Part shown: piece after piece, positions 1 through 57,293 of the stretch
How the letters are laid out: each line of letters opens with the position of its first letter
Position numbering within the stretch: position 1 is the first letter of the stretch
Assembly (NCBI GenBank): GCA_903863905.1
Contig: CAIPDT010000059.1
Span: forward strand, 1 to 57,293
DNA length: 57,293 nt
Source of the DNA: an uncultured Methylococcaceae bacterium
GTDB taxonomy: Bacteria > Pseudomonadota > Gammaproteobacteria > Methylococcales > Methylomonadaceae
Reading direction: 5' to 3'
Translations under genes and position numbers: made by a program
The notes under the pieces: generated by a model
What the model was told of the DNA's origin: nothing
What the model saw: the letters and a program-made list of their open reading frames with translations, nothing else
Databases searched by the model: none

Positions 1-250
1 GATATTTGTTTTTCTCATGGATAAAGCGCGTTATCGCTGAGATATTTGTTTTTCTCATGGATAAAGCGCGTTATCGCTGAGATATTTGTTTTTCTCATGG
101 ATAAAGCGCGTTATCGCTGGGATATTTGTTTTTCCAATGGATAAAGCGCGTTATCGCTGGGATATTTGTTTTTCCAATGGATAATGCGCATTATCGCTGG
201 GATATTTGTTTTTCCAATAGATAATGCGTGTTATCGCTGGGATATTTGTT
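1..250. repeat. 40-bp tandem repeat array, six copies plus 10 bases
   Basis: Units begin at 1, 41, 81, 121, 161 and 201, each starting GATATTTGTTTTT and ending TTATCGCTGR; a partial seventh starts at 241. Copies 1-3 share CTCATGG and copies 4-6 share CCAATGG or CCAATAG, so the array has two subtypes and copy 6 is the most divergent. Each unit contains ATAA-n-GCGC-n-TTAT, which in copy 5 (181-194) is the perfect palindrome ATAATGCGCATTAT. The unit length is not a multiple of three and no open frame crosses the array. The window edge cuts the array, so its true size is unknown. From 251 to 379 there is no recognisable gene except a short minus-strand ORF starting at 281 and stopping at 231 inside the last repeat. 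Confidence 0.95.
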
Positions 251-379
251 TTATTTCTTCGGTCAGTTGTTCTTGTAACATGGGTTTTCTGGACTAACGT
301 TATAATAGGAACAACGGCTAAACAAAACGCATTATATTTTTGTATTTGTTTATTAAACGAAGCGATGGTTATTTGAGAT

Positions 380-880
380 TCATGCTGGTATTGCGATTAA
401 CCCGCCACTCCTAAACCCCGTCTTCTTAAGAATCTCGGTGCTATAAAGCACTTCATGCCCTTGATTATCTTCCCCCAATAATTCACTAATCACTTTAATT
501 TGTTGATCAACCTCGGCTTGGCTTTTACCATGCACCATGGCAAATAAGTTATAAGGCCATTCGGGTAAATGCCGAGGCCGATGATAACAATGGCTGACAA
601 AATCCAGCTGTCCAACTTTGGCTCCCAGTGTATCAATCACTTCATCAGGGATATTCCACACTGTCATGCCATTGAAATGATAACCGAGTTTATAATGATT
701 GGGGACGACACCGATGCGCCGAATAACCCCGTGTGCTTGCAGAGTTGCCATTCGGCTCATCACGTCTTCCGCATGGAGTCCCAATTGATCGGCAATCGTC
801 TGATAAGGGCGTGGCGTTAAAGGCAAGCCCGATTGCGTAGCACGCATGAGCGCTAAATCAGTATCGTCCAAACACAACAC
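380..880 (-). CDS. nirH: NirH-like siroheme decarboxylase subunit (heme d1 biosynthesis)
   Basis: 166 residues, Lrp/AsnC-like fold of the AhbA/AhbB/NirDLGH family. The family decarboxylates siroheme to 12,18-didecarboxysiroheme on the way to heme d1. An N-terminal winged-helix part (about residues 8-60, with PRPYQTIADQLGL) is followed by an AsnC-like ligand domain containing CYHRPRHLPEWPYNLFAMVH, the conserved His/Arg-Pro-Glu-Trp-Pro-Tyr-Asn-Leu stretch expected of the H and L type subunits. It is the last gene of the nir run read leftwards, 63 bases after nirG. nirJ and nirE, which follow in Pseudomonas, are not in the window; the tandem repeats begin about 130 bases downstream. The H rather than L letter rests on gene order. 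Confidence 0.82.
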   Translation of the reverse strand: MLCLDDTDLALMRATQSGLPLTPRPYQTIADQLGLHAEDVMSRMATLQAHGVIRRIGVVPNHYKLGYHFNGMTVWNIPDEVIDTLGAKVGQLDFVSHCYHRPRHLPEWPYNLFAMVHGKSQAEVDQQIKVISELLGEDNQGHEVLYSTEILKKTGFRSGGLIAIPA

Positions 881-943
881 AAAGCCTCCTTTTTAAGCCA
901 ATAATATATTCACCCATTAAACAAGCATCACATTCACTGATCA

Positions 944-1387
944 TTAAGCCTCCAGCTTTAAGCCGACAAAATATTCATGCAATTTAGGCATGTTATAAAC
1001 CCTTAAACCGGTTTGCTGTTCAATCGCGGTAATAGTTTTTTGTTGTTGGTCGAGGGTTTCAGTCGCCAGCACAAACCACATATTTAATTCATGGCTGCGG
1101 GCATAGTTATGAGCGACTTCAGGAAAGGCATTAATAAGCGCGGTGACTTCTGCAAAGCGCTCACTCGGGACTTTAACGGCGGCTAAAGTCAACGCACCGC
1201 CCATACGTTCAGCATGATATAAAGGCCCAAAGCGAGTCAGGGTGCCATTCGCTAATAATGCTTGCAGGCGCTCAATTAAATTGGCTTCAGTTAAGCCTAA
1301 GCGTTCCGCAACCACTTGATAAGGCGTTTCGCAAATAGGGAAATCACTTTGTAATTGATTAATGATTAAACGATCAATAGCATCCAT
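944..1387 (-). CDS. nirG: NirG-like siroheme decarboxylase subunit
   Basis: 147 residues of the same Lrp/AsnC-type siroheme decarboxylase family. Residues 1-55 form a winged helix starting MDAIDRLIINQLQSDFPI, with ETPYQVVAERLGL. The C-terminal half carries HNYARSHELNMWFVLATE, matching the HNYERxHxxNxWFVL motif of the D/G type subunits. It lacks the PEWPYNL motif of its H/L neighbours, so nirG plus nirH looks like one decarboxylase pair and nirD plus nirL the other. It sits 135 bases after nirL. The family assignment is firm; the letter comes from position. Confidence 0.82.
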   Translation of the reverse strand: MDAIDRLIINQLQSDFPICETPYQVVAERLGLTEANLIERLQALLANGTLTRFGPLYHAERMGGALTLAAVKVPSERFAEVTALINAFPEVAHNYARSHELNMWFVLATETLDQQQKTITAIEQQTGLRVYNMPKLHEYFVGLKLEA

Positions 1388-1522
1388 GCGTTAAATCCGG
1401 TGGGTTGAAGAACAGTATTTACTGTACAAGACGGGCGTTTTTTCCAGAGAGCACTAGTAGTCATCAGCAAAGTTCGGTGAGATAAACGAATATTATTCGT
1501 CAAGAAAGAGGGGAGGGTAAAC

Positions 1523-2023
1523 TCAGCCATGCACTAAAGCCGGCTTATCAATCGGTTGATAGCGAGCCCCACGTTGCTTAAAACAGCGCAGACTAAATAA
1601 CACGGTTGATTCTAAATGTTCAATTTCGCAATCGGCATTCAGTTGTTCTAACTGCGCTAACACGGTCTGCCGATCTTTACCGTGAATCATGCAATACAGG
1701 TTATAAGGCCATTCGGGTTGTATAGGGCGTTGATAACACAAGGTCACAAAACTAAATTGGCTGATGCGTTGCCCCAAGGCTTTAATTAAATGCTCGGGCA
1801 CATTCCACACAATCATGGCATTGGCGCGATAGCCTAAACGGTGATGTTTAACAATTACTCCTAAGCGTTTAATCAGACCTTGTTGCTTTAAGCGGTTTAG
1901 GCGTTCTAGCACTTCTTGTTCTGACATAGCCAGCGCCGTGCCCACGGCTTCATAAGGTCTAGGGCAAAGGGGTAAACCTAATTGCACATGCGCCAGCAAT
2001 TCATAATCACGGGCATCAAACAT
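1523..2023 (-). CDS. nirL: NirL-like siroheme decarboxylase subunit
   Basis: 166 residues. The N-terminal winged helix contains PRPYEAVGTALAM, and the second half contains CYQRPIQPEWPYNLYCMIHG, the same signature as the terminal gene at 380-880. The start at 2023 overlaps the end of the upstream decarboxylase gene by 8 bases, which suggests translational coupling. The product should pair with NirD to remove the acetate carboxyl groups of siroheme in the cytoplasm during heme d1 synthesis. NirL and NirH are close paralogues and I separate them only by gene order. Confidence 0.82.
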   Translation of the reverse strand: MFDARDYELLAHVQLGLPLCPRPYEAVGTALAMSEQEVLERLNRLKQQGLIKRLGVIVKHHRLGYRANAMIVWNVPEHLIKALGQRISQFSFVTLCYQRPIQPEWPYNLYCMIHGKDRQTVLAQLEQLNADCEIEHLESTVLFSLRCFKQRGARYQPIDKPALVHG

Positions 2024-2534
2024 GCGGCAGGTCCAAATTAAAGCCTAAGTCGATAAAAAACTCATCCACCAAAGGCAGTGATAAGGTTTGGTAACCGGTT
2101 TCTAAGTCGATACTATCCAGCACCTGTTGTAGATGCGTGGCATCGGAGGCTATCAGTACAAACCACAAATTAAAACGATGTTCGCGCTCGTAATTATGAT
2201 TCACTTCGGGACGGGCACTAATTTGATCGGCGACACGTTGCAGGTGTTCAGGTGGAATCGCCATCGCTACTAAGGTGCTCACCCCCATTTGATTGGGCGG
2301 AATAATCGGCCCGACTCGGCTGATATAATCCTGCTCGCTTAAGTCGCTGAGTGCTGTTAACACATCTGCTTCACTCACCCCTAAGTGTTCGGCAATCTCT
2401 AAATAGGGGCGAGGTGATAAGGGGAAATCCCGTTGAAAGTCATTCAGCAGGCGGGTGTGTAACGGGGTTATCTGAAGCGCGTCGCTTAAGGGCTGTTCAG
2501 GCGTAAACAGGTGCGAAGGTAACGGGGTTAGCAT
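2016..2534 (-). CDS. nirD: NirD-like siroheme decarboxylase subunit
   Basis: 172 residues. A leader of about 25 residues precedes the winged helix (LLNDFQRDFPLSPRPYLEI). The C-terminal half contains HNYEREHRFNLWFVLIASD, the D/G type motif. In some denitrifiers nirD and nirL are fused; here they are separate but overlap by 8 bases. The gene begins 3 bases after nirF ends. The start at 2534 gives this tight spacing; a later start is possible because the first 25 residues lie outside the conserved domain. Confidence 0.82.
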   Translation of the reverse strand: MLTPLPSHLFTPEQPLSDALQITPLHTRLLNDFQRDFPLSPRPYLEIAEHLGVSEADVLTALSDLSEQDYISRVGPIIPPNQMGVSTLVAMAIPPEHLQRVADQISARPEVNHNYEREHRFNLWFVLIASDATHLQQVLDSIDLETGYQTLSLPLVDEFFIDLGFNLDLPHV

Positions 2535-2537
2535 CCG

Positions 2538-3710
2538 TTAAAAACCTATTTTATTCGCTCGCGATGTAAAGAACACCCCATTCGGTTTTTGGGCTGGTAA
2601 GTGCGCAATTTCTTTTAAGGTATGGGTGTCGTATACCAAGACTTGATCATCGTCTCTGACTGCGACCCAGACATTTTCACCGCGTGGGGTAAATTCCATG
2701 TGTAACACGGCATGACCGGGGGTTAAGGTTGACTGCAGGTTTAGAGTCTTAACATCAATAACTTGCAGTTTGTTATTTTCAGGGGTGGCAAAATTAACCC
2801 AGACTTGACGACCATCCGGTCTAGCCATTACAAACACCGGTTGACCGGCCACAGGAATGGCTTTAACCAGTTTCCAGCTTTGTTTATCAATGACTAAGAC
2901 TTCATTTTTACCAATGGCGGGTACAAAGATGTAATCATCCGCTACGGCCCAGCCTTCAAGGTGTGGCATTTTGTAAACCGGCAGTTGCTCATCCGGTTTA
3001 ACGTAGTCCGGCAGAATACGTTTGATGCCTTTTTCTGGTTCCCATAAGTCTAATAAACTCAGGCCACTTTCGCCAAACAGGCCCGCAATATAAAATCGAC
3101 CGTCTGACGTGATTAAACCATCATACGGAAACTTGCCGACATTCTTAAACTTTTCAATTTTAGGCTGTTTCGGGGCCGACATATCAACGGTCCAAATTTC
3201 ACCGGCATCAAATAAACTAAACACAAAGCGTTGATCCGGAGCATCCACCAAGCCCACCACTTTTGACAGTTTGCCATCGGCATATTCGGCGGGAATATCG
3301 GCAACCAGTTCTAAGGTTTCTGCTGAGAATATCTTGACGCCACCGGGGGTGTAGTTAGATACGGCAATTAAGGCGCCGTCTTGCGAGATAGCACCACCGA
3401 TACTATTGCCGGCTTGTACGATGCGTTTATCAAGTTTGTCTTGTAATAAATCAATTTTACTTAAGCCGCCATCACGGCCAAAGATATAGGCGAACCGCTG
3501 ATCTCTTGAGAACACCACGGAAGCATGTGATAAATCCCCCAGCTTATCAATTCTAGCCAGTTGTTTATGTTCGGTAGTATCGACGATTAGGGCAGAGCCG
3601 GCTTCTCGTTCAATGACCAGGCCTAAGTCACCGGTCGCGCGTAGTTCAGCGTGCACATTAAAGGCCATTAATAGCCCTATCAAGAGGGACAGTGGTTTTT
3701 TGATGCTCAT
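2538..3710 (-). CDS. nirF: NirF, periplasmic heme d1 biosynthesis protein
   Basis: 390 residues with a Sec signal peptide (KKPLSLLIGLLMAFNVHA, about 1-21) and a beta-propeller related to the d1 domain of NirS. Blades carry repeated motifs such as IFGRDGGLSKIDLL, KFPYDGLITSDGRFYIAGLF and VWVAVRDDDQVLVYD. NirF binds a heme d1 precursor in the periplasm and is required for the last steps of heme d1 formation. It has no CxxCH motif, as expected. Length matches the family (about 390-400). No lipobox is obvious, unlike some homologues reported as lipoproteins. It lies between nirC and nirD. Confidence 0.92.
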   Translation of the reverse strand: MSIKKPLSLLIGLLMAFNVHAELRATGDLGLVIEREAGSALIVDTTEHKQLARIDKLGDLSHASVVFSRDQRFAYIFGRDGGLSKIDLLQDKLDKRIVQAGNSIGGAISQDGALIAVSNYTPGGVKIFSAETLELVADIPAEYADGKLSKVVGLVDAPDQRFVFSLFDAGEIWTVDMSAPKQPKIEKFKNVGKFPYDGLITSDGRFYIAGLFGESGLSLLDLWEPEKGIKRILPDYVKPDEQLPVYKMPHLEGWAVADDYIFVPAIGKNEVLVIDKQSWKLVKAIPVAGQPVFVMARPDGRQVWVNFATPENNKLQVIDVKTLNLQSTLTPGHAVLHMEFTPRGENVWVAVRDDDQVLVYDTHTLKEIAHLPAQKPNGVFFTSRANKIGF

Positions 3711-3730
3711 GATTATTTAGCGTAAAGAGT

Positions 3731-4036
3731 TTATTGAGGGCCTTTGCGTAACTGTTGCACTAACCAGTGCGCGTCATCGGCAGTCATAAAAGGTTTCCAA
3801 GGCGGCATAGGCGTGCCTTTTCGACCTTGCAGAATGGTGTTCACTAAAAACTCGTCGGGTTTGCCTTGTAGGGTGTCGGGCAATAAAGCCGGGCCCATGC
3901 CCCCTTTTAAGGTTAAGCCATGACAGGCGCCGCAGTCATTTTTAAGTAAATGCCGCAGTTCAGCCTGCCGAACCGAGGTGGGTTCGGCGGCCAAGCAATC
4001 AAGGCTGAGGCATAACAGTAACAGCGTTTTTTTCAT
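3731..4036 (-). CDS. nirC: NirC-like c-type cytochrome
   Basis: 101 residues with a short signal peptide (MKKTLLLLCLSLDCLAA) and one heme-binding motif CGACHG near residues 35-40. The stretch LTLKGGMGPAL and the downstream GTPMPPWKPF (candidate methionine ligand) match the NirC family of monoheme cytochromes encoded just before nirF. NirC is proposed to pass electrons to cytochrome cd1 or to help heme d1 maturation. It ends 20 bases before nirF begins and starts 23 bases after the preceding cytochrome gene. Confidence 0.85.
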   Translation of the reverse strand: MKKTLLLLCLSLDCLAAEPTSVRQAELRHLLKNDCGACHGLTLKGGMGPALLPDTLQGKPDEFLVNTILQGRKGTPMPPWKPFMTADDAHWLVQQLRKGPQ

Positions 4037-4059
4037 TTTGATGACGTTAGCGTAGGCTG

Positions 4060-4374
4060 TTATTTAGTTTTTAGGCTTGAGTAATAGGCAGAGATATTAC
4101 TAATATCATTGTCTGTTAACGAACCCGCAAGCGCGTTCATGATGTCATTTTTACGCGTTTTATCTCGATATTGCCCAAGGGCAGTTTTAAGGTACGTTAA
4201 ATCCCGTCCTGCTAAAGACGGAAACGGTGCATCTACAGACGGTTTAATGATGCCATGACAATGTGAACACACGGCCATGGCTTTTTCTTTGCCTGCAAAA
4301 ATGACCGCGGCCTGCACGGGATTAATACTCAGCAAGCTGACTGTTAAAGCACTCAGAAGGACTAAGCGGTTCAT
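4060..4374 (-). CDS. small periplasmic class I cytochrome c, candidate electron donor
   Basis: 104 residues: signal peptide to about residue 22 (SLLSINPVQA), one heme motif CSHCHG near residues 36-41, and a likely axial methionine in KNDIMNALAGSL. The layout (PSLAGRDLTYLKTALGQY) resembles cytochrome c553 or single-domain c4 proteins. Its start codon overlaps the stop of the cytochrome cd1 gene (TAATG), so the two are probably translationally coupled. By position it takes the place of nirM, the electron donor to NirS in Pseudomonas, but I do not assign that name because it is not clearly c551. Confidence 0.78.
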   Translation of the reverse strand: MNRLVLLSALTVSLLSINPVQAAVIFAGKEKAMAVCSHCHGIIKPSVDAPFPSLAGRDLTYLKTALGQYRDKTRKNDIMNALAGSLTDNDISNISAYYSSLKTK

Positions 4375-5975
4375 TATTTAGCCCCTTTGTCGCCATTACG
4401 TTGGGCTAATTCATCCGGCGATAAACCACGGGTCATATAACGCACTCGACCATGTGAGAAGATACCCGCTGGGCTTTCCATACCAATGGAAGCGACTTTT
4501 TCTAAAGAGTGAGAGTCATAGACTACCACTTCATCGCCATTGTAGCCGGCGCTAATGTAAAGGAATTTACCATCGGCACTGTATTCAGGAAAGTAAGCAT
4601 GACCACCGACGTCTAAAGTTTTAACCACGTCTAGACTTTTCTTATCGATTAACTGAACCGTGCGGGCGCGTCTGTCTTTTGAGATGATATCAACGGCGAC
4701 ATACGGCGCATTTGCGTGCGCAGCGGGTGATTCGGTGCCGCCTGAAACGGGTACTTGTTTAACCACTTCCATGTTGTCTAAATCCCAAACGCTAACCACC
4801 ATTTTGTCGCAATCACCAAAGTTGGTACCAAAACCTAAGGTGCGGCCATCGACTTCGACCACTGAACCACCGCCTACATGAGGTACACAACCGGCTTCTA
4901 GTTTCTTAATGATTTTGCGGTCTTTTAAATCAATCGCGGTGACGATGCTATCATCATACGACGCAACCATTAACTTGCTACCGCCATGCGATAAGAACGC
5001 GTCATGCAAATGGCGTCCTACATTTTCAATGCGAGTGACTGGAAAACCTTCTTTTAAATCAACAACCCAAACTTGACCGGCATTTTCTAAAGCAATGGCA
5101 AAGATATCTGCAAACGGGGTGCCAATGATCATGCCAGAGTCAGAAGAGACTTGTTTACCGTCTGGATCGATGCCTTCGAGTTCAAAGGTTTTTAAGGGTT
5201 CTAAGGTGTTGGCATCTAAGATGACGGCATTATGCGGCACATAAGAGCCGGCCATGATGTATTTACCATCACGAGAGACGCCTAAACCGGGGCCATTGAA
5301 GCCGGTTTTAACACTGCGCACAATTTGCATGGAGTACAGGTCAACTTTGAAGATTTCAGCTGTATCATTTTTCACATAAGCCCAACGGGGATTAGCCGGA
5401 TCATAGTCAATGATATGGGCCGCTGTTCCTGTTGGGATTTCACCGATAATTTTATGGGTGACGCTATTAATAAAGACGGCTTTTGAACCTTCACCACGCC
5501 CGTATTTTCCACGCGCAGCCACACCGATAATGTTATTGATGTCGTCAATTTGATAAGTAGGTTTAGCGGGTAGGGTGCTTTCGTCTTTAACGTAAACCTT
5601 AACAGAGGCTTTAATGTCATCAATTGTCCAAGCTGGGTTCGGTTGCTTGGGAGTGGCTTTTAAGTAAGTGATTAAACCACGAATGTCATCGTCACCTAGG
5701 CGATTGTAGAATGCAGGCATTAAGGTATCAAAACTGCCCGCCATGATTAAAGTGCGTAAGGAAGTGGCACTCCGACCTTTTAAAGTATCTGCATTAAGAG
5801 CGGGGGCGATAAAACCACCGAGGTCTGTACCATGACAACTGGCGCAATTATCTTGATATAAAGCCGGAATCTTGGAGCCATCAGTGGGCGAGGCAAAGGC
5901 ATTAAGGGGTAATAATAACAGTGCAGCAAGGCGTGTTAACTTTGCAGGGGAGAGATTTTTTTTTATTATTTTCAT
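4374..5975 (-). CDS. nirS: cytochrome cd1-type protein (NirS/NirN family), candidate nitrite reductase
   Basis: 533 residues from the chosen start (MKIIKKN), which has TTGGAG about nine bases upstream; an in-frame ATG 30 bases earlier is less likely. Signal peptide to about residue 29 (LLLPLNAFAS). A cytochrome c domain follows with CASCHG at residues 44-49 and a candidate methionine in DTLMPAFYNRLGDDD. From about residue 135 it is an eight-bladed d1-type propeller: GTAAHIIDYDPANPRWAYV (candidate proximal histidine), HDAFLSHGGSKLMVAS, CVPHVGGG and SPAAHANAPYVAVD. NirS reduces nitrite to nitric oxide in the periplasm. NirN, a dihydroheme d1 dehydrogenase, has the same architecture, and this sequence diverges from Pseudomonas NirS as I remember it. 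First place in the heme d1 cluster favours NirS. Confidence 0.72.
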   Translation of the reverse strand: MKIIKKNLSPAKLTRLAALLLLPLNAFASPTDGSKIPALYQDNCASCHGTDLGGFIAPALNADTLKGRSATSLRTLIMAGSFDTLMPAFYNRLGDDDIRGLITYLKATPKQPNPAWTIDDIKASVKVYVKDESTLPAKPTYQIDDINNIIGVAARGKYGRGEGSKAVFINSVTHKIIGEIPTGTAAHIIDYDPANPRWAYVKNDTAEIFKVDLYSMQIVRSVKTGFNGPGLGVSRDGKYIMAGSYVPHNAVILDANTLEPLKTFELEGIDPDGKQVSSDSGMIIGTPFADIFAIALENAGQVWVVDLKEGFPVTRIENVGRHLHDAFLSHGGSKLMVASYDDSIVTAIDLKDRKIIKKLEAGCVPHVGGGSVVEVDGRTLGFGTNFGDCDKMVVSVWDLDNMEVVKQVPVSGGTESPAAHANAPYVAVDIISKDRRARTVQLIDKKSLDVVKTLDVGGHAYFPEYSADGKFLYISAGYNGDEVVVYDSHSLEKVASIGMESPAGIFSHGRVRYMTRGLSPDELAQRNGDKGAK

Positions 5976-6077
5976 TATCTGTGACTCCAAGTAGTATTGA
6001 TTCAATATTATCTTGAATAACTAAAAATCTCAAGTAAGATTTATCAATGAACGTGGTTGATTGAGTAAACTGAGGTA

Positions 6078-6112
6078 AAAGCAGTCTTAGCCATAGTCGT
6101 ATGGCTAAGACT
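6078..6112 (-). terminator. intrinsic terminator after gltA
   Basis: A perfect 13-bp inverted repeat, AGTCTTAGCCATA at 6083-6095 and its complement at 6100-6112, encloses a GTCG loop. Read on the minus strand the hairpin is followed by GCTTTTAC, a short U tract. It lies just beyond the citrate synthase stop and before the nir cluster, separating the two minus-strand transcription units. Confidence 0.75.
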
Positions 6113-6124
6113 TACTTAAATAAT

Positions 6125-7429
6125 TTAGGCTTTAGTTTGGCCGTGATCCGCAGGTACATCGCGGCGGGTACTACCGGTATAAAGTTGTCTGGGTCGGCCA
6201 ATTCTTTGTTCTGGATCGGCAATCATTTCATCCCAGTGCGCAATCCAACCCACTGTTCTGCCCATTGCAAACATGGCGGTAAACATATTAGTTGGGATAC
6301 CTAAGGCATGGAAAACAATGCCCGAATAGAAATCAACATTAGGATACAATTTTTTATCAATAAAATAACTGTCTTCTAGCGCGATACGCTCAAGTTCTAA
6401 AGCTAACTTAAAGATCGGATCATCATGCAAGCCTAGTTCATTTAAGACTTCATGACAGGTGGCACGCATTAGTTTTGCGCGGGGATCATGATTTTTATAA
6501 ACCCGATGCCCAAAGCCCATTAATCTAAAGGGATCATTTTTATCTTTAGCTTTAGCAATATAAGTCTGGATATTAGAGACATCACCAATCTTAATGAGCA
6601 TATTGAGTACGGCTTCATTTGCACCGCCATGTGCGGCACCCCATAAGCACGCAATCCCCGCGGTAATGCAGGCATAAGGATTGGCACCACTCGAACCGGC
6701 TAAACGCACCGTTGAGGTCGAGGCGTTTTGTTCATGATCCGCATGTAAGATTAAAATACGATCTAGGGCACGCACTAAAACCGGATTAGGCACAAAATCA
6801 TCACACGGTGTTGCTAACATCATCCGCATAAAGTTTTCCACATAACTGAGTTGGTTTTGTGGATACATAAACGGTAACCCGGTGCTGTATTTGTGACACA
6901 TCGCCGCAATGGTCGGTACCTTTGCCAGTAAGCGAATGGCACTGATGTCACGGTGTTTTTTAGATTTAATATCTAAGGCATCATGATAAAAAGCCGATAA
7001 CGCACCCACAATACCCACCATAATGGCCATAGGATGCGCATCACGACGAAAGCCTTTAAAAAAGTTAGTCAATTGATCATGTACCATGGTGTGCATGGTA
7101 ATGGTGCCTTGAAATTCTTTTAATTCTTCAGGTGTAGGCAGTTCGCCATTGAGCAATAAATAACAGACCTCTAGAAAAGTACATTTTTCGGCTAATTGTT
7201 CAATGGGATAACCTCGGTACAATAAGATACCGGCTTCGCCATCAATGTAAGTGATATTTGATCGGCAACTCGCTGTAGAAGTAAAACCAGGATCAAAGGT
7301 AAACATACCGGTCTGTTTGTATAGCGTTTCGATATCAATAACGTCTGGGCCTGTTGTTCCCGATAAAATAGGTAACTCGCAGACGAGTTCCGAGTTTTCA
7401 TTTAAGGTCAAACTGCGTTGATCGGTCAT
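6125..7429 (-). CDS. gltA: citrate synthase, type II
   Basis: 434 residues, close to the 427 of E. coli GltA. The enzyme condenses acetyl-CoA with oxaloacetate at the entry to the TCA cycle. Visible signatures are the N-terminal [20 protein letters not shown], the catalytic histidine region [14 protein letters not shown], and [18 protein letters not shown], which carries the second histidine. The catalytic aspartate should lie in the region around NVDFYSGI. The long N-terminal domain indicates the NADH-sensitive hexameric type. It lies 24 bases after eda, so it appears to end a zwf-edd-eda-gltA operon and is closed by the terminator at 6078-6112. Confidence 0.96.
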
Positions 7430-7453
7430 AGTTTTCTCTGGTGTTTAAAGACG

Positions 7454-8104
7454 TTAGCCGTTATTTACATTTGCAATGGCTTGTCTTGCCAATTCAGTGA
7501 CTTGAGCCCAATCTTTTGCTTTTACAGCCTCAGCAGGGACTAACCAAGAACCCCCGACACAGGCAACATTGCTCAGTTTTAAATACGCATTGTAATTTTC
7601 AGGTGAAATACCACCGGTAGGGCAAAAAGTAACATAAGGCACAGGGCCCGCAATTGATTTTAACATGGGAATGCCTCCGGCCGCTTCAGCAGGGAAGAAT
7701 TTAAAATGATCAAGCCCATATTCCATGCCCAACATTAATTCTGACAAGGTAGCAATGCCAGGAATTAATGCAATGTTTCCCGTTTTTGCGGCGGCTAATA
7801 AGCGAGGGGTTAAGCCTGGGCTAATAGCGAATACTGCACCGGCGTCTTCTGCCGCTTTTAATTGTTCGGGAGTGGTAATGGTACCGGCACCAACAATCGC
7901 ATCTTTGACTTCTTGACTAATCAAGCGAATAGCTTCTAATGCAATTGGGGTTCTTAAAGTAATTTCTAAAACTCTAATACCACCTGCAACCAATGCCTTG
8001 GCTAAGGGAACGGCATCTTCAAGATTTTGAATGACCATAACAGGCATTACAGGGCCAGCGTTTAAAACGTCAGTCGGTTGAATTTTCCAGTTATTTGAAC
8101 TCAT
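7454..8104 (-). CDS. eda: KDPG aldolase (2-dehydro-3-deoxy-phosphogluconate aldolase)
   Basis: 216 residues, matching the usual length of about 213. It splits KDPG into pyruvate and glyceraldehyde 3-phosphate, the last step of the Entner-Doudoroff pathway. The catalytic glutamate lies in [16 protein letters not shown] and the Schiff-base lysine in [12 protein letters not shown]. The phosphate-binding region is [16 protein letters not shown]. It sits 46 bases after edd and 24 bases before gltA, all on one strand. Confidence 0.96.
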
Positions 8105-8150
8105 TGTATTGCTCGCTAGTTTAAAAGGTAATTAGATTGGGCTTGGTTAA

Positions 8151-9971
8151 TTAATCGACCATGAATAAATTGGAGGCGCCGGTTTCAGCCGAAGAGGCAC
8201 CGAGTCTAAAGCCACCAAACATTTCACGACCCATGCCATAGTGATGGTTTTTAGCAGAGTTGGGTAAAGGTTCACGGGCATTAAATTCAGTATCATCAAG
8301 TAAGACATTGACATCACCCGTTTGAAGATTTAAGGAAATAATATCGCCATTACGTACTTTCGCTAAAGGCCCACCAGACTCACATTCAGGACATAAATGA
8401 ATGACTGACGGTACTTTACCGGAGGCACCTGACATACGGCCATCGGTGACTAAGGCCACTTTAAAGCCTTTATCTTGTAATACCCCTAATGGTGGGGTGA
8501 GTTTATGTAGTTCAGGCATTCCATTTGAACGAGGGCCTTGGAAACGAATGACCGCAACAAAATCTTTTTCTAGGTCACCGCGTTTAAAAGCCGCCAGCAT
8601 ATCTTCTTGATCATCAAACACCACCGCTGGGGCTTCAACAATTTGATGTTCTACAGATACGGCTGATAACTTAGAAATACCGCGACCTAAGTTGCCGTGC
8701 ATGACATGTAAACCGCCACCGGTTGCAAAAGGTTTTTGTACCGTGCCTAAGACTTCAGTATCTAAAGAGGTTTCTGGAACCGGTACCCAAGTCAGTTTGT
8801 CATCGAGTATTTTAGGTTCTTGACGGTAACTGTTCATACCGCGCTCATCCGCAACCGTTAAGATATCTTCGTGTAATAAGCCATTTTTTAACAACTCAGC
8901 AATTAACACCCCCATACCGCCAGCGGCATGGAAGTGGTTAACATCGGCAGGGCCATTGGGATAAATTTTAGTGATTAACGGAATCGCTTTGGATAAACGA
9001 TCGAAATCATCCCAATTTAAGACAATGCCCGAAGCACGAGCAATAGCAATTAAGTGCATAGTGTGGTTGGTTGAACCGCCGGTTGCTAATAAACCAATCA
9101 CCGCATTCACGATAGCTTTTTCAGAAACCATGTGCGCAATAGGACGGTAATCATCACCTAAAGCCGTAAATTTTAAAACTTGAGTAGCGGCTGCTTTAGT
9201 TAACTCATCACGTAGTGGCGTATAAGGATTCACAAACGAACTGCCGGGTAAATGTAGCCCCATGATTTCCATCATCATCTGGTTACTATTGGCAGTGCCA
9301 TAGAAGGTACAAGTACCGGGACTATGGTAAGACGCTGATTCAGCTTCTAAAAGTTCTTTACGACCAATCTGTCCGGTTGCATACGCTTGACGTGCACGGG
9401 ATTTTTCTTTGTTCGTTAAACCACTGGGCATAGGGCCAGCAGGGACAAAAATAGCCGGTAAGTGACCAAAGCTTAACGCGCCAATCAATAAACCGGGCAC
9501 AATCTTGTCACACACACCTAAATATAAAGCCCCATCAAACATATTGTGGCTCATGCCTACTGCAGTGGTCATGGCAATTAAGTCACGACTAAACAAAGAC
9601 AATTCCATGCCAGGTTGGCCTTGAGTAATCCCATCACACATGGCAGGAACACCGCCGGCCACTTGTGCAACACCACCGGCTTCTCTAATGGCGGCTTTAA
9701 TTAAATCAGGAGCATATTTATACGGTTCATGCGCAGAGAGCATGTCGTTATAAGACGTAATGATGGCTATATTAGCTTTTTGATCACCGGTTAAGTCGGC
9801 TTTCTCAGTAGCGCTACAGGCCGCAAAACCATGCGCTAAGTTACCGCAGCCCATCCCTGAACGAATAGGGCCTTTTTTAGCGATAGCATCGATATAATTT
9901 AAGTAAGCTGAACGGGTTTTATGACTGCGTTCAACGATTTCTTGAGTCACGCTTTCAATGATTGGATGCAT
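8151..9971 (-). CDS. edd: 6-phosphogluconate dehydratase
   Basis: 606 residues of the IlvD/Edd family (E. coli Edd has 603). It dehydrates 6-phosphogluconate to KDPG using a [4Fe-4S] cluster. Recognisable stretches are [76 protein letters not shown] and [19 protein letters not shown]. Candidate cluster cysteines lie in the MCDG, VCDK and GTCTFYG motifs. Length and the [13 protein letters not shown] motif favour Edd over IlvD. It lies between zwf and eda with short gaps. Confidence 0.96.
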
Positions 9972-10007
9972 ATTTTTTACCTTAGTTAATGTTACGCGGA
10001 GGATTAA

Positions 10008-11477
10008 TTATTCTTCCCAAGCACGGCCGTCTCGGGCAATTAAAGCCACAGAGGCAACAGGGCCCCAAGTGCCTGCAGAGTAAGGTTTAGGTGCATCATT
10101 GTAATGCTGCCAAGCGTTTTGGATAGAATCAACCCAGGTCCACGCTTGTTCAATTTCTTCACGACTTAAAAATAGCGTAGGATTACCACGCATCGCTTCT
10201 AGGACTAGTTTTTCATAACCACCAAAAATACGACTCTCTTTAAAGGTATCAGAAAAGCTTAAGTCCAGTTTGGTCTTTTGAAGTTTAATGTGCTCATCAA
10301 TACCGGGGATTTTATTGAGCATTTCAATTTCTACCCCTTCATTCGGTTGTAAATGAATGGTGAGCTTATTAGGCGGTAACTCTCTAAAACTGTCTTTAAA
10401 AATGTTATGCGGTAACTGTTTAAAATAGACCACGATTTCAGTGCGTTTACTGGTTAACCGTTTGCCCGTTCTTAGATAAAAAGGCACGCCCGCCCAACGC
10501 CAGTTATCAATATCAACGCGTAAGGCCACAAAGCTTTCAGTGGTGCTTTGGGTATTTGCACCTTCTTCTTCCAGATAGCCTGGTACGGGTTGGCCTTTAA
10601 TGTAACCTGCCGTATAAAGACCGCGTACTGTTTTTTCTTCCACATTTTGAATGGTAATCGGACGTAGCGCTTTAAGGACTTTAATTTTTTCGTTATGAAT
10701 ACTTTCAGCTTCTAAATTGACGGGAGGTTCCATCGCAATAAAAGTTAAAATTTGTAATAAGTGATTTTGAACCATGTCACGGAGTTGACCGGTTTTATCA
10801 AAATAATCCCAGCGCCCTTCAATACCGACTTCTTCAGCGACCGTAATTTGAATATGGTCAATGGTATTGTGATTCCAATTGGTGGTAAAAATAGAATTGG
10901 CAAAGCGTAAGGCTAAGAGATTTAAAACGGTTTCTTTACCAAGATAATGATCGATGCGATAGACTTGTTTTTCATTAAAGACACTAGCAACCACATCATT
11001 AATTTCTTGAGAGGATTTAAGGTCGTGGCCAATTGGTTTTTCCATCACCATGCGTGATGTTTCAGTGAGTACACCTGAGGCATCTAAGCCTTGGCAAATA
11101 CTTTTGAATAAAAAAGGAGAAACTGCAAAATAATTGACCATAATTCTGTTTTCTTGGTCAATAACCGCATTCAGTTGGTTATATTCTTCAGGTTTAGTCA
11201 GGTCAATTTTAAGATAAGAGAGTCGCGCAGAGAAGCGCTCCCAAACGGTGTTATCAATTTTATCACTTAAAAAATCTTTTAAGCTTTTACGGGCAATATC
11301 GATAAAACCTTGGCTGGTAATGTCATGTAAATCAACACCAATTATGCGCGTGTCAGGTTCCAGAAAGTTTGCGTTTTCAAGGCGATACAGAGAAATGATC
11401 AGCTTGCGTTTCGATAGATCACCCAGTGCACCATAAATTACTAAATCACAGGGGTTAAATGTATTTTTGGCTTTCAT
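10008..11477 (-). CDS. zwf: glucose-6-phosphate 1-dehydrogenase
   Basis: 489 residues, standard for bacterial Zwf. It oxidises glucose 6-phosphate to 6-phosphogluconolactone and feeds the oxidative pentose phosphate and Entner-Doudoroff routes. The N-terminal Rossmann motif reads YGALGDLSKRKLI, the active-site motif is YRIDHYLGKETV near residue 176, and EKPIGHDL precedes it. It is the first gene of zwf-edd-eda-gltA. A 6-phosphogluconolactonase gene is not present nearby. The 295 bases between this gene and phoR hold no gene I can recognise and should contain its promoter. Confidence 0.96.
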   Translation of the reverse strand: MKAKNTFNPCDLVIYGALGDLSKRKLIISLYRLENANFLEPDTRIIGVDLHDITSQGFIDIARKSLKDFLSDKIDNTVWERFSARLSYLKIDLTKPEEYNQLNAVIDQENRIMVNYFAVSPFLFKSICQGLDASGVLTETSRMVMEKPIGHDLKSSQEINDVVASVFNEKQVYRIDHYLGKETVLNLLALRFANSIFTTNWNHNTIDHIQITVAEEVGIEGRWDYFDKTGQLRDMVQNHLLQILTFIAMEPPVNLEAESIHNEKIKVLKALRPITIQNVEEKTVRGLYTAGYIKGQPVPGYLEEEGANTQSTTESFVALRVDIDNWRWAGVPFYLRTGKRLTSKRTEIVVYFKQLPHNIFKDSFRELPPNKLTIHLQPNEGVEIEMLNKIPGIDEHIKLQKTKLDLSFSDTFKESRIFGGYEKLVLEAMRGNPTLFLSREEIEQAWTWVDSIQNAWQHYNDAPKPYSAGTWGPVASVALIARDGRAWEE

Positions 11478-11772
11478 AGGCTAGTCGTCGAGTAAAAAGA
11501 TTATAGGCTGGTACAATAAAAACGAAGATTTTAACGAGATACTGAGTTTTATTATCGCAGAATTTTTTGCAAGATGCTGAATTGATTGTAATGATTTTGT
11601 CTTTATACTGACTTTTTTCTTGATTATAGAGGTCACAATATTTGACTTAACGCTTTATCAAATAATTTATGTAGTTTAAGTGTTTGATTAGACGAGGGGG
11701 AGGCGCGTTTTAGTCGAGAGGATTTTAGAGTATTGAGTTGAGTTTAATGGAATTATATCGATCTTAAAGGCA

Positions 11773-13056
11773 TTAATTACAGATACGTCCAGAGGGAAAG
11801 TGACAACTAAAACAACTGCCTTTGCCAAGTTCACTCTGTATTTCTAAATAGCCATCATGGCGCATTAAAACATGTTTAACAATCGCCAGACCAAGGCCGG
11901 TGCCGTTTACTTTTTTAACGCGCTTGGTTTCTACTCGATAAAAACGTTCGGTTATTCGGGGAATGTCGTATTTAGAAATCCCTTCGCCTTGATCGGTAAT
12001 CGACAGGGTTATATAGTTTTTATTTTGCCGCCAAGTGATGTTAATAGGGCTGTTTTCGGGCGAATATTTTATTGCATTGCTGACTAGATTAGTAAAGGCG
12101 CTTCGTAATTCTTGTTCTTCACCGACAATATGAGCTTTGGTTTCAATCGTTAACAGTAAGCGTTCTGGCAATGATCCGAGGCTTATACCTTCTGAGTGAA
12201 TTTGGGATAATAATGCTGGAATATCGACACATTGTGTTTTTCTTTGTTGAGTTTCTAAACGAGTAAGCAACAATAAATCATCCACTAAATGCTGCATTCG
12301 ATCAGTTTGACCCTGCATTTGGATAAATGAACTGGTTAACATGGGTGAGAGTTTATCATCCATATCTAACAAGGTTTCCAGATAACCTCTTAGAACTGTT
12401 AAAGGCGTTCTCATTTCATGTGACACATTAGCCACAAAATCTTTACGCATCCGTTCCATTTTTTTTAGTTGGGTTACGTCTTGCGCTATCAGTAAACGAA
12501 GATCTACACCATAAGGCACAATGCGAATTTCTAAGATGATTTTATTATCTACGGGGGAGGGAAGCACCACCGAGGATTTATAGTTTTTTGCTTTTAAATA
12601 TTTAATAAAGTCAGGAAATCGAATTAGATTAGGAATACGCTGACCTTTGTCAGACGATTGCAAGCCAAACACTGTTCGGGCAGCTTTGTTAGCCCATTCA
12701 ATTTCATCATTAGCACCTAAGACAATGGCTGCATCGGGCAACGCTTCAGTGGACTGACGAAATTGATTAATCATAGCACTGAGTTTATTTTTTCGGCGTT
12801 TTTCATTTTTTCTTAGGCGGTAGACATGGTAATAAATCTCTTCCCAGATGCCTTTTCCTCTTGGATACTTGCCACGCCCCCCCGTTCTGATCCACCGCTC
12901 AAAGCGACTAATGTGGATCATTTGATGAATGATAATGGCAAACATGAGTAAAAATAACAGAGGGATAAAGTGTCCACTCACGCCTCCGATGATAGTTATT
13001 ATGATTAATAATAAACCAATCGTGGTTATTTCATTGCGCCATGCCCGCATCGTCAT
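11773..13056 (-). CDS. phoR: PhoR, phosphate-regulon sensor histidine kinase
   Basis: 427 residues; the adjacency to phoB on the same strand makes the PhoR call. Two N-terminal membrane segments (about residues 12-45: TIGLLLIIITIIGGVSGHFI and LLFLLMFAIIIHQMI) have almost no periplasmic loop, as in E. coli PhoR. A basic linker leads to a PAS domain (ALPDAAIVLGANDEIEW), then HisKA with the phospho-acceptor in DFVANVSHEMRTPLTVLRGY, then the ATPase with NLVSNAIKYSP and GTGLGLAIVKHV. It starts directly after the phoB stop. A second ATG two codons in is also possible. Confidence 0.93.
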   Translation of the reverse strand: MTMRAWRNEITTIGLLLIIITIIGGVSGHFIPLLFLLMFAIIIHQMIHISRFERWIRTGGRGKYPRGKGIWEEIYYHVYRLRKNEKRRKNKLSAMINQFRQSTEALPDAAIVLGANDEIEWANKAARTVFGLQSSDKGQRIPNLIRFPDFIKYLKAKNYKSSVVLPSPVDNKIILEIRIVPYGVDLRLLIAQDVTQLKKMERMRKDFVANVSHEMRTPLTVLRGYLETLLDMDDKLSPMLTSSFIQMQGQTDRMQHLVDDLLLLTRLETQQRKTQCVDIPALLSQIHSEGISLGSLPERLLLTIETKAHIVGEEQELRSAFTNLVSNAIKYSPENSPINITWRQNKNYITLSITDQGEGISKYDIPRITERFYRVETKRVKKVNGTGLGLAIVKHVLMRHDGYLEIQSELGKGSCFSCHFPSGRICN

Positions 13057-13749
13057 TTATTCCGCTAGAGAAAATCGATAACCAAAGCCACGTACTGTTT
13101 GTACTAAATCTTCACGTCCATGTTCTTCAAGAATTTTTCTAAGGCGACGTATATGAACATCGATCGTGCGTTCTTCAATATAGACATTACGGCCCCAGAC
13201 TTGATCTAGTAACTGGGTGCGGGTATACACTTTATCAGCATGTGTCATGAAAAAGTGCATCAAGCGAAATTCGGTAGGACTGACTTCAAGTTGTTTGTTA
13301 CCGATGGTTAAGCGATGTTGTTCGGTATCTAAGGTTAGGTCACCCAAAATAATTTGTGCCTGGCCTTGTATTTTGCCGCTTCGACGTAATACCGCACGAA
13401 TACGTGCTATGAGCTCTTTAGGTGAGAAGGGTTTGGTCATGTAATCATCAGCACCAATTTCAAGGCCTCTGATTTTGTCCTCTTCCTCACCGCGTGCTGT
13501 TAATAAGATAATGGGGATATCTTTATAGACAGATTCTTTTTTTAAGCGCCTAGCCCATTCAACGCCACTGATGCCTGGTAACATCCAGTCTAATAAAATA
13601 AGATCAGGAATTTTATCGTCCAGTAATTTTTGAGCTTCTTCAGCATCCGTGGCGGCGATAGAAGCAAAATTAGCTTGATCAAGAACCATTACCAGCATTT
13701 CTCTGATAGCATCTTCATCTTCAACAACGAGAATATTAAAACTAGACAT
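13057..13749 (-). CDS. phoB: PhoB, phosphate-regulon response regulator
   Basis: 230 residues from the ATG at 13749, almost exactly the E. coli length; the frame is open 66 bases further but that extension is not conserved. The receiver domain has the acidic pair in VVEDEDAIREML, the phospho-acceptor aspartate in DLILLDWMLPGISG, the threonine in ILLTARGEEEDKI and the lysine in DDYMTKPFSPKELIARI. The C-terminal OmpR-type winged helix contains RTQLLDQVWGRNVYIEERT and VDVHIRRLRKIL. PhoB activates Pho-box promoters when phosphate is scarce. Candidate boxes lie upstream of phoB itself, olsB, tpsB and the PEP-CTERM gene. Confidence 0.95.
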   Translation of the reverse strand: MSSFNILVVEDEDAIREMLVMVLDQANFASIAATDAEEAQKLLDDKIPDLILLDWMLPGISGVEWARRLKKESVYKDIPIILLTARGEEEDKIRGLEIGADDYMTKPFSPKELIARIRAVLRRSGKIQGQAQIILGDLTLDTEQHRLTIGNKQLEVSPTEFRLMHFFMTHADKVYTRTQLLDQVWGRNVYIEERTIDVHIRRLRKILEEHGREDLVQTVRGFGYRFSLAE

Positions 13750-13783
13750 AATTAATGAGTTCTGTAGATAGTAAAGAGTCATT

Positions 13784-13802
13784 GTAACAAAGAGTTTGTT
13801 AC
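13784..13802. promoter_or_regulatory. perfect inverted repeat in the phoB leader
   Basis: GTAACAAA (13784-13791), a GAG spacer, then TTTGTTAC (13795-13802). It lies 35-53 bases upstream of the phoB start codon. It overlaps the last bases of the candidate Pho box at 13798-13815. It could be an operator for a dimeric regulator or a small leader hairpin; the sequence alone does not decide. Confidence 0.5.
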
Positions 13803-13815
13803 GCTTTTGTGACAA
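13798..13815 (-). promoter_or_regulatory. candidate Pho box upstream of phoB
   Basis: On the minus strand the site reads TTGTCAC-AAAA-GCGTAAC: two 7-mers at 11-bp spacing, the geometry of a PhoB site (consensus CTGTCAT-AWAW-CTGTCAY). The first half matches well, the second weakly. It matches the sites before tpsB and olsB at most positions, including TTGTCAY and the second-half TAAY. It ends 49 bases upstream of the phoB start, consistent with autoregulation. Confidence 0.4.
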
Positions 13816-13999
13816 TAAGGCAATAGTGTAATACTAATAGTGGATAAATCTAATTTTTAACTACAATTAGAGGTGTATTATCACACACTAGCAAAAGTTA
13901 ATTTCAATATAGCAAGCCAATATAAACTCATTATGGTAGGGGTTCAATTGAATCGTTTACAATAGCGCTATTGTAATTAAACCCAACAGGATCACTTTG

Positions 14000-14302
14000 A
14001 TGCACGCTAAAACCTATTTAACGGTACCTTATGCACAAAAAGACGACGCTAAAGCTTTAGGTGCAAAATGGGACCCCGCACATAAAAAATGGTATGTGCC
14101 TACAGGACTTGACGTTACGCTTTTTTCGGCTTGGCAATCTAAGGTGATAGAAGGTCAGGCGGTAACTAATAATACCCCTTCAATAGTTAAGTTACCTTCA
14201 ACATCATCAAGAGTGTCTGATAAAGTAACGGGGCAAGGCACCATGACATACTCTTTAGCTAAAGACTTTGTTGCTTATCAAGGTGAAGCGCCACCTTGGT
14301 AA
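14000..14302 (+). CDS. small DUF5710-type protein
   Basis: 100 residues from the ATG at 14000, which is preceded by AGGA about nine bases upstream; a TTG one codon earlier is not needed. The N-terminal 38 residues form a compact domain, TYLTVPYAQKDDAKALGAKW then DPAHKKWYVP, recognised as DUF5710. This short module is found alone and appended to plasmid primases and DNA-processing proteins, where a nucleic-acid role is guessed. The rest is low in conserved features. It is convergent with the next gene, with 10 bases between them. Confidence 0.7.
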   Translation: MHAKTYLTVPYAQKDDAKALGAKWDPAHKKWYVPTGLDVTLFSAWQSKVIEGQAVTNNTPSIVKLPSTSSRVSDKVTGQGTMTYSLAKDFVAYQGEAPPW

Positions 14303-14312
14303 GTCGGCTCAC

Positions 14313-14777
14313 TTAAAAGAGGGAGGGTTCGCCGTAACGATCCAATAAATAATTTTTAAGCCATAAGTTAATATCAGGGTCTTTAAAGTGTTGGGCGTCT
14401 TCAGTTTGCGTTAAGCGCTGACGCAGTAAATGATCCGGAAGTACAAGTAACTCAATATCAGACATGGCTACAAATTTCTCAGGATCTGCGTTGCCATTAT
14501 TAACAATTTTAAAAACTTGTTGTTTTTTTAAGTTTAAAAACTCATTAAATTCTGCTCTAAAATCAATAAACAGCCCCAATAGATTACTACCCGCGCAATC
14601 AACATCTTGCAGGTTATCCATTCGACCTAACAGATAGCTAATAGCAAACCTATACAGCTCAGATTCTCTAACAAAAAGCCGAGAAGCTAATGTTTGAATA
14701 GCTTTGCGATCATTATTATTTAAGCGCATAGAAACAATATGTTTGTTTTCGCTGACCATCAGTTCATCTGCCGACAT
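14313..14777 (-). CDS. hypothetical protein with a ribbon-helix-helix-like N-terminus
   Basis: 154 residues from the ATG at 14777 (MSADELMVSENKH). The frame is open back to 14966, but the extra residues are cysteine-rich and look non-coding, and neither start has a convincing Shine-Dalgarno sequence. Residues 12-50 (HIVSMRLNNNDRKAIQTLAS and RESELYRFAISYLL) have the strand-helix-helix pattern of a MetJ/Arc-type DNA-binding domain. The C-terminal part (residues 70-150) is helical and unrecognised. Function unknown; a small transcriptional regulator is a guess. The 300 bases beyond 14966 form the promoter region of the PEP-CTERM gene. Confidence 0.55.
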   Translation of the reverse strand: MSADELMVSENKHIVSMRLNNNDRKAIQTLASRLFVRESELYRFAISYLLGRMDNLQDVDCAGSNLLGLFIDFRAEFNEFLNLKKQQVFKIVNNGNADPEKFVAMSDIELLVLPDHLLRQRLTQTEDAQHFKDPDINLWLKNYLLDRYGEPSLF

Positions 14778-15093
14778 AGTAAATTCAGGTTTTAAGCTAA
14801 CCGCTTGTATAGAGTTATTAATAAACAAAATATAACCTAACAATGTTACAGATTTATAACAGAGCATACATTTAATGATACTTTCATATTGGAATGCCTG
14901 AGTTTTACAGGCGATATTGCCTGGTACTTGAGTGTCAGCAGTACAAATCATCAATTCTCTATACACGTTGAAAAAGTAATATCAAAAGAATGAAGTGTAG
15001 CCATTTGGTGGCTAATGAGGTTGTTGCCATTTTTTTTGTTTTAAAACGGAACAGGACACAGAAAAAGAAAAAATTGTAATACAAATATTCGTT

Positions 15094-15111
15094 TTGTAAC
15101 TGAATTGTAAC
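15094..15111 (+). promoter_or_regulatory. candidate Pho-like box upstream of the PEP-CTERM/PstS-like pair
   Basis: TTGTAAC-TGAA-TTGTAAC: two identical 7-mers exactly 11 bp apart. A third TTGTAAT lies at 15074, out of register by 2 bp. The geometry is that of a PhoB site, but TTGTAAC is only a fair match to CTGTCAT. It lies 173 bases upstream of the ATG at 15284, in the gene-free stretch 14967-15283, where I see no other feature. Confidence 0.35.
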
Positions 15112-15283
15112 CATTCCTTCCGTATTGAGATGGAATAATGGTCAGCAGTTGAGAGCGGGTACGTTGCAAATCTTAACTATAAAAAAATATTACAGGAAGT
15201 ATTGGTAGCGGGGGCGAGTCTTAAACAGGTTGGTTTGTTTAAGACTAAATTCTTTTTTTTTAGTAATTAATGGTGTTTTACAA

Positions 15284-16162
15284 ATGAAGCAATTTAAAAA
15301 AACAATACTTGCTGGTGCGTTAATGGTTGTTGCCGGTGGTGCACATGCGAACTTAGCAACTCAGTTATCTACCAATACTGCAACTAGTGGTTCAAACGAA
15401 GCTTTTTTAGTGGCGTTTGATGCAGCTTATGTTAACAGTGATAGTTCATTAGGTCGTACATTCAACTTGGATTTAGGCACTACTTTTGGGGCTTTATTAG
15501 CGAGTCCTTCAACTGCTTTAGCAACATTCATCGGTGGTAAAGATTTATCAACTGATGCAAATTGGGCTACGTTTATCGGTGCTGGCGCAACAAGTTCAAT
15601 CACTTATGGGGTCTTCGCGGCGGGTGATCTTTCGGGTAATCCAGGAACAAATCCTAATAAAGGTGCTTTTTATACCGGTACTGCGACTCCCGTTATACCT
15701 TCAACAGGTGATTGGGCTACGACTATTTCAGCGATAGATACACAAGCTGGTGATATTAATTCAGGTTTGTCAGTAACAGGTGCTCCACATCAAAATACTG
15801 TAACGGGTGTAAGTTCTGTGATTTTAAATACAGATTCAATACAAAGTGGTCAAGCTAACGGACATAATCCGTTATCTCAGTTCTTTGGTGCAATGGCTTA
15901 TGACCCATCAGTTGCTTATGGAGCATCTGAAAATTTTTATCACGGTGCAACTCATTTAGGTTCTGTAGTGAGTCATGGTGTTGCTACTCCTAAGGATCAA
16001 ATTGCATTAACTGATATCTCTAATGTAGGTACTTTTAATTTGTCTGGTAATGCTTTGGCTTTCACACCAGCGGTCACTGCGGTACCTTTACCTGCTGCTG
16101 TGTGGTTGTTTGGTGCAGGTTTGATGGGCTTTTTACGTTTAAATCGTCGTAAATCAGTTTAA
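15284..16162 (+). CDS. secreted PEP-CTERM protein with a domain shared by the RTX protein at 35600
   Basis: 292 residues from the ATG at 15284, chosen because it gives a clean signal peptide (MKQFKKTILAGALMVVAGGA, cleavage near HA). Residues 22-255 form one domain (EAFLVAFDAAYVNSDSSLGR, LSTDANWATFIGAGATSS, GVSSVILNTDSI, LGSVVSHG). The C-terminus is a PEP-CTERM sorting signal: VPLPAAVWLFGAGLMGFL followed by RLNRRK. Such proteins are exported by Sec and processed by exosortase, usually with exopolysaccharide. The same domain opens the RTX protein at 35600 without a signal peptide. The domain's function is unknown. Confidence 0.85.
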   Translation: MKQFKKTILAGALMVVAGGAHANLATQLSTNTATSGSNEAFLVAFDAAYVNSDSSLGRTFNLDLGTTFGALLASPSTALATFIGGKDLSTDANWATFIGAGATSSITYGVFAAGDLSGNPGTNPNKGAFYTGTATPVIPSTGDWATTISAIDTQAGDINSGLSVTGAPHQNTVTGVSSVILNTDSIQSGQANGHNPLSQFFGAMAYDPSVAYGASENFYHGATHLGSVVSHGVATPKDQIALTDISNVGTFNLSGNALAFTPAVTAVPLPAAVWLFGAGLMGFLRLNRRKSV

Positions 16163-16199
16163 GTTTGAGGTTTTTTTTTTATATTTTTGAGATTATTTA

Positions 16200-17792
16200 A
16201 TGAATAAATTATTATTATCAACAGCGGTCACCGCTGTTTTATTTGCTGGTCAAGCAATGGCAGTGCCAGTTGGCACTTTAGCACTTAACGCTAATGGTTC
16301 ACCTAACGTAACTGACGCTTACAATAAAACAGTTAAAGAAATTTGGATCTCGGGTTCATCTGCTGCAACACCTTTCGTAGAAAAATCAATTGCTGCGGAT
16401 TGCACGGGTAACATCTATAAATACTCGAACAGTACATCTGATTTTACTTGGATTTGTGACAGTTCAATTGCTGCCAGTACTATTAATATAGTGCATAAAC
16501 GTGATAGCGGTGGTTCAATTACTGGTGCTCAATCAGCTTTAGGAACTAACCCAACATATTGGCAAGCTGCCAGTTTCACAAATACTACTTGTGCAACAGC
16601 AACAACAAGTAATGGCGTGACGGTTGTACCATGTACACCAACTGGTGCAACTGCAGCAGCTCATGCAGGTGACATCAACTTAGCTGATGTTGATGGTGCA
16701 CAATTTGAATCTATTCCTAATGGTCATGTTGTAGGAGCAGCAGGTACAACTGCAACGGCTTTAGCGACACAAATTTTTGGTGTGGTTGTTAACACTCGTT
16801 TATATGCGGCGATGCAAGTTGCTTCAGTTGCTGCGGGCAAAATAGCTTCTACATGTATTGGTGGTATTACTCCTGGTGCTTCTTCATTCACTATGCCAAC
16901 TGATAACACAGATGCGTGTATGCCGTCTTTAACGACTGAGCAAATCGCAGCGATTGCTGGTAAAGGCCGTGCAACTGATTGGTGGAATTTGTATTTCGGT
17001 GGTGCTGATAACACGGCTCAAAGTTTAGCGGGTGTACAGTACGCTAATGATCAACCTGCTAATACTGATATCCATTATTGTTCACGTACTGCAGGTTCTG
17101 GTACTTTAGCAGCTTTCAATATTAAATTTGAAAACCAATGTTTTACGGGTAATGAAGCCCTTTCAACTAATGCTACACAGTTGATCGGCGCTGAAACTGA
17201 TTCTACAAGTGGTGGACAAAAAGTAGTTCACGCTATGTCAGGTTCAGGTGATTTAGAAAACTGCTTAATTGGTTTAAACCAAGGTGCACTTCAAGGCACA
17301 TTTACACCTTATCCATCTGGTGTAACCGGTTTCCGTTGGGCCTTTGGTATTATGGGTTTAGATCGTAACAATACCGTTGCTAAAAACTATCGTTTTATTA
17401 AAATCGACGGTTTTGCTCCTACGGCTGCAAACGTGGCTGCGGGTAAATATAAATTTTGGGCTGAGTTAGTTAACTTAACTTCTTCTTCGGCACCTTTAAC
17501 AACTAACCCATTAGCTTTAGATATTTTAGCTAACTTAGGTTCTGCTCCACAAATCACTGCGTTAAACGTGACTCATCCTTTTGGATTGTCAGGTTTCTTA
17601 GGTACGGCAACGAATGTTAATTATTTACCAACATTTGATACTGCTATCTCTCCAGGTACTTTAATCAACGGTGCATTTGACGCAGCAAGACCTGTTAATC
17701 CGTTTACTCATGCAGCTGCGGGTGGTTCTTCATTAAACCATTGCCGTATGCCATCAATTCCAGGTGGTATGAGAGCAATCCCAGCTTTCTAA
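16200..17792 (+). CDS. secreted PstS/phosphate-binding-like protein
   Basis: 530 residues with a signal peptide (MNKLLLSTAVTAVLFAGQAM, cleavage after AMA). The mature start KEIWISGSSAATPFVEKSI resembles the beginning of PstS-like type 2 periplasmic-binding proteins, where a Gly/Ser loop binds phosphate. Later stretches ITPGASSFTM, GKGRATDWWNLYFGG and HYCSRTAGSGTLAAFNIKF fit that fold loosely, the last resembling the ligand-binding loop of the family. Several cysteines suggest disulfides. It is much longer than PstS (about 320-350), so it may be a surface or secreted variant. The gene starts 37 bases after the PEP-CTERM gene and is followed by a terminator. The call is by eye. Confidence 0.5.
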   Translation: MNKLLLSTAVTAVLFAGQAMAVPVGTLALNANGSPNVTDAYNKTVKEIWISGSSAATPFVEKSIAADCTGNIYKYSNSTSDFTWICDSSIAASTINIVHKRDSGGSITGAQSALGTNPTYWQAASFTNTTCATATTSNGVTVVPCTPTGATAAAHAGDINLADVDGAQFESIPNGHVVGAAGTTATALATQIFGVVVNTRLYAAMQVASVAAGKIASTCIGGITPGASSFTMPTDNTDACMPSLTTEQIAAIAGKGRATDWWNLYFGGADNTAQSLAGVQYANDQPANTDIHYCSRTAGSGTLAAFNIKFENQCFTGNEALSTNATQLIGAETDSTSGGQKVVHAMSGSGDLENCLIGLNQGALQGTFTPYPSGVTGFRWAFGIMGLDRNNTVAKNYRFIKIDGFAPTAANVAAGKYKFWAELVNLTSSSAPLTTNPLALDILANLGSAPQITALNVTHPFGLSGFLGTATNVNYLPTFDTAISPGTLINGAFDAARPVNPFTHAAAGGSSLNHCRMPSIPGGMRAIPAF

Positions 17793-17835
17793 TTGTAGAT
17801 TTGGGTTGTTTTAAAATAAGGATGTTTTAGCTTAT

Positions 17836-17869
17836 AAAACCAACCGTCGATTGGCGGTTGGTTTTTTTT
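17836..17869 (+). terminator. intrinsic terminator after the PstS-like gene
   Basis: CCAACCG (17840-17846) pairs with CGGTTGG (17855-17861) across an 8-base loop. The stem is preceded by AAAA and followed by eight Ts (17862-17869). It lies 44 bases after the stop codon, so it ends the PEP-CTERM/PstS-like transcript and isolates it from tpsB. Confidence 0.85.
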
Positions 17870-17931
17870 GTTTCAACGTTTTTTTGTAAAGTAAAACCCC
17901 TTATATACAGTGCTGTGCGGGTACTTTTAGG

Positions 17932-17949
17932 TTGTCATAAAACCTTAAT
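17932..17949 (+). promoter_or_regulatory. candidate Pho box upstream of tpsB
   Basis: TTGTCAT-AAAA-CCTTAAT: two 7-mers spaced 11 bp. The first half is one base from the Pho consensus CTGTCAT and the A-rich spacer fits. The 20 bases at 17931-17950 match 53072-53091 upstream of olsB at 18 positions. The site ends 74 bases before the tpsB start codon. Confidence 0.45.
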
Positions 17950-18023
17950 CTTATCTACTTATAATTAACAATAACTATCCTCATGGTGAGGGTACAGACT
18001 TACTCATTAGCCTGATAAAACGC

Positions 18024-19670
18024 ATGCAATTAAATCGGAATAAACACGGACATTTCTTTTCATGGGCTCTATGGAGTGGATTTATTTTTTTACCCTCAGC
18101 AGGGTTAGTTTCAGCGGCTGATCAAGTCGCGCCACAAGAGCAAAATCAAGAAGCAGTCGTTTCTCAGGCACCCGCAAAATTTGACCTCTTCGAGTTACGC
18201 GTCAAAGGCAATACCAAATTAGAAACGAAACAAATCGAACGTACGGTTTATCCGTTTTTAGGCCCCAACAAAAGTTTAGATAATGTTGATTTAGCCCGTA
18301 CTGCCTTAGAGGAGTTATATAAGGCTCAAGGGTATCAAACCGTTTCGGTGGATATTCCCGAACAAGATGTAAAAAATGGCGTGGTTTATTTGCAGGTCGT
18401 AGAAGGAAAAGTCTCTCGACTTAAAGTAAAAGATTCGCGTTATTTTTCTATGGGCGCTATTAAAGCCAGTGTGCCTGAGTTGGCAGAAGGCAATGTGCCC
18501 CATTTTCCGACCATGCAAAAACAATTGGCCGCGTTAAGTACTCAGAGTACCGATCGTAAAGTTCAGCCCATTTTAAGGGCGGGTGATACCCCAGGTACCT
18601 TAGAAGTCGATTTAAAAGTAAAAGATGAATTACCATTACACGGACGGGTTGAGTTAAATGGTCGAAATACCTCCTCAACAGAAAGACTGCGATTAGTGTC
18701 GTCATTACATTATGACAATTTATGGCAAAAGATGCATACCGCTTCGTTTATGTATCAAGTTTCTCCTCAAAATAGTGAGCAAGTGGATGTAATGGCGGGC
18801 ACGTATGCACTGCCCCTATTTGACACTGATATGCGCCTTGCTATGTATGGTGTTAAATCATCGTCTAGTTCACAAATCGCGAATGCGGGTTCAATGTCGG
18901 TGATTGGTTTGGGTGATATTTTTGGGGTGCGTTTAATCAAGCCGTTTAACGGTGTGGGTAACTATAATCATAGTTTGACTCAAGGTGTGGATTATAAAAG
19001 CTTTAAAGAAAATATTAATGTGGTAGGTTCAGACACGATCGCCACTCCCATTGCTTATGTGCCATTTTTAACGCAATACAGCGGCAGTTATCGTGGAGAG
19101 CAGTCGTTTCTGTCCTTTGATATAGCCGCGCATTATTCCTTTAGAGGTGTGGGTAACAAACAGTATGATTTTGAACAAAAGCGTGCTAATTCTAAAGCGA
19201 ACTATTTATATTTAACAACAGATATAAAAGGGCAGCATGATTTACCCAAAGGGATGGAAATCAAAACGCATGTTACCGGACATGTCTCCGATTCACCTTT
19301 GATCAGTAATGAACAATACTCGATAGGTGGTGCTTTAAGTGTACGTGGCTATTTTGAAACTCAAGCCTTAGTGGATTCTGGCGTGTTTGGCTCAATGGAG
19401 TTATATTCGCCTAATATTGGTCAATTGGACAGTGAATATTTAAATAACTTTAAGTTCATGACTTTTATGGATGCCGGAAGTGGTTGGGTTCAATCAGCCT
19501 TAAAAGGCAATAAGAATTCATATTCCTTAGCTGGCGGTGGTGCCGGCTTTAATTTTCATATTAAGAAATATCTGATTGCGGCTTTTGATGTGGGCATTCC
19601 GTTTATTTCTTTGGCGCCTGTTAAAGCAGGTGATCCCCGTGTTGACTTTAACGTCGCAACCGAATTTTAA
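18024..19670 (+). CDS. TpsB outer-membrane transporter (ShlB/FhaC family)
   Basis: 548 residues, the usual size for a two-partner secretion porter. Signal peptide to about residue 32 (FIFLPSAGLVSAAD). Two POTRA domains follow: the first around residues 50-125 (FELRVKGNTKLETKQIERTV), the second around 128-205. A 16-stranded barrel should occupy the rest, with the family motif SVRGYFETQ in the region of extracellular loop 6 and a C-terminal aromatic residue (VATEF). It should secrete the TpsA protein encoded 128 bases downstream. The POTRA domains recognise the TPS domain of the partner in the periplasm. Confidence 0.93.
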   Translation: MQLNRNKHGHFFSWALWSGFIFLPSAGLVSAADQVAPQEQNQEAVVSQAPAKFDLFELRVKGNTKLETKQIERTVYPFLGPNKSLDNVDLARTALEELYKAQGYQTVSVDIPEQDVKNGVVYLQVVEGKVSRLKVKDSRYFSMGAIKASVPELAEGNVPHFPTMQKQLAALSTQSTDRKVQPILRAGDTPGTLEVDLKVKDELPLHGRVELNGRNTSSTERLRLVSSLHYDNLWQKMHTASFMYQVSPQNSEQVDVMAGTYALPLFDTDMRLAMYGVKSSSSSQIANAGSMSVIGLGDIFGVRLIKPFNGVGNYNHSLTQGVDYKSFKENINVVGSDTIATPIAYVPFLTQYSGSYRGEQSFLSFDIAAHYSFRGVGNKQYDFEQKRANSKANYLYLTTDIKGQHDLPKGMEIKTHVTGHVSDSPLISNEQYSIGGALSVRGYFETQALVDSGVFGSMELYSPNIGQLDSEYLNNFKFMTFMDAGSGWVQSALKGNKNSYSLAGGGAGFNFHIKKYLIAAFDVGIPFISLAPVKAGDPRVDFNVATEF

Positions 19671-19687
19671 GATTATTAAGGTGTATA

Positions 19688-19747
19688 GACTCAATTCGCT
19701 TTAAACGAGTTGAGTCCTCCTTTTGCTGAGCTTTAGTTTTTGCTCAG
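19688..19747 (+). promoter_or_regulatory. two intercistronic hairpins between tpsB and tpsA
   Basis: Hairpin 1 pairs GACTCAATTCG (19688-19698) with CGAGTTGAGTC (19706-19716), 11 positions with one G-U pair in RNA, then CTCCTTTT. Hairpin 2 pairs CTGAGC (19726-19731) with GCTCAG (19742-19747). Neither has a strong U tract. They could attenuate or process the transcript and so set the ratio of transporter to exoprotein. Confidence 0.45.
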
Positions 19748-19798
19748 TGTGTCACTCATTTATCAGTATTAATACAATTAAGAGTTAAGGTTACAATT

Positions 19799-22700
19799 AT
19801 GAACCACAAACATCAGCCCCTTATGACAAAGTCTTCAGAAGATTTTTTTAGGCTTAAGCCGCTGGCCGCAGCGGTCCGAGTGGTCATTGCCGGAGGTTTG
19901 TTAGTCGGTTCAGGGATTTCAACAGTGAATGCTGATGTTCATGCACCGTTGCCAGAGCCCACCAATATTGTACCGTTGCCTGCAGAAGTGACTAACCCTC
20001 CAGTAGTCATACCTAACATAGCGCATGATATTATTCCTGTTATTGATCAAGCCGCTCATGGCCAAGCAAATGCCGTGATTAATGATCATGTCATGACCAT
20101 TAATCAAATCACTGATAAAGCCACTATTGATTGGAAAAGTTTTAATATTGATAAAGGTTATACCGTTAATTTTGTGCAGCCTTCTTCGGCTTCGGTGGCG
20201 CTTAATAATATTCATCAAGGCGATGCCAGTCAGATTATGGGTTCCATTACCGCCAATGGCCAAGTCTATTTATTTAATCAAAATGGTTTTATTTTTGGTA
20301 AGGATTCAGTAGTCGATACCAATAGTTTAGTGGTGACTGCCCTTAATATCAGTGATGAGGCTTTTAAAGCCGGCATTATTCGAGTGTTTGATGATAATCC
20401 AAACGCCTCTATTGATAAAAAAGCAGCGTTGAATGGTAATACTAACGACCCTAAAACAGCGGTTAATCCTACGGCTAAGATTCAAATTAATAATGGCGCC
20501 CATATTCATGCCAGCAAAAGTGGCAGTGTTATTATGGCTGCTCCAACAGTCGATAACTCAGGATCAATTTCTGCTGATCAACAGGGCCAGGTTATTTTAG
20601 TGGCCAGTCAAGACAAGGTTTATTTGCAACCCACGTCAAGTAAAGATCCCTTCGCAGGCTTATTAGTCGAGGTGGGTTCTGGTGGAACCGTAAATAATAA
20701 TGTCGGTGGTGATGTTGCGGTCAGACAAGGCAATGTAACCTTAGCCGGTTTTGCAGTGAATCAATCCGGTCGTTTAAGTGCGACCACCTCGGTTAATGTG
20801 AATGGTTCTATTCGTTTATTAGCGCGAGAAGGGGCGGCGGATAGTTTTGATCCTAAAACGAATGCGCATAATTTATCGGTTTCAACCACGGTAAGAAGTA
20901 CAGGTGAGACTTCGAGTGTTATGTTAGGTAAAAATAGTTCAGCGACTATTTTGGCGGATGTTGATGGTGGTACCGCTATTGATGAGCAAGCCCAAAAACA
21001 ATCTGTGGTTGAGATTAATGCAAATCAAATTGATATGCAACAAAACGCCAGTATCGTTGCAACTGGTGGCGTGGTTAATTTAACGACCTCAAGTAATCCC
21101 TTAGATGTAGCCAATACTCTTTTAGTGGGGTCGGGTGGGCGTATAGATTTAGAAAGTGGTTCTAAAATTGATGTATCGGGCACCAAAAATGTTCAAGTGG
21201 CCATGGAACGTAATGTGGCAGAGGTCTCAGTACAAAGTTTTAATTTAAGGGATGCGCCATATCAAAAGGGTGGCGTATTACAAGGACAAAAAGTACAAGT
21301 TGATATCCGAAACTTACCGACAATATTGGATGCCAGTACCGTTGCTTCTTCGATTCAGAAAGGCGTTGGAGAGAGATTAACCACGGGTGGGGTTATTAAT
21401 TTAACCTCTGCCGGTGATGTGGTGGTTAATAAAAATGCGGTGACTGATATCTCTGGTGGCTCTGTAAATTACCAAAGTGGCTATATTAATACCACTCAAT
21501 TAGTCACGGCTGCAACAGGGCAAGTGGTCGATATTAGTAAAGCGAACCCTAATTTACAATACTCAGCTATTTTTGGGACTATTAAAGAAACCAGTGTTAA
21601 ATGGGGCACGACTAATACCTTTAATTTAACCGGACTAGGCCGATTTGAAAACGGCTATACGGATGGTAAAGCAGGTGGGGCTTTAAATATTGAAAGTCCA
21701 GTAACCGCATGGTCGGGTCAATTGGTCGCGGGTGCTGTCACGGGTATCAATCAATTAAGTAATCCAGTCTCAGGTGGTTCTTTAGCAATTAACGCCGGCG
21801 ACAATGGTGGCGCAACTAACCCACAACCGGGACAATTTTTCTCGACACAAAATATAACATTTGATGTTAATGCCCCTACGAATTCGATTGGAATCAATGA
21901 CCCGTTACCGAGCACTGATTTAGTCTTAAGCAATCAACTAGTCAATCAATCAGGTATTAGTCAATTAACAGTTAAAACCGCGGGTACGGTGACGGTTGCA
22001 AAAGACGCCAATTTAACGATGCCAGCGCTAAGCAGTTTTAACGTGGATGCCGGTAATATTGATGTTTTAGGCTCTATCAAAACCTCCGGTGGCACGATTG
22101 CTCTAAACGGTATTTATACCGGTATCAGCAATACGGGACAACTTAATTTATTAACGTCTTCTTTATTAGATGTTTCAGGTAATTGGATTAATCAGTTTAA
22201 AGACGGCCTAAGTTCACCTTCTGCGCTAAATGCAGGCAGTGTCAATATTTCGGCGACTAATCGTTTAAACTTTGCTCAAGGTGCACAGATTAAAGCGAAT
22301 GGCGGGGCTAGTTTAGATGTGTCAGGTAATCGAGTCACCGCGGGTTCGGCAGGTTCCATTAAATTACAAGCGGGAACGCACGATATTGAAGGTTTGTTAT
22401 TGGCAGATGGACAGTTATCGGCTTATGGTTTAAATCAAGGTGGCAATTTAACATTGGCCTCTAATAAAATTAATGTGGGCACTCAGGTGGCTGAAGCGAA
22501 TGCCCTTAATTTAAAAGTGACCCATGGTTTATTGGATGTGGCGGCTAATTCAGGATTTAGTTCAATTAGTTTGGTGAGTAATCAACAAGACATTACTGTA
22601 AAAGCTAATACGGCAATTGCGTTAACCGCACAAAATAAAATAATAACGTCAGACTATAGAAATCAACATAATACAAATGGCATTGAAGGTTTTAGTCAAG

Positions 22701-25700
22701 TAGTGACTTTACCCGAAACGCTTCGTAAACCCGTCACGTTAAGCTTAAACGGTTTAACGGGGGTTACCTTGGAAACAGGTAGCCAGATTAATGTTGATAA
22801 AGGTTCTACGGTTAATATATCAACAGAAAACTTGGGTTCTGGATTGTTTCTTAATGGCTTAATTAGTGCGCCTAGCGGTAACATTAATTTAGTTTTAAAA
22901 GCGGATTACACGTCTTTAGCTTATAACGGTTCACAATCTATTTGGTTAGGATCTAACGCTGAATTAAATACTCAAGGTACCAGTTTAATAAACCCAGCTA
23001 ATAATACTGGCTTAACAACGGGTAGTGTGCTTAATGGCGGTAATATTACCTTAAAGGCTGATCGTGGTTATGTGGTAGTCGAAAAAGGTGCCCAATTAAA
23101 TGTGACAGGTACTGAGGTTGTTTTAGATTTGCCAGCACCCACTCCCTCTGGATTTGCTAAAACATTAATTGGCTCTGATGCGGGTAAAGTGGCTATCACA
23201 GCTGCTGAAGGGGTTGTTTTAGATGGTGCTATCTCGGCCAAAGCGGGATCTGCGACTAATTTAGGGGGTAGCTTAAATATAACCCTAGATAGAAACCAAC
23301 GTGGAGAAGCGTTAGGTGCTATTTTTCCGAATAACGCGTTACTATTTAATTTAATTCAAGACACTAAAACACAGTTGCCTATAAGTGCACAATTTAATAG
23401 TATTCCTAGCTTGATGAACGGCTTAGCGACTTTAAGTAGTCAGCAACTCCATGATTCAGGTATTGAGCAGTTAAAACTTTCTGTTCCTGTTCAAAGAGAT
23501 CCTAACGATGGTAGTTTACGTCCTGCAGGGGTTATCAATTTTAACAATGATGTTAATTTAACCTTGGCATCGAGTTTAATTTTAGATGCACCTACGTTGC
23601 AATGGTCCGGTGTTAATGGCCAAACCACCGGGAATGTATCTTTAATTAGTCCCTATTTACAATTGGGTTCTGCCAGTTATAACCAAGTGTTGGATACTTC
23701 TGTTTTAGGCGGTGGAAAGTTAACGACTCAATCACTCACGCAACCAATCAAAACACAATGGACCCAGCTAAATGGGGCTTTATTAATGACGGGTTTTAGT
23801 GATGTTAACCTATCAAGCATTCATGATTTGCGGTTGGTTGGGGTACAAGCGCTCCCAACAGAAAGAACGCTGACTGGAAATCTTAATACCGCCGCTAATT
23901 TAACCTTAAATGCCAGCCAAGTGTATCCAACAACGTTAACGGATTACACAGTCTCAGTGACCAATCCGAGTAGTGTGCTGACTATTGGTGGTCAAAACAC
24001 AGACACTTCGCCATTATCAGCGGCAGGCCGGTTAACCTTTAATGCTTCAACGATTAATCAAAATGGCGTTGTTAAAGCTCCTTTAGGGACGATTGCTTTT
24101 AATGCCACTCAAGCTATTAATTTTGGAGCCAACAGTGTTACTTCAGTATCCGCAAGTGGTCAAACGATTCCATTTGGAACTATTGTTAATAATAACTGGG
24201 TGTACTCTTTACCCGGCAATAATAATCTGATCTTTAATCAGTCGCTATTAAATACAGATACTAATCTTTATGAGTATCTCACCGTGGGTGAAAAGCATCT
24301 GGTCTTTCAAGCACCTAGTATTCAGTTTAACCAAGGCAGTACGGTTGATGTCTCTGGGGGCGGTGATTTATTAGCATATCAATTTCAACCTGGTTTAGGC
24401 GGGTCGAATGATTATTTATTACCAGGCAGTCCCTCTTATCAAGGTGGCTTTGCTATCCTGCCTAGTTTAGGTTCTTCCTTAGCCCCGTATGATCCTAATT
24501 TATCGATTGGCGCTAACGATCCAAGAACCTCCATTTATTTGGGTGGATCTGATACTTTAGCGGCTGGTTTTTATACGGTATTACCGTCTCGTTATGCACT
24601 GTTACCGGGGGCTTTTTTAGTTACGCCACAAGCCAATACGCAAGATCAAGTCTCAACGACTTATAATCAAAATGGTTTAGCGGTCGTTTCAGGTTATCAA
24701 GCTTTAGCGGGGACAAACTCACATGCTTCGAGAACGATGGGGTTTTTGATTGAGTCTTCCGCCGATATCCAAAAACATTCACAATATAACATTCAAACAG
24801 CGAATAGTTTTTTTACCCAGCAAGCACTGACCAATAACAGTAGTATTCCTCTATTACCTGCTGATAGCGGACAAATATCGATTGATGCCAGTACGCGTTT
24901 AGTTTTAGATGGGCAGTTTAAAGTAGCAACCCCTAAAGGGCGTGGTGCGAAAATGGACATTTCAGCTCAAAACATTGAAGTGGTTAACAGTTTAACTAAT
25001 GGCTTAACACCTGGTACCTTACAATTATTGGATCAAAATTTAAGTCATTTGAATGTAGATAGTTTGTTGCTGGGCGGTACCCGACTGACCGATAGTTCTA
25101 CCGGTAATACTCAACTCAATGTCACCGCGAACAATGTGACTTTTGATGCTAACACGCAATTGAAAGGTTTAGATTTATTAGCGACGGCAAAAAACACCAT
25201 TGAAGTAAAAGATGGTGCCTCTTTAGTGAGTAGTGGTCAGGTTAACACCGGTGATTCGGTTTTTAATATGGTGGGTTCGGGGGCTCTTTTACGGGTGTCA
25301 GCGGATAAACAAGTCAGTGTTAATCATACCGTCGGCGCGGCGACAGGTAATTTATTAATTGACCAAAATGCCACTTTAAATGCGTCTAAGTCTATGTTGC
25401 TAGATGCGGGGTCAACAATTTTGACCGGTGATATCGTCATGCGTGGGGGCGCGTTAAATTTAACCTCTAATGCCATTAATATTGGTGATATACCTAATGG
25501 CGTCGGTTCAAATGCTTTGAATCTGACTAATCAACAATTAAGTCATTTCTCAGTGGATGCGTTAGTCTTGAATAGTCATGATGCGGTTAACTTATATGGC
25601 AATGTGGGACAACTGGATGCCCAAGGTAATTTAGGTCCAATCCCGTTTAATAATTTATTAATTGAGGCAGCCGGTTTATCAGGGTATGCCAGTAATGGAC

Positions 25701-28700
25701 AATCAGCCAGTTTAAAGGCTACTCAGTTAGAATTATCCAACCCTTTAAATGCCCAAGCTAATCAAATGGGTAATGGCCAAGGCACATTAAACCTGATGGC
25801 GACTAATTATATTCAAGGTCAAGGAAAGTTTGCGCTTAATGGTTTTAACACGGTTAATTTAAACGTTGATAACGGCGTAGTGGCTGACGGAAAAAGCACA
25901 TTAAACGTAGGGGCTGATCTTAATTTAACGGCTGGATATTTAACGACCACTGGGGGTTCAAGTTTAGCGGTAGATGCTAGTGGGCATCAATTAAACGTTA
26001 TGGGTAACAATACCGTCATGGCTACAAACTCCCAAGTCTTAGGTGGCAGTATATCAATGGTGGCCAACGCGATTCAATTTAATACCAACGCGATTATGTC
26101 ATCAGGTCTATTAAATCTTCATGCCCTAACGGGGGATGTGTTAGTGGACTCTAAGGCTAATATTAATTTAGCAGGACAAGCATTTACGTTTGCTGATGTG
26201 GTTGATTATACGCCGGGTGGTACTTTCTCTGCTCAGGCTGATCAGGGTGCTATTAAACTAGCCAGCGGTTCACTTGTTGATATCAGTTCGGGCGGTGCTA
26301 CAGCGGCAGGCGGACATTTTAATCTAAAAGCCACTACCCAAGACGTAACGTTAGCAGGGCAACTTAAAGCCACGGGCGGCAGTGCTTCGGTGGATGTCGC
26401 TCAATTTAGTGTAGGAACGACTTTTGATCAATTAATCACTCAATTAAATCAGGCGGGAATTAATAGTACGCTCGCCATAAGAAGTCGAGTGGATAGTATG
26501 ATAGAAGCCGCTAATACGGTTATAAACGCGAACAACATTAATTTGGCTTCTGATAAAGGGGCTGTTGATATTTTTGGTCAGTTAAATGCGAATGGTCAAG
26601 CAACCGGTGGCAGTATCAATCTATCAGCCGGTGATAAAGTGACACTAGAAGGGGGAAGTTTACTCTCTGCAACGGGCGATAATGGTGGAAAAGTGTCATT
26701 GTCTTCGGTTGATTCAACATTAGTTAATCACAGTGGTGTAGAACTTAAAGCCGGTTCGACGATTGATGTGACCGGTAAAAATGGTACCGGTGGTGTAGTC
26801 ACACTCAGTGCGCAAAGAATGGCCACGGCCGATGGCATAAATATAAAACCGATAGCAGGGACAGTGACTGGTGCCAGTCAGTTCTACGCGGAAGGGCTTA
26901 AAAAATATAATGCTTCTCTCATTGATAGTACTTTGATCAGTACAATCAATGCGGATACGCTTAACTATATGAATGCCTCTACTAACTCTGTCGCCGCCTT
27001 AGGTGCGGGTTTAACCTTAAAACCAGGTGTCGAAGTTGATTCAATAGGTGACTTAACGTTAGCCACTGCTTGGGATTTTTCTAACATGAGCCAACCGGCC
27101 AGTGGTTCGGCCATTATAGGCGATCTTACTTTACGCGCTGCGGGACAGTTAGATGTCAATAAATCTTTATCGGATGGTTTTAAAGTCACTTCGGGTGTAC
27201 AAGGTCTATTGAATAATGGCGAATCTTGGTCATTTAACTTAGTGTCAGGCGCTGATATGAGTAGTGCTGATAAATTAGCGACCATTGCTTTAACGGATGC
27301 TGAGAAATTGGCCGCATCTTTATCAAAAGATTTAGTGCTGGGTTCGGGTGCCAGTGTTCACACAGGCTCGGGTAATATTAATTTAGCCTCGGGCGGCAAC
27401 TTGGTTTTTACAAATCAAACCTCTACCGTTTATAACGCAGGCAGATCAAATAGCAGTAATCCGTATGGGGGGTTAGCGGCTAATAAGAGACCGGTCGGTT
27501 ATTATCCCGTGGAAGGTGGTGATTTAGTGATACGTGCCGATGGCGATATAAAAGGTGCGGTGAGTAATCAATTCTTGGCGGGTTGGTTAAATCGTCAAGG
27601 GACTGTTGTGTCTACACGAGCCAGTAGAAATACGGTGACCGCTTGGAGTGTAGATCCCTCTCAATATCAAGAAAACATTGGTTCTTTCGGTGGAGGTAAG
27701 GTTGATATTAGCGCAACCGGTAATATTAATGACCTCTCTGTGATGATGCCTACGACCGGTAAACAGTTAGGAACGTCTGTTGCGGATAATAATGTTCAGG
27801 TCTTAGGCGGCGGGCAAATGCAGGTCACTGCCGGCGGTGATATTATGGGTGGTGCCTATTATTTAGGTAAAGGTGAGGGTGTGATTAGTGCGGCCGGTAA
27901 AATTACGGGTAGTACCTCTTCAGATCCTAATGCGTTTGTGAGTGGTCCACAATTAATCATGAGTGGAGATCAAAATGACCCACTAAATGGAAATAGTCAT
28001 TTATCCCTAAATGCGGGTACAGGTATTAAAATTTCAGCGGTATCTGATGCTATGGTTTTAAAAGTGGATAGCCCAGAGTTTTTTACGTATACGAATAACA
28101 GTCAGTTAACCTTAAAATCCTTGGCTGGAGATGTTAATTTAAATGCGGATACGCGGGTTGAAACAAATTTAATTGGGATGACGAATCCGAATGAAATCCA
28201 GTTAACTAAAGTGTATCCTGCTTCATTAAATGTAACCGCGTTTAATGGCAATGTCTTATTAAATAACGATATTATATTATTTCCATCGCCTGTTTCTAAT
28301 ATGAATATCTTTGCACAACAAGCGATTACTTCATCAACGGGGCAAAATAGTTTTATTATGTCGGATGCTAATCCGGCGTTATTACCTAATATGTATTCCA
28401 CGATTAACGCCGCCAATGATCAAAAGCTTATTGATGCAGCCAGTGTTTTTAATACAACCGCCATTAATGCCAGTGGGATTCCTGGAGTATCAAAAGGTGG
28501 TGCAAGTCCTTTAATTCATGCCAACACGCCTATTCATAGTGCTGATACTCAACCCGCGCGCTTAGTCACCCAATTAGGTGATATTTCTGCCGTGCAGATG
28601 GTGTTGCCTAAACAAGCCATTGTGCAAGCAGGGCGAGATTTAATTAACAGTCCGATTCAAATTCAACAAATCAATCAGGCCGACACCTCTATTATTGCGG

Positions 28701-29980
28701 CAGGACGCGATATTATCTTTGTGACTGATTTAGATCGAAATGGCGTGCCGACTGACAAAAACAGTGCGTATCAAATATTAATCAGCGGTCCGGGTGATAC
28801 ATTAGTTAAAACCGGAAGGAATCTTGATTTAGGGGCGTCGGTAGGTTTAACAACAGTGGGCAACCTATATAACTCAGCCTTACCCAGTGTGGGAGCTTCT
28901 TTAGATGTGTTAGTCGGGTTAAATGCCGGAACGCCGAGTTATGCCGCCTTTATTGATAAATATTTAAATAATAATCCTTTATACCTCAGTGAGTTTAGTC
29001 AGGTTAAGTCGATTATTACTGCTTTTATTAAGCAAAAAACTGGGGACATGACTTTAACAGATGATCAAGCGTTAACGTCCTTTGGACATTTAACAGGTGA
29101 TCAAACTTTAGCCATTCAGCCTCAATTAAATTCATTGCTTACCAAAGTTTTTTTTAATGAATTAAAAATAGCGGGCTCTGCTTCAGCGTCTGATAAATCT
29201 AAGGGTAATAAAGGCGGCTTTGAGGCGATCGATACTTTATTTCCAGGGAATCAATGGCAAGGGAACTTAAGTTTGTTTTTTAGTAAATTACAAACAGTGA
29301 GTGGTGGCAATATTAATTTATACGTTCCCGGCGGACAAGTAAATGCCGGTCTGGCCGTGGCGCCTAGTGGTTCTGGTGCAAAGACGGCTGATAAGTTAGG
29401 AATCGTGGCTCAGCAAACAGGCGATATTAATGCCTTTGTAAAAGATGATTTTACCGTTAACACGTCAAGGGTATTTACCTTAGGTGGCGGTGATATATTA
29501 ATTTGGTCATCTGAGGGCAATATCGATGCGGGTAAAGGCGCAAAATCAGCCTTAGCGGTATCTGTCGATGCACCTTATTACGATTCTAATAATCAGTTAG
29601 TCATTCCAGCGCCAAAAATTACCAGTGGGAGTGGTATTCGTACCGCCGCAAGCCCTGGCGTACAGGCGGGTGACGTATTCTTATTTGCGCCTCATGGGGT
29701 TGTAGATGCGGGTGAGGCGGGTATTGGTGGAACTAACGTAACCATTTCTGCAACTGCAGTCTTGGGGGCTAATAATATTTCGGTCGGTGGGGTGAGTACT
29801 GGGGTTCCTCAGGCTTCAACGGGTAGTATGGCGGCGGGCTTAACAGGTACCAGTAATTTAACCGCGAATGTAAGTCAAACGGCTCAAACGACGGCTACAA
29901 AAGATGATGAAGATGAAAAGAAAAAGAAAAACACTATGTTGGGTATGTTGAGTGTTGAAGTTTTGGGTTTTGGTGAGTAA
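19799..29980 (+). CDS. giant TpsA exoprotein (filamentous haemagglutinin family)
   Basis: 3393 residues. An extended signal peptide (about 1-46, AAAVRVVIAGGLLVGSGIST near its core) precedes the TPS secretion domain at about residues 75-330, with VNFVQPSSASVALNNIHQGD, SITANGQVYLFNQNGFIFG and the VDTNSLVVTALNIS stretch. The rest is a long right-handed beta-helix of short glycine/asparagine-rich repeats. Near the C-terminus a block resembling DUF3739 is visible (GGGDILIWSSEGNIDAGKGA, GDVFLFAPHGVVDAGEAGIG). It ends with a charged stretch (DDEDEKKKKN) and the hydrophobic tail MLGMLSVEVLGFGE. It should be secreted by the neighbouring TpsB to the cell surface, acting as an adhesin or in another unknown role. 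No toxin domain is seen. Confidence 0.93.
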   Translation: MNHKHQPLMTKSSEDFFRLKPLAAAVRVVIAGGLLVGSGISTVNADVHAPLPEPTNIVPLPAEVTNPPVVIPNIAHDIIPVIDQAAHGQANAVINDHVMTINQITDKATIDWKSFNIDKGYTVNFVQPSSASVALNNIHQGDASQIMGSITANGQVYLFNQNGFIFGKDSVVDTNSLVVTALNISDEAFKAGIIRVFDDNPNASIDKKAALNGNTNDPKTAVNPTAKIQINNGAHIHASKSGSVIMAAPTVDNSGSISADQQGQVILVASQDKVYLQPTSSKDPFAGLLVEVGSGGTVNNNVGGDVAVRQGNVTLAGFAVNQSGRLSATTSVNVNGSIRLLAREGAADSFDPKTNAHNLSVSTTVRSTGETSSVMLGKNSSATILADVDGGTAIDEQAQKQSVVEINANQIDMQQNASIVATGGVVNLTTSSNPLDVANTLLVGSGGRIDLESGSKIDVSGTKNVQVAMERNVAEVSVQSFNLRDAPYQKGGVLQGQKVQVDIRNLPTILDASTVASSIQKGVGERLTTGGVINLTSAGDVVVNKNAVTDISGGSVNYQSGYINTTQLVTAATGQVVDISKANPNLQYSAIFGTIKETSVKWGTTNTFNLTGLGRFENGYTDGKAGGALNIESPVTAWSGQLVAGAVTGINQLSNPVSGGSLAINAGDNGGATNPQPGQFFSTQNITFDVNAPTNSIGINDPLPSTDLVLSNQLVNQSGISQLTVKTAGTVTVAKDANLTMPALSSFNVDAGNIDVLGSIKTSGGTIALNGIYTGISNTGQLNLLTSSLLDVSGNWINQFKDGLSSPSALNAGSVNISATNRLNFAQGAQIKANGGASLDVSGNRVTAGSAGSIKLQAGTHDIEGLLLADGQLSAYGLNQGGNLTLASNKINVGTQVAEANALNLKVTHGLLDVAANSGFSSISLVSNQQDITVKANTAIALTAQNKIITSDYRNQHNTNGIEGFSQVVTLPETLRKPVTLSLNGLTGVTLETGSQINVDKGSTVNISTENLGSGLFLNGLISAPSGNINLVLKADYTSLAYNGSQSIWLGSNAELNTQGTSLINPANNTGLTTGSVLNGGNITLKADRGYVVVEKGAQLNVTGTEVVLDLPAPTPSGFAKTLIGSDAGKVAITAAEGVVLDGAISAKAGSATNLGGSLNITLDRNQRGEALGAIFPNNALLFNLIQDTKTQLPISAQFNSIPSLMNGLATLSSQQLHDSGIEQLKLSVPVQRDPNDGSLRPAGVINFNNDVNLTLASSLILDAPTLQWSGVNGQTTGNVSLISPYLQLGSASYNQVLDTSVLGGGKLTTQSLTQPIKTQWTQLNGALLMTGFSDVNLSSIHDLRLVGVQALPTERTLTGNLNTAANLTLNASQVYPTTLTDYTVSVTNPSSVLTIGGQNTDTSPLSAAGRLTFNASTINQNGVVKAPLGTIAFNATQAINFGANSVTSVSASGQTIPFGTIVNNNWVYSLPGNNNLIFNQSLLNTDTNLYEYLTVGEKHLVFQAPSIQFNQGSTVDVSGGGDLLAYQFQPGLGGSNDYLLPGSPSYQGGFAILPSLGSSLAPYDPNLSIGANDPRTSIYLGGSDTLAAGFYTVLPSRYALLPGAFLVTPQANTQDQVSTTYNQNGLAVVSGYQALAGTNSHASRTMGFLIESSADIQKHSQYNIQTANSFFTQQALTNNSSIPLLPADSGQISIDASTRLVLDGQFKVATPKGRGAKMDISAQNIEVVNSLTNGLTPGTLQLLDQNLSHLNVDSLLLGGTRLTDSSTGNTQLNVTANNVTFDANTQLKGLDLLATAKNTIEVKDGASLVSSGQVNTGDSVFNMVGSGALLRVSADKQVSVNHTVGAATGNLLIDQNATLNASKSMLLDAGSTILTGDIVMRGGALNLTSNAINIGDIPNGVGSNALNLTNQQLSHFSVDALVLNSHDAVNLYGNVGQLDAQGNLGPIPFNNLLIEAAGLSGYASNGQSASLKATQLELSNPLNAQANQMGNGQGTLNLMATNYIQGQGKFALNGFNTVNLNVDNGVVADGKSTLNVGADLNLTAGYLTTTGGSSLAVDASGHQLNVMGNNTVMATNSQVLGGSISMVANAIQFNTNAIMSSGLLNLHALTGDVLVDSKANINLAGQAFTFADVVDYTPGGTFSAQADQGAIKLASGSLVDISSGGATAAGGHFNLKATTQDVTLAGQLKATGGSASVDVAQFSVGTTFDQLITQLNQAGINSTLAIRSRVDSMIEAANTVINANNINLASDKGAVDIFGQLNANGQATGGSINLSAGDKVTLEGGSLLSATGDNGGKVSLSSVDSTLVNHSGVELKAGSTIDVTGKNGTGGVVTLSAQRMATADGINIKPIAGTVTGASQFYAEGLKKYNASLIDSTLISTINADTLNYMNASTNSVAALGAGLTLKPGVEVDSIGDLTLATAWDFSNMSQPASGSAIIGDLTLRAAGQLDVNKSLSDGFKVTSGVQGLLNNGESWSFNLVSGADMSSADKLATIALTDAEKLAASLSKDLVLGSGASVHTGSGNINLASGGNLVFTNQTSTVYNAGRSNSSNPYGGLAANKRPVGYYPVEGGDLVIRADGDIKGAVSNQFLAGWLNRQGTVVSTRASRNTVTAWSVDPSQYQENIGSFGGGKVDISATGNINDLSVMMPTTGKQLGTSVADNNVQVLGGGQMQVTAGGDIMGGAYYLGKGEGVISAAGKITGSTSSDPNAFVSGPQLIMSGDQNDPLNGNSHLSLNAGTGIKISAVSDAMVLKVDSPEFFTYTNNSQLTLKSLAGDVNLNADTRVETNLIGMTNPNEIQLTKVYPASLNVTAFNGNVLLNNDIILFPSPVSNMNIFAQQAITSSTGQNSFIMSDANPALLPNMYSTINAANDQKLIDAASVFNTTAINASGIPGVSKGGASPLIHANTPIHSADTQPARLVTQLGDISAVQMVLPKQAIVQAGRDLINSPIQIQQINQADTSIIAAGRDIIFVTDLDRNGVPTDKNSAYQILISGPGDTLVKTGRNLDLGASVGLTTVGNLYNSALPSVGASLDVLVGLNAGTPSYAAFIDKYLNNNPLYLSEFSQVKSIITAFIKQKTGDMTLTDDQALTSFGHLTGDQTLAIQPQLNSLLTKVFFNELKIAGSASASDKSKGNKGGFEAIDTLFPGNQWQGNLSLFFSKLQTVSGGNINLYVPGGQVNAGLAVAPSGSGAKTADKLGIVAQQTGDINAFVKDDFTVNTSRVFTLGGGDILIWSSEGNIDAGKGAKSALAVSVDAPYYDSNNQLVIPAPKITSGSGIRTAASPGVQAGDVFLFAPHGVVDAGEAGIGGTNVTISATAVLGANNISVGGVSTGVPQASTGSMAAGLTGTSNLTANVSQTAQTTATKDDEDEKKKKNTMLGMLSVEVLGFGE

Positions 29981-30093
29981 ATGTAGGTAAAAGCGTCTAA
30001 ATTTAGCCAATAGAGGCCTAGTTTGCGTTGCGTAATAATAATGTAATGAATCTTTGTGATAATTATCTCATTGATTTTCAAAAGAGAGAAATA

Positions 30094-31902
30094 ATGAAAC
30101 GGTTAGGCTTTATATTAGTAATTCTTATGTTAATTCCGTCTTTAGCTTCCGCTTGGTGGAGTGATGACTGGGGCTATAAGAAAAAAATTACCCTAGATGT
30201 ACAGAAACTAAAGCAAGATAATGTAACGATACCCGCGTCGTCTTATGCCTTGATCAGATTACATACTGGCAATTTTTCGTTTTTTGCAGATTTAGCTGAA
30301 AAAGGTAAAGACTTGCGGGTGTTGGCAGCAGATGAGCAAACACCGTTAAAGTTTTATGTTGAAAAGTTAGATCCCGCTAATGAAATGGCTTTTATCTGGG
30401 TTAAATTACCAGAAGAGTTAGCTAAAGAATCTGAGCCCGCTATTTGGTTATATTATGGTAATCAAAAAGCCGTAGATGCTCAGGATGCGGCAGGTTCTTT
30501 TGATGTTAATCAAGTGCTTAGTTTACCTATTACAGCCAATGAAGCAAAAGACTTAACGGCTTATGGTAATAATCCAACGGAAGTCACCTCTACTTTTTCA
30601 GAAGGTGGTTTAATTGGTCAAGCCGCCGTATTTACGGGTAGTCAAGTGATTCGCGTGCCGGCGACTCCATCGTTACAAATGTCTCCAGCGGCAGGTTGGA
30701 CGGTGTCTACTTGGATCAAAATAGATCAATCCCAAACTAATGGCGTAGTGTTACAAAGATCAGGTGCAGGTGGCAATGTGACCTTGTCTGTGGTGGGGCA
30801 AACCGCTACTGTAGAAGTTGAAGAAGGTTCAAAACAAACATTTCAAGCGCCGACTCCATTATCTGCTGGTGTTTGGCATCATTTAGCGTTAACGGCTAAC
30901 TTTAATAGTTTAATTTTATACGTGGATGGTGTGGCCGCGGGTTCATTGGGTGTTTCAACACGTGATTTAACCAGCAATATTGCAATTGGTTCTGACGAAT
31001 ACGGTAAGCGTGGCTTAATAGGTCTGTTAGATCAATTTTCTATTTATAAAGTCGCTTTAGATGCAAATGCCATAAAGTTTGATGTTGAAATGCAAGGCCA
31101 AACAGTCACTTTATTAACCTATGGTGAAGATAGTACGCCTGATACAGAAGAGGGCGGTGAATCTTTAATCATGGGCTCACTTAAAAACGTAACCACAGAT
31201 GGCTGGGTCATTATCGGTATCTTGGGTGTTATGTTTGTGGTTAGTTGGTTAGTGATGATTATTAAGGCGGTTGTGCTTAGTAAAGTCCATAGCGAAAATA
31301 AAAAATTCGAGGAAGCTTATAGTCGGCTAGGGAATCAAGATATTAGTAACTTAAATACCGAAGGCGATGATGATGAAGAGTATGAAGAGGAGGAGGGTTC
31401 TTTATTAAACTTAACTAAAGCCCACGGTTCGTTTACGGGTTCAACGATTTATCGTATCTATCATGTCGGTGTTGAAGAAATGAACCGTCGGTTAAAAACA
31501 GCGCCTGATGGTTCAGGAAACCAATTGGTGTTAACACCCCAAGCGATGAATGCGGTTAGAGCCACAATGGATGCGAAATTAATCCGTGAATTACAAAAAT
31601 TAAATTCACAAATGGTATTGTTAACTATTGCGATCAGTGGTGGCCCTTTCTTAGGATTGTTGGGAACAGTTATTGGGGTAATGATTACGTTTGCGGCAAT
31701 TGCAGTGAGTGGTGAAGTTAACGTTAATGCGATTGCACCGGGTATTGCCGGCGCTTTAACAGCGACGGTTGCTGGGTTGATTGTTGCGATTCCTTGCCTA
31801 TTTGGTTACAACTATTTAGGCGGTCAAATTAAAGAAATTACGGCAGACATGCATGTATTTGTGGATGAGTTTGTCGCTAAATTATCCGAGCAACATACTT
31901 AA
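30094..31902 (+). CDS. exbB: DUF2341-LamG-ExbB fusion, proton-channel subunit with a periplasmic lectin-like domain
   Basis: 602 residues from the ATG at 30094, preceded by AGAGAGAA. Signal peptide to about residue 19 (LMLIPSLASAWW). A DUF2341 domain follows (WWSDDWGYKKKITLD, AIWLYYGNQKAVDAQDAAG), then a LamG/concanavalin-like domain at about residues 165-335 (GWTVSTWIKIDQSQ, GVWHHLALTANFNSLILYVD). The last 240 residues are an ExbB/TolQ/MotA channel: a membrane helix near 372-390, an acidic cytoplasmic loop (EGDDDEEYEEEEGS) and two C-terminal helices (GPFLGLLGTVIGVMITF, IAGALTATVAGLIVAIP). It should form a proton channel with the ExbD encoded next. Typical ExbB has about 240 residues, so the large ectodomain is unusual. 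Confidence 0.88.
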   Translation: MKRLGFILVILMLIPSLASAWWSDDWGYKKKITLDVQKLKQDNVTIPASSYALIRLHTGNFSFFADLAEKGKDLRVLAADEQTPLKFYVEKLDPANEMAFIWVKLPEELAKESEPAIWLYYGNQKAVDAQDAAGSFDVNQVLSLPITANEAKDLTAYGNNPTEVTSTFSEGGLIGQAAVFTGSQVIRVPATPSLQMSPAAGWTVSTWIKIDQSQTNGVVLQRSGAGGNVTLSVVGQTATVEVEEGSKQTFQAPTPLSAGVWHHLALTANFNSLILYVDGVAAGSLGVSTRDLTSNIAIGSDEYGKRGLIGLLDQFSIYKVALDANAIKFDVEMQGQTVTLLTYGEDSTPDTEEGGESLIMGSLKNVTTDGWVIIGILGVMFVVSWLVMIIKAVVLSKVHSENKKFEEAYSRLGNQDISNLNTEGDDDEEYEEEEGSLLNLTKAHGSFTGSTIYRIYHVGVEEMNRRLKTAPDGSGNQLVLTPQAMNAVRATMDAKLIRELQKLNSQMVLLTIAISGGPFLGLLGTVIGVMITFAAIAVSGEVNVNAIAPGIAGALTATVAGLIVAIPCLFGYNYLGGQIKEITADMHVFVDEFVAKLSEQHT

Positions 31903-31931
31903 AATCGGCTTAATAAGACCCTCTTAATCCA

Positions 31932-31964
31932 GTGCGTTAGCTTAATACCGTTAAGTTAACGCAC
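31932..31964 (+). promoter_or_regulatory. intercistronic hairpin between exbB and exbD
   Basis: GTGCGTTAGCTTAA (31932-31945) pairs with TTAAGTTAACGCAC (31951-31964) over 14 positions with one G-U pair in RNA, around the loop TACCG. There is no U tract (CCCTAATTTT follows), so it is more likely a stabilising, processing or attenuating structure than a full terminator. It lies 30 bases after the exbB stop and 24 before exbD. Confidence 0.55.
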
Positions 31965-31987
31965 CCCTAATTTTAAATAGCAACTAT

Positions 31988-32392
31988 ATGAAGTTACAAG
32001 AAGAAAATGCGGCCTATGATGAAATCAACGTCACCCCGATGCTTGATTTGGCCTACGTATTGTTGATTGTATTTATCTTGATGACAACAGCCGCCGTTCA
32101 AGGTGTGCAAGTGAATCTACCTAAAGCCAGTAATACCCCCAGTTTATCTAAACCTCAAACTAAAGCCATTACTGTGACGTCAGATGGGACTTTGTTTTTG
32201 GATACTTTTCCGGTCACTATGGAACAACTTGAAACGACTTTAATGCAATACAAAGCCGTTAATCCTGCTTTACCTGTCGTGGTAAAAGGGGACGCGAGTG
32301 TGCAGTATCAGAGTGTGATTGATGTCTTGGCCTTACTTGGAAAACTTGAAATTACCCAAGTAGGACTCGTAACACAAAATTTGGTTAAGTAA
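31988..32392 (+). CDS. exbD: ExbD/TolR-family biopolymer transport protein
   Basis: 134 residues, the normal ExbD size. A short cytoplasmic N-terminus with INVTPMLDLAYVLLIVFILM holds the single membrane helix and the conserved proton-carrying aspartate (PMLD, about residue 19). The periplasmic domain (about 45-134) includes ITVTSDGTLFLD and VVVKGDASVQYQSVIDVL, both family signatures. It partners the upstream ExbB fusion and the TonB-like protein 15 bases downstream. The arrangement indicates a Ton system dedicated to this locus. Confidence 0.93.
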   Translation: MKLQEENAAYDEINVTPMLDLAYVLLIVFILMTTAAVQGVQVNLPKASNTPSLSKPQTKAITVTSDGTLFLDTFPVTMEQLETTLMQYKAVNPALPVVVKGDASVQYQSVIDVLALLGKLEITQVGLVTQNLVK

Positions 32393-32407
32393 GGTTTTAA
32401 ACGAATT

Positions 32408-33061
32408 ATGTTAAAAAAGAAAAAGCCTAAAAGTATCATTCCAAAAGTACTGGGTGGCTTAGTATTGTTAGCGGGTATTTTTTATGTCGTTAAAGTCATT
32501 GTTGATTTTGCCAGTGAAAAACCTGTAAAGCATGAAAAGAAGATTCAGACCATTGATTTGGTTAAGCCACCGCCACCGCCACCACCGCCACCTAAGGTAG
32601 AGCCACCGCCACCTGAGCCGGAAATGGAAAAGCTCGAAGAACCAGAGCCCGATCCAGAACCGTTACCGGATGTTCAAGATCAACAGCCGGCAGGTGACAC
32701 AGGTTTAGACGCTGAAGGCACGGCGGGTTCTGATGCGTTTGGCATGGTAGGTAAAAAAGGTGGTCGAGGACTCTTAGGAGGTGGCGATCCGAATGCCGGC
32801 TATGCGACGAGCATTAAGGAAAGTTTAATTGATATTTTGTCTGAACATGAAGAATTAAGACGAAAAAGCTATTCGGCGGTGATAAAGATTTGGTTAACAC
32901 CCGAAGGGAATGTGTCTCGCTTTGAACTGTCAAGGGGCAGTAATGATGAGGACATCGATAAGCTTTTAAATAAATTAGTGTCTCAATTTAAAAAGGCAAA
33001 AGAACCGCCGCCACCGGGCATGGCACAACCGATTAAATTTAAGATTTCATCAAGAATGTAG
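32408..33061 (+). CDS. tonB: TonB-like energy transducer
   Basis: 217 residues. A basic N-terminus (MLKKKKPKSIIPK) is followed by one membrane helix (VLGGLVLLAGIFYVVKVIV, about 14-32), then a proline-rich periplasm-spanning stretch with a run of nine prolines and PEPDPEPLP, then a glycine-rich segment, then a TonB C-terminal-type domain (about 135-217: SAVIKIWLTPEGNVSRFELS). It should couple the ExbB/ExbD proton channel to an outer-membrane partner. No TonB-dependent receptor is encoded beside it; the nearest outer-membrane candidates are the porin directly downstream and TpsB. Confidence 0.87.
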   Translation: MLKKKKPKSIIPKVLGGLVLLAGIFYVVKVIVDFASEKPVKHEKKIQTIDLVKPPPPPPPPPKVEPPPPEPEMEKLEEPEPDPEPLPDVQDQQPAGDTGLDAEGTAGSDAFGMVGKKGGRGLLGGGDPNAGYATSIKESLIDILSEHEELRRKSYSAVIKIWLTPEGNVSRFELSRGSNDEDIDKLLNKLVSQFKKAKEPPPPGMAQPIKFKISSRM

Positions 33062-33141
33062 TTTTTGGTTAGACCCCTAAAACGAACACTGCTTGAGTTA
33101 ACAATTACACGCTTTATATTTTATATTTGCAGGAAATAACT

Positions 33142-34911
33142 ATGGATCACAAAAAACCGCTCATCGCTCTCGCATTACTTTGCGTGGCTGGCTTATCACA
33201 AGCGGGTGAGAAGGAAGAGTTGCTAAAATTACGCAATACGACCACAAGCCTGATTAATCAGTTAGTTAAACAAGGCATCTTGACCGATAAGATGGCGGCT
33301 GAAATGATTAAACAAGCGGAAACTGATGCCAATCAGCAAGTGGCTGAAGCGAAACAAGCAACCACTAAAGAAGCGGTTCCTGCAGATGAAGTTAGAGTCG
33401 CTTATGTGCCTGATTTTGTCAAAGATCAAATTCGCCAACAAGTTCGCTCTGAATTAAAAGAGGAAGTGGTTGCTGATGTGATGACTAAAGCCAAAGCTGA
33501 GAAATGGGGCTTACCGGGCGTTTTACCAGATTGGGTCAATCGATTTAAATTATCGGGTGATATTCGTTTAAGAGAGCAATCTACTTTTATGGCGTCTGAT
33601 AATACGCCTATTGGTAATTATTACGATTGGCCAACGATTAATGGCAATAATGGTGGTATGTATCCGAGTGCTGCTAACTCGGAAGTTAATACCCGCAGTG
33701 ATCGAAATCAGGGTCGTGAACGCTTACGTTTAGGCATTGACGCCAATATTGTTTCTGGTGTAGATGTGGGTGTCCGCTTAGCAACGGGTAATATATCAAA
33801 TCCTATTTCAACCAATCAATCAATGGGAAATATGGGTGGGCGATATACCTTCAATATTGATAGAGCGTATTTAAGATATAACGCAGTTGATGATACCAAA
33901 TTTAATTGGTTAACCTTAATGGGTGGGCGTACTCCTAATCCATTCTTTACTGGTAGTAGCGAGTTAGTTTGGGACGAAGATTTGTCCTTTGAAGGTGCTT
34001 TTGGAACTATTCGTCATCGTTTAGTTGATTCAGGGTTGTCGAGTGCGGGTGAAAGTAAAGGACCTACGGTGTATGCCACGGCAGGTATTTTTCCTTTGCA
34101 AGCTTCAACGGGTTTAAGTACGCGTGATAAATGGTTAGTGGGTGGTCAAACTGGTTTAGATTGGGGTTTTGCGAATCAAGACTCTTTAAAGTTAGGCGCT
34201 GCGTATTTTGATTATCAAAATATCACTGCTAAGATTGACCCTTTAATTTCAAGTGGTGGGGCCTTACCTTTATCATGTAATGCAGTGAATGCAGAAAGTT
34301 TGCAATCGGTTCCAATGTTTATGCAATCGGGTAATACTTTGGTTCCGGTGTGTGGTGCAAATGGAAATTCATCGTATCCTGGCTTAATGGGATTAGCGTC
34401 TAACTATGAGATTTTAAACTTTAATGCTCTGTATGATTTGGCGTTATTCTCTCCGCATCACCTCAAGTTTAGTGGAGATTTTGCTAAGAATCTTGGCTTT
34501 AATTCAAATAATATTGCTAGAAATTATAGCAATATCTATGGGATGACTTATGGGGGCATCGCTACAGCCGGCATTCTTAATAACCCTTTAAGTAATGCAA
34601 GCACTATAGGTTGGCAAGTTAAAGCCGAAGTTGGCTGGCCCAAAGTTGATGTGGGTGGACATTGGAATGTGTTCTCATTGTATAAACAAGTCGGTAGTGA
34701 TGCGGTATTGGATGCCTATACGGATTCGGACTTTCATCAAGGTGGTGCCAGTAACCTAGGTGGCACCAATGTTAAAGGTTGGGTTGTTGGGGGGAGTTAC
34801 GGCTTAATCAAAAATGTATGGTTAACCGGTAAGTGGTTGAGTGGTGATGTCATTACTGGGCCTAAATACGGTGTTGATTTAATGCAACTTGATCTTAATG
34901 CGCATTTTTGA
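33142..34911 (+). CDS. putative outer-membrane porin with coiled-coil N-terminus
   Basis: 589 residues from the ATG at 33142, preceded by AGGAAATAACT. Signal peptide to about residue 21 (LALLCVAGLSQAGE). Residues 25-75 are a predicted coiled coil (ELLKLRNTTTSLINQLVKQG), a helical arrangement known in putative porins that may anchor to the cell wall. From about residue 130 (FKLSGDIRLREQS) a beta-barrel follows with alternating strands, and the protein ends in phenylalanine (LDLNAHF), typical of BAM substrates. The type fits the family annotated as putative porin. It may admit the solute served by this locus. It overlaps the following gene by one base. Confidence 0.8.
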   Translation: MDHKKPLIALALLCVAGLSQAGEKEELLKLRNTTTSLINQLVKQGILTDKMAAEMIKQAETDANQQVAEAKQATTKEAVPADEVRVAYVPDFVKDQIRQQVRSELKEEVVADVMTKAKAEKWGLPGVLPDWVNRFKLSGDIRLREQSTFMASDNTPIGNYYDWPTINGNNGGMYPSAANSEVNTRSDRNQGRERLRLGIDANIVSGVDVGVRLATGNISNPISTNQSMGNMGGRYTFNIDRAYLRYNAVDDTKFNWLTLMGGRTPNPFFTGSSELVWDEDLSFEGAFGTIRHRLVDSGLSSAGESKGPTVYATAGIFPLQASTGLSTRDKWLVGGQTGLDWGFANQDSLKLGAAYFDYQNITAKIDPLISSGGALPLSCNAVNAESLQSVPMFMQSGNTLVPVCGANGNSSYPGLMGLASNYEILNFNALYDLALFSPHHLKFSGDFAKNLGFNSNNIARNYSNIYGMTYGGIATAGILNNPLSNASTIGWQVKAEVGWPKVDVGGHWNVFSLYKQVGSDAVLDAYTDSDFHQGGASNLGGTNVKGWVVGGSYGLIKNVWLTGKWLSGDVITGPKYGVDLMQLDLNAHF

Positions 34912-35567
34912 TGAGACCGGACATGATTAGAATCAGACAACTTGTCGTTATATCTGTTTTGCTCACGGCGGCATTAAGTGTCAGTGAGGCGCTTTCTGCT
35001 CCGCGTCCAGCGGCAGATGCCAACAATAAAGCCTTGGCTAAACTTCAGGCCTCTGTAAAAGACATAACCTCTGAGCGTGATACCTTAAAAACTGAGAAAG
35101 ATAAAATAACAGCTGAATTAGAACAGCTCAAGAAGGCGAAAGAGCAGGCTGCTACTAATGAAGAGCGTTTAAACGCAGAATTGCAAGCTCAGAAAAACAC
35201 CAACTCAACAGTCAGTGGCACCTTAGAGCAAACTCATGCCAAGTTAGTTGAGGTCATTGAAAAATACAACAACTTAAATAAAGCTAAAAATGAGTTAACT
35301 GCAACCTATACACAATTAGATGCGACTCAAAAACAAACCAGTACCGAATTGCAAACATGTGAAGCTAAAAATATTAAATTGTATGACGCAGGTAAAGAAG
35401 TGCTAGCACACTATGAAGGTAAAAACGTGTTTGACAGCGTCTTGAAAGCTGAGCCAATATTACAATTTAAATCAGTCGAATTAGAAGGTCTTGTGCAGGA
35501 ATATGAAGATAAATTGCGTAGTCAAAAGTATCAGCATAAAGAACCTGTTGCTCAAACATCGAAATAA
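34911..35567 (+). CDS. exported coiled-coil protein of unknown function
   Basis: 218 residues from the ATG at 34911 (TGATG overlap with the porin stop). An ATG at 34923 would give a cleaner signal peptide (MIRIRQLVVISVLLTAALSV). Residues 40-140 are a long heptad-like coiled coil (LAKLQASVKDITSERDTLKT, ITAELEQLKKAKEQAATNEE). The C-terminal 70 residues include LYDAGKEVLAHYEGKNVFDS and LEGLVQEYEDKLRS. I know no function. As the last gene of the TPS-Ton run it is probably a periplasmic or envelope accessory protein. Confidence 0.75.
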   Translation: MRPDMIRIRQLVVISVLLTAALSVSEALSAPRPAADANNKALAKLQASVKDITSERDTLKTEKDKITAELEQLKKAKEQAATNEERLNAELQAQKNTNSTVSGTLEQTHAKLVEVIEKYNNLNKAKNELTATYTQLDATQKQTSTELQTCEAKNIKLYDAGKEVLAHYEGKNVFDSVLKAEPILQFKSVELEGLVQEYEDKLRSQKYQHKEPVAQTSK

Positions 35568-35599
35568 TATAACTATCAAATTTAAAGGCAAAAATTACT

Positions 35600-37765
35600 A
35601 TGAGTTTAGCTAATCAACTTTACCCAACTAATATATCTAATGGTACCAATGAAGCGTATTTAGTCGCTTTTGATGCTGGATACGTTAATGCGGACTCCAC
35701 CTTAGGTAGAACATACAACTTAGATTTAGGGGTGACGTATGCACAGTTAGCCGCTAATTCCACGACTGCTTTAACTGCTTTTGAGGGTGCTGGCCAAAAT
35801 TTAAGTACCGATGCTAATTGGGTTACGTTTATTGGTGTTGGTGCAACTTCACAGATATCTTATGCTATTTATGCGGCCGGAGATACAGTAACTCTGGCAA
35901 ATAATGGTATTTTTGTAACAGGTACCACAGCACTAACAGTGCCTTTGACTGGGTCGTGGGCGACTTCTATCAGTGCAATTAATACTCAAGCTTCCGAAAT
36001 CAATTATGGGATGCTTACAGGGGTGAGTTCTGTTATTAAAAATACAGACTTAGCTGCTTCTGGACAAGCGAATGCAGGGATTCCATTTAATCAGTTTTGG
36101 GGGGCTTTTGCCTATGACCCTACTGCGGCCTACGGTAGTTCAGATAACTTATATTTTGGTGGCGCTCATTTAGGGTCTGTTATGTCTCATGGGCATCCAA
36201 CGAGTGTCCAACTAATTGCCGCAACTGATATAGCCCAAGTAGGTGCTTTTACTTTATCGGGTAATACTTTATTATATGCGCCAGTCGGCGGTACCCCCCC
36301 AAATGTACCACCTACTTTTACCGCTTTTAACTCAACGATTGCAGCTTCGCTTCAAAAAGCGCAAGTCACCACTACATTTGCTGACCTTTTAGCTAAAAGT
36401 GATGCGGCGGATACAGACGGTACTGTTACCGCGTTTGTGGTTAAAGCTGTAACCGCAGGTGCATTATTAATTGGTGCAACGGCAGCTACAGCAACAGCTT
36501 TCGATGCTACAACAAATGCGACGATTGACGCTACTCATTCTGCATTTTGGACGGGGTATGGTTTTGGTAATTTAAACGCTTTTACTGTAGTGGCTCAAGA
36601 CAACAGTCAAGCAAAGTCAAGTACTCCAATTCAAGCGCAATATGCGGTCACATTGGCTTTAAATGGTGATATCTCTGACAATTTTTTGACGGGTAGCAAT
36701 GGTAATGACATCATCCATGGTAACGCTGGTAATGATACTTTACGAGGTGGTTTGGGTGACGATACAATGATCGGTGGTACAGGTAATGACACTTATTATG
36801 TGGGATCTACCGGCGATAAAGTATTTGAGACAACAGTTGCTACTGATTTAGATACGGTTATTAGTTCAATTAGTTATACCTTAACTACAAATGTTGAGAA
36901 TTTAGTGTTATCTGGTACAGATGCACTTAATGGTACAGGTAATTCTTCAGATAATGTCTTGACCGGTAATTATCTTGATAATGTGCTAATTGGTAATAAC
37001 GGTAATGACATTCTATTGGGTGGTGCAGGTAACGACACATTAAAGGGTGGTACGGGAAATGACACTTTAATGGGCGGTACAGGTAATGATACTTACTTTG
37101 TGGATTCTGCCGGTGATAAGGTAATTGAAACAACTTTGGCTACTGATATTGATACCGTTAATAGCTCAATTACATATACCCTAGGAGCTAATGTCGAAAA
37201 TTTAATGTTGGTGGGTACAAGTGCTTTGAATGGAATCGGCAATTCGTTAGATAATCTAATTACAGGTAACATTGCCTCTAATAGTTTGATGGGTGATGCC
37301 GGTAACGACACTATTAATGGCGGCGGCGGTAATGACACTATCACGGGTGGTGCAGGTAATGATGTGTTGGATGGTAACTCGGGTAATGATGTTTTAGTAG
37401 GTGGATTGGGTAACGATACTTTAACAGGTGGAGTTGGTGTTGATCAATTTTTATACAATGTTGGTGCCTTAAGCTCTAATAAAGATTTAATTACTGACTT
37501 TACGAGTGGCACCGATCAGTTAATATTTAAAGCATCTGCTTTGCCAGCATTGGGTGCAGCGGGCCAGTTTGCTGTTAATGATCAACGTTTTTATAGTAGT
37601 GCTGTTGGCGCACACGATGCATCAACTCGTTTAATTTACAATAGTTCTACCGGTGAGTTATCTTTTGATGCAGATGGAACAGGTGTTAAAGCGGCGGTTG
37701 TTATTGAAGTCTTAGGGACCACCACGCATCCTGTTTTAAGCGCAACTGATATTTATATAGTCTAG
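35600..37765 (+). CDS. RTX-repeat secreted protein sharing its N-terminal domain with the PEP-CTERM protein
   Basis: 721 residues, no signal peptide. Residues 1-225 are paralogous to the PEP-CTERM protein at 15284 (EAYLVAFDAGYVNADSTLGR, LSTDANWVTFIGVGATSQ, GVSSVIKNTD, LGSVMSHG). A linker domain at about 235-355 follows. From about 360 come two clusters of calcium-binding nonapeptides (GGTGNDTLMGGTGNDTYFV, GGGGNDTITGGAGNDVLDG) separated by DTVNSSITYTLGANVENLML spacers. The C-terminal tail (FLYNVGALSSNKDLITDFTS) is typical of type I secretion substrates. No type I secretion genes are in the window. A terminator follows the stop codon. Confidence 0.9.
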   Translation: MSLANQLYPTNISNGTNEAYLVAFDAGYVNADSTLGRTYNLDLGVTYAQLAANSTTALTAFEGAGQNLSTDANWVTFIGVGATSQISYAIYAAGDTVTLANNGIFVTGTTALTVPLTGSWATSISAINTQASEINYGMLTGVSSVIKNTDLAASGQANAGIPFNQFWGAFAYDPTAAYGSSDNLYFGGAHLGSVMSHGHPTSVQLIAATDIAQVGAFTLSGNTLLYAPVGGTPPNVPPTFTAFNSTIAASLQKAQVTTTFADLLAKSDAADTDGTVTAFVVKAVTAGALLIGATAATATAFDATTNATIDATHSAFWTGYGFGNLNAFTVVAQDNSQAKSSTPIQAQYAVTLALNGDISDNFLTGSNGNDIIHGNAGNDTLRGGLGDDTMIGGTGNDTYYVGSTGDKVFETTVATDLDTVISSISYTLTTNVENLVLSGTDALNGTGNSSDNVLTGNYLDNVLIGNNGNDILLGGAGNDTLKGGTGNDTLMGGTGNDTYFVDSAGDKVIETTLATDIDTVNSSITYTLGANVENLMLVGTSALNGIGNSLDNLITGNIASNSLMGDAGNDTINGGGGNDTITGGAGNDVLDGNSGNDVLVGGLGNDTLTGGVGVDQFLYNVGALSSNKDLITDFTSGTDQLIFKASALPALGAAGQFAVNDQRFYSSAVGAHDASTRLIYNSSTGELSFDADGTGVKAAVVIEVLGTTTHPVLSATDIYIV

Positions 37766-37791
37766 TAGTTTTTTACGAAGCAGTCCTTTTA

Positions 37792-37825
37792 CCCTAATTA
37801 ATTTATTTAATTAGGGTTTTTTTTT
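37792..37825 (+). terminator. intrinsic terminator after the RTX gene
   Basis: CCCTAATTAA (37792-37801) pairs perfectly with TTAATTAGGG (37807-37816) around the loop TTTAT, followed by nine Ts. It ends the plus-strand surface-protein genes and faces the convergent rmlA gene. Confidence 0.9.
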
Positions 37826-37847
37826 GTCTTTTATGTGTGTTATAACT

Positions 37848-38738
37848 TCATCTAACATTAATCTTTTCAGTTGCGCGGTGCAATAAATATTGGCCGTATT
37901 GGTTCTTTAACAAAGGTTGAGCTAAAGCCAATAATTGAGCTTGATTGATATAGCCCATTTCATACGCAATTTCTTCAATACAGGCGACTTTTAAGCCTTG
38001 TCTTTTTTCAATGGTCTGAATAAAGTTTGACGCGTCTAATAAAGATTCATGTGTTCCGGTATCTAACCAAGCAAAACCTCGGCCCATTAACTCAACTTTT
38101 AAACCGCCTTGATCCAGATAGGTTTGATTAACGGTGGTTATTTCTAACTCACCCCGAGCAGACGGTGAAATATTCTTAGCAATCTCTACCACACTGTTGG
38201 GATAAAAATATAACCCAACCACCGCATAGTTACTCTTAGGGTTAAGGGGTTTTTCTTCAATACTTAACACATTGCCAGCAGCGTCAAATTCAGCGACCCC
38301 GTATTGATCGGGATCTTTAACATGATATCCAAACACCGTGGCTTTTTGATGCTCGGTGACATTGGCAACGGCTTGTTTTAACATGGCCACCAAACCATGC
38401 CCATAAAAGATATTATCACCCAAGACCATACACACGTCATCTTGACCAATAAAATCCTCACCTATGATAAATGCTTGCGCTAAACCATCAGGAGAGGGTT
38501 GTACTTTATAAGATAACCTTAGGCCAATTTCATGACCATCGCCTAAAAGTTCTTCAAAACGGGGCAGGTCATTGGGAGTAGAGATAATCAATATGTCTGT
38601 AATGCCCGAGAGCATCAGTACCGATAACGGATAATAAATCATCGGTTTGTCATAAATCGGTGTCAGTTGTTTACTGACCCCTTTAGTGATGGGATAAAGC
38701 CGAGTGCCGCTCCCGCCTGCGAGTATGATGCCTTTCAT
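37848..38738 (-). CDS. rmlA: glucose-1-phosphate thymidylyltransferase (RmlA)
   Basis: 296 residues, the family length. It makes dTDP-glucose from glucose 1-phosphate and dTTP, the first step to dTDP-rhamnose for surface polysaccharides. The nucleotide-binding N-terminus reads [18 protein letters not shown] followed by [17 protein letters not shown]. Further conserved parts are [35 protein letters not shown] and [19 protein letters not shown]. The other rml genes are not adjacent; the gene stands alone downstream of hypF with 153 bases between. Confidence 0.96.
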
Positions 38739-38891
38739 GTTGTTAGGGTTTTAGTTGGTTGAAGAGGGTTACAATAAAATTGCGTGAGGGTTCATGTGTT
38801 GATTTTTAACTCAGTTTCTCATGATAAAGTTTTCAGTGAGTATAGCAAGTTATTTAACTCGGTGATAAAGGTAAAGTTTCTTGAAATTCAC

Positions 38892-41327
38892 TCAAACAGT
38901 TAAACCAAAACACTTCACCGCCTCTATAATTTGACCAAAACTAATACCCGCATCATTACTTGGAATGTGTTTTGGTAATAGCACAGTAAAACCTTCTATT
39001 TCTAATAAATTCATAACCAATTCAGTTAATAGTTTATTTTGAAAGACCCCTCCTGTTAAACCAACTACTTTAAAAGGATGGCATTGTTGTACCTGTTTAG
39101 CTTGTGTAATCAAAGCCAAGGCTAAGCTGTTATGAAAACATAAACTTCGAGTTTCTAGATTTACTTCGTGGTTTTGTAACATCGCTAACAGAGGCGCCCA
39201 GTCCGACAGCCAAACACCGCTTGAATTTTGAATAAGCGGTAAAGATAAAGGAGTCGTTGAAGTTATAGCGGTTCTTAATGATACGGGTGCAGTTAAAGTT
39301 ATAGTTGCAGTTGCAGTTGCAGTTGCAGTTGCAGTTAAAGATACAGCTTTACTTAAATTAAGTAGGGCAATATCTTTTTCCCCATAACTCTCTTGATCCA
39401 TGGTACCCATATATTCTCTATAGGCCTTGTAAGCCGCCGCCTCCAAAGTCATGGGTGCATGACCTTCAAAGTCCGCTATCGTAACAAGATGAGTCAAAGC
39501 CGCCGCCGCATCAAACAAGCGCCCCACCGAACTCGATATCGGACTATTCATGTCTTTTTGCCACGCTTGCTTAAGCAATGTGGTCTCAACAGGACACTCT
39601 GACCAATCTTGTTCTTGCTCCCAACACAGGGCCAACGCACTGCGCCAAGGTTCACGACTGGCCTTATCCCCCCCCGGTAACCGAAATGGTTTAAAAGAAC
39701 TAACCCTTTGCCAGCCCCCAGGTTGGCCTAATAAACCTTCTCCACCCCAAAGGTGTCCGTCTTCACCATAACCCGTGCCATCCCAAGTGAATACTAATAC
39801 AGGTTCTGTAACGGCATGTTCTGCAACCAAAGCAGAGGCATGAGCGTGATGATGAAACACTTTGTGTATCTGTAAACCTGATTGCTCAGCCCAACGCGTT
39901 GAAGTGTAATCCGGATGGCTATCACACACACAGTGCTTTACAGTGACACCGTAAAGTTTAGTTAAATCTTTAATGGTTTGAGTAAAGATTTGTAAACTTC
40001 TCGGTGAGCCTAAATCGCCAATATGTGGAGACATCACTAAGCGATTATCCCAGGCTAAACAGATCGTATTCTTCATCTGTCCTCCCACCGCCAGTACCGG
40101 CTCCTTTAAGACAAAAGGTAAGTTAATTTCAACGGGAGCAACACCGCGACCTAATCTAAGGGCTTGGGGTTGACCAGCAACCATTTGATAAATACTGTCA
40201 TCAGCCGGTCTTAAGATGGGTCGGTTGTGATGTAAAAAAGCATCGGCAATTCCTGATAAGCGAGTTTCAACTTCCTCAGCATCAGTTAGTACTGGCTCTC
40301 CACTGATATTGGCAGAGGTCGCAATAATAGGTTCGCCATACGCCTCAAGTAATAAATAGTGCAAGGGACTGTAAGGCAGCATCAAGCCAAATTCGGGTTG
40401 ATTGGGTGCCACTGCAGTGGCCAAAGGTGAGCCCAACGCTTTTTTAATGAGTACGATAGGTCGAATAGGATCTTTAAGTAAAGTCAGTTCTTCTGGGCTG
40501 GGTGTTGCACAGCGGTTAACCCAGTCTAAGCCTTCGTTTCCAGTCCATGGTAACAGGACTGCAAAGGGTTTAAACGCGCGGTGTTTTCGTACACGGAGTT
40601 TAGTGACCACCGCTTCAGAAGTTGCTGAACAGAGTAAATGATAACCCCCAATCCCTTTTACGGCTAGAATTAAGCCTTGTTTTAAAGCGACCACCGCGGC
40701 CTTGAGTGCGGTCTCATTATCATGAAGTTTAAGCTGTCCGGGTTGATTAAAACACAGACTAGGCCCGCACTCTGGACAGGCTAGGGGTTGGGCGTGGAAG
40801 CGTCTATCTAATGGGCTTGTATATTCTTTTAAACATTCGTGACACAAGGGAAAATCAACCATACTGGTGTTGGGTCGATCATAAGGCAGTTGTTTAATTA
40901 AGGTGTAACGAGGGCCACATTGAGTGCAATTAGTAAATGGATAGCGATAGCGTCGATGAGTTTTATCTTGCATCTCTGCCAGACAATCGGCGCACATAAA
41001 ATAATCCGGTGGAATATGCGCGTGTTTCAAATCGCCCGATAAACTGGGTAAGAGGCTAAAAGAATTATAGTTTTTAACAGGAACCACTTGAGATTGAATA
41101 GGGTCGGGTCTGGCTAAGGGCGGGGCTGTTGCTATTAAGCTGTGTTGAAAGTTATCGAGTGCAGTGGGATGTCCTTCTAGCCAGATTTCTACTTGTCCGG
41201 CTTGATTCCGCACCCAGCCAGTTAGGTTTAACTGGTCTGCTAAGCGATTAACAAAGGGTCTAAAGCCTACCCCTTGTACGCGACCGGTGACGATAAGGTG
41301 TCGCGCTTGCAGTTGCTCGGCAGACAT
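38892..41327 (-). CDS. hypF: HypF carbamoyltransferase, [NiFe]-hydrogenase maturation
   Basis: 811 residues from the ATG at 41327; the frame is open to 41432 but the extension overlaps hypD and is not conserved. HypF activates the carbamoyl group of carbamoyl phosphate and passes it to HypE for the hydrogenase cyanide ligands. Domains in order: acylphosphatase (VTGRVQGVGFRPFVNRLA), two zinc-finger-like Cys pairs (CADCLAEM, CTQCGPRY, CHECLKEY, CPECGPSL), YrdC-like (LAVKGIGGYHLLC), and a Kae1-like domain with HHHAHASALVAEH. Near residues 650-700 a low-complexity Ser/Thr/Ala insertion includes alternating Thr-Ala units. It lies 13 bases after hypD. Confidence 0.95.
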   Translation of the reverse strand: MSAEQLQARHLIVTGRVQGVGFRPFVNRLADQLNLTGWVRNQAGQVEIWLEGHPTALDNFQHSLIATAPPLARPDPIQSQVVPVKNYNSFSLLPSLSGDLKHAHIPPDYFMCADCLAEMQDKTHRRYRYPFTNCTQCGPRYTLIKQLPYDRPNTSMVDFPLCHECLKEYTSPLDRRFHAQPLACPECGPSLCFNQPGQLKLHDNETALKAAVVALKQGLILAVKGIGGYHLLCSATSEAVVTKLRVRKHRAFKPFAVLLPWTGNEGLDWVNRCATPSPEELTLLKDPIRPIVLIKKALGSPLATAVAPNQPEFGLMLPYSPLHYLLLEAYGEPIIATSANISGEPVLTDAEEVETRLSGIADAFLHHNRPILRPADDSIYQMVAGQPQALRLGRGVAPVEINLPFVLKEPVLAVGGQMKNTICLAWDNRLVMSPHIGDLGSPRSLQIFTQTIKDLTKLYGVTVKHCVCDSHPDYTSTRWAEQSGLQIHKVFHHHAHASALVAEHAVTEPVLVFTWDGTGYGEDGHLWGGEGLLGQPGGWQRVSSFKPFRLPGGDKASREPWRSALALCWEQEQDWSECPVETTLLKQAWQKDMNSPISSSVGRLFDAAAALTHLVTIADFEGHAPMTLEAAAYKAYREYMGTMDQESYGEKDIALLNLSKAVSLTATATATATATITLTAPVSLRTAITSTTPLSLPLIQNSSGVWLSDWAPLLAMLQNHEVNLETRSLCFHNSLALALITQAKQVQQCHPFKVVGLTGGVFQNKLLTELVMNLLEIEGFTVLLPKHIPSNDAGISFGQIIEAVKCFGLTV
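39303..39336. repeat. hexanucleotide microsatellite inside hypF
   Basis: AGTTGC is repeated five times from 39303 to 39332, then AGTT; the coding strand reads GCAACT and encodes alternating Ala-Thr. Flanking degenerate copies (AGTTAAAGTTAT, AGTTAAAG) extend the region. Because the unit is six bases, gain or loss of copies keeps the reading frame. Confidence 0.9.
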
Positions 41328-41340
41328 GAATCGGCCCGTT

Positions 41341-42429
41341 TTAGGTTTTGGATTGAATGCCTGACGACCACCAAATGCGGCAAGCACCTTCATCAGATAC
41401 CATGCACGGCCCCACTGGATTTCTAGGTACACACAATTGACCGTATAAACGGCACTCTGAAGGTTTTATCTGGCCTAAGATGACTTGGGCGCAATCACAA
41501 CCCGCGGGCATTAGACCGGCTTTTTGTCGAGCTTCTTCAGCATAACTTGGAAATTTAAAGCGAGCGTTATGGGACGCGTAGGTTTCATTGAGTTCAAAAC
41601 CTGATTGCGGAATAATTCCGATACCACGCCACGGGGCATCAATAATATCAAAAGTGGCATTTAATAATTGTTGGGCTTTTTGATTGCCGGTTGAGGTGAC
41701 CACTTGGGTATAACAATTATCCAGAAAAGGCCGATGTTCGAGTTCCTGACGCAGGACAGAATAAATAGCTTCTAACAGACTTTGGCTGGTAAACCCGGCT
41801 ACGGCGGTTGGCATGGTATACCGCTTGACCACAAAGTCCCATTCTTCTGCCCCCATAATAGTGGCAACATGACCGGGGGCAATTAAGGCATCGAAAGTTC
41901 GATGATCGGCACCTAATAATAAATCAACGGCGGGCCAAGTTAACCGCCCACTCATTAATAAGAGTAAATTATCCGGTATGCCGGCCTTTAACATAGCGGC
42001 AACAGGCGCGCAGGTGGTTTCAAAGCCAGCGACAAAAAAGACCACGGTGCGTTCAGGATTTGCTTCAGCAATCGTTACGGCTTCGGTAGGTGAGGCGATT
42101 GGCCTAATATCCGCACCCGCTGCTTTGGCTTGTTCTAAAGTGCGAGGTGCTTTTTGAGGGGCATTAACCGGTACACGTAACATATCACCAAAAGCCACTA
42201 AAATAACGTCTTCGTGGATGGCAATTTGTATGGCTTGGTATATATCTTCTTCAGGACAGATACAAACGGGACAGCCCGGGCCGGGAATTAATTCAATTGC
42301 TGCGGGTAGCGCAGTCCGTAAGCCTGCGGTGGTAATAGAGCGTTCATGACCGCCACAGACATTCATAATCCGCACGGTCTTCGTTAAGGGCAGTGCATGG
42401 ATTTTATCGAGCAGTTCAGAGGACTCCAT
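41341..42429 (-). CDS. hypD: HypD, hydrogenase maturation scaffold
   Basis: 362 residues. HypD with HypC assembles the Fe(CN)2CO centre of [NiFe] hydrogenases. Visible motifs are VCGGHERS, IELIPGPGCPVCI, FVAGFETTCAP and ALIAPGHVATIMG. The C-terminal [4Fe-4S] cysteines lie in AGCDCAQVILGQIKPSECRL, YGQLCVPRNPVGPCMVS and DEGACRIW. The start codon overlaps the hypC stop (TAATG). hypE, hypA and hypB are not in the window. Confidence 0.96.
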   Translation of the reverse strand: MESSELLDKIHALPLTKTVRIMNVCGGHERSITTAGLRTALPAAIELIPGPGCPVCICPEEDIYQAIQIAIHEDVILVAFGDMLRVPVNAPQKAPRTLEQAKAAGADIRPIASPTEAVTIAEANPERTVVFFVAGFETTCAPVAAMLKAGIPDNLLLLMSGRLTWPAVDLLLGADHRTFDALIAPGHVATIMGAEEWDFVVKRYTMPTAVAGFTSQSLLEAIYSVLRQELEHRPFLDNCYTQVVTSTGNQKAQQLLNATFDIIDAPWRGIGIIPQSGFELNETYASHNARFKFPSYAEEARQKAGLMPAGCDCAQVILGQIKPSECRLYGQLCVPRNPVGPCMVSDEGACRIWWSSGIQSKT

Positions 42430-42665
42430 TAACCGGCCTCATTTTCCTCAAGGATTAATTGATCTAGCAACTCCCAAGTTGAAAGCGCTTCCTCTTGGCT
42501 AATTTTTTGAATCGCATAACCGACATGGATTAATACATAATCACCTTCAGTGATCATTTCGTCGTCTAATAAAAATAGACTCACTTCTCTTTCAATACCA
42601 TGACTGGCACAATGCGCGCGGTTGCCGGTTATTTGAGTAATCTGCATGGGTACGGCTAGACACAT
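42429..42665 (-). CDS. hypC: HypC/HupF-family hydrogenase chaperone
   Basis: 78 residues, family length. It starts with the invariant MCLAVPMQI, whose Cys2 binds the iron centre, and contains GIEREVSLFLLDD and GDYVLIHVGYAIQKISQEEA, the small-barrel signature. It partners HypD, whose start overlaps its stop, and lies 18 bases after yacG. HypC shuttles the iron-ligand precursor between HypD and the hydrogenase large subunit. Confidence 0.95.
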   Translation of the reverse strand: MCLAVPMQITQITGNRAHCASHGIEREVSLFLLDDEMITEGDYVLIHVGYAIQKISQEEALSTWELLDQLILEENEAG

Positions 42666-42683
42666 AAGAAGTACCTAAGTAGT

Positions 42684-42878
42684 TTATTGGAAGAATTGAT
42701 CTTCGTTTTCGTTGATGTCTAATTCGAGGGATTCACCTGGGATTCTTTTTTCTTCCATAACCCACTCACCTAAATCAATTAATTTACAGCGTTCACAGCA
42801 GAAAGGTTTAAAGCTGTTTTCGGCCGCCCAAGTGACTGTTTTATGACAGGTAGGGCATTTAACGGTAAGCGTTGTCAT
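42684..42878 (-). CDS. yacG: YacG, zinc-binding DNA gyrase inhibitor
   Basis: 64 residues from the ATG at 42878 ([13 protein letters not shown]); an upstream ATG at 42890 overlaps the zapD stop and would add four residues. The four zinc ligands are in CPTCHK and [13 protein letters not shown]. The acidic tail ([15 protein letters not shown]) is usual for the family. E. coli YacG binds GyrB and inhibits gyrase. The coaE-zapD-yacG linkage is the normal gammaproteobacterial order; here hypC follows directly. Confidence 0.92.
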
Positions 42879-42889
42879 AGTTAAACCCA

Positions 42890-43666
42890 TTAAAATAAAC
42901 AGCGAGTTAAATTAAAGGGGATGTCATTTACAGATTGTACTGGACGTTTATTGTCTTTAGAGACTTCCATAAAACGAATATTGCAACGGTGTTTACCGCC
43001 ACTGATTTCAGCAAAACAATTAATGGAGGAGTCGACAGAGACTTTAATCAACTGAAACTGTTGGCTTTGATCTAAAGCGATCTGAAAAAAACCGGCCGAG
43101 GCAATCTCTGCTTTTGGGGGGCGACTGTTCCGGATAAAGTTTAGAATAAAATCGAGCGCATTATGTATTTCAATAAAGGGATTGCTCCAAGATTCCAAAT
43201 CAAGCAGTCGCTCAGGTTCGTCTTGAGATAGCCAAAAATGATATTCAGGTAAATCAAAGGAACAGGTACCACCGGGAATAGAGCTTCTTTGGACGATACT
43301 TTGTAGCAAATCATTTTGCATAATGTTCAGGCCGATTTTGCCATTGATGCCATGTAGCGTCTTAGTGATACGCTCTAGTTGCTCCAAGAGTTCGTTTAAC
43401 TTCTCCTTGTTAACATCGTCGTTTTTAGCTATTTTTTTAAGAACGGTGGACTGATGATTGAGTTCTTTTAGAACTTCAGCTCTTAAATCAGTGCGTTTGA
43501 AAATGGCGATGATATCCAGTAAACAGGTAATGGCTGCTCTTTTCTCAGTAATCGATAGTCCTGTTGAAAATTGGATGAACTGCTTAAACAGGTGTTCGAG
43601 TCTTATGAAAGTACGGATTTTTTCATTGAGCGGGAATTCATAAGTAATAGTGGTGTTCACAGACAA
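42890..43666 (-). CDS. zapD: ZapD, cell-division FtsZ-bundling protein
   Basis: 258 residues, near the E. coli length of 247. The N-terminus [20 protein letters not shown] is characteristic. Further conserved parts are [40 protein letters not shown] and [11 protein letters not shown]. ZapD crosslinks FtsZ filaments at the division ring. It sits 7 bases after coaE and overlaps the upstream yacG start codon by one base. Confidence 0.93.
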
Positions 43667-43673
43667 TTGTATC

Positions 43674-44273
43674 CTAGCAAGTGCTTAATGAGAGGTAGAA
43701 ATGATGTAGATTTTTAATTTGTTCGGCTAGTCTATCATGGCTTTCTGTATTATCGATAAGCTCATTAGCATGAGCATTTCTTAAGATGCTTGAGAGTTGG
43801 TTATCAATGATAGAGTGTATACGTTCTAAGGTAATGGTTTCTCGTTTAAGGAGGCGCTGTATTTGTTGTTCCTTTGTACAATCAACGACCAATACTCGAT
43901 CCACCAACGGCGTCATATTAGATTCAAATAATAAGGGAATACAAATAATGCAGTAAGGTGTTTCCGCTAATTGGTTAATTTCATGTTGTATAGCTATATA
44001 AACTAAAGGATGAATAATATCTTCAAGTTGTTGTTTTTTATGTGGCTCTGAAAAAACAATTTCACGAAGTGCTTTTCTATCCAGAGAACCATCCCTGTTA
44101 AGTATTGTGTCGCCAAAAGTTTCTTGTATTTGGATCAGAGCCGGTTGTCCAATTGCGACCAATTGGTGAGCAATTATATCAGCATCAATGACGGGTACCT
44201 TAAGATTTTCAAATAATTGTGTGACGGTACTTTTACCCGAACCGATGCCGCCCGTTAAACCTATTTTTAACAT
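43674..44273 (-). CDS. coaE: dephospho-CoA kinase
   Basis: 199 residues from the ATG at 44273, which starts right at the conserved MLKIGLTGGIGSGKSTV (P-loop GGIGSGKS). The longer frame to 44324 overlaps pilD and is rejected. Further signatures: VIDADIIAHQLV, LDRKALREIVFSEPHKKQQL, DIIHPLVYIAI and VVDCTKEQQIQRLLKRE. It phosphorylates dephospho-CoA in the last step of coenzyme A synthesis. It starts 4 bases after the pilD stop, the usual pilD-coaE pairing. Confidence 0.95.
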   Translation of the reverse strand: MLKIGLTGGIGSGKSTVTQLFENLKVPVIDADIIAHQLVAIGQPALIQIQETFGDTILNRDGSLDRKALREIVFSEPHKKQQLEDIIHPLVYIAIQHEINQLAETPYCIICIPLLFESNMTPLVDRVLVVDCTKEQQIQRLLKRETITLERIHSIIDNQLSSILRNAHANELIDNTESHDRLAEQIKNLHHFYLSLSTC

Positions 44274-44277
44274 CGCA

Positions 44278-45156
44278 CTATAAACCAAAGGCACTAAAAT
44301 AAAATTGATTAAGGCCCTTTCCATAGAGTAGCGCTAACCAACCGGCCATGGCTAAATAAGGTCCAAATGGAATAGGGACTTTATGATCATGTTTATAAAA
44401 CGCGATGAGCGTAAAGCCAAAAACACTGCCTACTAAAGACGACAATAAAATGATTAAGGGTAAGTATTGCCAACCTAACCATGCACCTAATAAAGCTAAT
44501 AATTTAAAATCACCATAGCCCATACCTTCTTTGCCTGTGATTAATTTAAAGACATGAAAGACTAACCAAAGACTTAAATAGCCGCCAATAGCGCCTGTAA
44601 TACTGGCATAAGGGTCAACAAATATATTAAAGAGACTTAAAAATAAGCCTAGCCAAAGCACGGGTAACGTGATTGTATCGGGTAAGAGTTGGTGGTCTAT
44701 ATCAATAAAGCTCAGGGTAATGAGTGACCATGTTAATAATAGAGCGAATACCGTGGTCAGGGTTAAGCCAAAATGATCCGCCACTATCATGGCGCTGACA
44801 GCGGATAACAGTTCTAATAAAGGATAACGAGGCGATATTATGTGCTGACATGCTGCACAACGACCTTTTAAAAATAAGTAACTTAGTACGGGGATATTAT
44901 GCTGCGGCTTAATCCCTGCTTTACATTGCGGGCAATGCGAGAGCGGCAAGGCTAAATTAAACGTTTGAACGGGGGTGTCTTGAGCCGTATCAATGTTTAA
45001 ATATTGATGACACTCGCGCTGCCAACTTTGCTCTAACATGAGCGGAAGTCGATAAATAACGACATTAAGGAAGCTACCGACTAATAATCCGATAAGTCCT
45101 ACAAAAGGGATAAAAAAATAGGGTAGGTTTAACAGGTTAAAGAATGTGGTCATCAT
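44278..45156 (-). CDS. pilD: PilD, type IV prepilin peptidase and methylase
   Basis: 292 residues. It cleaves and N-methylates type IV prepilins and type II pseudopilins at the inner membrane. A first membrane segment contains GLIGLLVGSFLNVVIYRLP. Then comes the four-cysteine cytoplasmic domain (CPQCKAGIK and CAACQH) and a series of membrane helices. The catalytic aspartates are in LSFIDIDHQLLPD and GKEGMGYGDFKLLA (the GxGD motif). It lies 86 bases after pilC. Confidence 0.95.
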   Translation of the reverse strand: MMTTFFNLLNLPYFFIPFVGLIGLLVGSFLNVVIYRLPLMLEQSWQRECHQYLNIDTAQDTPVQTFNLALPLSHCPQCKAGIKPQHNIPVLSYLFLKGRCAACQHIISPRYPLLELLSAVSAMIVADHFGLTLTTVFALLLTWSLITLSFIDIDHQLLPDTITLPVLWLGLFLSLFNIFVDPYASITGAIGGYLSLWLVFHVFKLITGKEGMGYGDFKLLALLGAWLGWQYLPLIILLSSLVGSVFGFTLIAFYKHDHKVPIPFGPYLAMAGWLALLYGKGLNQFYFSAFGL

Positions 45157-45242
45157 GAGGGTCTTTTAAAATTTGAGAGGTATTGTAATACCTTGTGGAT
45201 TAATAGTCGATGCAGAGATAAGGTTAATTCTTAAACAAAAGG

Positions 45243-46463
45243 TTAACCAATCACGGCCCCCATAGTAAAAATGGGTAAATACATGGCGATAATTAAACCA
45301 CCAATGAGTACACCCAAAACAACCATGATGAAGGGTTCCATTAAACTGGTTAAATTATCGACTAAATTATTAACTTCGGCTTCATAAAAATCAGCAATTT
45401 GGATCAGCATCGCTTCTAAAGCCCCTGATTCCTCACCGACTGCAATCATTTGTTCGACACGATTTGGAAATAACGCAGTGCTATGCATCGCATGATTTAG
45501 TCTTTGGCCGGTGGCCACTTCTTCACGCATCTTCATAATGGCGGCGCTATAAATTAGGTTGCCGCACGTGCCTGAAACAGATTGTAAGGCGTCTATTAAT
45601 GGAATACCTGCGGTTGATAATAGAGCTAAGGTTCTAGCAAAACGTGCAATGGTGGATTGGTTGATAATTAAGCCAATCAAAGGCAGTTTAAGTAGACAGT
45701 GATCTAAAGCATGATTAAATGAGCCAGAGTGTTTTTTAAAATAGAAAAAGCTACCTGCCATGAATAATAAGATCAGCACGATCACTCCACTATATTTCGC
45801 AAGCCCCTCAGACAGTGTAATCACAACCTGCGTAAAGAAGGGCAATTCTGCGCCAAAACTTTTAAACATATCTTCAAATACGGGTACGACAAACAGGAGT
45901 AAGATCGCCATCACTATCATAGCCACTATCAGAACGGCCAAGGGGTAGGTGAGGGCTTTTTTAATTTTCTTTTTGAGTCGTTCTGTTTTTTCTCTATAGG
46001 TGGCGATATTATCCAGTAAGGCTTCTAATAAGCCTGATTGTTCACCTGCGGCCACCAAGTTACAAAAAAGGGTATCAAAATGTTTAGGATGTTGCGCTAA
46101 TGCTTCGGTTAATGAATCACCCTTTTCAACAGTGGCTTTAATTTTAAATAATAAAGTCTGCATACTTAAGTTTTCGTTACCTTTGGCGATGATGTCCACA
46201 GACTGAACTAAGGGAATGCCTGCGCTGATTAAAGTCGCTAATTGTCTTGCAAACAGCGTAATTTCAGTAGCGGTAATTGATTGAGGAGGAGCAATGAAGA
46301 TCACTCTAGGTTTGGTTTTAATTTTGATGAACTGATAACCCAGTTGTTTTAATTCGACTCGGGCGATGAGTTCAGTTCTGGCGGAAATGACGCCGTTCAA
46401 TAAGGTATGGTCTGAATCTTCAGCTTGCCAGATAAATTCAGGAAGATCTTTGCGATCAGTCAT
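45243..46463 (-). CDS. pilC: PilC, type IV pilus inner-membrane platform protein
   Basis: 406 residues, the standard length, with two GspF domains (about residues 75-200 and 275-400). Signatures: FARQLATLISAGIPLVQSVD, EQSGLLEALLDNIATYREK, FARTLALLSTAGIPLIDAL and GEESGALEAMLIQIADFYE. Membrane helices include LAVLIVAMIVMAILLLFVVP and PFIMVVLGVLIGGLIIAMYL. It overlaps pilB by 4 bases, indicating translational coupling. No pilin gene (pilA) is present in this window. Confidence 0.95.
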   Translation of the reverse strand: MTDRKDLPEFIWQAEDSDHTLLNGVISARTELIARVELKQLGYQFIKIKTKPRVIFIAPPQSITATEITLFARQLATLISAGIPLVQSVDIIAKGNENLSMQTLLFKIKATVEKGDSLTEALAQHPKHFDTLFCNLVAAGEQSGLLEALLDNIATYREKTERLKKKIKKALTYPLAVLIVAMIVMAILLLFVVPVFEDMFKSFGAELPFFTQVVITLSEGLAKYSGVIVLILLFMAGSFFYFKKHSGSFNHALDHCLLKLPLIGLIINQSTIARFARTLALLSTAGIPLIDALQSVSGTCGNLIYSAAIMKMREEVATGQRLNHAMHSTALFPNRVEQMIAVGEESGALEAMLIQIADFYEAEVNNLVDNLTSLMEPFIMVVLGVLIGGLIIAMYLPIFTMGAVIG

Positions 46464-48124
46464 GATTGTTCAGTGGTTACGCGATCAATTTCTTCTAAAC
46501 TGGTGACACCTAAGCGGAGTTTATTTAAACCCGAGGCTCGTAAATCTTTGATCCCTTCGGCTTGCGCTAAGGCTGCAATTTCTAAAGCATTCCCTCCTGT
46601 TAAGATAAGCGTTCGCATTGCTTCACTTAACATCATGACCTGAAAAATTCCAATGCGGCCTTGATAGCCGGCTTTACAATGTGGGCAACCTTTTGCTGCA
46701 TATAATTTAAGGGTGGGTAATTCTTTGCAATTAAATCCAGCGGCTATTAATAGGGCTTCTGGATAATTGGTTGGTACTTTGCAATGTTCACACAGCCGTC
46801 TTGCTAAGCGTTGAGCCATCATTAAAATAATAGCTGAGGCTAAATTAAACGGTTCCACGCCCATTTGTAACAGTCGATTTAAGGTTTGAGGTACGTCATT
46901 GGTATGCAGTGTGGAGAGTACTAAATGCCCTGTTTGGGCGGCTTTAACGGCAATGTCGGCGGTTTCTAAATCTCTAATTTCTCCCACCATAATGACATCA
47001 GGATCTTGGCGTAAAAAAGCTCTTAAGGTATTGGCAAACGTTAGTCCGGATTTAACATTTATATTAACTTGATTAATACCCTCAACCGTAATTTCGACTG
47101 GATCTTCAGCGGTGCAAATATTTCGTTCCACTTGATTGAGTAAATTAAGTGCCGTATATAGAGTGACTGTTTTGCCACTGCCGGTAGGCCCTGTGACTAA
47201 GATCATGCCATAAGGTTTATGAATCGCTGTTAAGAAGAGCGCTTTTTGTTCAGGTTCAAAGCCCAGTTTTTCGATACCGATTTTGGCAATGTTAGGATCT
47301 AAAATGCGCAATACAATTTTTTCACCAAACAGGGTAGGGCAACTGTTAACTCGAAAATCAATGGCTTGTTGGGGCAAATAGAGTTTGATACGACCATCTT
47401 GTGGTATCCGCCTTTCAGCAATATCCATTTTAGCCATGACTTTAATTCTGGAAATAATCCGGTTAGTAAAATCACCGGTTGGGCTCGTTATTTGCCGCAG
47501 GATGCCATCAATTCTAAAGCGAATACGAAAGTTATTTTCATAGGGTTCCAGATGAATATCCGAGGCGCCTTGTTGTACAGCATCGAGTAGTAGCTTATTA
47601 ACAAATTGCACAATGGGGGCTTCATCAATATCGTCATCAAAAGTAGTCGAGGTAGAAGGGGATTTAAGTGGTGTTTTGAGCGGTGTGTGGTTTAGAATTT
47701 TATTAAGAATTTTACTGAGCTTATCTTCTTCAACTAAGACGGTTTCTGGACTTAATTGACAATGAAATTTGATGTCATCTAAAGCTTGTAAATTAGTGGG
47801 ATCAGAAACGGCGATACACACCGATTTATCTCTGACATATAAAGGTAAAATATTATGTTGTCGGATGAGTTTTTCATTCAGTAAATTTACAGGCAGTGTC
47901 GATAACTCAAGGGTATCTAAATCAAAAAAAGGAATGTCGTAAGTCTTGGAGGCATTTTCAGCTACCAGATGACTATCAATTAATTGATGGGCCACTAAAT
48001 AACTTAATAAAGAACATTGAGATTTTTGAGCTTCAAGACAGTATTGTTTAACCTTATCTTTATCTAATTGCGCTAAGTGAGTTAGATATTGCGTAAAACC
48101 ATTGAATTGAGCGGTCGGCAACAT
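46460..48124 (-). CDS. pilB: PilB, type IV pilus extension ATPase
   Basis: 554 residues, typical of PilB. An N-terminal GspE-type domain (about 1-140) precedes the ATPase. Walker A is LVTGPTGSGKTVTLY, the Asp box FRIRFRIDGILRQI, Walker B FLRQDPDVIMVGEIRDLETA, and the His box LVLSTLHTNDVPQTLNRLL. A C-terminal zinc site is formed by CEHCKVP and CPHCKAGYQGR. It powers pilus assembly with PilC and PilD from the same run. The intergenic region towards valS contains a 12-bp hairpin. Confidence 0.95.
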   Translation of the reverse strand: MLPTAQFNGFTQYLTHLAQLDKDKVKQYCLEAQKSQCSLLSYLVAHQLIDSHLVAENASKTYDIPFFDLDTLELSTLPVNLLNEKLIRQHNILPLYVRDKSVCIAVSDPTNLQALDDIKFHCQLSPETVLVEEDKLSKILNKILNHTPLKTPLKSPSTSTTFDDDIDEAPIVQFVNKLLLDAVQQGASDIHLEPYENNFRIRFRIDGILRQITSPTGDFTNRIISRIKVMAKMDIAERRIPQDGRIKLYLPQQAIDFRVNSCPTLFGEKIVLRILDPNIAKIGIEKLGFEPEQKALFLTAIHKPYGMILVTGPTGSGKTVTLYTALNLLNQVERNICTAEDPVEITVEGINQVNINVKSGLTFANTLRAFLRQDPDVIMVGEIRDLETADIAVKAAQTGHLVLSTLHTNDVPQTLNRLLQMGVEPFNLASAIILMMAQRLARRLCEHCKVPTNYPEALLIAAGFNCKELPTLKLYAAKGCPHCKAGYQGRIGIFQVMMLSEAMRTLILTGGNALEIAALAQAEGIKDLRASGLNKLRLGVTSLEEIDRVTTEQS

Positions 48125-48146
48125 AGGCTATATTTAAGTGAGGTGA

Positions 48147-48179
48147 GACTGTCATCTTCATGAGGCAAAGATGACAGTC
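48147..48179 (-). terminator. strong hairpin between valS and pilB
   Basis: GACTGTCATCTT (48147-48158) pairs perfectly with AAGATGACAGTC (48168-48179) around a 9-base loop. It lies 21 bases beyond the valS stop on the minus strand and 23 bases before pilB. No U tract follows on the minus strand, so it could be an incomplete terminator or a 3'-end stabiliser of the valS transcript. Confidence 0.5.
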
Positions 48180-48200
48180 AGTGCACAGCAATAGGTTGTT

Positions 48201-51011
48201 TTATAACGCTTGAATCTTGGTTTTTTGTTGTTCAAGGTTATTAAGCGTTGAACGTAAATCAGCTAACTTGGCTTTTTCTTTATCGATGACGTCAGGGGGT
48301 GCTTTATCAATAAAGGTCGGGTTGCTTAATTTGCCTTCAACACGCGGTAGATCATTTAAAATCTTTTGAATCTCTTTATCTAAACGGGCTAACTCGGCTT
48401 CTTTATCAATTAAACCGGCCATGGGAATTAAGATATTTAATTCTCCCACTAAGGCGATAGCCGATTCGGGGGTAATCTCTTCAGGTGTTAACCAGGTAAT
48501 CGATTCTAAACGACCCAATCTTTTAAGGTACGCCAAATTATTATTTAAAGCCTGTTGATCAAAAGCTGAACCGTGTTGTAACAAGATGGGTAACGGTTTT
48601 CCGGGTGCAATGTTCATTTCACCACGGATTCTACGCACCCCCAAAATAAAGCTCATCACCCAATTGGTTTCGGTGATCGCCGTTTGATTAATTTGCGTCT
48701 CATCGCTGCTTGGATAAGGTTGCAGCATAATAGTTTCTGCGTTGATACCCGCTAAAGGCGCAACCCGTTGCCAGATCTCTTCGGTAATAAACGGCATAAT
48801 CGGATGAGCCAAACGCAAGATAGACTCTAAAACCGTTAACAAGGTATGGCGAGTGCCGCGTTGTAAATCTTCATCATCGGATTGCAAAGAGATTTTGGCT
48901 AATTCTAAATACCAGTCACAGTATTCATTCCAAGTAAATTCATAAATCGCTTGCGCCGCTAAATCAAAGCGATAATGTTCAATGGCATGGCTGGTGGTCG
49001 CGGTCACTTGATGTAACCTTGAAATAATCCAATGATCAACTTGAGTATAAGCAACAGCGCCCTCTCCAAAACCATTATCAAACGCTTCAGTGTTCATTAA
49101 CACGTAGCGAGCGGCATTCCATAATTTATTACAGAAGTTGCGATAACCTTCAGTTCGCGCTAAGTCAAAGCGAATATCTCGGCCAGTAGACGCTAAAGAG
49201 GCAAAGGTGAATCTTAACGCATCGGTACCGTAAGATTGAATTCCGTCCGGGAAATGCTTACGGGTATCTTGCTCAATCTTTTTTGCTAAATGCGGTTGCA
49301 TCATGCCAGAAATTCGTTTCTCAACTAAGGCTTCTAACTCAATCCCATCGATAATATCAATCGGGTCAAGCACGTTACCTTTAGATTTTGACATCTTTTG
49401 GCCTTCCGCATCACGCACTAAACCATGAATGTAGACTTCTTTAAAAGGCACTTGGCCTTGAAACTTAAGGCCCATCATAATCATTCTAGCGACCCAGAAG
49501 AAAATAATATCAAAGCCCGTCACTAAAACACTGGTGGGATAATGTTTCGCTAATTCTGGGGTATTTTCTGGCCAGCCTAAGGTAGAGAACGGCCACAAAG
49601 CAGACGAAAACCAAGTATCTAAAACATCTTCATCTTGTCTAAGTACGGTGTCTGCGGGTAAATTATGTTTGGCCCGAATAGCGTCTTCAGAGTTGCCGAC
49701 ATAAATATTGCCTTCAGTATCATACCAAGCTGGGATTCGATGTCCCCACCAGATTTGTCGAGAAATACACCAATCTTGAATATTACGCATCCATTCGTAG
49801 TAAGTGTTTTTCCAGTTATCTGGTACAAATTTAATGTCACCATTTTCAACAGCGGCAATAGCAGGTTCCGCTAAAGGCGCTACTTTAACGTACCATTGGT
49901 CTGTTAACAAAGGCTCAATCACACTGTTGGTTCTATCGCCACGCGGTACCATTAATTTATGGTCAGCAATTTTGTCTAATAAGCCGATTGCATCAAGATC
50001 CGCAACCATTTTTTTACGGGCTTCAAAACGATCAAGGCCAACATATTTAGCAGGGATTAAATTATTTTCATCGTCTGCATTCTCGCGAATAGCGGCGTCA
50101 ACCGTCAGAATATTAATCAAGCCGCCATGAGGTAAGGCTTGAATAACCGGTGTGTGACGATGACGCGTCCACACTTCATAGTCATTAAAATCATGAGCGG
50201 GGGTGATCTTAACGCAACCGGTGCCAAATTCAGGGTCAACGTAGTCATCTGCAATAATGGGAATTAAGCGACCACTTAAAGGCAGAATAACAAATTCACC
50301 GATTAAATGTTGATAACGCTCATCATCGGGATGCACAGCCACTGCGGCATCGCCTAATAATGTTTCAGGACGAGTGGTAGCAACGATTAAATGATCTTGG
50401 CCGTTGGCTAAAGGATAGCGTAAATGCCACATGGAGCCGTTTTCTTCTTCAGACAATACTTCTAAATCGGATACAGCCGTGTGTAAGACGGGGTCCCAAT
50501 TTACCAAGCGTTTGCCACGATAAATTAAACCTTCTTCATACAGACGAATAAACACTTCTTGCACCGCATCTGACATGCCGTCATCCATGGTAAAGCGTTC
50601 TTTTTCCCAATCTAAGGAAGAACCCATGCGACGTAATTGACGCGTAATCGTCCCACCGGATTCTTCTTTCCATTGCCAGACTTTTTCAAGAAACTTTTCA
50701 CGACCGTAATCATGACGAGTTTTGCCTTCGGCATTACATAAGCGTTCAACCACCATTTGAGTCGCGATACCGGCGTGATCTGTACCCGGTTGCCACAATG
50801 TGCTGTAGCCCTTCATGCGGTGATAACGGGTAAGGGCATCCATAATGGTATCTTGAAAAGCATGCCCCATGTGCAGGCTGCCTGTGACGTTGGGCGGTGG
50901 AATCATAATGCAGTAAGATTCACCTTCTGTTTGGGCGGCAAAATAGCCTTTTTCTTCCCAAGTTTGGTACCAACGTTGCTCAATAGAATGCGGTGCGTAT
51001 GTTTTTTCCAT
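48201..51011 (-). CDS. valS: valyl-tRNA synthetase
   Basis: 936 residues, close to the 951 of E. coli. The class I HIGH-type motif is in [15 protein letters not shown] (about residues 38-52) and the KMSKS motif in [17 protein letters not shown]. The editing domain includes [18 protein letters not shown]. The C-terminal coiled coil that clamps the tRNA is visible as [20 protein letters not shown]. It charges tRNA-Val. It lies 49 bases after holC, the common pepA-holC-valS order. Confidence 0.97.
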
Positions 51012-51060
51012 GTAGAACTGTGTGTTATCTGTGTGTGTTAAATTGAGGTTATTTTAACAG

Positions 51061-51489
51061 TTAGCCCATTTTATGGGTTGTTATATTTATGCCAGCCTCT
51101 TGATAGAAGCGGTAGCGTTGTCTACCGAGTGCTTTTGTGGCTTCACTGTTATCGAGTATTTCAAGAATGCGTTGGTTATGCTCTAAATCGGGATACGACG
51201 CGGATAAATTAATCAGGGTATGCTGCCATTCAATAGGCGCTTGCTCAGAACCTATTAAAATGACTTTATCTATTAATGGCCGTGCACCGGTATAAATTTG
51301 GTGAGGAATAAAACTCCCCGCTCTAAAAGTCCAGAGCAGGGTATCAAAATGTTGGCTTTGTTCTGCATTATCTGTCAGTACATAACAAAAGCAAGCGCTG
51401 CGATAGACTTTCTCGATGAGTTTGCAAGCAAACTCATCACGCTCTTGTATCGATTCAGACGGCAGAATATAAAAGCTAACTTCAGCCAT
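51061..51489 (-). CDS. holC: DNA polymerase III chi subunit
   Basis: 142 residues, the family size. Signatures: [51 protein letters not shown] and [20 protein letters not shown]. Chi binds psi and the C-terminal tail of SSB within the clamp-loader complex. It overlaps the end of pepA by 8 bases and precedes valS. Confidence 0.93.
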
Positions 51490-52969
51490 AAGCCCTGTTA
51501 AGTAAATACTGAGTAATTAAAGGTACGGGCCGGCCTGTGGCACCTTTATTTTGACCGGTACGCCATGCAGTTCCGGCAATATCTAAATGTGCCCAGTTAA
51601 AGCTTTCAGCAAATTGAGATAAGAAACACGCTGCCGTAATGGTGCCAGCGTCTTTACCGCCAATATTGGCTAAGTCTGCAAAATTGGATTTAAGTTGTTC
51701 TTGGTATTCTTCCCACAAGGGTAAGCGCCATAAACTATCATTAGCGGTTTCGCTTGCCGCTATTAAGGCATTACATAAATCATCGTTATTACCTAATAAA
51801 CCACTGGGCACACGACCCAAGGCCACTAAACAGGCGCCGGTTAAAGTCGCCATATCAATCACAACATCAGGGTTAAAACGTTCTGCATAGGTCAGAGTGT
51901 CGCATAATAATAAACGACCTTCGGCATCGGTGTTTAGCACTTCAATGGTTTTTCCAGACATGCTGATTAAAATATCGCCCGGTTTATTCGCATCGCCATC
52001 AGGCATGTTTTCAGATGAAGGAATTAAGCCTACGATGTTTAACGGGAGTTTCATTTCAGCAGCGGCCAGTAATGATCCTAAAACAGTGGCACCTCCGCAC
52101 ATGTCGTATTTCATCTCATCCATGCCTAAGCCGGGTTTAAGAGAGATACCCCCTGCGTCAAAGGTTAAGCCTTTACCGATTAGGACAATCGGTTTAGCGT
52201 TGGCGTCACCGCCTTGATAATTAAGGCTGATTAATTTGGCCGGTTGGCGACTACCTCTTGATACTGATAATAAGGCGCCCATGCCTAATTCAGCCATGTC
52301 AACTTCTTCTAAAATATGAATCGCTAAACTGGGATACTTTTCACCTAAAGCTAAGGCTTGTTCAGCTAAGTAAGTAGGGGTGCAGACATTGCCAGGTAAA
52401 TCGCTTAACAGTTTAGTTAAGTTAATGCCTTCAGCAATTGCTTTACCTTGAGTTATCCCAGTATTTGCTAAAGATAATTCAGCTTCGGGTGCTGTAATGC
52501 TGATTTTTTCAAGCGCGAAATCGACTTCTTTATTAGCTAGGTAAGCGTTAAATTTATATAAGGCATCATTAAAGATTTCGATGATTTGACGCGTTTTCCA
52601 TTGGCGATCACTCGCGATGACTTCAGCATCTGCTAAAGTACAGACCACTGTTTTAATCGTCGTTTTTTTAAAGACATTAATCGCCGCACTTAAGGTTTTT
52701 CGGTATATTTTGCTGGTTAAAGGTTTGTTCTCACCTAAACCAACTAATAAAATGCGTTCGAGTTGACTGTCTGGCACCACATTAATTAATAAGGTATCGC
52801 CGACTTTGCCACTGATGTCGCCGCGGTTGAGTAATTGACTAATAAGACCTTGAGTATTTTGATCAATAGTTTGAGCGGCTGTACTTAATTCTTTATTAAG
52901 ATAAACACCCACTATAAGGCAATCAGAATGCAAGGTGTCTAACGAGGCAGTTTCTATCGTATATTCCAT
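51482..52969 (-). CDS. pepA: leucyl aminopeptidase (M17 family)
   Basis: 495 residues, standard for PepA. The N-terminal domain (about 1-160) precedes the catalytic domain with [38 protein letters not shown] and the M17 signature [18 protein letters not shown], which holds metal ligands. [20 protein letters not shown] lies near the end. It removes N-terminal residues from peptides; E. coli PepA also binds DNA in XerCD recombination and carAB control. The 213 bases between it and the divergent olsB contain the Pho-like array. Confidence 0.96.
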
Positions 52970-53072
52970 AACTTAACTCATTTTAAAGGTGGATTAGTAA
53001 TCTATAAGTGATACAGGATTATACAACCAATAGCTAAAGGTGGCAGAGCAAAAAACAGCCTAATAAGGTTCG

Positions 53073-53134
53073 TTGTCATGAAATCTTAATCATTTTGTTA
53101 TTTATTGGTCATCAAACTGACATGAATATGACAT
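53073..53134 (+). promoter_or_regulatory. candidate tandem Pho-box array upstream of olsB
   Basis: Six 7-mers start exactly 11 bp apart: TTGTCAT (53073), TCTTAAT (53084), TTGTTAT (53095), TGGTCAT (53106), CTGACAT (53117) and ATGACAT (53128). Against CTGTCAT they match at 6, 3, 5, 5, 6 and 5 of 7 positions. This is the spacing of PhoB tandem sites. A possible -10 element, TTAATAT, follows at about 53143, and the olsB ATG is at 53183. Confidence 0.6.
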
Positions 53135-53182
53135 TTAAGATGATTAATATGGCCAAATCTTTTTTGAGTTAGGTTTCAATCC

Positions 53183-53974
53183 ATGAAAACAACAGACATA
53201 GAAGTTTCTACTAACGGTACTAAGAAATTAAGCTGTTTTTTAGCCGACTCTGACGCGTTAATAAAAGAAGCACAAGCGTTACGTTATCGTGTTTTCGCCA
53301 AAGAAATGGGCGCTAAGCTTAAAACAGAAGACGAAGGCTTAGATTATGATGAAGTCGATAGTTACTGTGATCATCTCATCGTGTATGACAATGTTAATCA
53401 AAAAATTGTCGGCTACACCCGCTTGCTTAATCAACATCAAGCGCAACGCTTGGGGCGTTTTTATTCTCAAGACGAATTTGATATAGAGCAAGTGCTTGCC
53501 CTGCCTGGGCGTTTTTTAGAGGTGGGTAGAACCTGTGTTGATCCTGATTATCGTGGGGGAGCGGTTTTAACCACACTTTGGTCTTCTTTAGTGCAATACG
53601 CCTTAGAAGGTCAATATAACTATTTATTAGGCTGTGCTAGTATCACACCGGGTCCAAGTGGGTATGCGATTGATGCTGTGTATCGTAATATTGATGCTAA
53701 GAATATCGCACCGGCTGATATTCAAGTGACGCCCAGTATTACAGTGCCCAATGAGTTAAGATGTCAACGTGATGAATCAGGCATTCCACCTTTACTAAAA
53801 GCCTATTTACGTTTTGGCGCATTAATTTGTGGTGAACCGTATTGGGATAAAGATTTCAATTGTATGGATTTATTTGTGTTATTACCTTTGGATCAATTAA
53901 AAGATCGTTATAGCAAACACTATATGAAAGGGTACCAAGCACCGAACACTGTCGAAAATACCATTTCTTTATAA
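53183..53974 (+). CDS. olsB: OlsB-type ornithine N-acyltransferase (GNAT family)
   Basis: 263 residues. OlsB transfers a 3-hydroxyacyl group from acyl-carrier protein to the alpha-amino group of ornithine, the first step of ornithine-lipid synthesis. Signatures: EAQALRYRVFAKEMGAKL, DEVDSYCDHLIVYD, VGYTRLLNQHQAQRLGRFYS, RFLEVGRTCVDPDYRGGAVL (acyl-CoA-site region) and LLGCASITPG. PEP-CTERM-associated acyltransferases are related, but the CDHL and EVGR motifs fit OlsB. No olsA is nearby. Ornithine lipids contain no phosphorus and are often induced by phosphate limitation, which fits the upstream array. Confidence 0.87.
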   Translation: MKTTDIEVSTNGTKKLSCFLADSDALIKEAQALRYRVFAKEMGAKLKTEDEGLDYDEVDSYCDHLIVYDNVNQKIVGYTRLLNQHQAQRLGRFYSQDEFDIEQVLALPGRFLEVGRTCVDPDYRGGAVLTTLWSSLVQYALEGQYNYLLGCASITPGPSGYAIDAVYRNIDAKNIAPADIQVTPSITVPNELRCQRDESGIPPLLKAYLRFGALICGEPYWDKDFNCMDLFVLLPLDQLKDRYSKHYMKGYQAPNTVENTISL

Positions 53975-54003
53975 GTTGTTTTAATAGACTGCTTTCAAAT
54001 ATA

Positions 54004-54042
54004 CGCCTTAAAGGGGTAAGACTTTCTCATCCCTTTAAGGCG
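54004..54042. terminator. hairpin between convergent olsB and rubredoxin genes
   Basis: CGCCTTAAAGGG (54004-54015) pairs perfectly with CCCTTTAAGGCG (54031-54042) around a 15-base loop. It lies 30 bases after the olsB stop and 16 bases beyond the rubredoxin stop, so it could serve both. Neither side has a good U tract, so termination is likely but not certain. Confidence 0.6.
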
Positions 54043-54057
54043 AATCAGTGTCGAGTT

Positions 54058-54228
54058 TTAATCGAGGAAGACAAAGTCTTCTTTGCCTACGCCACAGGTG
54101 GGGCAGCGCCAATCTTCAGGTACATCTGCCCATAAAGTGCCGGGTGCAATTCCTGAGTCCTCATCTCCTTCTGCTTCATCATAAATATGGTCACAGACGT
54201 CACAGACGTATTTTTTGTAATCAGACAT
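54058..54228 (-). CDS. rubA: rubredoxin
   Basis: 56 residues: [20 protein letters not shown] at the start and [18 protein letters not shown] at the end. The two iron-binding loops are CDVC and CPTC, spaced as in a standard rubredoxin of about 54 residues, and the middle [14 protein letters not shown] matches the family. The start has GAGAG upstream. Rubredoxin is a cytoplasmic one-electron carrier for oxidoreductases, for example in oxygen or nitric oxide detoxification. The partner is not encoded nearby. Confidence 0.95.
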
Positions 54229-54245
54229 TGTTATCTCTCAATCTT

Positions 54246-54579
54246 CATTAGTAGAAATTAGCTTTACAAGGTGTAAAGTATCTATGAATCTAACAGTAAT
54301 GCAAAAATATTCAAGTAAAACTTACGGGATAGTTTTACGTCCGGTTCGCGCCAAACTTCAGATTGCTGTAGTATTCAGATAAGTTTTGCTCACCTACACT
54401 GAGTAACACCCCAATATTTGCTTGACGGGTGACTTTGTTAGGGTATTCAATTAACAATACGTTGGAACGTCAATACCGAAGATAATGTTGCTCAAGATTC
54501 CGACAAAAAAATCAAAGCCAATAAAACACCTAAAGAAATCTGAATCACTCGGATAAATATGCAGTCTTATATAACCATG
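54246..54579. other. stretch without an intact gene, only short coding-like scraps
   Basis: No complete gene is seen. On the minus strand an open segment ending at the TAA at about 54334 reads VLLIEYPNKVTRQANIGVLL then SVGEQNLSEYYSNLKFG, which looks like the C-terminal end of a protein I cannot name. On the plus strand near 54470-54547 a hydrophilic frame (NTEDNVAQDSDKKIKANK) also looks coding-like. Lying between the rubredoxin and a type III restriction fragment, these are probably gene remnants. Confidence 0.4.
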
Positions 54580-54654
54580 TTGCCCTGCAAAGCAATTGGC
54601 TACCGCTTCAACGGCATTGGTTTGGTACGCTTGTTTCTTAAATTTAAGTTTCAT
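54580..54654 (-). pseudogene. N-terminal remnant of a type III restriction endonuclease (Res)
   Basis: The first 25 codons read MKLKFKKQAYQTNAVEAVAN then CFAGQ, the characteristic N-terminus of type III Res helicase-nuclease subunits. The frame stays open to 54451 but continues into unrelated hydrophobic sequence (FFRCFIGFDFFVGIL), and no helicase motif follows. Full Res proteins have about 900-1000 residues. This is a truncated remnant; no Mod methylase gene is in the window. Confidence 0.65.
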
Positions 54655-54689
54655 TATCCAATTCTTTATATACTCAGCACAGTGGATTT

Positions 54690-54713
54690 GGTAACGAAAT
54701 AGGTTTCGTTACC
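54690..54713. repeat. 10-bp inverted repeat with 4-base loop
   Basis: GGTAACGAAA (54690-54699), loop TAGG, then TTTCGTTACC (54704-54713). The hairpin is perfect and lies between the Res remnant and the ParE-type toxin gene. It has no U tract on either side, so it may be a dispersed palindromic element rather than a terminator. Confidence 0.6.
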
Positions 54714-54742
54714 ACGGAAAAACTCATAACCCAAGTCTTCTA

Positions 54743-55012
54743 TTATGGGAACTTCTTATAAAAACTTTCTCGACTACCCACACGTAAAAACTGAATTGTT
54801 TCCTTCTCGCAGTAAATGCCAATACGGTAGCGATAATCGAATCTTATACGATAAAAACCTTGATAACCGGTCAGCGCTTCAACATTGGCCCAATCCGTTA
54901 CACTTTCAATCTGTTTGGCCTCTATTAAAATTTGCTGTATTTTTGCCAAAATACGTTTATCAGTAATCTTTTGGGTATCTTTTACAAAGCTTTTACTAAT
55001 TTCGATATTCAT
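54743..55012 (-). CDS. RelE/ParE-family toxin
   Basis: 89 residues: MNIEISKSFVKDTQKITDKR, IQQILIEAKQIESVTDWANV, LTGYQGFYRIRFDYRYRIGI and FLRVGSRESFYKKFP. The pattern strand, two helices, then three strands with RIRFDYRYRIG is that of RelE/ParE toxins, which cleave ribosome-bound mRNA or inhibit gyrase. The start overlaps the antitoxin stop by 4 bases, as in type II modules with antitoxin first. The gene looks intact. Confidence 0.83.
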   Translation of the reverse strand: MNIEISKSFVKDTQKITDKRILAKIQQILIEAKQIESVTDWANVEALTGYQGFYRIRFDYRYRIGIYCEKETIQFLRVGSRESFYKKFP

Positions 55013-55227
55013 GGGTTCAAACTTTGTATAAAAGCCTGCGCTTCTTCGTCACTTATAAATTCATTGTCTGCTTTGGCTTGCTTACAAGCTAGAGCAAAGG
55101 CCAAATCTTCTAACTGCTCCTGTTTTTTTTGCAACAACTCTTCAAGAAAAGCCTGTTGTACCTCATTAGGTAAGGTGTCGTAGAGTGCGTACAGACTATG
55201 AGCCGTATTAGCTTGTTGTGTATTCAT
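55009..55227 (-). CDS. antitoxin of the RelE/ParE-type module
   Basis: 72 residues from the ATG at 55227 (MNTQQANTAHSLYALYDTLP); an ATG four codons earlier is possible. It is mainly helical and acidic (NEVQQAFLEELLQKKQEQLE, ISDEEAQAFIQSL). It has no obvious DNA-binding domain and resembles small antitoxins paired with RelE-type toxins. It precedes the toxin gene with a 4-base overlap, which supports the call more than its sequence does. Confidence 0.75.
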   Translation of the reverse strand: MNTQQANTAHSLYALYDTLPNEVQQAFLEELLQKKQEQLEDLAFALACKQAKADNEFISDEEAQAFIQSLNP

Positions 55228-55328
55228 CGATTTCTCCAATAATTTGAGGGTTATAAGGTTTTAATTTCAGTGGCGGGTGAAATGAGTTTAAAAATTTGCT
55301 CAGGGTTTGTAGTGGGTTCTTGAGGTTT

Positions 55329-55637
55329 TTAAACCAAATGCACTTCCAAGCGTTTACCTATAGCTTTGGCATATTTTCGTAAGGTTTCAATAGACGGCGA
55401 ATGCTTACCGGAAGCTAGTGAGTTTTCCAGCCTTGCTACCGCTGGCGCTTGGGTTCCCATGCGTTCGGCGACTTGCGCCTGAGTGAGTCCCGCTTCTTTG
55501 CGTGCGTTGAGCATTTCGTCGAGTATGGCGTATTCAATGGCACCCACATCAAAGGCCGCTTGCACGTCAGGATTTGCCAATAGTTGCTTGCGGAATGCCG
55601 CATCATGGGGAACTGGTTGATAAGTGTCGTTAGCCAT
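55329..55637 (-). CDS. HigA-like antitoxin, XRE helix-turn-helix
   Basis: 102 residues from the ATG at 55637 (MANDTYQPVPHDAAFRKQLL). A helix-turn-helix occupies residues 48-95 (ARKEAGLTQAQVAERMGTQA, AVARLENSLASGKHSPSIET, LRKYAKAIGKRLEVHLV). It is typical of antitoxins encoded after HigB/Gp49-type toxins; the first 8 bases overlap the toxin remnant at 55630-55770. The antitoxin looks intact although its toxin does not. Confidence 0.82.
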   Translation of the reverse strand: MANDTYQPVPHDAAFRKQLLANPDVQAAFDVGAIEYAILDEMLNARKEAGLTQAQVAERMGTQAPAVARLENSLASGKHSPSIETLRKYAKAIGKRLEVHLV

Positions 55638-55770
55638 TTTTAACCTCTTTAAGTCGTTTTCGAGCAAGTTTTAAATCAGTCAAGTGGATGTAGTCAGCCA
55701 ATATACCGGGCGGTAATAACATGACCTGTTGCCTAATCCGTTCGTTGTAGTAGCTTATGGTATAGTTCAT
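55630..55770 (-). pseudogene. internally deleted HigB/Gp49-type toxin
   Basis: 46 codons starting at the ATG at 55770. The N-terminal part MNYTISYYNERIRQQVMLLP then PGILADYIHLTDL matches the start of phage-derived Gp49-like/HigB toxins of about 110 residues. It continues directly as KLARKRLKEVKNG, which matches the C-terminal helix of the same family. The catalytic middle of about 65 residues is missing and the joint is in frame. It should not be toxic. It precedes the intact antitoxin by overlap. Confidence 0.72.
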
Positions 55771-55812
55771 CGTGCTATTATAACAAATTTGTTATTTTTA
55801 CAGATCCTAATT

Positions 55813-57024
55813 TCACGCTATACTTTTTAATTTTTCCAACGCCGCTTGCAATACTCTAAGCTGTGCATTCAATTCAACTTTGCGGTTAAATTGTTTTTCA
55901 TTGTTTAAACGGGTTTCCAGTTTACGGTATTCGTTTTGCTTGGTACGCAATAAGCTTAAGCGTTCCACTTGGGTTTTAAGGCTTTCACCGGCTCTGGGTG
56001 GAAGCGGTATCAAGGATCTTAGCAAGTGTTCATAAAGGCCGGCTAAATCCAGTACTACCGGTAATTCGGCACGGCTAGACTCAATGGGTAACCAGTCTGT
56101 TTCAAAGTAACTCTCTGTTACCCATTTGCCGGCATCGGCATCACTGGGCCGCTTATACGCGGCTTTAATTTTGATACGATTGGCAAAGGTCAGTTGGTAA
56201 AAAATAGGCAAGGGAATGGCTTGATCAATACAACGTAAAACGTCTTCGCTGAGTTCCTGTGTTTTAAGGGCAATGGTGTTTACCAAGGCGGTCGTGCGGC
56301 CGCCACTAAACAGACTGTCGAGATCTTTATCTTCTTGGACATCCATCATGGAGCGAATGGCTTTACCCAGTAAATCAGAATACACCTGCATATTGCGGCC
56401 GTCTTCGGTGGCCTGATTAAATAACTGACAGACATTGGCAACCGGTTGGTTTTGGCCTTCGGAAATACAATCCGTCCCAATCAGAATATCAATCTCGCAG
56501 GGTTCGTTAGGTAAAACTGACGATTTTTCTTTGGAGCGGGGCGAAAACAAGGTTAATAAGGATTGAAAGTCATAGTTAGTTTTCAGTGTTGATTTGGGGC
56601 TATCGCCGCCGGTGACTTTGCCGGTGTGCAGTTGATGGCTTTGTAAAAAACTGCCGGCGATATGCTCATACAGATAATTGGCGGTATCGGCAAAGGCCGT
56701 AAAAATCAGAATCTTTTTATTGCCGGGATTAATCGGTGCGGCCAGTTTATGAGTTATTTGGTCTTTAAGGTGTTGGAGTTTGGCATCATCAGCGGGTTTG
56801 ATTTTGTGCATCTCGAGCAGGAGTGCATCAATAATCACTAAATCGGTTTGTAATTCATGCTTCCAAGAAGGTAAATCCATATCTGCCAAGCTGATTTGAA
56901 TTTTGCCGCCTATGGTGGTTTCATCCGATTCTTCAAAATTGTCATCGTCCGGTTCGGCATTGGCGTAAATGCCGGCAAGGTCGGTAAAGGCGGTGTCTTT
57001 TCCGCTTTTTTGGAAGGCGTTGAT
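55813..57024 (-). pseudogene. C-terminal fragment of an SNF2-type helicase, decayed
   Basis: Open from 57024 (just after a TGA) to 55813, with an internal ATG at 56889 that would give 358 residues. The helicase C lobe is recognisable: NKKILIFTAFADTANYLYEH (motif IV region) and IDILIGTDCISEGQN (motif V). The next expected segment, with the motif VI QRxGRxxR arginine fingers, is absent and motif V runs into QPVANVCQLFNQATEDG. A helical C-terminus follows (ERLSLLRTKQNEYRKLETRL). Helicase motifs I-III would lie upstream, but that sequence is replaced by the antitoxin remnant at 57027-57206. Not functional as an ATPase. Confidence 0.7.
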
Positions 57025-57026
57025 TC

Positions 57027-57206
57027 ACGATCTGCTGCGGCTATGCCTTGGTTGATCTTGTCACATGCCGGAGCGTTGGCTTGCAGATAAGCTTTGATGG
57101 CCTGATTAACCAAATAATTGCGTGATCTGTCCAGTGATCAGGCCAGGCTATCCAGTTTATGGACGATGTCTGTTTCGGCTCTGATAGTGAATGCTTCGGT
57201 TGCCAT
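57027..57206 (-). pseudogene. ribbon-helix-helix antitoxin broken by an in-frame stop and truncated
   Basis: From the ATG at 57206 the frame reads MATEAFTIRAETDIVHKLDS-LA, then TGA at 57138-57140, then SLDRSRNYLVNQAIKAYLQA and ACDKINQGIAAADR. This is a CopG/RelB-like antitoxin with a stop at codon 23. Around codon 60 the family match ends and the frame continues antisense-like over helicase-derived sequence. A TTG or GTG restart after the stop is possible but would lack the DNA-binding strand. Confidence 0.72.
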
Positions 57207-57293
57207 TATTGTTACTCCGGTTTAATGTGGTTCATTTGCAATCCTAGTCCATATACTTTAAACGGTCAAGTTTTCGGTTTCTGATTAATTAAA

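Follow-up and report, generated by a model that had tools for sequence, protein, structure and literature searches.

A two-partner secretion locus joined to an ExbB-ExbD-TonB motor in an uncultured Methylococcaceae bacterium

Two-partner secretion (TPS) is the standard example of outer-membrane export that uses no energy source. In Pseudomonas aeruginosa a TPS pair lies together with a TonB-type motor in the order pdtA-phdA-pdtB-exbB2-exbD2-tonB4-PA0696-PA0697, within the PUMA3/sigma-VreI regulon. In the accessible text of two accounts (PMC7035377, PMC2729926) this cluster is linked to phosphate and PA0696 is termed a putative porin. By 2009 PUMA3 had been noted to occur together with TPS, ExbBD and PA0696 homologues in a small number of other genera, and the motor of the Pdt cluster (ExbB2-ExbD2-TonB4) is termed uncharacterised in the literature available in part. 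A second precedent is HxuCBA haem capture, a TPS operon joined to a TonB-dependent function (PMC5422565, in the portion available).

The window, that is, the whole 57,293-nucleotide stretch of DNA that was analysed, contains a block with the same components as the P. aeruginosa cluster in nearly the same order, compared by the PAO1 gene list (PMC7035377, available in part). The preliminary description of this DNA had pointed to the PdtA/PdtB-exbB2-exbD2 link, and it is real (PMC7035377, PMC2729926). In contrast to the P. aeruginosa cluster, the window has genes for PhoR and probably PhoB next to the block, and vreAIR (VreA-VreI-VreR) is absent among the 30 open reading frames (ORFs) scanned. 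HxuCBA uses a TonB-dependent receptor, whereas none was found with the window block. In HMW1 and HxuA a C-terminal segment, thought to be periplasmic, holds TpsA in TpsB (PMC5422565, same portion). That anchor is a disulphide loop, while the window TpsA has a strand-like tail, no cysteine and an accompanying motor. The accessible parts of PMC7035377 and PMC2729926 do not mention the ConA-like part (the crown) of ExbB, the tail, the short TpsB N-terminus, the porin stalk motif or the genome-wide co-occurrence described below.

The seven-gene block

Seven genes lie on the forward strand between 18024 and 35567, and ORF order, translations and Pfam matches agree in bearing out the arrangement first described. 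TpsB (18024..19670, 548 aa) matches POTRA_2 with 60.9 bits (cut-off 24) and ShlB with 51.5 bits (cut-off 22.7), carries a VRGY motif, and its model matches CdiB (6wim). TpsA (19799..29980, 3393 aa) has a TPS domain at 20081-20773 and a DUF3739 cap at 29486-29809, both Pfam matches. The block is thus of type Vb, with POTRA_2 and a ShlB/FhaC barrel in TpsB and the TPS secretion domain in TpsA. The last 11 residues of TpsA, MLSVEVLGFGE (29945..29977), form a conserved motif behind a low-complexity linker.

The likely starts of the fusion (30094, ATG), the porin (33142) and the coiled-coil protein (34911) lie slightly off their ORF starts. The fusion (30094..31902) matches DUF2341, Laminin_G_3 and MotA_ExbB. 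It begins with a signal-peptide-like helix, followed by a ConA-like part (approximately residues 20-350) and then TolQ/ExbB-like helices, and its modelled motor part resembles TolQ (9ddm_E, TM 0.84 by target). ExbD (31988..32392) is matched by its Pfam family, and TonB (32408..33061) has a hydrophobic segment, a proline-rich stretch and a TonB_2 C-terminal domain. Homologues of all three motor proteins are present, with a conserved channel region as judged from the residue roles generally assigned to it. The ExbB/TolQ, ExbD/TolR and TonB C-terminal families are those of the TonB-ExbB-ExbD and TolQRA motors, but the window ExbB differs in bearing the DUF2341-LamG part. DUF2341 has been mentioned as an appendage to the A subunit whose function is unknown (PMC12505986, accessible text).

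The porin (33142..34911) matches Porin_5 over the full profile, and its model has 16 predicted strands, counted by hand, and an N-terminal helical stalk. The stalk motif, VRVAYVP in the window (33391..33411) and VRVPYVPE in the family consensus, adjoins a predicted disordered linker. The exported coiled-coil protein (34911..35567), in the position of PA0697, has a conserved C-terminal block; Pfam gave coiled-coil-like matches only, all below their cut-offs.

Upstream lies a gene for a PstS-like protein with weak matches (16200..17792, forward strand), a recurrent neighbour of tpsB; PhoR (11773-13056) and a response regulator, probably PhoB (13057-13815), are encoded on the reverse strand, divergent from the block. 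An RTX gene (35600..37765, forward strand) follows, its product sharing an N-terminal domain with 15230-16162. The transcription unit probably starts 3' of a terminator-like stem at 17836-17865, between the PstS-like gene and tpsB, and may extend through the RTX gene as far as the stem at 37791-37817. Strong stems at 19688-19716 and 31932-31964, without good T-runs, could split it; stem matches of terminator type have a similar frequency in shuffled sequence. The whole window has 14 Pho-box-like matches, above all 100 shuffles, and none at up to 3 mismatches in the tpsB promoter region (17866-18023), so a Pho box at tpsB was dropped. VreA-VreI-VreR regulators are found beside the block in some other relatives.

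Co-occurrence of the exoprotein family and the motor

A literature search for DUF3739 returned no paper. DUF3739-type TpsA is found in 18 of the 274 genomes of the class sample, the ExbB fusion in 18 and both in 17; in the phylum sample of 349 genomes, the two occur in an identical 11. Fusions in both samples were hand-picked from match tables, with two contig-edge fragments (G101, G555) counted as fusions. One discordant genome has the fusion only (G104, 85% complete) and the other DUF3739 only (G200, 64% complete), and in each the gene found lies less than 600 bases from a contig start. Full-length Porin_5 occurs in exactly 19 class genomes, which are the union of those with DUF3739 TpsA and those with the fusion.

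At the level of loci, the best 80 of 557 confirmed were analysed, with flanks of up to 10 kb and less near contig ends. All 80 have ExbD, 77 a TonB-profile match, 74 the porin, 70 the coiled-coil protein and 69 TpsA or TpsB. Methylovulum or Methylomonas relatives are among the carriers of the block. For 10 of the 11 loci without a TPS gene in the flank DUF3739 is found elsewhere in the genome, the sole exception being a metagenome-assembled genome (L126). A seemingly TPS-free block on a Methylomagnum plasmid was dropped as a counterexample, since a DUF3739 TpsA lies further along the same plasmid. Thus the association between the TPS genes and the motor, which the preliminary description suspected, is widespread and close, and the rarity that it named as grounds for abandoning the idea is refuted in the class, phylum and locus samples.

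Chance neighbourhood is ruled out by the class and phylum samples. Lineage artefact as sole cause is weakened by five hand-picked within-family pairs, in which DUF3739 and the fusion differ together. Transfer as a single operon, also on plasmids, can explain part of the co-occurrence. A TpsA family that is almost never parted from its own proton motor challenges the notion of energy-free export, or else points to a new TonB client.

The TpsA tail and the client of the motor

We describe here a conserved C-terminal tail of DUF3739 TpsA proteins, short and strand-like, near the C-terminus and preceded by a loose linker. A matrix built from 23 TpsAs was applied to 12 other, held-out genomes, in which 48 of the 54 TPS hits could be read to a stop. 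It scored at least 10.3 in 18 of these C-termini and at most 1.5 in 30, one of which (L241) enters masked bases. A DUF3739 profile built without the tail splits the same 48 identically (18/0 and 0/30), so in the genomes tested only DUF3739 TpsAs have the tail. Random 130-residue windows of TpsA score up to 11.5, exceeding the weakest of the 18 tails (10.3, G280), and in 5 of 48 TpsA rows (L053, L092, L104 and two pieces of L152) the tail fails to outscore the remainder of the protein. The tail is not a size effect, as TPS proteins of up to 5729 aa are without it, and the lack of cysteine in the window TpsA rules out a disulphide anchor. Tail and DUF3739 together are one homologous clade, and a conserved tail therefore need not imply motor binding.

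Several tailed TpsAs can share one motor. In Rhodoblastus a single fusion and the one TpsB frame found are accompanied by five tailed TpsAs, and three shorter TPS frames there are without the tail. In Burkholderia sp. Bp8963 the one fusion is on contig C111 and the three tailed TpsAs are on C150.

The preliminary description reported no TonB-dependent receptor in the block, and this holds among the 30 ORFs scanned of the window's 45 ORFs of at least 100 aa. Nor was one found linked to the system in any of 121 stretches, by a detector that recovered 3 of 6 known receptors in leave-one-out trials. The genome's six Plug hits all lie off the window contig, and these proteins could be clients of the motor.

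We compared covariation between components over 49 loci as partial rank correlation with bootstrap intervals, from which shared history is not fully separable. The ExbB motor part and ExbD, the positive control, gave 0.54 [0.32,0.75]. The ConA part and the coiled-coil protein gave 0.48 [0.25,0.62], and the TpsB and porin barrels 0.35 [0.13,0.53]. TonB covaries with the TpsB barrel (0.25 [0.08,0.38]) and the POTRA domains (0.20 [0.05,0.34]); its value with the porin stalk is 0.11 [-0.12,0.33]. The value for TonB and the ExbB motor part is negative (-0.15 [-0.29,-0.02]), which is a caution against over-reading these numbers.

The window TpsB has approximately 21 residues from signal peptide to POTRA1. 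The median of this extension is 21 in 56 system rows, one gene appearing twice, versus 60 in 15 others, and it reaches at least 49 residues in 8 of 55 distinct system TpsBs; signal peptides were cut by a simple rule and sequences read by eye. A plug helix, H1, is common at the TpsB N-terminus, and is dispensable in FhaC. Most system TpsBs would thus appear to be short where other TpsBs carry it. A TonB box in this region was dropped, as no conserved motif was seen.

The preliminary description had proposed the porin, TpsB or TpsA as client. The tail, the sharing of one motor by several TpsAs, the mostly short TpsB N-terminus and the covariation of TonB with TpsB favour TpsB or TpsA, while the conserved stalk motif keeps the porin as a possible client.

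Possible actions of the motor

The reading that we prefer, and to which we give almost an even chance, is that a dedicated TonB-type motor acts on the two-partner system by gripping the periplasmic tail of TpsA, TpsB, or both. The giant TpsA would be exported by TpsB, and its strand-like tail, joined to the DUF3739 cap by a flexible linker, would remain in the periplasm and anchor the fibre in the TpsB pore. ExbB and ExbD would drive TonB, which would grip the tail and/or TpsB, and the proton gradient could power the holding, tensioning, retraction or eventual release of TpsA, after which TpsB would be available to another passenger. The ConA-like crown of ExbB and the coiled-coil protein may bridge the motor to the outer-membrane TpsB-porin pair. 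The periplasmic site of the tail, its binding partner, the direction in which force acts and every physical contact are what we infer from these comparisons.

We suggest more tentatively, and regard as rather unlikely, that the tail is a handle resembling a TonB box. TonB would bind the exoprotein C-terminus and the proton gradient would pull on it, giving a type Vb surface fibre that is energised and can be retracted or released. In some genomes individual TpsAs have next to them a gene for a VreA-like protein with a TonB-like domain, and that domain might read the same tail to report whether its TpsA is out. The tail is a single short peptide with a directly testable binding partner, and such a partner would give a role to ExbB2-ExbD2-TonB4 of P. 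aeruginosa as well as to VreA's unusual TonB-like domain.

Several observations count against a motor acting on the TPS pair. Type V secretion is considered free of an energy source (PMC5422565, portion available). The porin is as constant in the system as the motor. Second copies of the motor exist without the rest of the block (G136, G150 and G119), so it can have another client.

The main rival, though unlikely, is energised uptake, in which a polymer or phosphorylated substrate is captured outside by TpsA, probably under phosphate limitation, TonB acts on VRVPYVPE to open or drive the stalked porin and import it, and the tail serves only as an anchor. The restriction of the full-length porin to the system's 19 class genomes is consistent with this. 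The stalk motif is near-invariant (Y, V and P at least 90%), beside its predicted disordered linker, and is absent from all 10 motorless Porin_5 relatives whose N-terminus could be read. The idea that other porins wholly lack the stalk was dropped, because three motorless relatives (L172, L174, L175) retain a shorter helical N-terminus; a fourth (L177) is cut at its start. PhoR and the PstS-like gene adjoin the block, PdtA and PA0696 increase at phosphate limitation (PMC9769906, accessible text), and HxuA/HxuB/HxuC is a known TPS and TonB-dependent capture system (PMC5422565, available portion). Uptake is opposed by the failure to find a plug domain or receptor in the window ORFs scanned or the 121 stretches, the latter with a weak detector, and by the tpsB promoter without a Pho-box-like site. 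TonB covaries with TpsB and not detectably with the stalk, and no evident cargo transporter was seen in the 81 downstream ORFs scanned, where PPIases (11), TPR proteins (5) and YbjN (5) are the commonest among the 25 of 92 families listed.

It is more doubtful that phosphate or cell-surface signalling merely groups the genes, the motor performing general envelope work such as tethering the outer membrane to the cell wall via the stalked porin, like Tol-Pal or OmpM. The closest solved fold of the porin by Foldseek is the Veillonella outer-membrane attachment porin OmpM1 (8byt, TM 0.70 by target and 0.39 by query), yet at 14% identity in the alignment. The TolQ-like motor part and the motor-only copies also suit this explanation. 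OmpM-type tether porins have a wall-binding SLH domain, however, whereas Pfam matched neither SLH nor another wall-binding domain in the window porin, only Porin_5. DUF3739 TpsA follows the motor even from other contigs, and the five Rhodoblastus TpsAs have a sensor cassette each and a single common motor.

Least probable is that the tail is a motor-independent export or assembly signal, pairing as a strand with the TpsB POTRAs or capping the beta-helix at the end of translocation, with a different step left to the motor. Amphipathic segments in extended form are bound by POTRA domains (PMC5422565, portion available), and the tail is a short strand-like segment close to the C-terminus, but the near-perfect co-occurrence with the ExbB fusion and the stalked porin would be left unexplained.

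In P. aeruginosa overexpressing vreI, insertions in PA0695 (the tonB homologue), tpsA, tpsB and PA0696 gave wild-type virulence in zebrafish (PMC2729926, accessible text), a virulence readout that counts against action of the motor on the TPS pair.

Association of the motor with two-partner secretion

The ExbB-ExbD-TonB motor belongs with the two-partner secretion (TPS) machine. At 18024-35567 there are seven genes on one strand, encoding in order TpsB (the transporter), a 3393-residue TpsA (the exoprotein), a DUF2341-LamG-ExbB fusion, ExbD, TonB, a Porin_5 porin and an exported coiled-coil protein. ORF translation and Pfam matches bear out the set of the preliminary description.

A comparison of TPS and Ton genes across genomes, proposed in that description, was carried out in 274 evenly sampled genomes of the class, counting DUF3739 (the cap domain of this TpsA type) when above its cut-off. 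DUF3739 was found in 18 and the fusion in 18, with both together in 17 (counts, Fisher test). G104 (85% complete) has the fusion and lacks DUF3739, G200 (64% complete) has DUF3739 and lacks the fusion, and in both the gene found lies less than 600 bases from a contig start. G223 was left out of the DUF3739 count, its match being sub-threshold, and the fusion counted in G101 is a fragment at a contig edge, with ExbD, TonB, porin and coiled coil behind it. Full-length Porin_5 (>450 bits) occurs in exactly 19 class genomes, the union of the DUF3739 and fusion genomes, and the remaining Porin_5 matches are partial. In the phylum sample (349 genomes) DUF3739 is present in 11 and the fusion in the identical 11, one of which (G555) is counted by a contig-edge fragment.

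Among the best 80 of 557 confirmed loci, TpsA or TpsB lies within the fetched flanks at 69, and for 10 of the other 11 the genome contains DUF3739; the sole exception is L126, where a genome-wide search for DUF3739 found none. At L147 frame length suggests that the DUF3739 frame is a truncated ORF immediately upstream, overlooked by the profile. Across these best 80 loci the TPS arrangement is variable (TpsB-TpsA, TpsA-TpsB, divergent or distant) and the order ExbB-ExbD-TonB-porin-coiled coil is mostly kept. A Methylomagnum plasmid block was ruled out as TPS-free, with a DUF3739 TpsA ~17 kb past the fusion.

Motor-only second copies, without TpsB or porin, occur in G119 (paired loci L060/L061), G136 (L040/L041) and G150 (L048/L049). 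From the ORFs, that of G119 lies inside an apparent type II secretion cluster adjoining a small TpsA-like protein, and that of G136 follows V-ATPase-like genes.

Components and a possible mechanism

In the structure model of the fusion (mean pLDDT 84), the region from about residue 20 to 350 is rich in beta structure, most of it at a pLDDT close to 90, and leads into ExbB/TolQ-like helices for which Foldseek finds E. coli TolQ. The N-terminal helix reads as a putative signal peptide, and the first part appears ConA-like from its Foldseek folds, with which the LamG Pfam match agrees. Given the topology of ExbB, a sandwich joined to such helices would probably crown every ExbB subunit on its periplasmic side.

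The porin model (mean pLDDT 82; 16 strands by our count) best matches OmpM1. Before the barrel come two helices, a low-confidence stretch (74-80), the conserved segment VRVAYVP and two more helices. Uptake through this stalked porin is the main alternative for what the system does. We examined 11 Porin_5 relatives lacking the motor; the stalk motif was found in none of the 10 with a readable start (L177, cut at the start, was left out), and a helical N-terminus, shorter in length, remains in L172, L174 and L175.

According to the review PMC5422565, a plug helix is predicted in most TpsBs between the signal peptide and POTRA1. In the TpsBs of the system this stretch has a median of 21 residues and is often Ala/Pro-rich (56 rows, one gene appearing twice), reaching at least 49 residues in 8 of the 55 distinct genes. 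The median is 60 in comparison TpsBs from the same genomes (15 of 16 fetched).

DUF3739 TpsAs end in a short conserved strand-like tail (MLSVEVLGFGE in the window), preceded by a low-complexity linker. We compared 48 TpsAs with intact C-termini, 47 from fetched loci, some of them truncated N-terminally, and that of the window, and the tail is the top-scoring site within its own protein in 43. Low-scoring variants exist, such as SWLEVFVxGLG. The pattern of the tail resembles that of TonB boxes.

Partial rank correlations across the 49 loci with all six proteins recovered the known ExbB-ExbD pair (0.54). The ConA part correlates with the coiled-coil protein (0.48) and the porin barrel (0.23), the TpsB barrel with the porin barrel (0.35), TonB with TpsB (0.25, 0.20) and ExbD with TonB (0.18). 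Over the same 49 loci the ConA part showed no covariation with the ExbB motor to which it is fused (0.02), and TonB with the ExbB motor part was slightly negative (-0.15). We read these values as hints rather than contacts.

In our best model TpsA would be held in TpsB through its periplasmic tail, most TpsBs of the system having scant room for the usual plug helix; TonB would act on the tail or on TpsB, and crown and coiled coil would bridge to the outer membrane. In 2020 the TonB system encoded by the P. aeruginosa cluster was described as 'still uncharacterized' (PMC7035377), and our literature search found no mechanism for it.

One motor and several TpsAs

In 12 genomes we traced 54 TPS-domain matches to their ends, of which 48 reached a stop, in one of these 48 (L241) among masked bases. 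A tail matrix trained on 23 instances from loci other than those scored splits the 48 C-termini 18 vs 30, with a gap from 10.3 to 1.5. Random 130-residue TpsA windows (n = 1140) have a 99th percentile of 9.2 and reach 11.5, so the weakest of the 18 (10.3) relies on position and the DUF3739 cap. A DUF3739 profile picked the same 18 although neither the tail nor those genomes had gone into it. All 12 genomes carry a single fusion each.

Rhodoblastus has nine TPS matches, with one TpsB frame by the ShlB profile. Five are tailed TpsAs, three are shorter and end without a tail, and one runs off the contig. Ahead of every one of the five tailed TpsAs is a separate cassette encoding a protein with a TonB-like domain, a sigma factor and a FecR-like protein. 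The full sensor cassette is present in six of 17 stretches scanned, with a FecR match only in one. In Burkholderia sp. Bp8963 one contig carries three tailed TpsAs and another carries the motor. The pattern fits R. palustris and Janthinobacterium, for which Llamas et al. 2009 (PMC2729926) describe repeated PUMA3 clusters with tpsA and one tpsB-exbBD-PA0696 block. Small proteins comprising little beyond a TonB-like C-terminal domain (L095, L100, L102, L103, L107, L111, L118, L071), several bearing a signal-like N-terminus, occur close to the system in Burkholderiales and other groups.

Surroundings of the block

The nearest named relatives among the matches listed are Methylococcales. A terminator-like stem (17836-17865) separates the block from a PstS-like gene, and the transcription unit may continue across an RTX gene (35600-37765) as far as a stem with a T-run behind it (37791-37817). 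Strong hairpins without good T-runs occupy the tpsB/tpsA gap (19688-19716) and the exbB/exbD gap (31932-31964); these may set differing expression levels.

The PstS-like protein (16200-17792) recurs directly upstream of TPS genes in many relatives (L034, L036, L042, L044, L051, L054, L056, L058, L062, L072), which suggests a phosphate link. PhoR and a probable PhoB are encoded at 11773-13815 on the strand opposite to the block.

The proteins of 15230-16162 and 35600-37765 have a 240-residue domain in common (56% identity). A PEP-CTERM-like anchor terminates one of them and RTX repeats the other; one domain with two surface routes flanks the TPS block on either side. The stretch 380-6005 contains a NirDL-like and AsnC-type domain gene plus two cytochrome d1-type genes.
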